From positions 682,001 through 746,000 of the forward strand of contig JAQGEQ010000380.1 of the NCBI GenBank assembly GCA_034620365.1: a DNA stretch of 64,000 nt, written 5' to 3'. Shown here piece by piece: positions 1 to 64,000 of the stretch. The notes beneath the pieces are model-generated. The model saw only the letters and a list, made by a program, of their open reading frames with translations. It did no database searches and was not told where the DNA came from. A program made the translations under genes and the position numbers. Numbering within the stretch: the stretch's first letter is position 1; each line of letters starts with the position of its first letter. The DNA is from Pegea sp. RAD2-039 (taxonomy: Eukaryota > Chordata > Thaliacea > Salpida > Salpidae).

Positions 1-111
1 AGTGAGATGTCTTGTTCTCTTACTACTGGAAGACTTCATCCAATTCCTGAACATGAATCTCTTAAACTAGAGAGTCAAATCTTCATTGTAGATGAAGTTG
101 TGAAGAGCTGA
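1..111 (+). CDS. C-terminal end of an unidentified gene (5' part outside window)
   Basis: From base 1 a frame is open for 36 codons and ends in TGA at 109-111. The residues are well mixed (for example the segments RLHPIPEHESLKL and FIVDEVV), unlike the Lys/Asn/Phe-rich noise of the surrounding AT-rich DNA. No domain can be recognised in so short a piece. It would be the last exon of a plus-strand gene converging on ERMP1. It could also be a chance opening. Confidence 0.4.
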   Translation, partial: SEMSCSLTTGRLHPIPEHESLKLESQIFIVDEVVKS

Positions 112-719
112 AAGTCATCTGAAGCTTTTCCTTTTTTGATCAACTTTCGATTGATGAATAACTGACATTATTGCTTTGTACTCAAAATGTAGAAAATGGA
201 TTTATCTATTTAATTATTTATAGATTTAAGTAGGTTGTGTTCTTATTGAATAATTGATGAAGAGACTTATTACGAAAATAAAGAGCTTTTTCTGAGGAAG
301 CATATACTTTTTTGGGCTCTATTATCAACATTTTTATTTGTGTACTAATTTAAGACTGGACTAAGCTCCATCAATAAACTATTTCTAGAATAATAAAATC
401 AAAAAACAATTTATATAATCCTAAAAGTAGAATTTATCAGCTTTATACTTTATAAAAATTGCTTTTTGTAGAATACGCAGTCTTTTTATTAATGAATTAT
501 TAAGTACAAACAAACCTATTATTTTTTAACAACACTGTACATCTGTTTAGCAGCCAAATGTCGGACTCATTTGACAAATTTTGTAGCTATCGTTTTAGTA
601 ATTCTAATTCAATTCAGGTCAAACTTGTTAAATAAAGACTATTAAAAATACAAGAGTTAAAGAAAGTCTTATCAACTTTGTAAAAAGTTTTCCATCAAAG
701 TTTTGTGTACTCTCTAAGT
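112..719. other. AT-rich stretch without a gene
   Basis: No open frame with coding character and no splice-linked exons were seen. It is probably the 3' UTR and downstream spacer of the partial gene at 1-111. The last part may contain diverged retrotransposon sequence leading into the copy that follows. Confidence 0.5.
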
Positions 720-1375
720 CTTCATGCAATGTTAGTCAATGGATGCCAGATCAAGTTAGTAATATCAAAAAAATCGAATCTGTTCAGGCCACATTTACGA
801 GATTAGTATGCAGGAAACTTAATATTAAATACGATAGTTATAAATCTCAGCTTCTTCAATTTAGATACTTTAGAAGTTTGGCCTATTAAGTACAATTTAA
901 CTCTTATTTTTAAAATTCTCCACAATTTAATTGACCTTCAGTTTGATGATTTCTTTTCCATTAGTCCCTCAAGTTATATCAACTCAGACGACACACATTA
1001 CGTCTTAATAAGCCCATATCACCAGGTACATTAATCAGAGCAAATTTTTTCTCATATCACACAATTAGTACATGGAATCAGCTGCCATCAGACATTGTCC
1101 TGTCAGAATCACTCGCGTTGTTCAAGAAGAAGTTGAACTGTTATAATTGCCAACATTGTCATTTCTAAACTGTGACTTTTTACTCTTTTTTACATATTTA
1201 ATATTCTGTGTAATTATTCACTGTTGTGTTGTATAACTAAATGGTATACCACAGAAAATCTTTTTCCTTCTATGTTTCTAACTTAATTATGTACAATAAT
1301 TATACTATTTGTGAGAATGTGTTAACGAGAGGTGCTCTCTTCCGGCACCCTCCTTCGCGTTTATTCTAATAAATA
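720..1375 (+). mobile_element. 3' fragment of the CR1/jockey-like retrotransposon
   Basis: From about 757 this stretch follows the end of the element at 36100-40340 (its positions about 39690-40325) closely, including the segment ATCGAATCTGTTCAGGCC and the C-terminal coding region, but with indels that break every frame. It ends in the same 3' motif, a short GAGAG...CTCTC stem at 1326-1342 followed by an AATAAATAA-type tail. It is a dead 5'-truncated insertion, as expected of target-primed reverse transcription. Confidence 0.85.
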
Positions 1376-1969
1376 ACCATAATTTGTTGCATACTTAAGA
1401 TTAATATGTTGATTTTGGTTTAATAGCTTGATGCGTATAAGTGGTTCTGAAGATAGCTTTTTAAATGTTATTCTACCAATATTTAAATAGAAGTATTTAT
1501 TTAAGACTTTGGTAATTTGGTTGAAACAAAATAGAATTTAGGATTCTAAATAACAAAGTAACTTCACTATTTTAATATCACTAATTCAATAACAGATAAA
1601 AATCTTAAATTTCTACAATCAACATGTTCAACTTGAAAATTATCAGAATACATACACTAAAAGTCACAAATGATAAAAAAACGTTTCTATGTGTTTTAAT
1701 TTGCTTCAAAATTGCAAATATTGCTTCAAACTTCACAAAAATATAGATTGTTGAGAAAATGATCGTAAATAAAGACGCAGGAAAGAATAGATTTTTGAAA
1801 GTAGTGCATAAGTGCTCGCTAGCATAAAGGTATCTTCAAAATGATAAAGTTTTACATCTAAGGACACAATCACACATAAATAACTAAAATGGACTTTAAA
1901 GTTGATTCAAACTATTTCTAGCTTCTTGAAACCTGGTTAGTTACAGTAAAGTTGGTTGCTTGTTAGAGG
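1376..1969. other. Spacer and ERMP1 3' flank
   Basis: AT-rich sequence between the retrotransposon fragment and the ERMP1 stop codon. No coding pattern was seen. The right-hand part should hold the ERMP1 3' UTR, since ERMP1 is read leftwards, but no clear polyadenylation signal could be assigned. Confidence 0.4.
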
Positions 1970-4900
1970 TTAGAAGAGGTAATTGTTGTACACAGATTGG
2001 AAACATGTGTTGGCAATCCAGTCCTCTAATTGATTATTCATATTTTGTAGCTCAAGTGTAGAACATTTATTCAAATCTTTCGGTAAATAATGGGCTGAAA
2101 CACCGACTTCAACTGACGGGTAGTAACCTCCTAAGTTGTCACCAACACAAGGTAGTGTGGGGTAATAACGTATCTCGTTAACAACTATCAGTTCAAACCA
2201 GAAATCCCATGGTTTGCTCTGTATACCTGATGAGTGGTAGACAAAGAACCATTTATCGAAGTAAAAGCCGTTGGCTTCTGTTAAAACAAATGATAAAAGT
2301 GATGAAGAAGTTGAAAGACTGCTTTCACCTGATTTTTTGATAGTGGCAGGTCTTGAAACTTCATGAGGATTCACATTCAACGACCATGATGCCAGTTTGC
2401 TTTTGCTACTAATAGACTGTAAAGGTCCAATTTGTAGAGACAAATGGCTTGGACCATTTACAGTCATAGTGACACGATATGAAAATGTTTGATGAGTTCG
2501 ATTTTCTGTGAGACAAAATCAAACTTTCTTTCTCATATCACCAAACCCGTCTAAATAGAAATAAAGAAACTAACTCGATAAAAGCTCAACTTCTCGCTTG
2601 GGAAACGCGACATCTAGCGGATGATTATTTATTTGACAGTTTAAAGGACAATTAGTTTTAATGTAACGACTTCTTTTAATCTCTTTATCAAATGGAACAT
2701 ACCAGGGCCATTGACAGAAAACACCTTGATGAAAAAGAAAGTTTAATTTTAGGTGGGAATAAGATCGAAAAAGTACCTTTATCACAGAGAATGGATTTTG
2801 CTGCATCCATCTCATCGAAGCCACTTTTGATATTTAAACAGCGGTAGTCTAAACAGTTGATCCAAATCCCTGCATCTTTACTTTCAATTTCACCTTTCAT
2901 TCCATAGAAGTTGCGTTGTATGTGCTGTTGTAGTGAAGGTGATATCAAAAACAAATTCAAGCTTCAACTTTTGATGTTTAAGAACAAGTTCAAACTTTTC
3001 GATTATTTTCTATCTAACCAAATTACTATATAAGATTAACAAGTGAATAAAAATTTCAAATATTCACAATCAAGCTATCTAATTAGTTTTATAAATGAAT
3101 TAAACCAATAATTATGTAAACCTGAGAATACAGGCGCATCGGGGCAGGCTTTGATGGGTTGGATTTGTAAGGAAAGACAACTCCAATAGATAACAAGATA
3201 AAAGTAGAAAGTACTGAAAAGTACATTAGTTTTCGAAAGCTGAAAATGAAATTTCAGATGAATAAAGAAACAAACAATTTTGTAATCAACTCACATTTTG
3301 ATATTAATTACTAAGTGGATAGAATTGTTTATGACTTTGCAAAGAGGCAGAAGACTAACTGAAACTAATCCAGCAACCAGGAGGTCAGGTGCTCTTTCTG
3401 TACCCATTCTGCCACATAAAGGTACAAAAAAAGCAAGTAGCATCTCTGAATGTTGCATAAATATTAGAACTGGTGCAAAGTAGCTAGCACACTGGCAGAT
3501 GAAGCGTATGTGATACTGGTACTGATGTAAAACTGAATAAGTATAAGAGTTCTTATGTCAGTGGTTTCTGGCCTTAAAACTTGCTTACAATTACTAAGCA
3601 GAAATCAAAATATTTTAAAGGGATTTAGTTAATTGTTCATTGCTAGAAAACTTACATTTTGTAGATGCAGCAACCTCATCTTGACCAGTAAATCTTCGGA
3701 TTAAGAAATGAAATCCTTTGAAACATAAAAAAACATCAAAAAAATATTTGCAAAATAAACAAATTCTAAAATAAAAGATATCATAAAAGAAATCTGTCAA
3801 TCAAAAACCAAACAACTCTTTAGATTTATAACTTTTTATGGCATAAAAATATTTACTTTTCCCGTTGACAACGGTTTCACTGCTAAGTTGAATAAACTTC
3901 ATCGTAATACTGGGAAGAACGATCATTAGAAAGAAGATGCTCGTTTGCAACCCCTTTATAGTGAGACAAAACAGAAGAAACGTCCAAATAAGAATCGATG
4001 CATCTGCAAAGATTTGTTCGACTTGCTCGGGGGTGTCAACCTACAAATTAACCCCGTTTAGAATTCAGAAGCAACTAAACTAGAAGTACTCACCGCAAAA
4101 TACCAAAGACGACAGGAACGATGGAATTGAATTAAGCTGAGCAAAGAGATAGGTAGGTAGATGATCACAGCTAATCTCCAGTCAGAATAGAAAGTCATTG
4201 ATTGTCCTATGGCAGTTAGAAGTGAAGCTAATAGAACTGGCATCAAAATCATGAAAGCAATTGATCCCAAGTAGATGAAGACAGCAAAAGACAAATGTGA
4301 AATATAAACGTTTCTGTCATAACCTGCAGAGTTCTTATTCATTAGAAACCAATTAAAGACATAAAACTTCACCTAAGACAGGAATATTTGTTCTGGAAGT
4401 TAACCTCTTTCCGATATAAAGAGCCACGATCAAACATGATAAATAATTGAGTAAATACAACAGCCTCATTGGAACAGTTATCATTTTAATTCCTAGAATA
4501 TCGAAAAAGGCCACAGATCCATGTTGATAAGCAGAAGGGTCATGAATATCAGAATCACAATCCAAGATGGTGGCTTTCACCATCGATAAGATGTTGTCAC
4601 CTGCATATGAAATCATAAATCATTTGTGAGCAGGCTTTTTAGTGTCTCCATACCAGCACGTTGTATTGAACCAGAAGGTATCATTTCTTCATTGTCATAA
4701 ATTGTATGATAAACGTAACCATTTTTCATATAAGCTAAATCAATTCCAGGAATTTTCCCGAAATCTCGAAATATTCTGAAAATGTTTGGATTGAAAAACA
4801 GATTTTTACTTTGACGAAGTCAACCTAAAATCGGTGTCTGACGGAATTATTCCAGTTTGGAATAACTCTTGAGCAAACACACTTCCAAACGGGTGAGGGG

Positions 4901-6425
4901 CATTCTTAGCCCAGGTTTTGGCCAGCCATGGGCTTCCTGGTCCAGTTTGAAAAACTAATTCTTTGCCACCTGCCCCAGCAGCTTCAAGATTAATAAAAGC
5001 TTTCACCTGAAAAAGTCGAAAATTGAAGACAATTTGAATAAATGGAAAAAAATTTGGTGAGATTTGAAAGAAATAATCAGTGATGTTTTGGTGAATATTC
5101 TTTTATAAGTTTTACTTTCTGAAATATTCATCACTTTGTACACAAATATAAATTGCAAAATTTGATTAATAATCAGAATCTGAAAAAAGTTTAAACCAAA
5201 AAATATAAAGTTTCATTTCTTGAAAGATTTGTAAAATTTTCAAACAGAAGCACCAAGAAGAATAAAATTATAGAATTTACAAGATTATTTCAAAGCACTT
5301 GTTGATATTTCTTATGCTTGAAACAATTTTTTAGTTTTAAAAAGTTAAATCAGAACAAATAACTAATACAGAACAAATACATAACTTGCATTTTGCAAAT
5401 AATAGAATATTTCATTTGAAACATTTACCTGCTTCGCCCATTTATGTTGAGTGATAAAAGCATGACTTCCTTGAAGAATATTTTCTTCTGCTCCATTAAA
5501 CAGAAATATTAAAGGAGCTTTGAGTGGCTCCTGATTAGCTAAGATTGCACGAATTATTTCAATTAGAATTGAGCAAGCAACTGCATCATCACTAGCTCCT
5601 AAAAGAAAATCAAAATAGTTTGGCAATTTTCAACTAAATATTCAAACTATTGTGTAACACATAGAAACATGCAAAAATAATCAATCAAACCCTAAACTGT
5701 TTAATTATTGAGTAGTTTATGTTTGTACTTAAACATTATTTGTTCAAACATGAATTAACCTAAAGCACCAAGAGCTGAGTCAGTATGACAATTAACTAGC
5801 AGAGCATTTTCACTAATTTGATGATCAGGAGACGATAACTTCACAACAGTGTTTTTGACTCCCTGATAAGAGCTTGCAAAACCACTGAGAAAGTTCAGTC
5901 CGAAACTTCCCTAAAACAAGAATTACTTTTCAAATATTATTGGTAACAAAACATAAAGTCAAAATAAAGTCAAATATATTTGTTAAAACTGGAATTTAAA
6001 GGCTCGAGAAAGTTCACCTTATCTGTGGTAACGTCAATTTCAACTTGAACAGGACTTTGCCCATAATCTTTCACTAATTTTCTCACAGTATTTTTGATGT
6101 ACTTCATTGACTGTTCGTCATTGGCAACACTTCCAGCTGGTCGAAGCCCGAATGATAAAAAGTTTTTCAAGTGGATTCTGCAATGACATAAAGAAAAAGT
6201 ATTTGGCTTCAAATATTTCAAAATTTTTTAACTTTTAATAATGTTAAAATATAGAATGATGTACCTTGCTTGCAACTCCTGAAATGAATTTGTATTTTTC
6301 AGCACTTCAAGGTCTGTTTCATTATTAGGTTCCGGCAAAGTATTTATTGACAACTTCACTAATCCAAATATTATTGAAATAAATAAAATGAGTACTCCAA
6401 AATAAAATTTCTCTGACATAAGCAT
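1970..6425 (-). CDS. ERMP1: Endoplasmic reticulum metallopeptidase 1 (M28 family)
   Basis: Fifteen exons join to 945 codons plus stop: 6425-6265, 6177-6018, 5910-5760, 5598-5429, 5006-4825, 4775-4654, 4600-4373, 4323-4094, 4040-3857, 3715-3656, 3532-3295, 3239-3122, 2924-2777, 2724-2575, 2505-1970. All introns are GT-AG. An N-terminal membrane segment precedes an M28 peptidase domain with likely zinc ligands His149 (NCHTDS), Asp161 (GASDD) and Glu195/Glu196 (GAEEN), then the family motif PGIDLAY and YHTIYD. Several hydrophobic segments follow, and the tail carries FPY, PMRLYSQHIQR, CQWPWY and GPSHLSL typical of ERMP1/Fxna. The length is close to the vertebrate protein (about 900 residues). 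It is expected to be an ER membrane peptidase. The second ATG at 6419 is an alternative start. A 3' splice acceptor lies 12 bases upstream of the first ATG. Confidence 0.95.
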
Positions 6426-6436
6426 TTTGTAAATAC

Positions 6437-6438
6437 CT
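6437..6438 (-). other. 3' splice acceptor upstream of the ERMP1 start
   Basis: The sense strand reads TTGTTCTTAG followed by 11 bases and the ATG at 6425. No 5' exon is recognisable upstream. It may take a spliced leader or a non-coding first exon. Confidence 0.35.
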
Positions 6439-6647
6439 AAGAACAATTTTAATAAAAAGTGAACTTTAAATAAATTAAATGTAAGTTCAGAAAATAATCT
6501 TTTGAATTACTAAGTTACAATCAAATATATTTAAGCCAAAGTTAATTTAAAATAATTTAAAGATAAAATAATTAATTTAAGAAGTAAAACCAATAAATAG
6601 CAGCTAAATAGATAAAACTTAATAAAAACTGCTTATCAAAATTAAGT

Positions 6648-7539
6648 TTAGGTAGTTTTGTTATTGATTTTATTATTTCTATCACTACCTTCAGTTGTTT
6701 GAGGAGCTTTATATTCTTCCTTTATTTCTTTAACAATAGTTCGAGGTTCATCAGTAACAGTAGTAAGAGTAGAATGAGAGGTAACCACTTCAGAAGTACA
6801 AGGACTTGTACTAGCAGAGTGTTCACCACTTTTACATGACTTAGGTTTTCTTTTTGACTTATTACATGTTTCAAGATCTAACACTTCTAATCTAGGCTTC
6901 TTAGAAGCACAAGTCAATTTTTTCTCACTAGATGATTCACATTTTTTTTTCTCTGTGTCTGATGGCAACTCTTTGCAAGTAGAACTAAAACTCTTTTTTA
7001 AAATAGAGGCAGAGCTTTTTGAGTCATCATCATCACTTAACTTTTCTACATTTGCTAAAGTTGAAGAAAATTCTTGAGCTAAATTTCTGTTGGCTATTTC
7101 AACTTCTCTTTGAATTTCAGTAACTTCATCATTTGATGGTGAATCATTTCTCTCTCTGACTAACTCGGAAAGCTTTCCTTTTAAATCTTTACAACATAGG
7201 TTTGGATCATCTGGATCAACTACCTTACCTATATTTCAAAGTAAAGTGTTTGGTAAAAAAATTTTGGTGAAAAATAAAGTTTATTAAGAAATAATTTACT
7301 AATATATCAAAGTATAAATTTTCTAAAACTCAACTATAATACCAAGTTAGGTATTCTAAAAAAATATTCTAACCATATCTGTCAACCATGCTCTTTGAAC
7401 ATTTTGCCTTTGTTTTACTTTTAGGAGGGCATTTGCTTTTTTTTATAGGTGCACTTTTTACACTACCTTTTTTAGTTACTTTATTGCTTTTATCATCACA
7501 ATCATCTGTTGTTTTTGATGAAGATTGTTGATCTTTCAT
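6648..7539 (-). CDS. Unidentified Lys/Ser-rich, probably nuclear protein
   Basis: Two exons, 7539-7374 and 7228-6648, join in phase to 248 codons plus stop across a 145-nt GT-AG intron. The N-terminal 45 residues are strongly basic with Cys/Pro/Lys runs such as KKSKCPPKSKTKAKCSK, resembling a nuclear localisation region. The centre contains VDRYGKVVDPDDPNLCC followed by an acidic, helix-prone stretch that could form a coiled coil. The C-terminal half is Ser/Thr/Lys-rich and probably disordered. I do not recognise the family. It lies on the same strand as ERMP1, 222 bp upstream of it, so it could share a transcript or simply be a neighbour. Intact splice phase and codon-like composition argue that it is real. 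Confidence 0.65.
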
Positions 7540-8729
7540 CTTATGATTTAAAGTTTTTTAAATTATTGCTGTATACATTATATTTGATTGGTTGATGAAC
7601 AAATGATTAGTTGATAATTTTCATTGCTTTAATTAAATTAATTCTTAAATGCATATATAATTTTAAACAATAATAAAATAATTAAGTTTAAAAAATAAAA
7701 TAAATATCGCAAACAAATTATGAAACTGATAAATTAATTACTTAACTAAAAACAATAAAACATTTTGAACGTATTAAAGCTAGTTCATTCTTAAACAAAA
7801 CATAATAAATAGTAGTCTGATAGTAATAAATAAAAATTTAGATTAAAAATATAAACTAAAAAATAAATATATAATTAAAAATATAATTAATTTAATATCT
7901 AAATAGTAATTTATGAATAAATTAAGGCACCATTAAGGTAGCATTAAAGTTGTTAGCAATAGTTTAAGATGAAATAATAACCAAAACATCGTCGTAACAA
8001 CAGTTTACCAAAGCATGGAAACTCGAAAGAATATAGAATTTTAAAACCATTTTTGAATTGAAGAAGAAAAGGTATAAAAATGAAATTTGCATTTAATAAT
8101 TATCTTAATTCAGGAATACATCAAAAATCATGACATAATCAACATATTTAATGAGAATAAATTAAGTAAAATTTTGCAAAATATAGCAAAATTCCTCAAA
8201 CAAAAAGCCTCAGACATTATGCAGGGTTTGTTCTATTGAAATATAAGAATTTACAGAAAAGATCTAAAGTAACTAAAGTTTTAGTCAATATGATAAAGCA
8301 CCAAGTAATTGTACGTAAATACTAGCTGATATTATAACCATTTGTATAAAAGCATAAAATCGTTTTTTCTTCAAAATACAATATGCTAAAACAAGCATTA
8401 AACATAATTAGTTTTTAGTTTTAGTAAACCAAAAGTATATGTTGTTTAATATTAATGTCTGACTAGGTTTTTACTTTTAATAATTTGTTTGTAAACAGAT
8501 TTGTATGTCATAATAAAATATAGTCTTTCAATTAAATTTTCATTTGTAAATAATAAATTCATTATTTGTACATACTTTTAAGATTTTTTTGTATTACCAC
8601 TGTAAGAATTTTGAATGATTCGATCTGATAATATCTTTAGTTTGTTTAATATTTGTCAATGTTTTAAGCTTGACGTTTGCAAAAAAACTTTGTTTATAAA
8701 TTTGTAGTAATATAGATAATATTTGCAAA
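7540..8729. other. AT-rich intergenic DNA
   Basis: No exon-like open frame or recognisable repeat was seen on either strand. It is the upstream region of the unidentified minus-strand gene. Confidence 0.5.
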
Positions 8730-9250
8730 CGACATTCAAATCACGCTAACTTAAGAAACGACGGCATTTGGAGATTTTTAAGTATGTGCATATTACGTTT
8801 GACTTGTCAGCAAAGGGTCCCAAACAAGGAAGTATTGAAACGCTTTGATCTAACAGCAATATGCAAGATACTAAGCAAGCAAAGACTTTACTGACTCGGT
8901 CACGTCCGTTGGATAGGAGACGGACAAATCCCAAAGATTGGTTAGGAAGCTACCAAAAGGCCAACGCAACATCGGCCATCCTTGTCTTTGCTTTAAAGAT
9001 ACTTACATGGGATATTTGAAATCGCTCAACATCTATACTAGCAATTGACAAAATATCGCATTAGATCGCTTCGACTGGCCATATTTACTGCACAAACAAC
9101 TGAACGATAGAGAAGAAAAACTAGCTTCAAAGAAGATAAACCCTAAAAACTTTCCAGCTCTTTTGCATTTGGTTTTTTTTTAACATAGCACATACAGCAT
9201 GGCCGTTCTCGGCCGAAGTAGGCCTTATTATGATTATTATTATTATCTGT
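8730..9250 (+). mobile_element. 3' end of a second, unrelated non-LTR retrotransposon
   Basis: Around 8870-9075 the plus strand keeps the shape of the C-terminal tail of many non-LTR reverse transcriptases: a LGHV-x-W-x-GDGQIPK-like string, then a KRP-x-x-HRPS-like string, broken by stops. The 3' UTR carries a perfect hairpin at 9201-9214 (GGCCG, four-base loop, CGGCC) and ends in an ATT microsatellite at about 9224-9247. Hairpin plus short-repeat tail is a usual non-LTR 3' terminus. The copy is 5'-truncated and dead. It shares no visible sequence with the CR1-like family elsewhere in the window. Confidence 0.6.
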
Positions 9251-10555
9251 CTCATATTATTTAAGTCAATAGCTTTCTTCATTTTATTTAATTGCAGCTC
9301 TAAGGACTATCATTTGTCCATATCATTTTGTGAAGTTTATCTGATTCGAAAAATTTTTAAATTCAAAAGTAAAATTGACACACATTTAACAAACCAACAA
9401 AAATAAACTCTTTTTACAAAGATTGATATTTTTATCTAAAATTTTGTTCTTCATAACTATTATCTAAAAAATAATGCTGTTTTAATATGCTCACAATTCA
9501 TTATCGGCAATAATTTGAATTGTTTATTAGTCATTTTGGCGTTTTATAACTTAAGTATGCTTATGTAAATTTAAATACTTCCAAATCCACTTTCGAATTT
9601 GTAGTATACAGTACAATTACATTTTTCATTTTCTTTCATTTAGTTTAAGAATGCAATGACTTATAGAATAGTTTTAAATATTTTATTAGTATTTTGTTAT
9701 ATGTACGTTCATACTGAAGAAGAAATTTCAAAAGAAAATAGTGTAGAATCCGAAATAAACAAAGTTATTTATCTATTTCTGAAAATTATTTTTAGAAAAT
9801 GTTTTTGATGTATATAAATTTAGAAAGTTTTTTATGATTATAATCAATTGGTATTACTCTTTACTTTAATGTTTTTGGGCTTAATTTTTATTATTTTTAT
9901 GTATACATCAATTGAAATATTAAAACATGTTATATATAAGGTTTGAATTTTATTATATATCTGATATTTTTCAACATTCATATGATCTGATAGAAAATAA
10001 ATTTACTATTCGTTTGATGTTAGACTTAGAAATGGAATCATTATAAATAATTTAAATACCTTATGTTGTATACCAGCAAATCTATCTAGTATGATTGTAT
10101 ATTTTCTCTTCTAGTTATTAAACATCTTCTTAAATTGGTTTTTATTTGTTAGCTTAGAACTTATGTATAAAAGGTTTTTTTCATTTTTTCTTTATTTATT
10201 ATTTATAAGAATTCTTTTTAGTGGATAGTTTATTTGTTTGTTATTTTATGTATGTTTTTTTGTTGTGAATATATACCAACTTTAGTAGTTAATTGAAGTA
10301 AGTAGTCAGTTTAATATTAATTTAAAATTAGATAGTTTTTATAATAGGTTATATATAAACATCAATATTATTTTCAAAATATTTTAAAGGCCTTATTTAT
10401 TTTCTGAAATGTACCATTTTTATATTTCTAAAATACTTAAGAAAAATTTTATTATGTTAGTTTCACTTATTTAAACAAACTATTTTTGCATATTACTTTA
10501 ACATTTTGTTATTAATCAACTATACATTATTTTAAATTAAACAATTTCACTTTTT
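9251..10555. other. AT-rich intergenic DNA upstream of MRG15
   Basis: Apart from the doubtful short reading frame at 9656-9808 nothing coding was seen. The MRG15 promoter should lie here, but no motif could be assigned in this composition. Confidence 0.45.
9656..9808 (+). CDS. Doubtful 50-codon ORF with signal-peptide-like start
   Basis: ATG at 9656 opens 50 codons to TGA at 9806-9808. The first 20 residues are a short polar start, then a hydrophobic core (VLNILLVFCYMYV), then an acidic stretch with EEEISKENS, which looks like a secreted-peptide leader. The C-terminal third reverts to Ile/Phe/Lys-rich noise, so if it is real an exon boundary may fall inside it. There is no homologue I recognise. 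Chance openings of this length are common in AT-rich DNA. Confidence 0.15.
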   Translation: MTYRIVLNILLVFCYMYVHTEEEISKENSVESEINKVIYLFLKIIFRKCF

Positions 10556-10557
10556 AG
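10556..10557 (+). other. 3' splice acceptor upstream of the MRG15 start
   Basis: TTTCACTTTTTAG is followed by 13 bases and the ATG at 10571. It is a strong acceptor with a pyrimidine tract, in front of a gene with no introns in its coding region. Confidence 0.4.
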
Positions 10558-10570
10558 ATTCTAGTAAAAA

Positions 10571-11518
10571 ATGGAAGTTTTACCTGGCTCTTTTAAATTT
10601 GATGAAAATGAGAGAATCTTATGTTACCAAGGTGCTTTGCTTTATGAAGCTAAATGTTTAAAAGCAGAAATGAAACCTGATGGAAGCCTCATGTATTTAG
10701 TCCATTATGCTGGTTGGAATAAACATTATGATGAATGGGTAGCTCAAGCAAGGTGCCTAAAAATGACTCCTTCTAATTTAGAAAAGCAAGCAGAGATATT
10801 ACAACTTGCAAACAAGGATAGATCCAAAAGAATAAAGCTTGGGAACGGCGTTAAGTTTAAAAATGAAAGAATTAATAACTCAAAAATTCAAGATACTTCT
10901 ACATCAGCAAAGCTTTCTTCTCAAAAAGCTTCAGAACCAAAAGCTTTGATTGAAAAAACAATTTTTAATGATTCTACCGAAAAGAAATCTGTGTCTGTAC
11001 TAAAGAAAACTACTCCAGTCCACATTCCCTATAAACTAAAATCACTTTTAGGGGATGATTGGGTCTTTGTGAATCATGATAAAATGTTGTACAATGTGCC
11101 ATCAAAGTACCACGTTGAAGCTATTCTAGATTTGTATTATAAAGAAAAAAGAAGTTTATATGATAAAGAGCAAAGTAAAATGCTACTAATTGATTTAAAT
11201 GCGATGATTGAATCTTTTAATGTCAGTTTGGGCTGTAAACTTCTTTGTAAGTTTGAAAGACCTCAATACTCAGATATGATTGATAAATTTCCAAAGTTGC
11301 CACCTTCCCAAATATATGGAATCCCACATTTTGTCAGATATTTTTCTCAAATTGAAAGCTCAATGAAAAAACATAATGTGAAAGAGGAAAATGTGAAACT
11401 TATCAGGCAACGTAGTCAAGGTGTACTCAGTTACATCTGTAACAATTTGTTCATGTTGTTCAGTGTAAATGATTACTTTCATCCTCCAGCAGAATATCAT
11501 AGAAGAACTCTGACTTAA
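10571..11518 (+). CDS. MORF4L1: MRG15-like chromatin protein (chromo-barrel + MRG domain), intronless
   Basis: A single open frame of 315 codons. Residues about 10-70 form a chromo-barrel domain (YLVHYAGWNKHYDEWV, the aromatic-cage region that binds methylated histone H3 Lys36 in the family). A basic, Ser/Lys-rich linker runs to about residue 150. The MRG domain follows (IPYKLKSLL, the segment KLPPSQIYGIPHFVRYF, and a C-terminal HPPAEYHRR). Length matches animal MRG15 (about 320-360). The family acts as a subunit of Tip60/NuA4 acetyltransferase and Sin3/HDAC complexes. It is the only intact gene in the window without a coding intron, which raises the possibility of a retrogene, though no poly(A) remnant or target-site duplication was seen. 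The frame is intact, so it is probably functional. Confidence 0.93.
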   Translation: MEVLPGSFKFDENERILCYQGALLYEAKCLKAEMKPDGSLMYLVHYAGWNKHYDEWVAQARCLKMTPSNLEKQAEILQLANKDRSKRIKLGNGVKFKNERINNSKIQDTSTSAKLSSQKASEPKALIEKTIFNDSTEKKSVSVLKKTTPVHIPYKLKSLLGDDWVFVNHDKMLYNVPSKYHVEAILDLYYKEKRSLYDKEQSKMLLIDLNAMIESFNVSLGCKLLCKFERPQYSDMIDKFPKLPPSQIYGIPHFVRYFSQIESSMKKHNVKEENVKLIRQRSQGVLSYICNNLFMLFSVNDYFHPPAEYHRRTLT

Positions 11519-12192
11519 ATCAAATGTTGCTAATTTGTTTCTTCTAAACAAAATGAACTCTACAAAAAAGAATGTTTTGTTTGAAAATATATTGGTTTTG
11601 CAATTTTTTTATTGTTTTTAGAAAGAAAATTTATTCTATCACGTTTTATAGGAATACATTTTTGTCTAATTTATATTGTTGAGTTTTTGTGATTCCTTTA
11701 TTCTTTAAAAAATAATTGAAAGCTAAAGATCAATTATTTAATATCAAGATAAGAATTAATTTATCAAAGATCTCTGAACTTAGGGCTTAGTTTAAAATAT
11801 TTTGAATTACTTTTGATAATCTAAATTTTGTACTTTATTAAGTTTTTAGAGCTTTTATTAATTAAGTCATCAACGGAATAATCATCAATGATGTATGATG
11901 CTGATGAAGTGTTTGATATTAGAAGAGTCTAAGTTGGAAAAAATCTCCAATTTCACATCTCCGGCTTTTTATTTTTAATGATAATTTTTCGAATTGGCAA
12001 TTTTAGAAAAATTGATAGAAGCAACTGAAAATTGTAATCTCATAAAACTCTACTAAAAATTATAAAGTATCCAACGAGCTTAAAATGATCAATCGTTTTG
12101 TGAAACAAAATAAAAGTTAAAAAGTTTTTATTCAGTTAATAAAAGTAGAAATTGAATAAGTTGTAAGTGTCTGACAGATACTTCAAGAAATC
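11519..12192. other. Convergent 3' flanks of MRG15 and KICS2
   Basis: AT-rich sequence between two stop codons of genes read towards each other. No coding pattern was seen. It should hold both 3' UTRs. Confidence 0.5.
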
Positions 12193-14067
12193 TCAATTCC
12201 TCGAGTTGAAAGCGACTCTTCGTGGTCTCAACTTTTGCAAAGTATCGTTTAAGTATGATTGGATGCTTGCTTCTTTCTCACTTCTATTCCCCTTCATTGA
12301 AATGACAAGAGACATGCTACACAAATCTCAATAAACATTTGCTGCTAATGTTAAAAGCATCTTACTAGTTATCAACAAGAACACAGAAGATTGTGGACTT
12401 TTTATTGAGATTTAGAACAAGTTTCTCGTTAAACCGCAAACTTTTTGTAGAATATGCTTTCTTCAAAAGCTCGATGTCGTGAATTTCGGAGGTGTAGGTC
12501 TGAGGAAGACTTAAAACAACCGCAAAATTCTAAAATCAAATTAGAGATGATGAAAAATACTTAAGTTGAAATTAAAGTCAAACTTCACAATTTTGATATA
12601 AAATGTTTGAAGTTAGGAGAATTGTTTCATCAAAAATTGATTTAAATTATTAATCTAATAAAAACAACTGATTATTTAGATGATTAATATGTTAAAATCA
12701 ATATATAAACAACTTTTCACTTTTTCGGATGTTTCAGTGAAGTTTTCAACAAATTTTAAAGTTGTGTATCCATGACACACTTTCGAAAACTCTTTTTCAA
12801 CTCTCAGATACAAACGTAGATAATTTCCATCACATTTTCTTAGAAATATATTTGCTTGATTCACAAAATCAAAACTCATCTTAGAAAGAACTTGCTTCAT
12901 CTCATCATTCGTCAACGATTGAGAAAAACTCTGATTTTAATGAAGTTTATGACCGATGTGAATTTGAAGTTTTGATTTCTCACTTCATAGAAATAAAAAG
13001 TGGATTTTGAATTTAAGAACTTGTACATCTTTTCGAACCAGTTGTAAAGTGCAGAAGTGGGGTTTGAGGCTTTCTCACCAAATCCAAATAAGCTAGATCT
13101 AAAGGTGCCAGAATTTTTACTACTGAATACCGGCTTCCATTTTGCAATTCTTCCAAAAAAAAACTTTATTAGATAGATAATATATTGACAAATAATATTT
13201 TTGAAGTTAAACGTTTAATAATATCAAAATAGTAACGTTTTTATTAATAATTACTATTTATTTTTAATTATAATACTTAATAATAAATTATGAACGTTTT
13301 GAAGTACTTTCTTCAAACTCACATGGAATATGCTTTCTGTAGATTATAAGTTGAATGAACAAAATCCCAAATAGAGATATAGAAGCTCGCCCGCAATAAA
13401 GCAAAAAGTACTTTGAGCTCGTCTAACATATTAATCTAAAATATCAATTAGCTTTCAAAAGCTTCATTTCAAATCACAAACCAACCTTAAGAGAATCATA
13501 AAAGGCTCCTTGTAGAGAATCAGAGATCTCATCCAACAGTGATTCAATAGAAGAGCATGAACGATCATAAGATGCAGACATGGAAGCTTTTGACAAATTT
13601 TGATAAATTGAAATACATTTTGACCTCAAAAGACAGAAGTTTGCTAAATGTATAGCGATGCTATCGGTTCCCTACATTCAAAATCTTTTTTAAACAATTT
13701 GCAGTTGTTAAAATGAACAGACGTTATCTGATGCTATCGATGGTTCTGTTAGTTTTGCTGAAAGGAAGTTTATTTGTAGCTGAGAATAAGAACTTCTTAA
13801 TTGATCTCTTTTAAGGAACCACTTTTGCTCGAGAAACTCAAGTGAGTAATAAGCTTTTTCATTTTGACATAAAGTCAGAAGAAGATTCTGTTAAATAAAA
13901 TCATACTTTAATAAGAGCAGTTTGTAAAGTTTTAAAATTCTTACAAAAAATTGAGGTGAATAGGAAGTTATAATTATCTTATTTTTTTCAGTTATTTCTC
14001 GTGCTTTATCCCAAGAGAATGCTCCAAGAAAAGAAAGATAGCCGTGAAAAAATTTGTCAGTCGACAT
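12193..14067 (-). CDS. KICS2: KICSTOR subunit 2 (C12orf66-like)
   Basis: Eight small exons join to 410 codons plus stop: 14067-13945, 13887-13723, 13671-13486, 13417-13323, 13149-12984, 12930-12721, 12529-12366, 12316-12193. Recognition rests on an ordered series of similarities to vertebrate KICS2: FLGAFSWDKARE at the N-terminus, EKAYYSLEFLEQKWFLKRDQ, ALLRASF, SLFGFGEK then STFYFYE, NDEMKQVLSK with FLRKCDG and CHGY, AVVLSLP, and a C-terminal LVISMKGNRSEKEASIQSYL. Human KICS2 is about 445 residues. KICSTOR is a lysosome-associated complex that recruits GATOR1 to restrain mTORC1 when amino acids or glucose are short. The exon 3/4 junction is the least certain: two acceptors lie 5 nt apart (exon start 13422 or 13417) and only 13417 keeps frame. 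The gene is last in the POLK-PDCD7-KICS2 array. Confidence 0.85.
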
Positions 14068-14103
14068 GGTGGTAATTACACAAAAAAATCTAAACCTTAA
14101 AAC

Positions 14104-14105
14104 TG
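14104..14105 (-). other. 3' splice acceptor upstream of the KICS2 start
   Basis: The sense strand reads CTTTATTTCAG, 36 bases before the ATG at 14067, within the 289-bp gap after PDCD7. No 5' exon is seen. Confidence 0.3.
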
Positions 14106-14356
14106 AAATAAAGTGACAGATGAAATATTTTTCAACTAAAAGCTTGAAAAAGTTTTACAAATTCAGATTTGATCAACTTAAAGAATTGCTTCATTTTACG
14201 TAAATAAATCTTTGATTGAAATGAAAGTGAATTTGTGTCTTGATAATTTTATAAAAACTTTCTTATTAAAAAAAAAACATAAATAAAACATAATCAAAAA
14301 ATTAATTTATTTCAGATTGATCCTAAGACACAAAATATCAGAAAGGATACAAAATA

Positions 14357-16215
14357 TCAAATATCTTCCACATAATGCTTCCATTGAGGGTTTGAGGGGG
14401 CACAAGGTTCGACCCAATCAACAGGGACACAATAGCCCTCTTCCCAGTTGACAAACTGATCCCATTTCTCCCTGTGAAACATCAAGATGATTTGATGAAA
14501 AAGATCTTTAACCTCATCACCTGTACATCCGAAGACTTTCAATATTCAATTCACTTTGATGATGAAGTTGAAAGGATGCCCAAAGCGGATTAAATACATC
14601 AATAGGACCTAAGAGATCTTCATCAATTGATGTTTGGATGTTTCTACTGAACTTACTCTCATAACTTCCAAACAACACCTCAAATCTTCTCTTTTTCCAC
14701 TCTTCTTCAACTGATCTTTGCTTTTCTAATCTTTCTTTTTCTATTTTGTTTTTGATTTTTCTTTCTTCAGCCTCTTTAAACACTCTCAATGAGGCTTCTT
14801 GCTTCAAACAATCTTCTCGGTGAGAGTTGAGCTTCGAAACCAACTTCGCGACTTTCTCATCAAAGTTTGAGCTCAATGTCTTCGGGATCACTTTACCTGA
14901 ACCTCATCACGTGATCACTTGTACGTACCCGTTGACGTCATTACCTTCATTCAAACGGGATTTCATTCGCGCTTTTCGAAGTTTCGCGAGTGTTGTTATC
15001 ATCTGTAACGAACTTGAAACTTGTCTTTCTTCTTTCTTGATATCTGATAAAGTTTCAAGAATTTCTTTTTGAACATTTTCTTCCTTAAATTTCAAATTTC
15101 AGTTGACCAATCATCAACTAGTATCATCAACTCACTCGGATTTGATCTTCTGTCTCTCTCCTCTTCTTCTCCAAGGATTTATTGATCTCTTCTTCCCTCT
15201 TCTTCCACTCTTGCTTCTCGTCTAAACTCTTTTCCAACTCTATTTTCTTTCTATCTTTTATTCTTAATCTTTTATTTTTCCTTTTTTGTAACTTCTTCTG
15301 CAAATCTTCAACCACTTCTTCATCTTGTAGGATTGAAGTAAGAAGTTGTAGGCGGAGCTGAAATAGATGTAGCAGTCAAGTAAACTACTCATCAGCTACA
15401 AGCGAAATATAAGAAACTAATTCTCAGCTACAAGTTGTTTTAATAAAAATCACACGTGAGTTTTTCGAACTTCTACATAAAAATGAGATAATTCTTATTT
15501 GTCTTCTTTTTAATTAGATTATCAAAGTTTTTATGAAAATCTTTTAGCGAAATCTTTTTACAGCGTCATAAAAACTTTGACTTAAAAAAGTATTTTTATA
15601 AATTTCAAATCAATTTAGTAATTTAAAGATTTGAGATCAAATTAATCAGACTTTTCGAAACCTTCATATTTTTCACTTCTTCAGTTCCAGTTGTCGACTC
15701 ATCAACACGTTTCAATTTCAAGATCAGATCTTCAGCTTCTTCAACAAGAAGTTGACTTTCACGAATCTAGAAGTTTGAAAACTGTCATCTCTATCAACAA
15801 CTATTCCATCTCAAACCTTCAAAAACTGGTTTCCATTTGATGATAACTTGGAAACAAATTTTGGTTTTTCGGATTTTTCAATTTGTTTCAAGAAATCGGA
15901 AACAATTTCATCTCTGCTTTTCTCAGTTTTTTCTACATCAGCTGGATTCCAAGGTTGGTTACAAAGTTGGTTTCCTTGGTTACAAGGCTGGTTCCAAGGC
16001 TGGTTTTGAGGATGGTTTCCATGGTTCCAAGGCTGGTTTTGAGGTTGGTTCTGAAGCTGGTTCCAAGGATGGTTTTGAGGATGGTTCCAACGCTGGTTCC
16101 AATAGTAGTTTTGATGATGAGAAGCAAAGTTTGAAGGTATGTGATAAGGTTGTTGTCTTGGAGGATAATTTGAAGATGGGATGGGAGGTCTTTGATGATT
16201 ATACCAATTATTCAT
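14357..16215 (-). CDS. PDCD7: PDCD7-like U11/U12 snRNP 59K protein
   Basis: Six exons give 456 codons plus stop: 16215-15817, 15766-15662, 15357-15136, 15083-14945, 14896-14555, 14520-14357. The N-terminal 100 residues are Asn/Gln/Pro/Trp-rich repeats (NQPWNQP), replacing the Pro-rich head of vertebrate PDCD7. A long Lys/Glu/Arg coiled-coil region follows, including MITTLAKLRKARMKSR, which matches the family's MVDILRALEKLRKLRK motif in spacing. The end has WDQFVNW and VPVDWVEPCAPSNPQW, matching the conserved PDCD7 C-terminus. In vertebrates this protein is the 59K component of the U11/U12 di-snRNP that recognises minor introns. The last junction needs a 34-nt intron (14554-14521); read straight through, the frame would stop at 14517. 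The start is the first ATG, 21 bases past a good 3' splice acceptor. Confidence 0.85.
15945..16110. repeat. Coding minisatellite in the PDCD7 N-terminus
   Basis: Imperfect tandem units of about 12-24 bp built on GGTTCCAAGGCTGGTTTTGA encode Asn-Gln-Pro-Trp repeats on the minus strand. Unit lengths are mostly multiples of three, so other frames also stay open, which explains the spurious plus-strand ORFs here. Confidence 0.85.
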
Positions 16216-16236
16216 TTTATTTAAACTATTTTAAAG

Positions 16237-16238
16237 CT
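16237..16238 (-). other. 3' splice acceptor in the POLK-PDCD7 gap
   Basis: The sense strand reads TAATTTTTTTATAG, then 21 bases, then the PDCD7 ATG at 16215. The POLK stop is only 73 bases upstream of this acceptor. This is the layout expected of a trans-splice site inside a polycistron, but it could be chance. Confidence 0.4.
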
Positions 16239-16311
16239 ATAAAAAAATTAAAGTGATTAAAAAACATCAAAATGACTTCAATAACAAAATAAAAGAAATA
16301 AATAAAGAAGT

Positions 16312-19300
16312 CTATCGCTTGTTGAAAAATAATTCTAAAGTAGATGCTCGTTTTGCTGAACAGGAGGCTACTGGGTCTTTTCTACTTCTTCGTTTTAAAG
16401 ATCGTTTCTCATTTTCAGTCTGTTTTTGCTCTGAAAGAATTTCACGAATCTTCTGACGATTTAAGCAAGTATCGATGTGTTCGTTGAACTTTTGTAGTGA
16501 AGTGTTTGCTCGTGAATAAGAAGCGCGACAAATCGGACAAGTTAAAGTTTCAGTTTGATGTTCACAAGTTGGACCAGGTGCTGCTGGAGTTAGACCAAAT
16601 TTTGGGCTAACTGGACCAGGCTAACTGGACCAGAAATGGATGCAGTAGAACCAGGTAATGGGGTAACTGGACCAGGTACTGATGTAGTTGAACCAGATTT
16701 GGATGCAGTAAGACCAGGCATTGGTTTAACTAAACTAGGTAGTGGTTTAACTGGACCAGGTACTGATGTAGCTGCACCAGATGTAACTGGACCAGGTACT
16801 GATGTAGCTGCACCAGATGTAACTGGACCAGGTACTGATGTAGCTGCACCAGATGTAATTGGACCAGGTACTGATGTAGCTGCACCAGATGTAACTGGAC
16901 CAGGTACTGATGTAGTTGCAACAGATGTAACTGGACCAGATACTGGTGTAGTTGGACTGGGTACTGATGAAAATATTAGACCAGACTCTGGAGTAATTGA
17001 AGCAGGATAAGATGTAATTGAAAATGTAGGATTATTGGCTCTTTTTAAAAACTTGTTGATTCTGACTTGTCCGTCCTCACCAACGTGTCCTAAAGTTTCC
17101 AGTTTAGACAAACCCACACCTAAAACAAACCAGTTAATTCGAGATTCAACATTCAACACAAACAAACCCATCAAACGTAGGGACAGTTTGTCATTGGATA
17201 GCTTCAATTCAACTTTCAGTAGTTCGTTTGCAACTTTAAATATTTCATCAAACTGACTAATTGAAGAAGGAAGACTTCGTGATCTTGTGTGAGACTAAAA
17301 AAATAGATTACATGTGAAGTTTGGTGAATGAATATCACCTCAAAATCGCTAGTCTTTGTCTTTAAAGTTACAGTCCTTCCTTGTAACAAAGCTTCTTCTA
17401 AATCTTTTGCTAAACAATGACAAAGTTCTTCAAGTTTGATCATCAAGTGTTTAGGGTTGGAAATATCTGGAAAAGTTCTAAAAATTTTATCGAATAAAAA
17501 ATATGAAATACAAAATATGAATAGTTATGCTGAAGTCACCTCTCAGTACTAATACTTTTTCGTTCTCCATCATTTTTAATTCGATTAGATGAAGAAGCAA
17601 GACTGACATGTAAGAAAAAGGAAGCAGAAGAAGATGAGAAGAGTAAAAAAATTCGAGCTCTTTGCTCATACAAGTCTTTACACTTGACAATGTTTAAAGC
17701 TGCTAACATCTCTTCACTGACTTTTCCAATTCCGCTGATCTGTTGATAGGTTTATGAGCAAAAACATCTTGAATGTTCTCTAACTGACTTTTCGAAGTGG
17801 CAAATCAGAAATAAAGTTTAAAACATCGCTACGAGTGGAAGGAATAAATGTTTGTCCGTTTGGTTTGTTCATGTCGCTACCGATTTTTGCAAGCATCATA
17901 TTTGGTGCAATCCCAGCGCTGGCAGTTAGTCGGGTTGACTGAAAATGTAAGCAATCTAAAAGTGTGATTTGGTAATTTCTGATGCTAGCAACCCCCTGGT
18001 TTCAAACGCAACGACATGAACCCAAAATAACACCAACAAATTGTGTGCTTGGTGGGTGAAGGAAAATCTTACAGATTTTAACAACCAATCAAATTACTTG
18101 ATGAATACGAAATCTGATTTCATGACCAACATCTTCAGGAGAGTCACCAAATCTTCGATTTGTTTCAGTTGATCTCTTTTTGTCAGTTTCTGGTATGAGG
18201 TCTTCATTAAACCCAAATGTTTTACGATCCTATAAAGTTACAGATTACTTTCAAATTAAATATTTAACTCTCAATAACATTTACAGGTCTTTCAGATCTT
18301 AACTTTTGTATAAAAATGATTTAAAAGTTACTTTATCAAACTGCTTTCTATCAATCAAATGTTCAGTTATGTCTAGATATGCTTCATCTAAGCTAACTGC
18401 CAAAAAATTTGGATCATATTCCCGAAAAATCTTTCTAATTTCACAACTAATCTGTAATATTCAGAAAAAGAAGTTTTAACAAATTGAAAACTAAATAAAA
18501 GTTGGTACAAACATCACTTCATGATAAAATTAAAATCAAATTCACCTTATGATATTTCTCGAAGTTAGTAGGTAGGATTATGAGGTCCGGACATAGTTTT
18601 TTAGCAATAAATCCAGGCATAGCAGCTCTTACGCCAAACCTTCTAGCAACATAGTTCGAGGTGCACTGAAAAAAGAATCTGCATGAGCTGCCATAGTGAA
18701 TTAACAAGTAGACACGATGGAAAATCTCCAGGCTTTTAGGATTTATGGAATCATTAAACCTGTTAAGAAATAGATAAAGAGTCCTATACTTGATGTTTTA
18801 TTCCTTGTTTAAAGAGATGAGAGAAATGTACAAGTTTTGTAATTTGGTTTTATATTAACATCTACTTTATCAACTTTTATCAAAGATCAAAAAAATTAGA
18901 TAAAGATCATAAAAAATAGATGCTTCACACTCTTTCAGTTGTATTTCTAGTTTGAGATGTCAATGCACTTTCTAAAGATGTATAAATTGTTTATATCATT
19001 TCAATTTTAATATATTTCAACTCAATTATGTTTCAAGTTTCTTCAATCATATACATCAACATACCAACATTGCTGAAGTACCCACTGCCATAGGTCTGTT
19101 TTTAAGTTCAGGTCTTTCTAACTCTTCTACATTTGCATAAAATGCATCCATGTCCACATGCATGATTATTCTACTAAAGTCTCGCGTTTTCTCAATTCCA
19201 ATTGCCAATTGGTCAGCCTAAAATCATTATCAGATCTATAAATAACTTTCCTTTTATTGTTTGCTTCACCTGAAGTAACGCTGATTCAAATTCTTTCTTC

Positions 19301-19904
19301 GTAGAAAGTTTTTCTTTTTGGAGCATTTTCTTAATTCTTTCTTTAACTTGAAAATCATGTCTTTGTTGGTTTTTAAAATATTTTGATCCAATAGTATTTT
19401 CTAAGATAATTCTAACAAATATTTATCAATTAGATACTTTTTATTAATCTAGTTTTCGATTTTTGAGACTTATAAAATTAATCATAATATTTTATGTTTT
19501 AATGTTGACAACAATATGATACACAATATAACAAAAAGTAATATAAAAAGTAAGACAAGGCTTAATTGAGATTCAACATTTAATTAGTTATTAAAATAAA
19601 CATGAATACAAACATTTTCACAAATAATACTTATAATATATAATTAAGTTAGAAATATAGAAAAAGATTTAACACATGGCATTTCAGTAGTCCCCAAAAC
19701 ATTTAACAGCAAACATAAATAAAACTAAAAGTTTATTCATATAAAAGCAAATTTCATTTAGCAAAACATAATTACTATAAATATTTAGTATAAAGATAGT
19801 TACTTATTGATCTTTTCTTTATCAACTCCTTTCATTCCAGCTTTATTATCATTTAGAGCCATTCTTGAAATTAATATTTTTGAAGTATTTTGTTTATCAT
19901 TCAT
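16312..19904 (-). CDS. POLK: DNA polymerase kappa (Y family), frame broken once in the last exon
   Basis: Eleven exons: 19904-19804, 19411-19270, 19217-19065, 18665-18546, 18451-18332, 18229-18098, 17938-17789, 17739-17540, 17477-17339, 17294-17168, 17119-16312. The polymerase core has catalytic HVDMDAFYA (Asp103, Asp105) and SLDEAYLD (Asp194, Glu195), plus [39 protein letters not shown], the little-finger KTKTSDFE and LRLMGVGLSK. The C-terminal part holds a [12 protein letters not shown] repeat tract, one UBZ-type zinc finger ([11 protein letters not shown]...HIDTC) and a terminal PIP-box-like STLELFF. Pol kappa extends primers past bulky minor-groove lesions. A 14-bp tandem duplication at 16605-16632 shifts the frame between the repeat tract and the zinc finger; without one copy the gene would have 725 codons. 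Either this allele loses UBZ and PIP, or the duplication is a sequencing or assembly error. Confidence 0.92.
16605..16632. repeat. 14-bp tandem duplication causing a frameshift in POLK
   Basis: GGCTAACTGGACCA occurs twice in a row (16605-16618, 16619-16632). Fourteen bases is one short of five codons, so the frame upstream (repeat tract) and downstream (zinc finger, stop at 16312) differ by exactly this unit. Confidence 0.9.
16753..16968. repeat. 36-bp coding minisatellite in POLK
   Basis: Units of 36 bp start at 16753, 16789, 16825, 16861, 16897 and (degenerate) 16933, with further diverged half-units back to about 16636. The first three are identical and the fourth differs at one base. On the minus strand they encode a 12-residue Pro/Ser/Thr/Ala/Gly unit. 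All six frames stay open across the array. Confidence 0.93.
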
Positions 19905-22690
19905 TTTATCAGATTTGAATTAAAAATTGAAATCCAAAAATTAAAAATTGACATCTCAAATTTTAAAAAAGAAGAATATCTACATCAGTAAAAAAGTAAT
20001 GATATTTTCTTTATAATCTTACTTTATATAACATAAAAAAAATGAAAGAATATAACAGACCAGTAGAAATAATTAATAAAAACTTAAACTGCAAATAATT
20101 TATGCTATCGTTAGCATACAACAAAAATAATTTAAAAAACTTAAACAATAATAACTAACTCTACAATTTAAGCAAGTGTGCCAAATTGGCTTCATCTGCA
20201 AATAATAATATTTTGAAATAACTTTAAGCTGACCATTTATACAGCTTCTACCTAATTTAATATAACGCTTCTATATTTTTAGATAATTGTTAAGAATTTT
20301 TGAATAGAATAATTTTAACAAACAGTTTATAGCATCAATTTGCAAATGCAATTCCTTGCGTTAATTTCATTTAATCGCAAAAAATTTCAATAAAACCCCT
20401 ACCGACAATATAAAGTATTTTTAGAAAATGTTTTAAGTTTCACTGCTTATTTTCTATGAATTCTTAAAGTCTTTAAAAGATCAAAACTTTATCTGATTAC
20501 AAAACAATAAAATATTTGTTTATAGTTTTGTAGAAAATGATCAAAGTTTTACAATTGGGTTAAATGATTACAAATTAATTATTTTTAAGATCCAAAAAAA
20601 TAAGCAAAAGAAGTAATTGTAATATTATTTAAGAAAAATTTATAGTTGGAATCATCAGTAAAGAAATAATCAAAGTTCAAATTGTTGGAATAATAGTTTT
20701 CTTCTTTAATACTTTTTCATTAATTTTTTTCAGGATAAAATGCGAAAATTATTTTTAAAAAACTTAAATGTTACAAAACTGTGAAGATTCATTATTTCAT
20801 ATAAATACGTAAATCTTTTTTTCAATTGATAAAAACATGTCTTTAGAGCTATTCGGATGGTTGATGGACGGTCTACTTAAAACATGGCTATATAAAAGCT
20901 TCCACTATGTTACGGACATATGATTGGCTTAAACATAAAATTTGCATAAAAAGATGCGACTGAAACCTTTAATTGCTTAAAATGTATTTATTTTAGCAAA
21001 AATATTTGGATTAACGAATCTAGAATAGTTAGTAGAATTAATTAAATAACCTTTATGTTTTCTGCCTTCTTTTGCTCATTTGCTCTTTTTATACAGTAGT
21101 AGCTTTAAAGTAGCACAATTAGCTTCCTACTTGAGTCACTTCAAAATCAAAGAAATAAGAAAATAAAAAAAATATCTGAGTCCATTTTAGATATTTAATT
21201 TATTTCAACATGTACTTAAGAAATAAGGTTATAACAGTATTTGCAAATTCATCAATTTTGGGAAATTAAAAATAAATGGGTTCTTATTCTTTTATGATAA
21301 CTTTATAAGAAATAATTGACAAGCTTTGCGAGAAGTATAGACTTTGCACTTAAAATGCAGCAGTTAAAAAATGGAACCTCAATTCAAGTTTGTTTAAGCC
21401 ATTTTGTTGAGTTCAGTTATAAATTAAAAATTTGAGAATAGAAATCTATAAAAATATTGCAGAAAATTATTCCAAGAACTGAAAGTACTTCGAAATTTTC
21501 TTATATACTACACTTCACTCATAAACGGTTCTTCTATGTACATTATATGTAAAATCAAGTCTAATTTATAAACTACTGACTTTTGGTCACCGCTACGACA
21601 GAAGCCACTTTATACCTAGTTTTGACAGCTATCTTGATTTACACAGACTAAGCAAATTGGTTAAGGAGTGGCGCTCAGTAGTGAAGTTGTAAGTTATGAA
21701 TGTAAGTTATTGAAAGCCACGCTAAGAAGTTTTTGTTTACTTTAACAAGTTTCTACAGGGCAGTTTTTCTTCGATTTTATATTGTTTGGTTATTCGTAGG
21801 CTCTGTTGCTAAGGCAGTTGTAAATAGATTTTCTAGCTCTTGATTTAATTAAACCTTTTCATATATTTATTTTATCTGATGAAATTGCTTTTAGTAAATG
21901 ATATTTTTTCTTTCTTCTGTTTTCTTAAATGTTTACAGACCAATAAGTTTGAAGTTTACGCAAGGTTTTTTAGTTTTCACTTGTTTTAATTGTCTAGAAC
22001 TAGAATTTATTTATATTTTTCCAAATTTTTGGTTATGTTTAAGAAGTCTCCATTATATTTGTAAACATATCGTTTAATTAGAGATTATTTTATTTTTCTT
22101 GTTTTGATATATTTCTAGATTTGTTTTATTAACATATACTTAAATATTTATATTAAATTAAACAAAAATATCTTTAGTCAAATGTTTTTTGAATTATTCA
22201 TATTACAGATATAAATTTATTGCTTATTTTTATTTAGTTATTTAGTAGAATATTTAGTCTTTTAGCATACACTTTTAGTATATTGTTTTATAAACTTTAT
22301 TAGCAAAATAGAAATATTAAAAAATAAAAATTTTATCACTTATATAAAAAAAAGATTTTTATAAAGATTTTTTGTACTTTCTCACTAATGAATTATTAGC
22401 TGTTTAAGAAAATCGAATTATTTTTTTATTGAATTAGTTTGAAACTATGAAACTAAGCTCAAATATTTTTTTAATGTAAAAAAGTTGTAATTGTTTAATT
22501 TTAAGTTTTTTAAAGTTTAATAACAAAATTTTAAATGTTTTTTGCAAACAATTTTACTTACTTACTGTAATAATAATTTCTTAAACTGAATTGCTTTTTA
22601 ATTTGTCAAAAAATTATATTAACATTTTTATTTCGTCAGTTTTTAAGCAAACATTTTTAGGCATAATTTCCTTTAATCCTTATTAATAGA
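19905..22690. other. Divergent intergenic region POLK / UGCG
   Basis: 2.8 kb of AT-rich DNA between two genes read away from each other, so both promoters should lie here. Two islands are less AT-rich: 20838-20925 (an ATG-started run of 28 codons with Trp/Leu-rich content, ending in TGA) and about 21575-21720 (including GGAGTGGCGCTCAGTAGTG). Neither could be tied to a gene, RNA or repeat present elsewhere in the window. Confidence 0.5.
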
Positions 22691-25120
22691 ATGAGTTGGT
22701 TTTGGATCATTACTTCCTACACCATTAATGTCTTTGCTGTAATTGGAGTTATTTTAGATTGTTTCTTATTAGGAATGCACATACTGGCTATCATATATGC
22801 GTTAGTATTTTAAAGCTTTTTAAAAATATAAACTTTTGTAACTTGTAAGAAAACCTTATTAATAGCAAATTATTTCAAAAAAATAAAATTCTATTAAAAA
22901 ACTTATTTAATAAATTGTTTTATTTAAATATTTAGATTAACTTTATAAAAAATTTTTTGTTTCAGTAAATCTTACATGAACAAAAAACCACCAGAATTGA
23001 TGAAGACTAAACTTCCAGGAGTTTCTATTTTAAAGCCATTGAAGGGTGTAGATCCAAACCTAGAGGATAATTTAGAGACGTTTTTTGACCTGGATTACCC
23101 TGAGGTGATAATTGTTACAACTTTACACTAGAAGAGTCAATTGTTTACTATTAATTGTTTACTATTAATTCTCACAACATTTCTAAACATAAATCATTTG
23201 CAGTTTGAAATTATTTTTTGTATTCATGATAAAACTGATCCTGCCCATGAAGTTGTCAATAGATTGATATCTAAACATCCAAATATTCCTGCCAGAGTTA
23301 TAACAGGTAAATACTAAAGTTCCTACTGATAGTCATTAACTTTGTGTTTCATGGCTTTTGTAATGTTTATAAAATAACTTGTAATATTGCAACTAAAAAT
23401 TAGATTATTGTTTTGGTGGTTGAGAGATGAATTATAAATTTTAACATTTCTAAAATGTAAACAAGATATCAAAAGTAATTTGTTCAAAAGTTAATTTAAT
23501 AAAATACTTATAATTAAAAAGCAGCTTGAATTAGATTGAAACAATTAAATTAGTGATTACTATATTCAGAAAATGAAATTGAGTCTTTTGTATTTGATAT
23601 ATCTAATATTACAAAACTGATTGTTTATAAATCTGACAACAAATTTCTTTTAAGGTGGCTCAAAAGTTGGCGCAAATCCAAAAATAAATAATCTGATGCC
23701 TGGGTATGAAGTGATGAAATATAACTACTTTTGGATTTGTGATTCTGGTGTACGAGCCCTAACCCTTACCCTACGCGACCTTGTTAGCAAAATGGACGAA
23801 AAAGTCGCGTTGGTTCATGCTGTTCCTTACACAGCGAATAGAAAAGGATTTTCAAGCACAGTTGAAAAGGTTTTTGTCGAGTTTGTTTGAATTTCATTTG
23901 TAGTTTCTTTATAATTTGTAGATTTATTTTGGGACCCAACATACGAGGGTTTACATTAGTGCGCACGTATTAGGTGTGACTTGCATGACGGGAATGTCTA
24001 CTTTACTTCGCAAGGATTACTTTGATGATGCCACTGGTGGTTTAGATAAACTATCTCAGTATATTGCTGAAGATTATTTTATGGCTAAATTCCTGGCAGA
24101 TGGGTAAGTTAAGTTACAGATGAAGTCACTTGTGCATCATCAATTACGTTTTCATCAGTGTGGTTTTCAAGAGCTTGCTTCATACTACTTTTTGTTAATT
24201 ACTAATTTGTTTATCACTTTGACAAACTTTCGACCAACTTTATTAATGACAACAAATGTGTTCTCATGAAAATTTGTATAAATAACAACGATTTTGTTGT
24301 TACAGTGGTTATAAAATGAAGTTAGCTTCTTACCCTGCGCTTCAAAACTCTGGTAAATATGGAGTTCAAAACTTTATTGATAGAATGATCCGGTTCGTAT
24401 TTCAAATATTTGTTTTATTGTTGACAAAATTTCTTTTATCTCCGTTTTGTTTGGACATTTTTGCGATTTATTTTAAGCTTTTGTTTGATTTGTCGACCAC
24501 AGCTGACCTGTTGTCATGGCGATCGTTGTCATATATCAACATCAAACAAATTTATCACGTATCAAGGACAGTTTTCACAAACATCAAATTTATCACCAAA
24601 AAATGACTTTTTTTTGAACACCAGAAAAATACTTCCTGAAAACGATTTTTCTGAAATCTTTTTTTAGCTCTTACCTCAATTATTTTTCATCAAAATTGTT
24701 TTGTTGCTAGGTGGACCAAGCTTCGTGTTGCTATGGTTCCTTGGGCTGTACTACTAGAACCATTTTCTGAGTGCTTCCTTTCTGGTTTGTTGGCTTCCTG
24801 GTCATGTTTGTACTTTTTTCGCTGGAACATGTTTGTGGTGTTCCTCTACCACGTGCTTGCTTGGGTTGTATTAGACTATTTTCTCTTCAGGCAACTTGAA
24901 GTAAATGAATTTTTAATTGAAGTGGAAATTTAACAGATTTTTTCCACAGAATGGCCATCTACAACTATCAAAATGTGATTTTTTATTTGCTTGGTTCGTT
25001 CGCGAGTCTTTGACCCCCTACATCATATTCTGTGCTCTATGGGACCCTACAATAAGTTGGAGGACTGGAAAATATCGATTAAGATGTGGAGGTAAAGCAG
25101 AAGAAGTGGTGACCGTGTAA
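22691..25120 (+). CDS. UGCG: Ceramide glucosyltransferase (GT21)
   Basis: Eight exons give 398 codons plus stop (human 394): 22691-22800, 22966-23104, 23204-23306, 23655-23869, 23922-24103, 24306-24392, 24711-24900, 24950-25120. A single N-terminal membrane segment is followed by [18 protein letters not shown], the D1/D2 region HDKTDP (Asp91, Asp94), [17 protein letters not shown] (Asp146), AEDYF (Asp239) and the R-x-x-R-W motif RMIRW (275-279), all hallmarks of UDP-glucose:ceramide glucosyltransferase. The C-terminal hydrophobic hairpin region and [20 protein letters not shown] complete it. The enzyme makes glucosylceramide on the cytosolic face of the Golgi, the first step of most glycosphingolipid synthesis. 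No defect is visible. An AG acceptor sits two bases before the ATG. Confidence 0.97.
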
Positions 25121-27906
25121 CAGAGTTTCAAAATTTTATTTAAATGTCTTTTTTTTCAACCAATCTTTCGAATTAAACACAAACTCCACTTTGCAAGTTG
25201 TTGCTGACAATTTATTTCACTTTTCGATCTCACATCTTCCTCCTCATTCACTGTGAGACGATCTCATCAAGTTCTGTACCAGTTTGAAAGTTTATCTGTC
25301 TGTTTGCTGAACTAACATGTTAATAATCAACTGAATGTTGGTCATGACGCAAATTCTTTCTCAAATACACTGTCGCTAATCGTATATATCTGTAATTACG
25401 ATTAAATTGTCTTTTGTGTTTTCTCACCCTACTTTTGATGAAATGGTCAAATGATAAAGTGCTCCAACTCAAATATGAAGAAGATAACATTTTCTGATTG
25501 AAGACGAGATGATGATTTATTCGATGAAATCTACCAAATAAGATATAAACATTTTTTTTTGTTTTAAAAATATCCACTTTTTTCCAAATGATTTTTTTCT
25601 AAAGTTTACCACCGAAAGGACATCTTTAAAAATTCAAATTGCTTCAAATTCATTGTGGTTTTGAATTAGATGTCATTAAATTAATAAACTTCTTCAATTT
25701 TCAAAACTCTCAGTTCATTTTTATGTGAATAAAACGTTGTTAAAGTTTATCAAAAACATTTAAAGTTATTTAGAATATTTGTAAATGAAGAAATATTTTA
25801 GTCTAAATTCTAATAAAAGAAATAGAATATTTCTCTCAACTGTTTTTTATACAATTTCTTTGTAAACTTTTTCAAACAATTTGTTCAAGTAGTTCACGAA
25901 TATCTACTTAAATATAAATGTTTTATCTCCAACTTACAAAATATTTTGATTTAAAAAAATTCAACAAATTTTGGAATATTTTTATTTTAAAAAGTTTCAA
26001 ATTTAGTTTAAGAAGTTTAAAAGTTGTTTAACTTCTAGATTTTATTGAATTGAAGGTTATATTCTCAGATTTTTATCAATAATTAAATTTTATTTGATTC
26101 ATATAATGTATGACCCATAAAAATTCTTTTTTGTAATTTCAGTTGATAATTTATTAAACTCAATTTCGTAATATAAAAGACTATTTACAAAATACACTTT
26201 AAAATTTTTGAAATGTAAATATTTAAAGACATAAATTGAACAAGATATTCACTAATTTGTTATTTAATATTGGATAAAGTTACTTGCTGTTCAACAAAAT
26301 ACTTGATAAAAATTAAACTTAATAAACTACTACAACTTGTGAATCACACAAACAAAAATTGACTCAAACGAGTTCATTAAATTTTTTTATGCAATAGTTG
26401 TTCAATTTAAAGTATATATAATTTGATGTATAAAGAAAATTGAATAACTTTTTCCCAAACAAAGTTTATAATATTTAGTATCACGGAATTTATAACAAAT
26501 CTTAAATATTTTATTTTAAAAACATTAGTATATTAGTATATATACTTAATTTGTTCTTTGTCAGACTATCAATTAATCAGTTTATATTTTTATATATTAA
26601 TTTCAAATGTTTATTTCAATCAAGCTATTTTATTTATAGAAATGATTAAGAACATAATTATTGTAATAATTTATTTGAAAAACTTACAATGCTTTTAATT
26701 CAAAGCTATTTAAGTTAGGTTTCATTACTTACAAATGAAAGATCATATTTTAAAAAAGTGTAAAAGATTGACTCACTAAATTAAAAGGTATAAATTTATT
26801 TTTAAAAAATCACAGATTTATCTATCACGAAATTTAACAAAAGTATACTAAACCAAGACTTTTTTGTAAAAGTTTAGTAATAGCTTCACGATGAATACTT
26901 TTCATAAAATCTAAATTAATCTATTTATAGTTTTAGTATATATACTCAGAGATTCGTTTTTGAGTCGAAATGTTCAATTCCAGTTCATAAGTCACCTTTT
27001 CATCATTTGAAAAATATTAATAAATTATTCTTTCATGATCTTTACATTTATAAAAAGTATAAAAAGAAACTTATTGATTGAAATATTGGTAAGTTTCAAG
27101 CTTAAGTTAAACTTTGTTTTAATAATTTTTGAAATCAAAACGACCACGTTGAATAATTGATTGGTGACGCTGAGGTTAAAAGTGTTCACATTATATTACA
27201 ACTTGAAATAAATGTTCAAAAAACAATCGTTTTTTTATTGAATTTGTTCTATACAGTTCATATTACTGAACAAATTTGATTTTGAAAAAGAATATAACAA
27301 ATTGAACTAAAAAGAACCATACTTTTTAAAGAATTTGAACGTATCTGTTTTTTTTTAAACCATAAATAGTTTTAGCCTGAAAATATGACTAGCGATAATC
27401 TTCTCAAAAGGCAAGATATTTCGACAATTTAATGATGTTATAATTTTTATGATTAATGTAGTAAGAAACAATGTAAGTTTGTCATTAGATACTATAAAGA
27501 GAAAAGGTTTTTTATCTTTTACTTTCTCAATAGGTACTATAAGTTTTCACAACTATTAAATTTAAGTATTAAAGAAAACAATGATATAAGCTAAAAACTA
27601 AAATCAATATTTTACAATTTCTTTTTCTAAATTTAATTAAAATAATAACTTTTACATAAAACCTTAATAGACTTTAAAAATAGTTTTAAAAATTCAATTT
27701 TTACAACAAATCAAAATATTTACAATTTGATTAACATAATAAACAGGATATGTCCAATATTTCGTATTTTAAATTTATAGTTTTTCTAATTTACAATTTA
27801 AACTTTTTGTCGTAATCTGACTTCTGCTATTTCTCTAATTTCGTACAAATTTCATTATTGTATATTTGATTTGTATATCACAAGAGTATTTTACCGCTTA
27901 CGTAAA
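25121..27906. other. AT-rich intergenic DNA downstream of UGCG
   Basis: The first few hundred bases should be UGCG 3' UTR. The remainder is very AT-rich with no exon-like frames. Short openings exist on both strands but none has conserved-looking composition or spliced partners. Confidence 0.5.
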
Positions 27907-28042
27907 TGTGTTGTCAAGTTATTATGGCCCCTTCCAAAATGCTGGTTTAGTTTGTTATCGATCATTCAGTTGTTGCGTACTGTTGTTATTAGCAGCCTTT
28001 TACAATTCAATAAAACTCTCTTAGAAAGATATTTTGGTTACA
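27907..28042 (+). mobile_element. Possible short solo LTR
   Basis: A less AT-rich block beginning TGTG/TGTTG and ending TTACA, with an AATAAA signal (around 28009) near its 3' end, has the outline of a small LTR (TG...CA). No target-site duplication was found and no internal retroelement sequence flanks it, so this rests on shape alone. Confidence 0.2.
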
Positions 28043-28084
28043 AGAAGTAAAAGACGTCTTTTATTATAAAAATTGATTTTTACT

Positions 28085-28265
28085 TAAGGAAAAGTTCATA
28101 GAAAACCCGGGTTGAAGGGCCTTTTTAGTCTGTTTTATGACAGCATTTCTAGAAGACGCAAAGATCTGAATTTAAAGCCGGAGTTGGAGCCTCGTAGGCA
28201 GTTCGTCACTGTACTCAGTGTTGCTCTGACAGCTGCTGCAAAAAAGAAGTTTTTTGATAATGTCC
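28085..28265 (+). mobile_element. Partial copy of the tRNA-derived SINE body
   Basis: From AAGGAAAAGTTCATA to about GACAGCTGCTG this segment is the reverse complement of 46105-46296. It shares GTCTGTTTTATGACA, CCTCGTAGGCAGTT and GTCACTGTACTCAGTG. The tRNA-like head present in the other copy is missing here. The open frame through it is incidental. Confidence 0.8.
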
Positions 28266-29641
28266 AGTTAGCAAATCGATTGGCACCATTTTTGGACATT
28301 ATTTTAATAAAATCTTATCATTGCTGCCAACTACCGGATATATTTTGTGAAAGATTTATTTTCTATCTAGAAACTTTTATGAGGTCGATCAATTTTTATA
28401 AAGCAGAAAACTTGCTAGCTAACTTTTTACCTATTTGATGTCTAACTTGATATCATTTTAAATTTAAGATAGCGACCTGATTTAGAACTTTAAGTGACAC
28501 ATTTTCAAATGGAAAAGTATATGGGTCTTATATCGACTGCAAACAAAGTTAGTTTTAAATTAACCGCACCCACAGCTTGGTTACTTTTATTTCCTGATTT
28601 CAGTTTAACCGATTTAGTGACAAAAAATATCAGAAACTAATCAAGAAATGAGTTTGAGCAAAAAATTGTTTTCCTTCTGCTGAGAAAATTTATTTTGTTT
28701 GTTTGAAATCATTCCAAGAAGACAGAGTTTTTCAACTTTTCAATTCGGACTGTTAATGTGGCCCAATAACTGCCTGAAAAAATCAAAACCTCCTTCTAAG
28801 TGTCAATCTTTCATTTTATTTGGTTCAGAATAAATATTCAGTTGAAAATATTGTTGAAAACTGCATAAGAGGTTTTGTGAAGATTTTGGATGCAGAAACT
28901 AATTATTTGTCTTAAAGATTTTGGGATATCAAAGTCAGAATCGATTTTAAATTATCTGATGAATAAATTAATAATAATAACTAAGATATTAAAGTTCCAC
29001 CGAAACTTTTTTGTATGCTTATAAAAAATTGGTGAACTTTTGCAAACTGTTTAATCGAAGGTTTGATTTAGTTTCTAGAGGATAACTGAAACTAATATTT
29101 TACGAAATAAATCTTTAAATAAAAAATGTGAAACAGAAAAGTCTGATTTGATATTTGAGAACTGTTGATATTTAGTGGTTTCATCAAATCGATATTTTAT
29201 ACAAACAGTAGAATGATTCGACATTTTAACTTCAAATATATTTCGAGTTAAAACTATTCGTCTTTTATCACCTGAAAATTGTTCTAAATATTTCGATGTC
29301 TATTTATTATAGAGAAAAGGAAATTGTGCTATCACAAAAAGATTTATCTTCAAGAGAAAACATTTGAAAACTTTAAACATTTACAGATGAAAAATAATTT
29401 ATAATGTTAACATCAAAGTAATAAAATAATTAAAGTTTTGACAACTATTAAAAAGTTCAATAAAAAGTAAGTTTGATTAGAAGAAAAGTTTTTCACTTTT
29501 TCATAATTTCAAGAGTCTTTAGCTCACTACTACAAGCAACAATTTCTGAATATCTTGAAACTAAAACTTGGAGTTGCTTCATATCTTGAACAAGTCGAAT
29601 ATAAAAAGCTTCAGACAAAAAAAGGAATTTTTGAAGCATCT
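28266..29641. other. Intergenic DNA and MICU1 3' flank
   Basis: No gene was seen. The right part should be the MICU1 3' UTR. Short frames around 29500-29800 are read in the UTR or antisense to the last MICU1 exon. Confidence 0.5.
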
Positions 29642-32524
29642 TTATCTCCATGAAGTTTCTTTCGCACATCTCCATGTGGCATCAAGAAGGCGGAAGAATC
29701 CGGTATCTTTGGGCTTCTCAAGACCCCTCATCAACCTGCGTTTCATGATACCAATAAACTCCTTATCACTTAAACTCCCGTTCCCGTCTTCATCAAATGC
29801 TGTATAAACGATGTCGATGACATGATCACTAATTTCTTGCGCTGCTACAGTTTTAGCGACCTTTCAAAGAAAGCAACAAAAATGAAAGATTTTGAGATTT
29901 GAAGACGTATTTAATCTCAAACAAATTAAGAAACTTGTTAATGTTGAAGATTTACAAATGTCAAAATATGTTTTCAGCTTAAATTGAAATATTTTCTTAA
30001 TTTTTATAAACAACATAAATATTATTAAAGTTTTAGAACTGAGAAATTAAAAGAAAGTTTTGATTAAAAACAAAATTAAAAATCAATTAGAAAATCTTGA
30101 TGAAAATTTAATAAGCTTTATCCTGAAATCATTTTAAGTCTTTCTGGTTGTGAAGAATAAAAAAATCATTTAAACGGATTTAATAATTTTGAAAATTGAA
30201 GATTAATGAAGGATTTGAAAAGATGTAAAAACATTTTATTATAAAAAATTAAATAATAATTTAAACTTTATAATTAATAAAAGAAAGTTTTTAAAACATC
30301 AAAACTTTATTTACGTTTTTACAAATAATTCTTGGGCATGTTAAAAAATATAAACAAATAATTTAAAAAGTCATGAAGTTACTCACCCGCTTCATTGTCT
30401 CCTTATCAATATCAGCACCAACTACTCGATAGAAATCAAATGCGAGGTCCACATCGTTAATTTGTTTGATAAAAACAAAGAAAGCTTTTGTTTCTTCAAA
30501 TGAAACCCCTCTACTAGCTTCTCCTCCAAACTCTTGCTTAACACGCTATAAGAATGTTATTTATCAAAAATAGAAAACAAATGTTCGTAAAATCTTTAAA
30601 ATTGAAAATCAATAAGATAACAGCAAATGGGTTTGGGAGGAGGAGTTGTAGATACTAAATTGATTTTATTGGCAGCACACAAACCTTCAGCATTTGCTTC
30701 TGCTTTTTCAGACTTAAACCTGAATAAGTGAGCAACATTTTCACAAACTTATCTTCTTTGATTAAAGGATCATCTTTATTCTTTTGATATTTAGTAAACT
30801 CCAACTTTAGAACGTCTTCCTGAAAACATTGATGTCAGTTTGATGGAATCGAACAGGTAGTAGCTGGTAGAGAAGATCAAGAATCACAAGCGTTTAATTT
30901 TGTTTTCAGTCATAAAATATTCATAATGAAGTGAAAAAATTAAGTTTGAAAATTAATTAAACGATCTGAAAACTATTTTGATAAATCTTAAAAAATCTGA
31001 ATCATAAATTTTCTCAATAAATTTTTTATTAAAAAAAGAGGAACACAAATTAGAGGATTAGTCGCTACAACGACAAGTGAACATTGATTTCCTGTCAAAC
31101 GTTTACAGAAAATAAAAAAATAAAACTTGGGTTTAAACAATTTATGTAAGAATATAAATCAACTTGATGAAAAGTAGTTTTTAGATAACAAATCTTAACT
31201 ACAAAACCTGAAGTTGCTTTTGAAACTGGATAAAGCGATCAACAGTAAGTTTCCTCTCATGACCAGTAGGCCCGAAGAAATAGGAAACCAAAGCTGACTT
31301 GGAATTACGGAATGATTTAACAACATTTCCTAGAATTTTCTAACAATTAGAAGATGTAGTTGTTGATGAATGTTGTTACCTGTGTTCTTATGATCTCTAT
31401 GTCTCATTCCAACTGTAGTTTGAGATCTTGCTGTCGTTGTAACTTGATAAAACTCATCTACATCCACACAACCATCTCCATTTAAATCAAACATCCGAAA
31501 AGCGATTTCGAAATTTCGTTGTGGAGTTGCTAAAACCTGAGGAAACTGAAAAATTGATAATTGCTGATAAATTAAAAATCAGATTACTGTCAACATGAAG
31601 ACATAATCACTGAAACTAATCAATCCACATTCTCCAAGAGACTCAAACACAGTTTGGTTGCTCTTTGGAACTTTGAGAGTTGAAGATCCAACTTCTGATG
31701 AGTTGGCAACTCTTTTAGTCTAAAAAACGAACAAATTGTTAAATGAAATTCACAAATATTTAGCTATAATATCATAAAATAGTAAAAGTTTAAAAAGTTT
31801 CAGGAAATAGAATTGATTAAAAGTTCAAGAAAAATGAATAAAGTTTATGTGGGTTTGATTGTTTATTTTTATGTACATTTGATTCCAAACCTTAAATTTG
31901 TCTAATCCAAATTTTTCAGGTTGTTTTTGGCCTGGTGTAATTGAGCGCAAGAAGTCCTCAGGAGTCATGAAAACTTCGCTGTCACCATTTTCATAAACAA
32001 ACTTATAAGTTGCAAAATATCGAAATATTTTATCAGGTGTTGAAAAAGCTCTTATCCGATTCTCATATTCGATAATTTTTCGATCCTAATACATGGACAG
32101 ATAAATATAAATATTGGAAATAAAATTTGTTTAATAAAGTTTATAGTATAACTAGAAAATTATTTATAAAATTAAAATATAAATTTCTCTGAACAATATA
32201 AAAAGGCTTTAACACTTTTAAACATTATAAAGTCATAAAATTACAATTTAAAAAATAAGAACTTTTAAGAAATACCTTAAAGCCTGGACGATTGTTAGAA
32301 CTCATCGAATCTTCAAATGTATCTTGAGTTTCTTTAACATCTTTCACAGCGTTACAGTAAGCAACATTAAAATAATTTGTTCTTGATATAAAATTCCCAT
32401 TTTTGCCAATTATCTTTAAACTTGGTTTGAAATTGGTTTGTGAAGTTGGTTCGTTAGAAACTTGTAGTTTTAAGCAATATGAACCAATAAGAGAACCAGC
32501 CACTAAAGAATATCGTTTAAACAT
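29642..32524 (-). CDS. MICU1: Mitochondrial calcium uptake protein, MICU1 type
   Basis: Eight exons give 455 codons plus stop: 32524-32276, 32085-31891, 31719-31588, 31536-31380, 31329-31208, 30819-30685, 30545-30387, 29860-29642. The N-terminus is Arg/Lys/Ser-containing and could be a mitochondrial presequence. [18 protein letters not shown] and [13 protein letters not shown] start the conserved core. Two complete EF-hand loops are present: Asp209-Glu220 ([12 protein letters not shown]) and Asp406-Glu417 ([12 protein letters not shown]). [13 protein letters not shown] and [13 protein letters not shown] are MICU1-like, and Cys448 in WRCAKET corresponds to the cysteine that links MICU1 to MICU2/3. 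The protein gates the mitochondrial calcium uniporter from the intermembrane space. Compared with vertebrate MICU1, the Lys/Arg stretch after exon 2 is altered and the tail after the cysteine is only seven residues. Confidence 0.94.
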
Positions 32525-33719
32525 TTTTTCATAAAAAAATTAGAGTTAGAAAACAAAAAACTGGATAACAAAAATAATTTTTAGTTACTATAGAAGGTAA
32601 AATAAGTAAAAAAATAAAATAGATCTAACTACTTAATAGTATATACTTTAATAATTAATATACTTTAAAAACTATAAAATTAAAAATTATTCATTTATAT
32701 GTTACTAAAAGCATATAAAGTAATTCATTTATTAAAAGTAACTTCTAGTAAATAAATAAATAAATTGTAATTAATTTTGAATAGTTTAATACATTTATTA
32801 AAACCATTTTTTAATAATAAAAAACTTTCTAATAATGTTTAAAGTTTGTTGACAAAAAATACATAATAACATTTATAAGCAGATTTAAAGCTCAGCATTT
32901 AACCGTTAAAATTGCAAAAATTAAATTTCTTGTTAACATGACAAAAATCTAAGCCGCTATAATATTTTCATGTTAAAGCTATATATCAATAACCTAAATC
33001 AACAGTTAAGTTATTTGCAGTTCTTGCAATATTTATAAATTAAAAATTCACCTTTTTTCAATGATATTGTTCTTTTCGAAAAACAGAAAAATCCAGGAGA
33101 GGTAGAAACTGCTGTACTTTATATTCTGGTTCAAAACAAACTTAAGCTTGCATATACGATATACAAACATTTTCTGTACTAAATAGTCATTCACAAACAC
33201 TAACTAAAAGTACTAATAAAACAGGATGGTAACAAATAAAAGTAAAAAGAATAAACTAGTTGTAATAAAACTCAAGAAGCTAACATAAGCTCACTATTTA
33301 AAAAAAATAGCACACAGTTGTATTTTTTGTTAGTTTGTAAAAATAATCTTAAAAAAAGTTTTAAAAATGATGAATTTACTTAGTTTCGATATTGAAATGT
33401 TTTTGGAACATGAAGTTAAGAAGATTCTGTTGTGATGGAAGATGAAAATTTTGTAAAGTTGATTGAAAAATCTAATGATAAATTATATTTTTCGGTCAAG
33501 TTCAAACAAAACTGTTTAAAGAGATTTTGGTCTTTTATTGGCTTCTTTATTTTGCTATTATCATTAAATTAAGAACTTGAGGTACTGGCAATATCTTTAA
33601 TCGTTAAAAATCTTTAGTTTCTTTGTTAAATGTTAAGTTTGAATTTTATATCAATTCAATTTGATATTGAGTTTGTTAGCTGATAAAAGAGATGATTAAG
33701 GCATACTTAATGGTTCTTA
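32525..33719. other. AT-rich upstream region of MICU1
   Basis: No coding pattern or repeat relationship was seen. The MICU1 promoter should be in its left part. Confidence 0.5.
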
Positions 33720-34610
33720 TTTTGGCTGTCCACATCTAGCTCCATTCCCCCTGCATCTCTGCATGCTACTGTTAGGACTGATGAGCCTATGGTGATAAAT
33801 TCAGCTTGACAACAACCTGAAGTTACAACACGAACACCAATATTCCAACAAGCTACCAATAAGAGAAAACAAAAGAGGCAAGTTGAAAAATGATCTAAAC
33901 AACTTTCTAACTTGCTAAAATTTACCGACGAATCATTTCAGACTTGAATGAAAGTGAATATGGTTTATGTGAGATCTGTTGCAAGTAATAAAATTAGGTT
34001 TTGATACACATTGAGCTTTTCACTAATACAGATGCATTCATCACAACCATTATTTTTTTTCAGACAGAGCCAGCCTATAAAAATGGTTTAAATTTTTTTG
34101 AACAAACATTTTGTATAAAAAAAAAACTTGTAATACTTACTTTTCGAGTAATAAAATTACTTAAGCAAGAACAGTGTTCTTGATAAACACAAGACCTACC
34201 GTTGCAGACCATGTTACCAGGGCAAGAGTTTGGACATGAAGAAGTATCAAAGACGTGATCAGAAGTAAGGTTTTATGAATCAAATAACTCTTCTTGATAA
34301 AGAATAAAAAGATGATAATGTAGCTTCAAAGCATACGACTCATAGGTTGATAGTTCAGAAATCTTAGATGTTTGAAAAGATAACACTGGTAGATTTAATT
34401 GGCAATTTTGTATCATTTATTGAGGTAGAAGGATTAATAGGTAATGGACCTATGGTTCATCAAATTCATCAAATGTGGTACTGATCAAGCGATGAAGAAC
34501 TGAAAGAAGAGAATACTGGATATGAAGTCATAATATCATTTTCGGAACTTGAAAATCAATAAGAATATATCGAAGAAATGGACAGCAATCATTAAGGTCA
34601 AGGTGAATCA
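33720..34610 (+). pseudogene. Decayed coding remains, probably a transposon ORF
   Basis: The plus strand keeps long coding-like runs broken by stops: from about 33725 a Ser/Thr/Gln/Lys-rich run (for example FQQATNKRKQKRQVEK) interrupted by three TGA codons, and near 34395-34600 a run with VHQIHQMWY, SSDEELKEENTGYEV and FSELENQ interrupted by TGA and TAA. The composition resembles the linker and acidic regions of a mobile-element protein, but no family can be named. The two stretches may not belong together. Confidence 0.3.
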
Positions 34611-35330
34611 GCCCTGGCCATGTCATTGGTGTTGGTTGTAGAAGAGATTATCTGCCAATCCTTTTCCATCAGTTCCAGTAATGCCTTTACCAGCAGCGTC
34701 ATTACCGTCAACTTCTACCAATGTGTATGAACAATCTCCCTGGAATCTATAAATTTTTCCATCGAAACTTCGATAATGAAGTTGGCCTCAAGTCATGCAG
34801 TAGCCAGTTTGTATTATTTTAGGAAGGTCAGTATTTGTGTAGATAGCAGCGGTTACTGAGATACCAGGCTAGTCATACAATCATTTTGACATACAAAGTA
34901 TCCAGAAGCTGGTGCAGTTGTCAGAGCATAACCTTTCTTACATGAAACTGTACATCTATGTTCAAATCTCACGTGATCACACATAATGTATCCGTTTTCA
35001 GGTGCATCCATGTTTTGACAGCTGTAAATCAAACAACTTACCCCTAACCACCAATATCAAAAAGACTTACCTCTTATCGCCTCCTATACACTGTCCAAAA
35101 CTACCTGGTAGGGGTAATTTAGGTGACCACTTTTGAGATCGCAAATGTAGAGATGAGATGCAGAAACCTACATTTTAGTTGACAGAAAATAAAGTCTCCG
35201 TTTGTCTCAACTTATGAGTCTGCTAAAAAGAATTAGAATTAAAAAGAGGCACTAAGTGCCATGATAACTCGAATAGCTGTTGGTTTCTTCCTTGTAGCAC
35301 TTAGCAAGAGAAATTGATTTCTTTTCAAAA
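34611..35330 (-). pseudogene. Fragment of a sushi/VWD-domain extracellular gene
   Basis: Read on the minus strand, about 35190-35080 gives a run ending in GSFGQCIGGDK, and after a possible GT-AG intron (35071-35023) a sushi-like segment MDAPENGYIMCDH with CTVSCKKGYAL and GYFVCQND. A frame change and a TAG follow, then a von Willebrand type D start: GYCMT, TGA, GQLHYRSFDGKIYRFQGDCSY. The TGA falls where VWD domains usually have Trp. Two stops and a frame change in about 250 bp, and no continuation downstream, indicate a decayed fragment. Whether it was a host gene or was carried in is unclear. Confidence 0.5.
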
Positions 35331-36099
35331 GTAAGATTTCTTGCGATGTTTCGGAGCAAAGTACGAAACTGCAATTGTAATTAATTGATGCCGACTAGCA
35401 GCTTTTATATCATTTTATCCACTTATATTCTTTAACTCTTAATAAATCAATTCCTCTTGAATTTAATCAAATATTTGTTATCTAAGTATATGACGATAAC
35501 TCTTCAACTTAAGTGCTTGCTATTGTTTAGCTACTTGTTTTGTTTTTCTATGTTGTGTAACGTTTATGTACGATCTAAGTAATTCATGTAAGCCACTTTA
35601 AATACAATTTTGACTATTCCACAAAAGTCAATATTAAAGCAAATTTAATATTTGAATATTAGGTTGGCGACAAAATATTTTTCTATTAATGAAATTTAAA
35701 AAATTAGGTCAACTTTTAGATTACAAAATTTATAAAACATTAAATATGAAACTAAACCTAAAGTTATACAGTTAAAAGTTTTTATTAAACAGCTGAAAAT
35801 AACAGTATGTTATGTTGTACACTTTTAACGAAAAACTTTAAATGGTAAAGATTTTAAAACTTTTATTGTAACACTAATCTAATAATTTGCATTCAACAAT
35901 TGTAAGTTTATCGCTGTAGAAAGTGAAATAATTGATTCATCATTTGCATGATTCTACTTGAGTAAAGTTTTCAGGTTATAGAATCTTATTCAATAGTGCT
36001 TATAAGTTGTAATAAAGTTATTTTTAGTAAGTGATTTGTATATTACTTGTGATAAATTCTATCTGGATAAAAAATCGATTTAAACTTGTTTGGTCTGGT
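35331..36099. other. AT-rich spacer before the retrotransposon
   Basis: No gene was seen. The last part may be 5' UTR of the retrotransposon, whose true 5' end could not be fixed. Confidence 0.4.
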
Positions 36100-36489
36100 T
36101 TCACTAAAAATCTTTCATCAAAATAAAAACCATGGTGGATTCAAATAAAAGTGGCAAGAACCTACGTTCAAGTGTACAGAAAAATTCTGACAAACTGACT
36201 TCATCCAAACAAGCTTGCAATGGCAATTGCCAATCCTGCAATAAAATTTGCTTTGGTGAAGATCCGGCAATAAAATGCATTAGATCTCTCTCCTGTTTTT
36301 ATCTCACTTGTAGCGATGCAAGAAAATTTATGATATATCTGATAACAACCAGATGAAGCAAATGGGGTTTAAAGTGGACATAACATCTACCTCCTCTAAT
36401 TCTAATTCAAACCTATATCCGCTGAAATCACTAAATTTAAATCTGAAATTGCCAACGATGTCGCCAAGACCAACAACAAAATTTCTAGT

Positions 36490-37683
36490 TTGTCTAAATC
36501 TATGGACGAACTGGATACCTCTACAAGGAAACAAGTCACATGGGCATCGGTGGTCGGTGATCCCGGTTTCGACAAAAATGCTAACATGGTGCAGCTTCTT
36601 GCTAAGAAGGTCACCGACACGCACAAAAACTTAGACCGTGAGGACAGAGAAAACAGTGTTATCATCTTTAATATCTCTGAGACTGATAAAGATGATAACA
36701 GTAAGTTTTTTAATCAAATGTGCTCTCAAAGCCTTGATTTTGTGGACGTTCCAAAGGTATCAATGACCAGAATTGGAGCAAAAAGCTCAGATTATCAAAG
36801 ACCGCTGAAAGTGTCCTTTCAGGAAAATTGGAACAAACACAAGTGTCTTGCCAAGCTGTATAAGCTAAGGCTTGATAAACAATTCGAGCGCATTCGAGTA
36901 GCACATGATATGTATGAAGATGATCGCTTAGAAAATAAGCGTCTTCTAAAAAAGGCGTATAACAGAAATCAGAAAGAACAACCAACTGATTTCAAATACA
37001 AAGTTCGAGCTCCACCATGGGCCTTGAGAATTGTCAAGGTTTTGTTCAAAAAACGGAAGTGGCAAATAATCACTGGACCCACATCTTCTTTTTTCAAACT
37101 CTCTCCGGACACAATTGTTAATACCCAAGATATCAATTTGCAGAAGCCCATCATCAAATCTCACAAGCATCAAAAAGACAATTCTTTTATCACATTAGGT
37201 ATGTTCTTCAACGCACGGTCGATTATTAACAACATTTTTCAATTGATAGCTCTTTTGCATTCTCAAGAATTCACATTTGTTTTTATTACTGAAACTTGGT
37301 TGAAACCGTTTTATCCTGATTCTTTTCTGGTTGACGGTAATCTTTTTTGTGTTTTGCGTTGTGATAGATTGTATGATAGAGGCGGCGGTGTTTGCGTAAT
37401 TTACAAAATATCGCTTGCACCCAAGATCTCTATAATTCAGACCAATCCCATTAATTGTCCAGGGTTTGAGATTATCGCTTTTGATTTTCATTACTCAAAG
37501 TCCAAATTTTCTTGTTTTATATGTACTTACCTACCACCCTCTAAAATTAATGATGAGGTTACTGTTAAGGCCTTATTGAAGGTTCTGAAGGGTGTTGTGT
37601 GTCCTGAGTTATATATTTTGGGGGATTTTAATTTTAGCAAAATTGATTGGAATAACCCGAATTTAGCATTTACTGGAAAATAA
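36490..37683 (+). pseudogene. Retrotransposon ORF1-like region running into the endonuclease
   Basis: A frame of 397 codons. The first 230 are charged and helix-rich with an ENSVIIFNISE segment resembling the RRM-like part of some ORF1 proteins. From about codon 236 the AP endonuclease begins (FFNARSII, ITETWLKPF, GGGVCVIY, GDFNFSKIDW). ORF1-like and endonuclease parts share one frame with no stop between them. It ends early at 37681-37683, before the reverse transcriptase. Confidence 0.75.
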
Positions 37684-37874
37684 TAAAATAATGCTAATTC
37701 ACCCTTTCTAAGTCATGCCTTTGTAAGCTTCCTCAATACCAATAATCTATCTCCGATGGTTACTTTTCCGACTCAAGTTGTTGATAATACTTTGGATCTT
37801 TTTATCACATCAAGACCCGAGAACATTATCTACGTTGATCAAAAAGAACCTTTTGCTCTGACATGCTATCACAA

Positions 37875-38118
37875 CATGATTGAATTCAACCTCCATCAAA
37901 CTTTTTTTATGAACAATAAAAGTTCAAGCAAAAGGAATTTTTACTGTGGAAATTATAATGGTATTAACATTTCTATCAGATTTCTATCGATCAAAGCATG
38001 ATTGAATTCAAGCTCCATCAAAATTTTTCCATGAACGTTAAACTCCAAGCAAAAGAAATTCTTATGGTGGAAATTATAATGGCATTAACAAGTTTCTATC
38101 AGACGTTGAATGGATTTC
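37875..38118. repeat. 122-bp imperfect tandem duplication inside the retrotransposon
   Basis: The stretch from CATGATTGAATTCAA at 37875 recurs at 37997 with scattered substitutions, up to TTTCTATCAG. It lies between the endonuclease and reverse transcriptase regions and adds to the frame disruption. The divergence between units indicates that it is not recent. Confidence 0.88.
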
Positions 38119-38670
38119 TGTTTTCAACTCTTCCGAAGACATCAATACTATTTACTCAAGGTTTACTAACATCGTTAATGAGTCAGTCGAAAAATTCATA
38201 CCTTTTTATAGAGCCAGCAAAAAACCAGATTTTCCCAGATATTTAAGGAATTTACAACATTTAAAAAACCTCCTATACAAACAAACTAAAACAGACCCTT
38301 CCATCAAATCTCTGTAAAAAAATCTTTGTATAGTTTACAAGAAATCTATTTCTAATTTCTATTTAGGAAGAGAAAGTGCAGTTTTGTCTTCACCTTGCAA
38401 GAAAATGTTTTTTGGTTTCATAAATTGCAAGCTCAAGGCGAGATCTCTAATACCCCACTTACTTGATAACAGCGACCAACTTGTGATGGAACCAGAAAAT
38501 AAAGCTGAGTTGCTAAAATATCAATTTAATAGCGTTTTTATAACCGATGATGGCAACACTCCTTCTCTTTCCTACTCCGACATTCTTACAAATGTCCCTG
38601 AGATGATAGATCTTGACATAACGGTCAATATGATATCTAGATTTCCAATACCCCAAATCAGATCCCAGCT

Positions 38671-39450
38671 TTGTTTTTAAGAAAAACTAATTCCCCTTTA
38701 TTAATACCTTTATCGCTTTTCTTTAACATGACTCTGAGGCGAGGAAGAGCTCCACAAATTTGGAAGAAAGCTATCATTACTAAGAAAGCTATTATTTATA
38801 AAAAGGGTCTCAGGAATACCGCACTTAACTACAGACCAGTTTCGTTGACTTCAGTTATCTGCAGAACTCAAGAGCATATCATTCATAATCATATGACCAG
38901 TCATTTGATGGAGCACCATCTAATATCTGATGTCCAGCATGGCTTTGTGAAACGGAGATCTTCCCTGACTCAACATCTCACTTTTCTTAATGAGATTACA
39001 GCCCATTACGAAAGTAACACTCCCTGTGACATCATATACCTCGATTTTGCTAAAGCGTTTGACTTTGGCCCACACACTAAGCTCGTTACTGTATTGAAAA
39101 ACTTAAAAATCAACAGCTTTATCTTACTGTGGGTTGAAGATTACCTATCAGGTAGAACCCAACAAACTCGTGTAGAAAGATCTTTATCTACTTCTAGCCA
39201 AATCACTAGTGGTGTTTCTCAGGGTTCTGTTCTGGGTCCCCTTCTCTTTTTAATTTTCATTGAAGACCTCATCAGAAGATTAGTAGCAGTAGATGATGTC
39301 ACAGTGTTTGTGTATGCAGATGATATCAAGCTATTATCTTGTAATCCTAAATTTCAAACTGCACTACACACTGTAGAAAACTGGTCTACGAATTGGCAGC
39401 TCAGAATCCAGCCCACTAAGTCTGAACTTTTTCTCCTAAACCAGCTGTAA
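38671..39450 (+). pseudogene. Retrotransposon reverse transcriptase segment
   Basis: An open run of 259 codons covering reverse-transcriptase motifs: NYRPVSLTS, the fingers, DFAKAFD (catalytic Asp), SQGSVLGPLLF, YADDIKLL (catalytic YADD). It ends at a TAA (39448-39450) just before the C-terminal region, which continues in another frame at 39456. The N-terminal part of the domain is in a different frame (38384-38680). It cannot be translated as one enzyme. Confidence 0.85.
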
Positions 39451-40276
39451 GTTGCTTGAACCAATACTCCATCAATAGATTTATTATTCAACGAGTATCT
39501 TCTGTCCTAAAACTCGGCCTTACTCCATCATCTGACTTTAAATGGCGCAATTATGTTTCCAAAGTCTTCAGAAAGTCAATCAACCTTGTCTTCCTTATTA
39601 TAAAGACCTTTAATTCTAAGGACCCATGCCTTTTTATCAACCTTTTCAAATTGTACGTACGTCCAATTCTTGAATATAATGTCAGTGCATGGATGTCATA
39701 TGAAGTTAGTGATATCAAAAAAATCGAATCTGTTCAGGCCACATTTACGAGATTAGTATGCAGGAAATTTAATATTAAATATAATAGTTATAAACATCGC
39801 CTCAGTTTCTTCGATTTAGATATCTTGGAAATTCGACGGATTAAATACGACTTAATTCTTATTTTTAAAATTATCCACAATTTAATTGACCTTCAGTTTG
39901 ATGATTTCTTTTCCATTAGTCCTTCCCTCAAGTTATATCAGCTCAGACGACACACATTACACCTTAATAAGCCTATATGACCTGATACATTTGTCAGAGC
40001 AAATTTTTTTCGAATACCGCACAATTAGTACATGGAACCAGCTGCCATCAGACATTGCCATGTCAGAATCACTCGCGTTGTTAAAAAAACGGGAGCCGTA
40101 ATAATATTGCCAACATTGTCATTTATAAACTGTGTTTTTTTCTCTTTTATATATTATTAACTTTCCATGTAATTGTTCACTGTTATATGCTTCGAGTGAT
40201 ATCGAAATACCATGTGTTACATTTTTGCTTTCTATATTTTTGACTAAATAGATGTTAATTGTGAGAATGTGTGTTA

Positions 40277-40294
40277 GCGAGAGGTACTCTCTTC
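40277..40294 (+). other. Conserved 3' stem-loop of the retrotransposon
   Basis: GAGAG, a three-base loop, CTCTC, then TTC, near the 3' end. The same stem with a changed loop base is kept in the copy at 1326-1342. It is probably the element's own reverse-transcriptase recognition structure. Confidence 0.5.
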
Positions 40295-40342
40295 AGGTAC
40301 ATTCCTTTGCATTTATTGTAATCAATAAATAAATAAATAAAT

Positions 40343-40650
40343 TGAAAGCTCATCTGCCTTCTCAAGATTTCATATTAGTTTTTAAAACTGAAACTTTGTT
40401 GAAATCGTTGTATCCTGATTTTTTTCTGCCTGACGGTAATCTTTTTTGTTTTTGCGTTGTGATAAACTGTATGATAGAGGCGGCTGGAGAGCACATTTTT
40501 TCTCATACCGCACAATTAGTACTTGGAACCCAGCTGCCATCAGACATTGCTATATCAGAATCACTCTTTTTGATAGCGGGAGTTGAACCGTTATAATATT
40601 GCTAACACCGCCATTTTTAAACTGTGATTTCTTACTATTTTTCACATAAT
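40343..40650 (+). mobile_element. Internally deleted derivative of the same retrotransposon
   Basis: 40343-40488 matches the endonuclease region (main element about 37245-37390, including TGACGGTAATCTTTTTTG), and directly after GAGGCGGC it continues as the 3' region (main element from about 40005: CACAATTAGTACNTGGAACC, CAGCTGCCATCAGACATTG). About 2.6 kb is missing between them. It begins only a few bases after the 3' tail of the main copy. Confidence 0.85.
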
Positions 40651-40849
40651 TAGTCAAGAAGTTGTTATTTGCAATTCTACTACTCTTCCTCGTTGTATTT
40701 TAGTATTCTATTTTTATTTTTCTCAATTATTCTTTGAATTATGAATAACATTATCAATAATTCTTTATAACAGTTGTTTATGAGTAATAGAAGTCACACT
40801 TTGATTATTTTTATTGCAATTTAACTCATAAAAAAGTTTGAGATGTGAC

Positions 40850-41030
40850 ATATTTACAATAAGTTGAGAACGAACAAAAATTTGCTCTTATTAACGTACT
40901 AGGTGATATCGGCTTTTTAAGATGTTCTGTCTATCGTCTGAGTTGATATATCTTGAGTGAAATACTAATAGAAAAGAAAGTATCGAATTGAAGGTCAACT
41001 AAATTGTGGATAGTTAAAAAAATACGAATT
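40850..41030 (-). mobile_element. Antisense fragment of the retrotransposon 3' region
   Basis: The reverse complement matches about 39865-40015 of the main element: CCACAATTTAGTTGACCTTCA, ATCAACTCAGACGA, AGAGCAAATTTTTG. It is more diverged than the plus-strand copies beside it. Confidence 0.8.
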
Positions 41031-41650
41031 CACATTTTTCAATCTTGTATTCTAAGTCTGCAGTTGACTTGAAATGATAAGCCGTATATTAAAGCAAGTA
41101 CAAATAAAATTTATTTTAAATGGTATATATCCAGCCTTTTTACATGTGTGATTTTAATTGTGAAATCATATTTTTAATAACTATTTTCTCAAATTACATT
41201 TCACTAGATGATGCTACAGTGTCTTATTGCTACAATAATTGAAATATTTTTGTTGATTGTTGAACATTAAAGATAAAGTTTGAGCCCCTGCTTTTTAGTA
41301 ATGTTTATATAACTATTATTTATCAGTTTATTTAAATTGTTATATAATTGAGAGTTTATTTTTCTACTTTGTTGTTAGTTTACTTTCTTTTCAAAAATAT
41401 TAGTCATTTAATTGATTACTAATATCTTATAACTTAAGGTTATTATTTGGTAATTTTGTAAAGAATATTACTTTAATAAATAATTAGTCAAGTTTAAAAG
41501 TTTTGTCATATTTTAATTAAATTTTTAGATTTATTTTTTATTTATATGATGATAAGTTAATTGATAGAGTTTTTATATTTTGTTATTTGATAGTTTTCAA
41601 TTTATCAATTAATGAACAATTTGAAATAAAATTTATTTACTATAATTAGA
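41031..41650. other. POR upstream region
   Basis: AT-rich DNA without coding pattern. It should include the POR promoter. An AG acceptor (41648-41649) precedes the start codon by one base. Confidence 0.45.
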
Positions 41651-44600
41651 ATGGATGAAAGTTGGTTGAGTAGTTTTGATATATTTTGTATCTCTCTTGG
41701 AATAGGAGCTGCAGCTTATTTCTTACTTTTTAAGAAAGAAAATAAAAACTCTGATACTAATGAATTTCAGAATATATCTTTAATGTGAGTTAAATCTCAA
41801 AATTGTTTCAAACTTTCATTATTTTTCCACTGCTTCTAAACTGTTTATAAATTTAAAATTTTATTTTTACTTAAACTTTACTTAAACTAAAATTTTTACT
41901 TTTAAGCCAATTACATATTATTTTTATTACTAATCATATTTTCCGACTTGATTCTTAACTTTTTTGGTAAAACAATTTTATTGTTTTGATTTTAGTTGAT
42001 TTGAATTTATTTGTAGATCTCCCTTACAAAAAAATGAAGGTTTTTCTTCAGGCTTGGTTCAACGAATGAACAAATCAGTGAGTATCTGAACATTTTTATT
42101 TAGACCAGAACTTAAATTTTGGATTTTAAATCATTTTGGACAGCTTTCATAGTTTTGAAGTGATTGTAATACATGATAACCAGTTTACTTACATTATTTT
42201 TTGAATTTCACATTTAAAACTGTTTTTGTTTGAGCATCTTTCTTCAAGATTTCTAATTAGAACTTTTTATTAACAGAATAAGACTGTAGCAATTTTTTAT
42301 GGTTCACAAACTGGTACTGCTGAGGAATTTGCTAGCAGACTTGCAAAAGATGCCCAAAGATATGGTTTAAAAGCACTAGTTCTTGATCCAGAAGGTACTG
42401 CTCTTGTAGTTTTGATCATTATTTCTAATATAACTTGTTTTATAGAATTAGATGTTGAAGAATTGCCTAAGCTATGTGAAATTGAAAACTCGCTAGCAAT
42501 CTTCTGTGTAGCAACTTATGGAGAAGGTGATCCAACTGATAATGCACAACAGTTGTATGATTATCTCAAAGACTCGGAGGATTCTTTAAAAGGGCTAAGC
42601 TATGCTGTATATATAAATTATTTTGCTTGACGTAGGTTAATGTGAGATTTATTTTAGGTATTTGGTCTTGGTAATAAAACTTATGAGCATTTTAATGCTG
42701 TTGGCGCATTTTTTGATAAGAAATTAAACGAACTAGGCGCAGAAAGAGTTTTTAGACTGGGTGTTGGTGATGACGATACAAAGTTAGTTGATTAATTTGC
42801 TTTGGTTTTTCAAATAAGTGAAACTCATTTATTTTAACCCTGTGTGAAACATTTTGGGCTCATTACCTATACTCTATCTCTTCTGAAAAATACCAATATT
42901 TGATTTCATTCGATGAAATTTAATTTAATTTAATTGTAAAGTATAGAAGAGGACTTTGTAACTTGGAAAGATGAATTTTGGCCCGCAGTAGTTTCACGTT
43001 TTAATATTGAAGTAGGAACAACTGAGGGAAACTTCAGATCTTATGATTATAAAGTCTTAGAAGATCATGATGGAGAAGTTTTTGATGGTGAAATGGGGAG
43101 ACTGCACTCATACGAAAAACAAAAAGGGTTTGTTCATCATTTTGGCAACTTAGTAATCTCTGTTGAATCATAATAATCTTACTGAAACATTTTACAGGCC
43201 TTATGATGCTAAAAATCCGTATCTTGCTCCCGTAAAAGTGATTCGGGAGCTCCACAAAGGAGGTGGTCGGTCCTGTCTTCATATGGAATTTGATATTAGT
43301 GGCAGCCGAATTGGGTACTTAAAAGTTGCCATTTAGAAAATATTAAGACAAATCTTCAGTTATGATTTCCTAATTAGATTCAGCCACAATTTATTTACTT
43401 CTTTACAGCTATAACGCCGGGGATCATGTCGCTGTATATCCTACAAATGATCTTGAAGTTGTTGAGCAGCTTGGCAAACGATTAAAAATCAATTTGGACA
43501 CTGTATTTGAGATGAATAATCTAGATGGTTTGTTTTCAATTTCTATAAGTCATTTATTGTTGAAATCATTGTTGTTATAGAGGACTCGAGTAAACGTCAC
43601 CCATTTCCTTGTCCTACTACCTTTCGGGCTGCATTTTCGTATTATCTTGATATCACTAATCCTTTAAGAACAAATATATTTCATGAATTAATCGCTTACT
43701 GCTCTGATGATGAAGATAAAGAGTTTTTATCACTTTTATCATCGAATACAGACGAAGGAAAAGTCAGTTTTGAGTTGATGAAAATGTTTCAGTTTTTTTT
43801 TTTTTGATACATAAACTAAACAATTTCACAAAATGAATTTCTCAAATAATCTATGAATGAAACTTTGTAGAAAAAGTACCAACAATGGGCTTGTGACGAT
43901 AGGCGTACACTGGCACAAGTCCTCGAAGACTTACCTTCATGTTACCCTGAAATAGGGCATTTAATGGAACTTCTACCTCGTTTGCAATGTCGATATTACT
44001 CCATCGCTAGCTCACCTAGGGTACTCGATAAACTTTAATTTTAGTATCAACTAGTTCTTCATAAACAGAAACATCCTGATAGTATCCATGTTTGTGCTTC
44101 AGTCATTCGTTATGAAGCTTCTAACAAACGAATTAATCATGGAGTTGCTACCAAATATTTAAGTGAAAAGGAGCCAGGTGGCAGTAAAGTGCCAATATTT
44201 GTCCGGAGGTTTGTTTTATAAACATCAATATCCTTCTCTCACATTAACATCTTTACAGATCCCAATTCCATCTTCCATTTCGTGTATCGAATCCAGTCCT
44301 GATGATTGGACCTGGTACTGGGATTGCCCCCTTTATTGGTTTTCTTCAAGACAGAGAGGTCCACAAGAAGAATGGACGACAAGTTGGCGATATTGTTTTG
44401 TACTTTGGATGTCGTAAAAAAGCTGAGGACTATATTTACCAAGAGCAACTGGAAGCTTGGTTTGTACTTTGATCTTTTGTTAAGTTATTTTTGTGACAGT
44501 TGAGTAAACGAACCTGTGGTATAAACAACAAACCGTTTTATTACTCATCATAACTTCTAATTGCAATTATGAAAAGCTGTTTGTACTTCTCTCCTGCTGT

Positions 44601-45009
44601 TGGTTTCAACTCCCCCTTAGCAAATTTAATGCTTAAAACGAAAAATTTGAATTTTTTCAGGAAAGAAACTAATTTGTTAAGTGAACTCAATGTTGCTTTC
44701 TCACGTGACACCGACAAAAAAGTTTATGTCCAGCACCTGCTGAGTGAGAATAAATCGACTGTGTGGGACATCATCAACAACAATGGACATATCTACGTTT
44801 GTGGGTGAGTCAGTGATCTATTGTAGATACTCATAGATACCAACTGGATCATGTGGTTTTGTAGGGATGCAAAGTATATGGCGCGAGATGTTCAAGATAC
44901 GATTGTAAAAGTTGTTGAAGATTGTGGAGGAAAGACTAATGCTCAAGCTCAAGATTATGTGAAAAAGATGATGTCAAAGGGTCGGTACTCTTGTGATGTT
45001 TGGAGCTGA
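41651..45009 (+). CDS. POR: NADPH-cytochrome P450 reductase
   Basis: Fourteen exons give 660 codons plus stop (human 677): 41651-41784, 42017-42077, 42277-42394, 42446-42606, 42658-42782, 42942-43127, 43198-43314, 43409-43527, 43581-43762, 43871-44020, 44069-44208, 44259-44459, 44661-44804, 44865-45009. An N-terminal membrane anchor (ISLGIGAAAYFLLF) precedes the FMN domain (FYGSQTGTAEEFA around 72-84; VATYGEGDPTDNA; FGLGNKTYEHFN), the connecting and FAD domain (RYYSIASS around 442-449) and the NADPH domain (GPGTGIAPFIGF around 515-526, CGDAKYMARDV, terminal DVWS). It passes electrons from NADPH to microsomal P450s and other haem enzymes on the ER. All residues expected for cofactor binding are present and no defect is visible. 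Confidence 0.97.
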
Positions 45010-45999
45010 ATATTTATTTACTTAAAACTTTTTAATAATGTTAAGTTATTTTGCAATACGATTTTATTACGAGCGACATAATCTTTTCATTTTTCTCTTT
45101 GAGTATTCTTTCCTATTCTGCTTACATCAACGAGATGATAGCTTTGTAGATAAATGTATTTGGTTGTTTTAATGTTTATTATGTAATTATAATGAGATTA
45201 GGGTTTTATGATCTGGTTTATTAGTTTCTACATTTTATCTACTTATTACGAAATCTTTTATTTTCACATTTCTATAATTCTTTTAAAAATGATATGAATT
45301 TTTCATTAATATAGATATTTTTCTTAATTTAATTCCAACAGCAAATAAAATGTATCAATGGTATTGTTTACTTTGACTCAATGACAAATTAGTCAAACTA
45401 TTTCGATAAAATATAAATTTGATGTTATGTAAATGCTTAGTTCAATTATTTGACTTTCAATCATAAGTACTTTTGACAAAAGAAGTTATCATAAACTAAC
45501 TAATGTTTAACTAGTTTGGTATTACTTCATTAACCGCTGACGAGTAAAAATGAATAATGTAACAAGTTATATCGTGAAGTTTTAGAAGAAACAGCTTGCT
45601 GATAAAGACACAAAATATTTTCCAACCACCAAACTGACCAATTTGTTTCAACATATCAAAGACTTATTAACTCGATTAAAAAGTTGAAATGACCTTCATA
45701 GATAAGATGGGTTCTTTTTTACCTTTAATATAAGAGCAGATTCAACTGCAGTGATGTTTAGGTGGAACTGCTAGAGATTTAATTAGAATTTGGCTAATAC
45801 AAGAGTTTTGAAGAAAAAGATCTTAGAGTCGAATTCCCATAGAAAAAATATTTCGAAATCTCAGAATAATGTTTGAGTAATTATCTAGGTTTCTTAACGT
45901 GACTCTATTTTCTCAAACTGATAAGAACTCACTTTAAAGTAGTAGAAATATCTCCGAGTTGGAACAATTTATGATTTTTTGCTTGTTTCAGCCAAGAAC
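45010..45999. other. Intergenic DNA downstream of POR
   Basis: POR 3' UTR and AT-rich spacer. No gene was seen. Confidence 0.5.
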
Positions 46000-46390
46000 G
46001 ATCATGCATAATATGTTTGCATATTTGCCAAAGAAGGGGTTATAGAAACGCAGTTGTTACCTATGCAGCAAGATTCCACTCCACGCCAATAATATTATGC
46101 GGCGGAACAGATAGACTGATGCAGCAACGCCAGACTAGCATCACAGGAGCTGTCAGAACGTCACTGAGTACAGTGACAAACTGCCTACGAGGCCCCAACT
46201 CCAGCTTTGAATTGGGAGTTTTGCATCTCCTAGAAGTGTTGTCATAAAACAGACTAACTAGGCCCTTCTACCCGTGTTTTATGAACTTTTCCTTGCGTAA
46301 ATATGTGTCCGCCTGGGCTCGAAACCGGAATCTCCCGCCTTGTTGGCGAGTGAGGTGACCAATACATCAAACAGATGGACTTCTGACTTA
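46000..46390 (-). mobile_element. tRNA-derived SINE, head and body
   Basis: On the minus strand, about 46390-46305 is tRNA-like: a box-A-like TGATGTATTGG and a box-B match GTTTCGAGCCC, with a weak anticodon-type stem between. The body follows and contains the segment repeated at 28085-28265 (CCTCGTAGGCAGTT, GTCACTGTACTCAGTG). The anticodon and T arms pair too poorly for a functional tRNA. The 3' end is uncertain. Confidence 0.65.
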
Positions 46391-46675
46391 CTGATATACA
46401 AAATAAAAGCAAAGTAAATCTGAAATTAATCAAAAGATTTCTTTCCAAATTAAAGTCTTATAATTAAACAAAATTAAAAAGAACTTATTTAAATAATATC
46501 TTACTGAGTAGTTGAAAAACAAACAGAAATCGATTTCGACATTTATCATTTTTCTAAGTTCTTAACTTTAACCCTCATCCTTAAAACGTCGAATCTACAA
46601 CTTTTATTTCAATTTTATACAAACTTCTATTCTAATTGCTAGATGGTTTGAAAATTGTTTAGATAATTTTTAGAA

Positions 46676-47700
46676 AAAAAAACTTGAACCAAAAACTAAT
46701 AAATAAATTTGGATTCAAGATTTACCTGTTTTTTTTCTTCTAGAATTTAATTTAAAGAAATTCAGTTTATAAAAAAATCCTTCGAAGCTATAGAAAAAAT
46801 CACAAAATCGATCTTTTGTCAAAATTAAACAGAGATTTAAAACTAACTGAACAAATCTGGTGTTCAAATTATCTTTCACAAACGGCCAAAGTGGAAGATT
46901 TTAAATGTAAAATTTTAGATGTGATATCAGAGTAATCACTTAAAAATTAAATAAAATTAGAAATAAAAATTAAAAGAAACTTTATGTTTAGTACCCCTCT
47001 ACCCACTTTCATTTCTTAATATCTAAAAAAGCTTTTGGGTGAGGCATTAGTTTTATAGTCATTATTTTCCTCAGCTTTATGACTAGCTGTTTAATTTCAT
47101 TACAGCTCAAGTTAATAATATTAAAATTAAAAGCTTTTTACCAAGCCAAAGTGGAAGTTTTCAAATGTACAATTTCAGATGTGAAATAAGAATATCCATT
47201 TAAAAATGAAAGCATTAAAAAAAATGACAAGACTTTAGAATATTAATTTACAAATTCAAAACTAGAAAGGCATTCATCAAAAAGTTTGAAGTGAATCATC
47301 ATGAATAGATGTTTTTACTTTCAAGTGCTGACCAACAAGTTTACTAGTAGGGTAAAAGTGACCTTGTCAGACATATAAGAAATAATTGGAAATGTTCTTG
47401 CGGATGCAGCAATAACTCGAGAACAAATCATGAAACTTACCAAATAAGACATCAAAGCTTATAGATGCAAATAGAAAGTTGAGGTAAAGCTTAGAAGCAA
47501 ACTTCTTAACTAATCACTTTAGCAAGTGATTATTTGAAATTATTCGCTTATTGAGCACTTGTTATTTGCTAATATTTTATTTAAATGTTTTATCTTTTAA
47601 CTAAAAAGTTTTTCAACTATTCAAAAATGACATCACAAGAAATTCAGTTACAAACTTTTATTGTAATATCAAAACAACAAATTTTACAAATAGAAAAAAT
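46676..47700. repeat. Left arm of an inverted repeat (two partial copies)
   Basis: 47225-47700 is the reverse complement of 51412-51880 over nearly its whole length (for example ATTCATCAAAAAGTTT, GACCAACAAGTTTACTAGTA, TTGAGCACTTGTTATTTG). Two pieces further left (46690-46830 and 46979-47020) match the outer right arm in permuted order. Within the left arm, 46882-46950 and 47147-47215 also resemble each other (CCAAAGTGGAAG...), so the left side looks like two overlapping partial copies. Confidence 0.85.
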
Positions 47701-49078
47701 CTTTTTATAATTTTTTAAACGTTCATTAATATCGCCTAAATATCTGTTGGAATCATTAGTAATTTATTCTAGTTTAGTTTATTCCGAAAAAATTTAATTT
47801 TTAAAAGTATTTTCTGGAACATACATATACACTTACAAAAGTCAATCAGATTTGAATTTGAAATATTTTACATATTTTCAACGAATATTTGTAATTGTCA
47901 TTAAAGTTCACCAAAATGATATCAATTCTGGACAGCCTCTGATATAACTCTCTACTTAAAATTGAATTTGCCCTACTTTGTTTTTGTTATTAATAAAAAA
48001 ACGCCATTTTATACCCTTATAAACATTCTAACATAAGGTAAAGTTACATCAAATATCTTGAGTTAATTTATTACTGACTGGATGGATAATGGTTACTGAA
48101 ATATTAAAAAAATAATTCTCGTTTATTATGTCCTATTTTGTTTTAATAATTTTCTATATTTCTTAGGTTTTATATTTTTTCATTAATTTTCTAGGTTTCG
48201 ATATAAAACTATTTTTCTGAAATTTTTCTGAATTCATTTTTTGACTTCAAGCGATTTTTTATATGAAACTTATTTTTATTTTTTTTATAACAAATATTAT
48301 TACAAAATACTTTTGACTAATATTCTGAGAGAAAATATTTTATTTTTTATCTTTATCATTTTTACTTTATCAAATTATTAATATTTTCAATAATTCTATA
48401 AATACTTTTTTAAACTTTTAGTAGAAAATTACTTGAAGAAATCTTCAGATGTAGAATTTAGTTCATTAAAAGTAGATTTAAAGTTTTACAAATTTTGAAT
48501 CTATTTTATCTTAAATAGCTCATTAATATTTGTAAAAATAAATATTACAAAAGCTTATTTGTTTAGATTATTAATTTTAAACTATTTTATCATTTTATTT
48601 ATTGAATATAAATGTAGATTACTGATTATATTAATTTTTCTAATATAACATATTGCTGTTTTTATTTTGAGATTGTATTTTGAGAGTGTAATACACAATT
48701 AAATGTAGTACACAATTAAATTAAGATAAATTAAATTTTATATGTATTGATTTTATATGTTAAATTTTAATTTTAGATTTATCAATTTTGTTAATTTTGT
48801 TGTTGTTATAATATTTATTATATGAATTGTTATAAGATAAAACTAAGCTAGGATTTTATTGAGTAAATATAAAAGGTATTTATTTGTTTAAAAAGTTTTA
48901 ACTCAATTTATTTAACTTTTTTTAGCTTATTTATTAATATTCTTCTTTAATTATGTTTATGGACAATAATCATTGATTTCAAAATTACTAATTTTTCCTT
49001 ACTTTAATATTAATCAAGTAAATAGCTAAGTGATATAGTTATTGTATTTTTCCTTATAAGATAAAATTTTTCTACCAC
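47701..49078. other. AT-rich DNA upstream of the homeodomain/zinc-finger gene
   Basis: Very AT-rich and inside the inverted repeat pair. No coding pattern was seen. Confidence 0.5.
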
Positions 49079-49080
49079 AG
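49079..49080 (+). other. 3' splice acceptor upstream of the homeodomain/zinc-finger gene
   Basis: TTTTTCTACCACAG is followed by 19 bases and the ATG at 49100. It is a strong acceptor with no 5' exon seen. Confidence 0.4.
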
Positions 49081-49099
49081 GTTCAACAATTGAATAATT

Positions 49100-51369
49100 A
49101 TGGATAGTTGTAAAGTTAAAACAGCTGATATATGGTTAGAAGAGAATAATTATCCTGTAGTTGATAAAAGCTTTCCAAAGGTATTTATTCCTGCTTCAAC
49201 TGAATTAGAGTTTATGAAAGCTTTTTGTGAGTTTCCATATCCACCTAAAACTCAACTTGTTGAATTCTCCAACGAATTTGGTCTCTCATTCAAACAAGTT
49301 CTTGGTTGGTTTAGCATGAAGAGACTTCAAAATAAAATAAGTTGGAGTTTGTCAGAAATAGAATATGTAAAGGCTTCAATTTTAGAACATCATGATCTAA
49401 TGAAGCAAAACAATGGAGATGGTTTAAGGAAACTTGTTTCAGATCATGATAATATCATTTCTGATATGTCTTCTATGGAATCTGTTGCTTCTAACACTCA
49501 AGTAAAAAAATCTTAACTTGGCATCTTTATTTGAGAGCGTGGTAAATATGTTTCTGTATACTTAGTGGCTTTGTTAAAGTTGTTAGTTGTTTCTTGACAT
49601 AAATTTAGTAATTTAATAAATAGTTTGTCAAATTAGTTTTCCTGATAATGATTTTTTTAAGCTTTTAAACGAATAATTTAACTTTTAATATTTCAAGCAT
49701 TTAAATTTATTTATTTGCTTTATAGCCAATCAAGATAGAACAAATATAAAATGAAGTTTGTTTTCTACCTCAACAGCAACATAACTTAAATCCTTCATTT
49801 TTAGTTGAAGAAGGTAAATTTAAGACTTGATTATTAATGATCTTATTAAATTTTGTTAATTGATACTATTAGTGACTGAAAGACATGATATTTATTATAA
49901 TATTATGATATTATAATAAATGGAAATTATTGTATTATTTTGAAACTAAATTATTTTCATGTAGAAAAAATAGTTTAATTTTTTTTTATACAATGATTAT
50001 TATTTATTTAAATGAAATTTTTATTGTGAAATCTGTTTTTATTATAAAATATTAGGGTTTGCCAAAATTTTATTTCAAAGGATCAACAAATGATCCAGAT
50101 GATTGTAATGGATCGGAAACTTTTTTAAATCATCCAAAGATTAAAAAACAAAAGCTTGAAGGTATAAAAATATTTTAAAAGCAACTTCTCAGTAATGTTA
50201 CAATACTTCTAGTGTTATAAATAATCACAAACAAAAACTTATTTCCAACCATCAGTAACCCATTTCCATTAGAGACCCTCATCATGGCCAGTAGCACTAG
50301 TACTAAAATGTTTTAGAAATAAGTTTTAAACTTCATTCATCTTTTTGTTGACAGAATGTTCTGAAAGCCTCCAATAACAACCTAATGTGGTTAATGAGAT
50401 TAACTATCAAGAAGAATTGGATGATGATATTGCTGATAAAGATCAAATTGAAAATGTGCTTGATGGTGATGAAGATCAAATTGAAAATGTTCTTGATGGT
50501 GTTAATGAAAATGAAGGTTAGTCCAAATCTATTTAGTAAATGAATCTTGAATCTTTTAAATATAATTTCCATAGAAATTCATAAAACTTCAGCTATTATA
50601 ATTAGTCAATAACAAAAACTTATCACTAATCAGCAGTAACTGTTTTCCAGCTGAGACTCCTCAAAACCAAATTAGGAAACTGAAACGGAATCCTGAAGTA
50701 CTTAAAAGAAGTAAATTTGAATTTTTCAAGTATTTAAATAAGACTAATTTTGTAATAAATATTTTCTTTGCAGCTGATCTTCATCACTGCCAGCTTTGTG
50801 AGGAGATTTTTAGCGATGAAAACGTTTTGAAGTGTCATATAAGAAGAAAACACAAAAATAGTAATAAAAGGTTTTCCTGCAATTTATGCAGTTATTCTAA
50901 TGATTATCAGTGCAATCTCAAACGACACCAGTTAACCCACAGTGGAGAAAAACCTTTTAATTGTCGTCAGTGTGGAAAATAATTTCGTCAAAAAAGTAGT
51001 CTCAACGTACATATCAAATCAATTCACCAGAAAGAGACACATGAATGTGAAATATGCAAAAAATCATTTAGTCAAAAATGTGGTTTATACTTTCACGTTC
51101 GGACTGTTCATGAGAAGGAGAAAGCTTTTGTCTGCATCGAATGTGGAAAGTCATTTGGTCATTCAAGTCATCTCAAAGTACACACAAGAATCCACACTGG
51201 CGAGAAATCATTTAATTGCAAATATTGTTCTGAATCATTTGGTGATTCATCTAAATTGATAAACCACGAAATCAGACAACACACCAAAAGGTTTCCTCAT
51301 AACTGCTCCATTTTTCAGAAAGGTTTTATGCGTCCTTCTGAGTTAAAAACTCATTTAGAAAGTCACTGA
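49100..51369 (+). pseudogene. Homeodomain-like + C2H2 zinc-finger gene with two in-frame stops
   Basis: Five exons (49100-49501, 50056-50161, 50355-50516, 50651-50710, 50774-51369) join in phase through GT-AG introns to 442 codons. Exon 1 encodes a homeodomain-like fold (AFCEFPYPPKTQL, EFGLSFKQVLGWFSMKR). Exon 3 is acidic with a repeated DQIENVLDG. Exon 5 encodes six C2H2 fingers and a seventh that lacks its second Cys. Two codons are TAA: 50375-50377 in exon 3 (CTC CAA TAA CAA) and 50980-50982 in the third finger (CGK-stop-FRQ, where Ser or another residue is usual). Everything else, including all phases, is intact, so inactivation would be recent. Alternatively only a 138-residue exon-1 protein (retained intron, stop at 49514-49516) is made. 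It was probably a DNA-binding regulator. Confidence 0.7.
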
Positions 51370-51407
51370 TAATTCTACCGAATTTTCATGTGTTCATCTT
51401 TTTGTTT

Positions 51408-52060
51408 ATTTGTAGAATTTGTTGTTTTGAGATTACAATAAAAGTTTGTAACTGAATTTCTTGTGATGTCATTTTTGAATAGTTGAAAAACTTTTTAGTT
51501 AAAAGATAAAACATTTAAATAAAATATTAGCAAATAACAAGTGCTCAATAAGCGAATAATTTCAAATAATCACTTACTAAAGTGATTAGTTAAGAAGTTT
51601 GCTTCTAAGCTTTACCTCAACTTTCTATTTGCATCTGTAAGCTTTGATGTCTTATTTGGTAAGTTTCATGATTTGTTCTCGAGTTATTGCTGCATCCTCA
51701 AGAATATTTCTAATTATTTCTTATATGTCTGACAAGGTCACTTTTACCCTACTAGTAAACTTGTTGGTCATGACTTGAAAGTAAAAACATCTATACATAA
51801 TTTTTACTTTAAACTTTTTGATGAATGCTTTTCTAGTTTTTAATTTGTAAATTAATATTCTAAAGTCATTTCATGTTCAAATATTTTTTAATCTCGACAA
51901 AAGATTGATTTTTTCTACAAAGAATTCTTTAAAAAATGAATTTCTTTAAATCTACAAAAAACAGGTAAATCTTGAATCCAAATTTATCTATTAGTTTTTA
52001 TTTGTTTTTAGATATAATGAAATGAAAGTGGGTAGAGGGGTACTAAACATAAAATATACG
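51408..52060. repeat. Right arm of the inverted repeat
   Basis: It starts about 40 bp after the zinc-finger stop codon and is the reverse complement of the left arm. The similarity begins inside what should be the 3' UTR (TTTGTTGTTTTGA, then the polyadenylation signal) and runs outward to GTGGGTAGAGGGGTACTAAACATAAA at 52028-52053. An internal block of the left arm is absent here. Confidence 0.85.
51437..51442 (+). terminator. Polyadenylation signal of the zinc-finger gene
   Basis: AATAAA 68 bases after the stop codon. The inverted left arm carries the same signal on the opposite strand near 47665. Confidence 0.5.
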
Positions 52061-52204
52061 TACAAAACTTTAATAGTGAAAAAGACTCTGAGCGAAATCA
52101 TGGAGGCAAAAATACTTAATGGCCATAAAAAGAACGAACCAGGTCCTTTTGTTCTTAAATCACTTATACAGATTGCTTATAAGTGCTTAATTAATGACAA
52201 TGCC
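52061..52204 (+). other. Exon-like open stretch of unknown origin
   Basis: A plus-strand frame keeps a coding-like composition (LSEIMEAKILNGHKKNEPGP, then PFVLKSLIQIAYKCL) and stops at 52205-52207. It lies between the inverted repeat and a retrotransposon fragment. No partner exon or family was recognised. Confidence 0.2.
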
Positions 52205-52400
52205 TGATAGCGGCTGGTTCCAAGTACTAATTGTGTAATATGAGAAAAAATTCGCTCTGATTAATGTACCTGGTGATATGGGCTTATTAAGATGTAAAAT
52301 GTGTCGTCTGAGTTGATATAACTTGAAGGAAGGAAAAGAAGTCATCAAACTGAAGGTCAATTAAATTGTGGATAATTTAAAGAATAAGAATTAAGTCGTA
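52205..52400 (-). mobile_element. Antisense fragment of the retrotransposon 3' region
   Basis: The reverse complement matches about 39850-40045 of the main element (CACAATTTAATTGACCTTCAG, ACTCAGACGACACA, ACACAATTAGTACTTGGAACC). Confidence 0.85.
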
Positions 52401-53781
52401 TTTATCATTTTACTTTGAAATTTATGGAACTTAAATTTCGTTACAAAATTAATCCACAGCTTTCGATTTGGAAACATATAAATAAGTTATTAAGAAATTT
52501 CTATAATTTAAAAAATAAACAGCCATTTAAAATATCCTTTACTTTATTGTATTTTTTCTTACTCGCTAAAACAATTTTGCTTTTTCTTTTAAGTTTGCAT
52601 TAATGATGTAATATGAATGAGAAGATGCAATATTTTAAATTTAAACAGCCTTAGAATTATGGAAATTTAGCTGCTGATGATCTAAAAGCTTCTATTTAGG
52701 CGTCATCTTACAACTAGATCCTATAGTTAATTATTTAATCAACTAAATTTTCTTGATGCAATTTTAATGTTTTTTTACAATGCAAATCACTTAGCTCAAA
52801 ATAGCAGTTTATTCAACTAAAAGTAAAAGTATCGTTTGATTATAAAGTTTATTTCAAAATATTTGTAAGTATTTATTACAACTTCGTCAGCAGCCTCAAC
52901 AGACACATCAATAAGTAATCATAGAGATTACCTCTTCAGTATTCATTCTTGAACTTTTCAATTATAAAACAATTAGTTAGAGTTTTAACAACCTTCAAAG
53001 ACCTAATTACAAAACTTTTCAACTTGAAAAAAACTATAATAATTATAAATGGAAAATAAATTGTAAATATGAAATATATGCGTACCAATAGAAGTTAAAT
53101 TATCTTTGTCATAATACAATATTATGATAGGGAAACTACCATAAGATGTAGAAACGATTAATGCATAGCTTGTAAGTTGTTATTCAGCAAATAAATAAAT
53201 TTCTCACTCATTATTCATTAAAAGTGAAACAAGTTATTCACTATCATAACTTGATATAGAATAATTTCATTGTAAGATATTTAATTGCTTTTACTTATAA
53301 ATAAATCATCTGATTATATTGAAATAATATAATTCATAATGTTAGGCTTTGTAAAAATATCACTTTTATACATGGCCAGTATTTTGTAAATATCAGTTCA
53401 ATCATTGATTTTTTTCTTCAAATAGAAACGAATGTAAAAAAATTGTTCATAGTAAAACCGAAGTTTGTCCGTGAAATATATATAAGTGAAAATTGGATAA
53501 TAATAAGAAACCAAAGAAAGTTCAGTATCATAAGTGCTTCATCTTCAATCATAAAATTCTAATAGATCATTGCTGTTACTTAGTATCGGGGAATCAGATT
53601 GCTGTAAAACATATAAGATGCAAAATCTAGTTAATTTGGTTTGATAGAAATTGATAAAACATTGACTTCAGAAGTTCAACCGTACAATGTCTTAATAAAT
53701 TAGCTTTTAACTTTTAGGCTTTTACAATTTGCTTTTTAAATACCTTGCATTCAAATTTCTTTGTCGAGTTTTTACAATAAA
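52401..53781. other. AT-rich spacer and 3' flank of the FN3/SEA/EGF gene
   Basis: No gene was seen. The right part should hold the 3' UTR of the minus-strand gene that ends at 53782. Confidence 0.5.
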
Positions 53782-56700
53782 TTATGGAAAGCTTAATTTT
53801 CTTTGCTTTCTTTTTCGGATGAAAATAATGATCAATATTATCAAAAGAAGTAATAGTAATCCTCCAATAACTCCAACAATTATTAATACAGTACGTAGAT
53901 AAGCTTAAAAGAGAAATTACAGTTTATTGGAATTAATTTTAAGTTTACATACCAAGTAATTGAACCATTACAAAAATGTTAAAAGATTTTATTAAATTGA
54001 AAAAAAAACCAATTACTTAGTCATTATGTGGTTAAAAGAATTAAACTTTAAATATTATATACAAAAGAATTTTTTATAGAAGTAAATACACACCTGGTTC
54101 ATCGCACCGATTTCCAGTATACTCAACCGAACATCTAATCAAAAATAAATGTTAATTGTGATAAAAACTAAAGTAAAGAAATAATCTAAATTGTTTATTA
54201 ATTTAGAATTGTGATTAGAGCTTCACATAAAACTTACAAACAAGTAGGTTCACCAACTTGGTTTGTTGGGACACATTTTGCACCATTTAAACAGTAGTTG
54301 CCTTCACATTGATCTAAAAAAATAAACAAAAAGTTTAAAAGCTAATTAGTATATTTATGTTAAAAATGTTTTAGTGAATAAATTTAGTATAAGCTAAGAT
54401 AGATAGTAGATAAAAGATTAAAACTTAATAAAATGACAGTTAAATTGGAATACATACCTTGACAAACATTATTCTCTAATCTCCTTGTTCCTGTTTCACA
54501 GCTACATGTAAATGATCCAACTATGTTATTACAAACTGACCTATTCCCACAAGGACTATAATTACACTCATTTATATCAGTACAATTTATTCCATTTCCA
54601 CTAAATCCACTTTTGCAACTACAACTAAATGATCCAATAGTATTTTCACACAAAGAGTTTATATCACATTCATCTGCCGAGCATTCATCAATGTCAATAC
54701 AAAATCCTCTGTTATCCTCCTTGTAACCATCAGCACATTTACATTCAAATTCCCTCGATGAAGTATTTCTACAAACTTCATTCAAATTGCATGGGCTTAA
54801 AAGGCAAGGTTCACTGACTGCAAAAAGTTAACAATAAATAAAGATTTGAAAAAGGTTAAATTTATGTTTAAACTAGTTAGAAATATGACCTATTCGTACA
54901 ATAGCCATTTACATACTCAATAGAAAATTAAAATAAATTGAGACTATGACTAAGATATTAAAATGATTCTCAAGTATATACAAGAAATAACTTCTTAATT
55001 AGAAAATAAATAACTATATTAGAAATATCTTAAAATTGTTCTAAATTTTTTTGCTGAAAATCTTACTTATGATAAATGTATCTGCAAATATTCTTGGAAG
55101 AACTGCACGATTGTATGCATCAACTATGTCTTTCTTTGTAGAGTTTGTTAAGATAACCTCTGTCCTGTGAAAAATGTAGCTTTAATAAATAGATTATGTA
55201 CAAACACTCTGGCAATTAATTTCCAATAAAACAAGAAAATGTTACTAGATGTTTTACTCATAAACTGCTTTCTGTTCAATATAGTTTTAAAATCAAATTT
55301 TAAATTCAGTAATTATATTTTCATTAAACTCATAAGGAGTTTTACTTTTGGGTTTAAAAAGAAAAGTATTATTTTTAAAAAGATTTACTATTACAGTTAT
55401 CTTTAATACGTAAAATCTTATAATTGAGATGTACTTTTTTGAAATAGTCTATGTATATCAATTGAAAAAGTATAAACAGCAAATGTATGTATGTATGTAA
55501 TATATATATATATAGATTATTTTTCAAACTTCAAATTAGTATCAATTTTAAAAAAAAGCTGACTTCAGGATATGGTCTATGGTAACATTTTTCTAGTTTA
55601 CTCAAAATTTAAAACATATTTACTCTGCAATCACACTTCCTCGGATAAAACGTTTTACTCTCAGCAGGAATCTTAGTCCTGTAAGTATATTTCTAATTTC
55701 ACTTGCAACTAATTTTGCTAGATTTCGGAATTCGTCTGAAGTTTCGTTATTAAGTGCTTCAACAAATGTGTAGCTGCCATTCAATTTAGATAACATTGTA
55801 AAAAATCCTATAAAAAAAATTATTATTAAAAAAAAAATATTTTCATAATCGAAAAATCTGATAAAATTATATAAATAAATCTCTTTAATTAATCAAGAAA
55901 AATAGAAATGTATTTGATATGTGTATATCAGATTTACAATAATTTTCGATTCAATAGAATTTAAATTTGAATAGTTTAAGTTTTTTTAAAAATAAGATTT
56001 GAATCATGAGCAAATATTTACTTTCAATTCTTGATAGGATGTGAAATTGATCATTTATTTGTTTAACTAAAACTTAATTTATAAGAAAGCATTTTGTCTT
56101 TATAGCATTAAAGATTTCAATTTGATTGTGAAAAGGGATTCACTTGTATTTAGAAATATGTTTTAGTTCCAAAGTTTTTATCATAGTAGTTATTTTATTT
56201 GTAACTAATATATGATAACTATAGCTAAATTAAACTTCAATAAAACATAAAACATTAACTTCAGTTTAATTAAGTTTTTGATTGGTCGAATGTATGTTCC
56301 TCTCTAAAAGTATGTGAAATAATTACACTTTACTTACTATTGCAATTGAAACCATCTCCAATAAAGCCATCGTTACAAGTACAACTGTAATCTCCATTAG
56401 ATAAGTCTGAACATGTTGCTTCAGGATGACAAGGTTCAGTAATACAAGCTCTTATTGCTTCACATTCATCAACTGGTGGATTTCCAGCATATCCTGACAT
56501 ACAGCTACAGCTTGCTGTATTGATTATAGGAATAATTTTACAAACAGAATTTGAGCCACAGGTTGATATAGGATCTTCACAAGGAGGATCAGTGGTGACT
56601 GTAACAAAGCACAGATTTGTCGGATCTTTCTTTGATGATATTTTCTAGTTTACTTACTCAGAGTTAAATGATCAGAAAGAATTGTATCATCACCAACATC

Positions 56701-59700
56701 CTTATCAAAACTCTCCAAAGTTTCATTAATTGTATCTGCCTCATTCAGATTAACAACTTTGAAGCTATATTCAATAAATTGTATTAAAACACTTTTAATA
56801 TTTTTCAAACTTTCAACTTACGCTGCAATAACTCCTTCAACAAACCCAAGAAATTGTATAGCAACTGGCTTTTTAATCTTTAGAACAAGTTGCTCAATTA
56901 CTTTGTCACTTAAAGATAAATAAGTCTCACTAGTTGAGTCACTTAATTCATCTAAAAACTTGTAGCTTGGATCTAATTTAACATATGCAGAAAAAGTAGC
57001 TGGAACAAAAAGAATATTAAGGTTTTTTTGAAGGTGTATGAAAAGCATCTTAACAATTGAAAATGTTGTTGCTTACCTAAACACTGAGTTCCATTCTCAG
57101 TAAAACCTTCATTGCATTCACAAGAGTAACCACCAACATTATTACTACATTTTGCATTAATACTGCAAACGTTTGAACTACACTCATTTATATCACTACA
57201 TTCATCAAATGGATTTCCAGTGTAGCCAACACGGCAGGTACAAGTGAAACTTCCTTCAAGGTTTGTACAAGCTGCTTGACTTCCACAAGGAAGCTCGTCA
57301 CATTCATTTTTATCTATACATCCTAAGCTACTATTTTTGTATCCTGGTTTACATGTACAAATAAAACCCCCATCTGTGTTTTCACAATTACTATTTGATG
57401 GACAAGGTTCATCCAGGCATTCGTTGATGTCATCACAAAAACTTCCATTTCCTCTGTTAATAAAAACTTTAGTTAAATGTCTAAATATGTTTTCTCCTCA
57501 CAAAATTATTTGTTAAACATTTCGGTTTATAAAGTCTAAACAGCTTGTACAATTCCCTGATCTTTCAAATAATTTAAAAATAAATTTATAAAAATCATTA
57601 CAACTGATAGTCACAGAAATGGAAATAAGCTTGAAAGTTTAAGAAAGAAAATAAGTTTAGAAAATAGTAAAAATATTTGATATTTACGTGTAGCCGGTGT
57701 TACAAGTGCATGTGAAGCTTGGAGAAGTGTCGATACATTCAGCATTAGAGGAGCAATTGTTTAACAGTGAAGTTGAACATTCATCAATATTTTCACAAAC
57801 AAATCCATCACCAGAAAAACCAGGTAAACAATCACAAGAAAAGCTTCCAAGGCTGTCACGACATCTTGCATTAACAGAACAAGTATCAGAAACTAAACAT
57901 TCATTGATGTTTAGACAGGTAGAACCAACTGCTGAAAACCCAGTTTTACAGCGGCAATCAAACGACCCATTAGTATTAACACAAGTAGAATTTATTCCAC
58001 AGCCCCCACTGTTTACAGCACATTCGTTGATATCCAAACATTTTAAATCTGTTGAAAAGAAACCTTATATCTTTTTTCTATTCCTTTATTTTTGATAAAT
58101 TGAGTTAATCTAGTTGTAATTATTACCCTTATACGTGAAACCAGTCGGACAGATGCACTGAGTGTCTTCCTCAACTTTTAAACAGTTTGCTTCTGTAGGA
58201 CAAGGTTTAGGCAGACAGAGATTCAGTTCTATAAATAATAAAAGATTTGACGTCACATATTTCAAATAAGCTTAAGATTTTAATCAATAAGAAATTACGA
58301 AAATTAAATTTGCTTTAATACTTTAACTTACCAGTAGTTGGTACAGTTACAAACATGTCTTTATCAAAGCCACTTTTATTTTTAAAAGTGTCGATAAAAT
58401 TTTCAGCGCTTGCAAGCGATCTATCAGCGATAATTTGATGCCTGTATGAAAAATTTAAAAGTTGGAAAATGAAATTGTAATGGCAATACTTCGTCAAACA
58501 CAACCACCTACTTACCAAACTGCTATTTTACCATCATCATTCCAAAAGTCGATGATATTTACTTTTGCGAGTCCGTATGAGTTGTAAGCTGATGTAAGTT
58601 CTCCAAGTACATTTGTTTTCAATTTTTCATAATTAGAACTGCTTATATTACGCAACTCATCCGTAAAGCTTCCAACTACAGATGAGTTTAAAATGACTTC
58701 CAAATTAAATGTTTTTAAATTTCCTTCAAATACAATAAAGTTGTAATTTTTGGACCACCAAAAATTGAGTTTAACAAACCTGTCACAACTTCTAACACTG
58801 TCCTTTCACTTTTTAAACCATCTAAATTTTCAGCTTGTGTTTCAAAAGTGTACGTAGTGTTTAAACGTGAATTTATAGTAATAGTCCCACTAGTTGATAA
58901 TTCACCAACAAAGTCTCGCCGTGAACTTTCAAAGCCATTCAATTCAACAGGAACCGAACCAAAAGGAAAAACAACATCAATTGTTATTCCTTCATCTCTT
59001 GAGTTACGTAGCAGTTTTAACTCTATAGGATTAGTTTCTATAACAAAACAACAAGCTCTAAAAAACTACACTTTACTAAATAATAAGCTTTTTACTTTCA
59101 ATTTCTAAAAACTTTAAATAAATTTCAATTCATTAATGATATGTTATGTTCAATTTATTCATTAGTATTTATTTTCATTGAGAAAATATTATATCGTTTG
59201 TTGTGAAACTAGGTGTACCATTAGTTCACAAACCTGTATAGACTGTTTTTATTGAGCTGAAAAATCCAACTCCAGATGGAAATATAGCTTCAAATGAGAT
59301 GTTGTATTGGTTTCCAGGCAAAAGTTTATTGAATGACTTTTGTGTTGAAGCTTGTTCAGAGAAAATATCATTCAAAATAACTTTGTATGATGTTGCTTTA
59401 TCTATAGGGTCAAAGCTAACACTAATTGAAGTCCTATTCACTGAATCAACGTTAATCGATGGGGTCGGACTGAAACCTAGATAAAAAATTTATTGAACAA
59501 GTTGTTGTCACCGAAATTTAACAGTTTGATTAACAAATATTTTTGCTCGTATACGCACCTGTAAATTTAAAATTTAGAGAAATAAGGGCACTTTTTCCAG
59601 CTTTATTTTTCGACAAGACCCCAATTTCATAGTTTTTTAAAAGTATCAAAGGTTTAATTATTATGTTGTTAGTAGTGACTGTCAGTTTGTTGGAAGTATC

Positions 59701-62700
59701 TGCAAATTGCTCTTGATAAAAGACTTCATACTCTTCAACTCCGACAACTTCTTCCCACTTCAAGCTAACTTCATCAAAATTCTGTTCCACAATCCTTAGG
59801 TTTGACGGAATAGATGGAACTAAAAGAATATTTACATCCGAAGATAAACATCAGCACTTCAGTTTATTTCGTAAACATACTTGTAATTTGTTGCGTAACT
59901 TTTGGTGTTGAAAGGAATCCAGAGATGCTGGAGATTGCTTGGATCTGATAAAGTTTTCCAGGAGAAAGTTCATTAACTACAACTGATTTCTTATCATCTG
60001 CTGGTATTAGTCCAGTTTGAATAATATTTCTATCTTCATCAGTAATATCAACAATTTGGTAGTCTACTAAGTCGACTAATGGATGAACCTCCCATCGCAC
60101 CGTAAATGATGTATTCGTGACGTCATCGACAAAGAGTAGAGGAGAAGGAGGGGCTGGAATTTCAGATGTGGTTGGTGGAGTTTGAAGTGAAAGTTAGTGC
60201 GAATCTCACTTGTAAAGATCTCTGTTTTATCGGAAGCAAAACCTTTTCCAGCATCTCCTACAGGAGTAACACTAAACTTATAAACAGTTGCAGGAAACAA
60301 ATCTGTCACTGTTACTTCAGTGAGAGTTGAATTAATTTCTTTTCTATTTGTCGAGTTTCGTTCACTAAAAGTAGAAAAACATGAAAATCTATTTTTTTGG
60401 ATACTTTTTGCTCACTTTTCTACAGATATGATGTAGTAGTTGGCCCCTTCAATGGCGCCAAATCGAACTGTAATTGAATTTTCGTTTGCAGAAACTCTTA
60501 AAGGTGCTGATGAGTTACCAGGAACTAGAAATGGATATTTGATAAGTTAAAAGCTTCATTAAAAATCACAAACTAACTTGTAACTACATCCACACAAGCT
60601 TCTTTACTTTCCAAAATAATTTCATTGAATTTTGACGTCGAAGCCACCACACATATCTTATAAGTCTGTCCAGGTCTTACTCCATCATCAAACTCGAACA
60701 AGTTTATTGTATTTCTGGTTGCAATAAAAAATTAGAAACAATTTTCCCATTCAAATTAATTTTAGAGAAAAGAAAAAATTATTTAGAAAACTTACGTAGA
60801 AATTCGTTCGAGAATTGTTTTTAAGTTTTGACTCAAATTAATTGAGAACTTTTGGGCACCAGTTGGTCGATCAAGCTTTAGAGAAATTGTTGTTTGTGTT
60901 ACTATGGTAGATGTTTCATCAAGCTTTACTTCTTCAGGAACTGAAATATTTTTTTTTTTACTTAACGGTTTCATACTGAAAAAAGGTTTCCATTAAAAGT
61001 TCCCAAACCTGTAATTTGTCTAAATACCAGAGATGGGATAGTTCCAATTATATCGCCACTTACAGCTTTTATCATGAAACTATAAACTGTACCAGACTTT
61101 AAGTTGTTTTCAGTGGTAAACGAGGTGTTTGATGAGGTCAAATAACGTAATGACCCATTAGACAACTGAACTATGTAAGCTGTTGCCAGTGTAACTGGTT
61201 GCCAAGAAATTGTTATTTGGCTTGTACTAATTGATTCAACTTTTATGTTCGTCACTTGTGCAGGCCCTGAAATAATATTCAATATTTTTTTAATCTTAAT
61301 AACTTATTTGAAAATTAGTTTATCACTGATAACCAACCTGTATTTTGTAATAGTGGATTGCTATAAAGTCCCTTAGTTTTTGAATAAACTCCTCGAACAA
61401 AAAAGGAATAAAATTTAGAAGGAGTCAAATCACCAAAGTTTGCTTTTGTGGCTGTGGTTGAAAGACTTATATTATAGGAATCTGACCCAACCGGAACAGC
61501 AAGAGCTTCATAATTTATTATGCCAGGAATAGAATCCCAACCAATTTCGATTGATCTTGAAGTGATATTCAAAGTTTGAACATTTGCTGGTATATCAGTA
61601 CCTTAAAAAATGTCCAGTTTAAGATATATTTAAACTTAATAACTATCTTTAGCTCACTAGTTTCAAATTCAATTGATAAGCTTTCCGAAACAAATTCGCT
61701 CCCTTCAAACTTTTTTATCGATTTAACGTCAACTGAATATGGCTCGCCAGGTGAAAGTTCATTAAATTGATAACTTTCATCAGTTGTTTGAACCTTTGAG
61801 ATAACTTCTAACTGCTTTAGTGTCAAGTTGTAGTAACTCGCTCCTTCAACTCTATCATAAGTGATGTTCACAGATTCGCTAGTTGGAGTTGCTTTAAGGT
61901 TCTTTGGTTTTTCTGGTACTGTATATATTGATATAACATTTTAAAACAAAAATTTATCAAAATGATTTTTATAATACGTTCTATTTTCAAAGTATTATCG
62001 GAAAAGTAGTAAATTTTTAAATATTTAAAACTACCTGTTGTGTAAGAACTTCCAGAGCTAAGTTCACTTTCTGCACCAGAACTATATCTTCCTTTAACTT
62101 TAACTTCATAAGTTGTTCCGCTTTTTAATCCCATTATTATGCACACAGAGTTATTTCCACATTCACCTGAATATAAATTTTAAATTATTTTAAATGAATG
62201 CAAAAATGAAAATTGTTTTCTCTTTAACATTCTTTCGGCAAAATCTTTACAATTCTTACTATTGATAATATCTCCAGCTTCAACAAAATAAGTTTCAACT
62301 CCTGGGACGTTAGAATCCAATTTTATAATTATTGAATTGATTGTACTTCCCACAAAACTCCTTTCAATTTCAAACGGTTTTTTTACTTTATAAAACACAA
62401 CAAAAATTAAAATGAAAATATGAAAGATTGTATGTTAGCTGTAAAAACATCTATATCTAAACATATAAAATTTGAATCTTATTCAAAAGTTCACCAAAAA
62501 CGTGTTTTTGTTAAAAAAGTTAAATACTTGTAAAGTCAGAAATGTTTACAGGTGGTCCACTTCCTGCTTTATTACGTGCATAAACTATAAACATGTACTC
62601 AGTTCCGTTGGTCAATCCACTAGTTAATAATAAACTAGATGTGACTGTATAGTTCTGTTTAAAATGAACATATGAAAGTTTATGTAGTCATAGTTGGGAT

Positions 62701-64000
62701 AATATTTGTAAAATTATAGTTTTGGTTTCCTATTGGAAGAAAACAACTATTTACGTAATTTGAAAAATATCTAGTAACATAAAAAGGTAAGACAATGTTA
62801 GAATAATCTGTAAAGACAAATTCTTTGAAATGTCAGAGTTTTATGGAATTTCAATGATATCTTTTTTCTCTAACCTTAAAAGTTTTTTAAGAAAATGTTT
62901 TAATGAATAGTCATAAAGGAGAAAATTACCAAAATTTAGAGAAACTTAAATATGCAATTTTCAAATATAGACTATTAGCTTTTGACGTATTTTTCATAAA
63001 ACGTTTATGATTCATTCAAAAATTAATAAGAAACATTTAAGTTGAATTGCATAATGATACAAAGAGTTAATCACCTTTTTAAACTCAGAAGATAAGTCTT
63101 TAACAGTGATAAAGTAATCATCAACACCTTTTGTTTCATTCCATACAATTTCTATTGAGTTACTACTTTGGCTGTTGACTTTGAGGCCATTAGTTTTTCC
63201 AGGCTCTAATGAAATAAAAAACTTAAATTGTTAAGACTTAAACTATAATACTTTATCACCTAAAGTTTTTCGATGAACATGAGTATAAAGTTTGTCAGAT
63301 AACTTATCAAAACTATATTCTAAATAAAAACAAACTTGTAAGTATTGTAAAGTTTGTAGGCTTAGGAATTATTCCATCTTCATCAATAAAAGATAAATCT
63401 AATTGATAATTTGTTGCTGGCTGAAGTGATTCAAAAGCAATAGAGTTTGTGAAAGATATCTTTTCAGCCAAAGCCTCACCACTGTCGATGTTTCTTAAGT
63501 TCACATTGTAACCCCTAGAAATATTTGATAATGTCAGTTGATATAAAACTGCATCATATCAAATAGTATATAACACAAAATTTGTTTACAAGTTTTTATC
63601 TATAAAGAAAAAAAATAACAAACGGTTCTGAAAATATTCACTTTTCGAATTCGAGATTTTTTAAATTTAATGATAATTATTTCAATTAAATGGTTTTAAT
63701 TTCAATTGAAACAACTTATATACAAATCAAAGACTTTTAATAAAAGAAACTAACTTTATGGTTGAAATTGAGGTTGGCGTGTTCCAGCTTATAGAAAAAG
63801 ATTTGTCAGAAATATCATTCAATACAATCAAAAAGTCATTTTCACCTCCTGTTGAAATACAAACATTTTTAGAACTTTTTGGTTTTTGTAAGTTAAAATT
63901 TAATTTCTCACTTGTGTAATCGGTAGTTGTAACTGATAAGCTTTCGCCAAAATTGTTTTTTGCGGATATTGTGAAATTGTAAGTAGTTGCTGGAGATAAG
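53782..64000 (-). CDS. Single-pass membrane protein with FN3, SEA and EGF repeats (5' end outside window)
   Basis: Thirty-two exons give 1932 codons plus stop: 64000-63912, 63848-63755, 63514-63336, 63205-63075, 62654-62528, 62385-62260, 62166-62035, 61918-61658, 61601-61338, 61266-61009, 60940-60796, 60714-60578, 60524-60416, 60364-60210, 60153-59881, 59819-59559, 59476-59234, 59037-58780, 58696-58516, 58441-58332, 58228-58127, 58048-57688, 57453-57077, 56999-56822, 56764-56658, 56598-56338, 55807-55624, 55164-55067, 54817-54458, 54313-54238, 54134-54094, 53903-53782. In order: one partial and twelve FN3-like domains, SEA1, seven EGF domains (most calcium-binding, D-I-N-E-C type), SEA2, two EGF, SEA3, four EGF, a membrane helix (VLIIVGVIGGLLLLLLIILI) and a short basic tail (RKRKQRKLSFP). 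It is an adhesive or mucin-like cell-surface protein. No orthologue name is assigned. Confidence 0.9.
55484..55515. repeat. Short ATGT / AT microsatellite in an intron
   Basis: Four ATGT-type units run into a TA dinucleotide run inside the 459-nt intron between exons 27 and 28 of the FN3/SEA/EGF gene. Confidence 0.8.

Follow-up and report, generated by a model that had tools for sequence, protein, structure and literature searches.

Spliced-leader trans-splicing accompanied by operons is known from nematodes and tunicates. Where an acceptor site lies upstream of a start codon, an intron of the 5' untranslated region (5'UTR) should have a donor further upstream, whereas an outron should not. 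Chaetognaths also combine spliced-leader trans-splicing with operons, as described in PMC12460157. In nematodes the process involves SmY RNAs, which PMC11229312 presents as nematode-specific molecules in which two stem-loops flank an Sm site and which act in SL1 trans-splicing. The term trans-splicing does not occur in PMC10280926.

The window discussed here is the whole stretch of 64,000 nt that was analysed (G000:C6:682001-746000; genome of 105.7 Mb in 387 contigs, GC 25-35%). Its genes were named partly from Pfam or PDB matches and partly from characteristic sequence features. Gene content, Pfam matches and the U1, U2 and 5S genes indicate that this compact genome belongs to an animal, probably not a nematode, as PDCD7 and KICS2 are not known from C. 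elegans; a COX1 search gave no match. ERMP1 is a peptidase M28 match, and MRG15 and POR are also backed by Pfam or PDB matches, while POLK has IMS and IMS_C matches in exons other than the stop-bearing one and an open reading frame ending in ten residues which we take to be a PIP box. PDCD7 matches PF16021 in two later exons, one of them slightly under the curated cut-off, and as this match is nearly complete at the C-terminus, extending, four residues short of the PDCD7 stop, to profile position 305 of 306, the end of this gene is sound. KICS2 has PF09404 in a later exon (E=1e-4, slightly under the curated cut-off), MICU1 shows EF-hand matches only, and the homeodomain/zinc-finger (ZF) gene has a homeodomain (PF00046) scoring 22.6 bits against a cut-off of 22.9. 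No Pfam match was obtained in the single UGCG exon scanned, nor in the last exon of the gene upstream of ERMP1, which we refer to as gene X. The intron models of the window are rough, with 10 of the 39 adjacent exon pairs lacking a call and several others probably wrong.

Acceptors were scored with a generic matrix for a T-tract and YAG, taking the best site within 100 nt of the ATG. Strong acceptors are found before PDCD7, KICS2, MICU1, the ZF gene and UGCG, and moderate ones before MRG15, POR and ERMP1:

16237..16252, minus strand: PDCD7 acceptor TTTAATTTTTTTATAG, score 9.4, 21 nt before the ATG
16213..16215, minus strand: PDCD7 start codon
14103..14118, minus strand: KICS2 acceptor TGTCACTTTATTTCAG, score 9.2, 35 nt before the ATG
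14065..14067, minus strand: KICS2 start codon
32561..32576, minus strand: MICU1 acceptor TATTTTTGTTATCCAG, score 9.0, 36 nt before the ATG
49065..49080, plus strand: ZF gene acceptor AATTTTTCTACCACAG (earlier given as TTTTTCTACCACAG), score 8.0, with the AG ending at 49080, 19 nt before the ATG at 49100
22624..22639, plus strand: best UGCG acceptor, score 7.7, 51 nt before the ATG
10542..10557, plus strand: MRG15 acceptor CAATTTCACTTTTTAG (earlier given as TTTCACTTTTTAG), score 6.8, ending at 10557, 13 nt before the ATG at 10571
41578..41593, plus strand: best POR acceptor, score 6.7, 57 nt before the ATG
6437..6452, minus strand: ERMP1 acceptor, finishing with TTGTTCTTAG, score 5.3, with the AG ending at 6437, 11 nt before the ATG at 6425
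19980..19995, minus strand: moderate acceptor-like site of POLK, score 6.2, 75 nt before the first in-frame ATG at 19904

A sequence-only reading of this DNA had proposed that acceptors lie just before most of the start codons, and in outline this stands. Strong or moderate sites precede most of the named genes, and the three strings offered as the clearest (ERMP1, MRG15 and the ZF gene) are correct in both letters and positions. Less sound are the acceptors placed 1 nt before the ATG of UGCG and POR, where the TAG is weak (scores of 4.2 and 1.8, respectively) and the better sites are those listed above. MICU1 had been said to lack an acceptor but has one; POLK, said to lack one as well, does so from the alternative ATG at 19862, where the best acceptor reaches only 2.6, but not from the first in-frame ATG with its moderate site. 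The ATG at 19862 was the one used for POLK in the window statistics (acceptor and donor tests). The score of the ERMP1 acceptor is equalled by an AAG 38 nt upstream of the ATG and the best acceptor of gene X scores 3.5; an individual weak site, such as that of POR or ERMP1, could be a product of chance.

Four pairs of genes are arranged head to tail on the same strand with short distances from stop to ATG, namely POLK-PDCD7 (96 nt), PDCD7-KICS2 (289 nt), gene X-ERMP1 (222 nt) and POP5-NKIRAS (272 nt). The last of these comes from the Ras-family sample described below, in which an Rpp14/Pop5-family gene (PF01900, E=1e-12; here termed POP5) ends shortly before a small GTPase that is presumably NKIRAS. 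The others lie in the window, where POLK, PDCD7 and KICS2 are consecutive on the minus strand:

16312..16314, minus strand: POLK stop codon
16216..16311, minus strand: POLK-PDCD7 gap of 96 nt, T-rich, with AATAAA directly at the ATG, past the acceptor
14068..14356, minus strand: PDCD7-KICS2 gap of 289 nt, with AATAAA 45 nt in and T-rich sequence after it
6426..6647, minus strand: gene X-ERMP1 gap of 222 nt, the gene X stop being at 6648-6650

Strong acceptors precede the downstream gene in three of the four pairs and a moderate one precedes ERMP1, that of NKIRAS (12.2) being the second-highest of the Ras-family sample. The four pairs show an operon-like layout, as in operons resolved by spliced leaders, where genes on one strand are 100-400 nt apart and acceptors stand before the downstream ones, and such gap lengths are typical of nematode operons. 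Between POLK and PDCD7 the 96 nt are all the room available for a 3' end, a promoter and a 5'UTR, and they contain the 9.4 acceptor. Among the Ras-family loci a close upstream coding neighbour was found on the same strand in 1 of 39 and on the opposite strand in 0 of 39 (score cut of 14, approximately the 90th percentile of calibration windows that include some with unannotated genes), and tight clusters are therefore not the rule in that sample.

The simplest account of the acceptors would be that T-runs followed by AG are common in AT-rich DNA and that their proximity to an ATG means nothing. The ten window starts (nine named genes and gene X), taken alone, are only suggestive on this point, with a Mann-Whitney U test (MWU) giving p=0.03 and 3 of 10 starts above the 90th percentile of upstream windows, and because of this a second set of genes was sampled from the genome. 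Small GTPases (PF00071) were used, as the ATG is close to their first conserved box; from 147 genome matches 50 first-exon loci were fetched, hand-picked among the matches starting at profile position 1-3 rather than comprising every such match, and 39 were retained after removal of nine that lacked a usable in-frame ATG or held an internal exon and of two duplicates. A score of at least 8 within 100 nt of the ATG is reached by 16 of these 39 starts as against 9.5% of 305 control windows from the same loci, taken 150-500 nt further upstream (MWU p=5e-8), a second background of 2047 window ATGs giving 11%. Equally, 16 of the 39 lie above the 90th percentile of the upstream windows (p=4e-7), and at a looser threshold (score of at least 6) the figures are 29 of 39 against 37%. 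The effect disappears when the final AG of the matrix is swapped for GA (p=0.16), AC, TG, GT or TT (p 0.16-0.66 overall), and a milder shift remains with AA (p=0.019) or CA (p=0.009), as would be expected beside a T-tract and the C of CAG. By triplet, the effect is carried by CAG (13 of 39 starts above the 90th percentile, p=0.0008), less so by TAG (7 of 39, p=0.07) and not by AAG (5 of 39, p=0.27), and the picture does not change if the in-frame ATG chosen is the last one and not the first. Acceptor-like sites are common enough in the upstream windows to lend the chance account some weight, as does a cruder matrix built from 14 rough window introns, with which the 39 starts stayed within the range of shuffles at both the lowest threshold (24 of 39; shuffle mean 17.6, maximum 26) and the highest (6 of 39; mean 2.1, maximum 7). 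Given the AG-specific enrichment at 39 independent starts, chance, which the sequence-only reading had kept as an alternative, is nevertheless very unlikely as the explanation, and a functional acceptor upstream of the ATG in genes of this genome is supported statistically.

Such an acceptor could also terminate an ordinary 5'UTR intron, with a short non-coding first exon upstream, sometimes within the neighbouring gene, and an intron ending near the ATG. PMC2864569 gives about 35% of human genes as having 5'UTR introns, which is close to the size of the excess at the stricter threshold, and these introns could account for much of it, but the excess is larger at the looser one. Donors were sought by comparing sense and antisense scores within 550 nt upstream at 46 loci (the 39 Ras-family loci and seven window genes), and in this weak test no significant excess was seen on the sense strand with either a window-trained matrix (p=0.43-0.72) or a generic one (p=0.20-0.43), even though none of the 29 introns in the rough window models reaches 600 nt. 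Above the strong acceptors (24 loci) the generic matrix gave p=0.054, 0.34 and 0.16 at 250, 400 and 500 nt. Donors implanted at 30% indicated an apparent power of 0.77-0.96, but a control with real introns showed it to be much lower, the generic matrix returning only p=0.018 and 0.009 on 60 real internal exons. The test suggests, weakly, that the upstream acceptors lack a partner donor in cis; with so weak a positive control the absence of donors is not firmly demonstrable, and a sizeable fraction of genes may have 5'UTR introns. A further difficulty for them is the 96-nt gap, which would push the first exon of PDCD7 into POLK. On balance we regard 5'UTR introns as a possible but somewhat doubtful general explanation.

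Spliced-leader trans-splicing onto many genes, some of them in operon-like clusters, is the explanation that we favour, with a little better than even confidence, because of the operon-like spacing together with the lack of a significant donor excess upstream in that weak test. Many genes would then have an outron, with transcription starting upstream of the acceptor, and in the first splicing event a leader carried by a separate RNA would be attached at an acceptor 0-100 nt upstream of the ATG. In the operon-like clusters (POLK-PDCD7-KICS2 and POP5-NKIRAS) the same reaction would cut a shared transcript and cap the downstream messages. That a leader exists, that it is trans-spliced and that transcripts are shared is inferred, the spacing of the genes being what points to co-transcription of the clusters. 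The AG-specific enrichment at the 39 Ras-family starts counts for trans-splicing, as do, weakly, the ten window starts and, in addition, U1 and U2 genes with a clear common promoter element. Against it count the rarity of neighbours at the Ras-family loci, the result of the cruder matrix, the only moderate site of ERMP1, and the moderate site that POLK possesses despite being the first gene of its cluster. To these is added the outcome of the genome search for a leader donor gene that the sequence-only reading had recommended, in which no spliced-leader RNA gene tied to mRNAs was found; the spliced-leader interpretation of that reading is partly supported, by acceptor enrichment and operon-like spacing.

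U1, U2 and 5S genes were located in the genome. Those for U1 and U2 have in common a promoter element, CCRCAAAYNNNARAMTT, which sits some 57 nt upstream of the start; this element also precedes a tRNA-Sec called by ARAGORN and sequences that we take to be U4, U5, U6 and U3. Genome-wide it has 294 matches as against 31 for the reversed pattern (138 against 1 in a stricter form). A part of these places was read, revealing further families of small RNA, for which the following counts are those among the matches listed:

C22: at least 35 places, 13 fetched and 11 of these spanning the RNA, with related units in locus L099
C72: at least 18 places, three read, two of them alike
C102: at least 5 places, three read
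C188: at least 11 places, four read
C8: 5 copies, all read
C12: at least 7 places, all within fetched loci

In the loci scanned, these families and a further one, C60, had no match in Rfam scans with E limits of 3 or 1. Five of them (C22, C72, C102, C188 and C8) possess an Sm-like site followed by a 3' hairpin, common within each family, with the reservations that the hairpin is missing in one of the four C188 copies read (L157) and that many C22 copies depart from the Sm consensus at this site. Some copies of C22, C72 and C188 have very different 5' parts, and a 5' hairpin folds in some copies only of the small RNA families (folding without covariation statistics). SmY likewise had no match in the Rfam scans of these loci up to E=3 or E=1, and the families were not found to belong to it. 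It is conceivable, if rather unlikely, that in a trans-splicing animal the snRNA promoter also drives families of Sm-type RNAs with a conserved 3' end, three of these families having a variable 5' part; the RNAs would be either fast-changing leaders or SmY-like helpers of independent origin.

Judged by its sequence features, C8 or C60 could be a candidate leader RNA. C8 combines the promoter element with a donor-like TTTAG|GTATCT (TTTAA|GTATCG in one of the five copies) just before the Sm-like AATTTTGG, and C60, in the one copy read of at least nine, has the promoter element and GTG|GTAAGG some 26-29 nt past the expected start, without a clear Sm site. Retro-copied C8 leader was looked for in the genome: the five exact matches all lie inside the five RNA genes, and with one mismatch allowed there are three matches elsewhere as against two for the reversed pattern. 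One of these three (L098) agrees with the leader over its final 15 nt; by a hand estimate, about 0.4 such matches would arise by chance per genome. A lower-threshold scan of 361 kb yielded no further leader-RNA candidate among the best 45 of 200 unassigned sites. A candidate in the 5S spacer, GCTTATTACAATTAAG followed by GT, was rejected, the best promoter-element score there being -7.2 and no full Sm consensus being present; the motif has four exact copies genome-wide, all within one array, and its resemblance to the rotifer leader (p=0.0085 before allowing for ten leaders) is tied by one other leader. The exact rotifer leader (PMC3795323, Table 1) has 0 matches genome-wide, and no known leader emerged when the consensus strings of nine other leaders were set against the 5S spacer and eight RNAs only. 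As leaders differ between phyla, according to the same paper, the missing known leader weighs little. A literature search with the 5S-spacer candidate and the C8 and C22 strings returned only papers titled on other subjects.

Should these sites receive a leader, the annotation of start sites and gene boundaries in this genome changes, and one more case would be added to the patchy distribution of trans-splicing among animals; the small Sm-type RNA families would then offer an entry to the origin of helper RNAs in such systems.

Compared with known systems, the multi-copy small RNAs resemble nematode SmY in their Sm-like site and 3' hairpin, and some in a 5' hairpin, but differ from it in having no Rfam SmY match and in forming several families with unrelated 5' parts. 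The rotifer leader of PMC3795323 has no exact counterpart in the genome, and the arrangement described here differs from known spliced-leader systems in offering only candidate leader RNAs. With ordinary animal 5'UTR introns it shares the acceptor upstream of the ATG, and it departs from them in that they are expected to pair with a donor, of which the weak test found no significant excess. It is like spliced-leader trans-splicing with operons in having an acceptor just upstream of the ATG, genes that follow one another head to tail at distances of 100-300 nt and a T-rich spacer between them.

One group of small RNA genes that came up in the search for a spliced-leader RNA gene is an array on contig C22 of the same genome (G000:C22:260-374 kb, loci L071-L083 and L099), formed by 35 places of the snRNA-type promoter element among the matches listed, all of them on a single strand. 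In the copies read, the encoded small RNA contains an Sm-like site, its 3' hairpin is conserved (ACTGATGAAAYATCAGT or, in one subtype, CTGGTGAAATACCAG), and its 5' part varies; the C22 loci scanned gave no match to Rfam. Three further multi-copy families, named after their contigs, share this promoter element and have an Sm-like site:

G000:C72, loci L153, L158 and L159: C72 family, with 3' hairpin
G000:C102, loci L155, L160 and L161: C102 family, with 3' hairpin
G000:C188, loci L156, L157, L162 and L163: C188 family, with 3' hairpin except in L157

Among the copies read, the 5' parts of some C72 and C188 members diverge widely.

The C8 family (G000:C8:18-46 kb, L050-L054) comprises five copies of an RNA of ~75 nt, laid out as a 5' hairpin with a GCGA or GAGA loop, a donor-like GTATC, the Sm-like AATTTTGG and a 3' hairpin. 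Among the matches listed, C60 has nine promoter-element places and C89/C93 four, the latter with the C60 variant of the element. In the single C60-type copy read (L152), GTAAGG matches the consensus of a 5' splice site, and no Sm site could be clearly recognised.

Two other features belong to the window itself:

36406-39980, with further pieces near 632-1165 and 52190-52360: several fragments of LINE-type retrotransposon reading frames, which by translation alone look like endonuclease and reverse transcriptase
16590-17294, adjoining the POLK exons: short-period protein repeat, open on the minus strand and also on the plus strand over 138 codons

In genes with snRNA-type promoters, a TATA-like box lies 24-28 nt past the start of the promoter element in U1, U4 and two of the four U2 genes, and 33 nt past it in three U6 genes and tRNA-Sec; U5 is mixed (16, 16 and 28 nt). 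It looks as if this spacing separates Pol II from Pol III genes, taking their presumed polymerase assignments as given.
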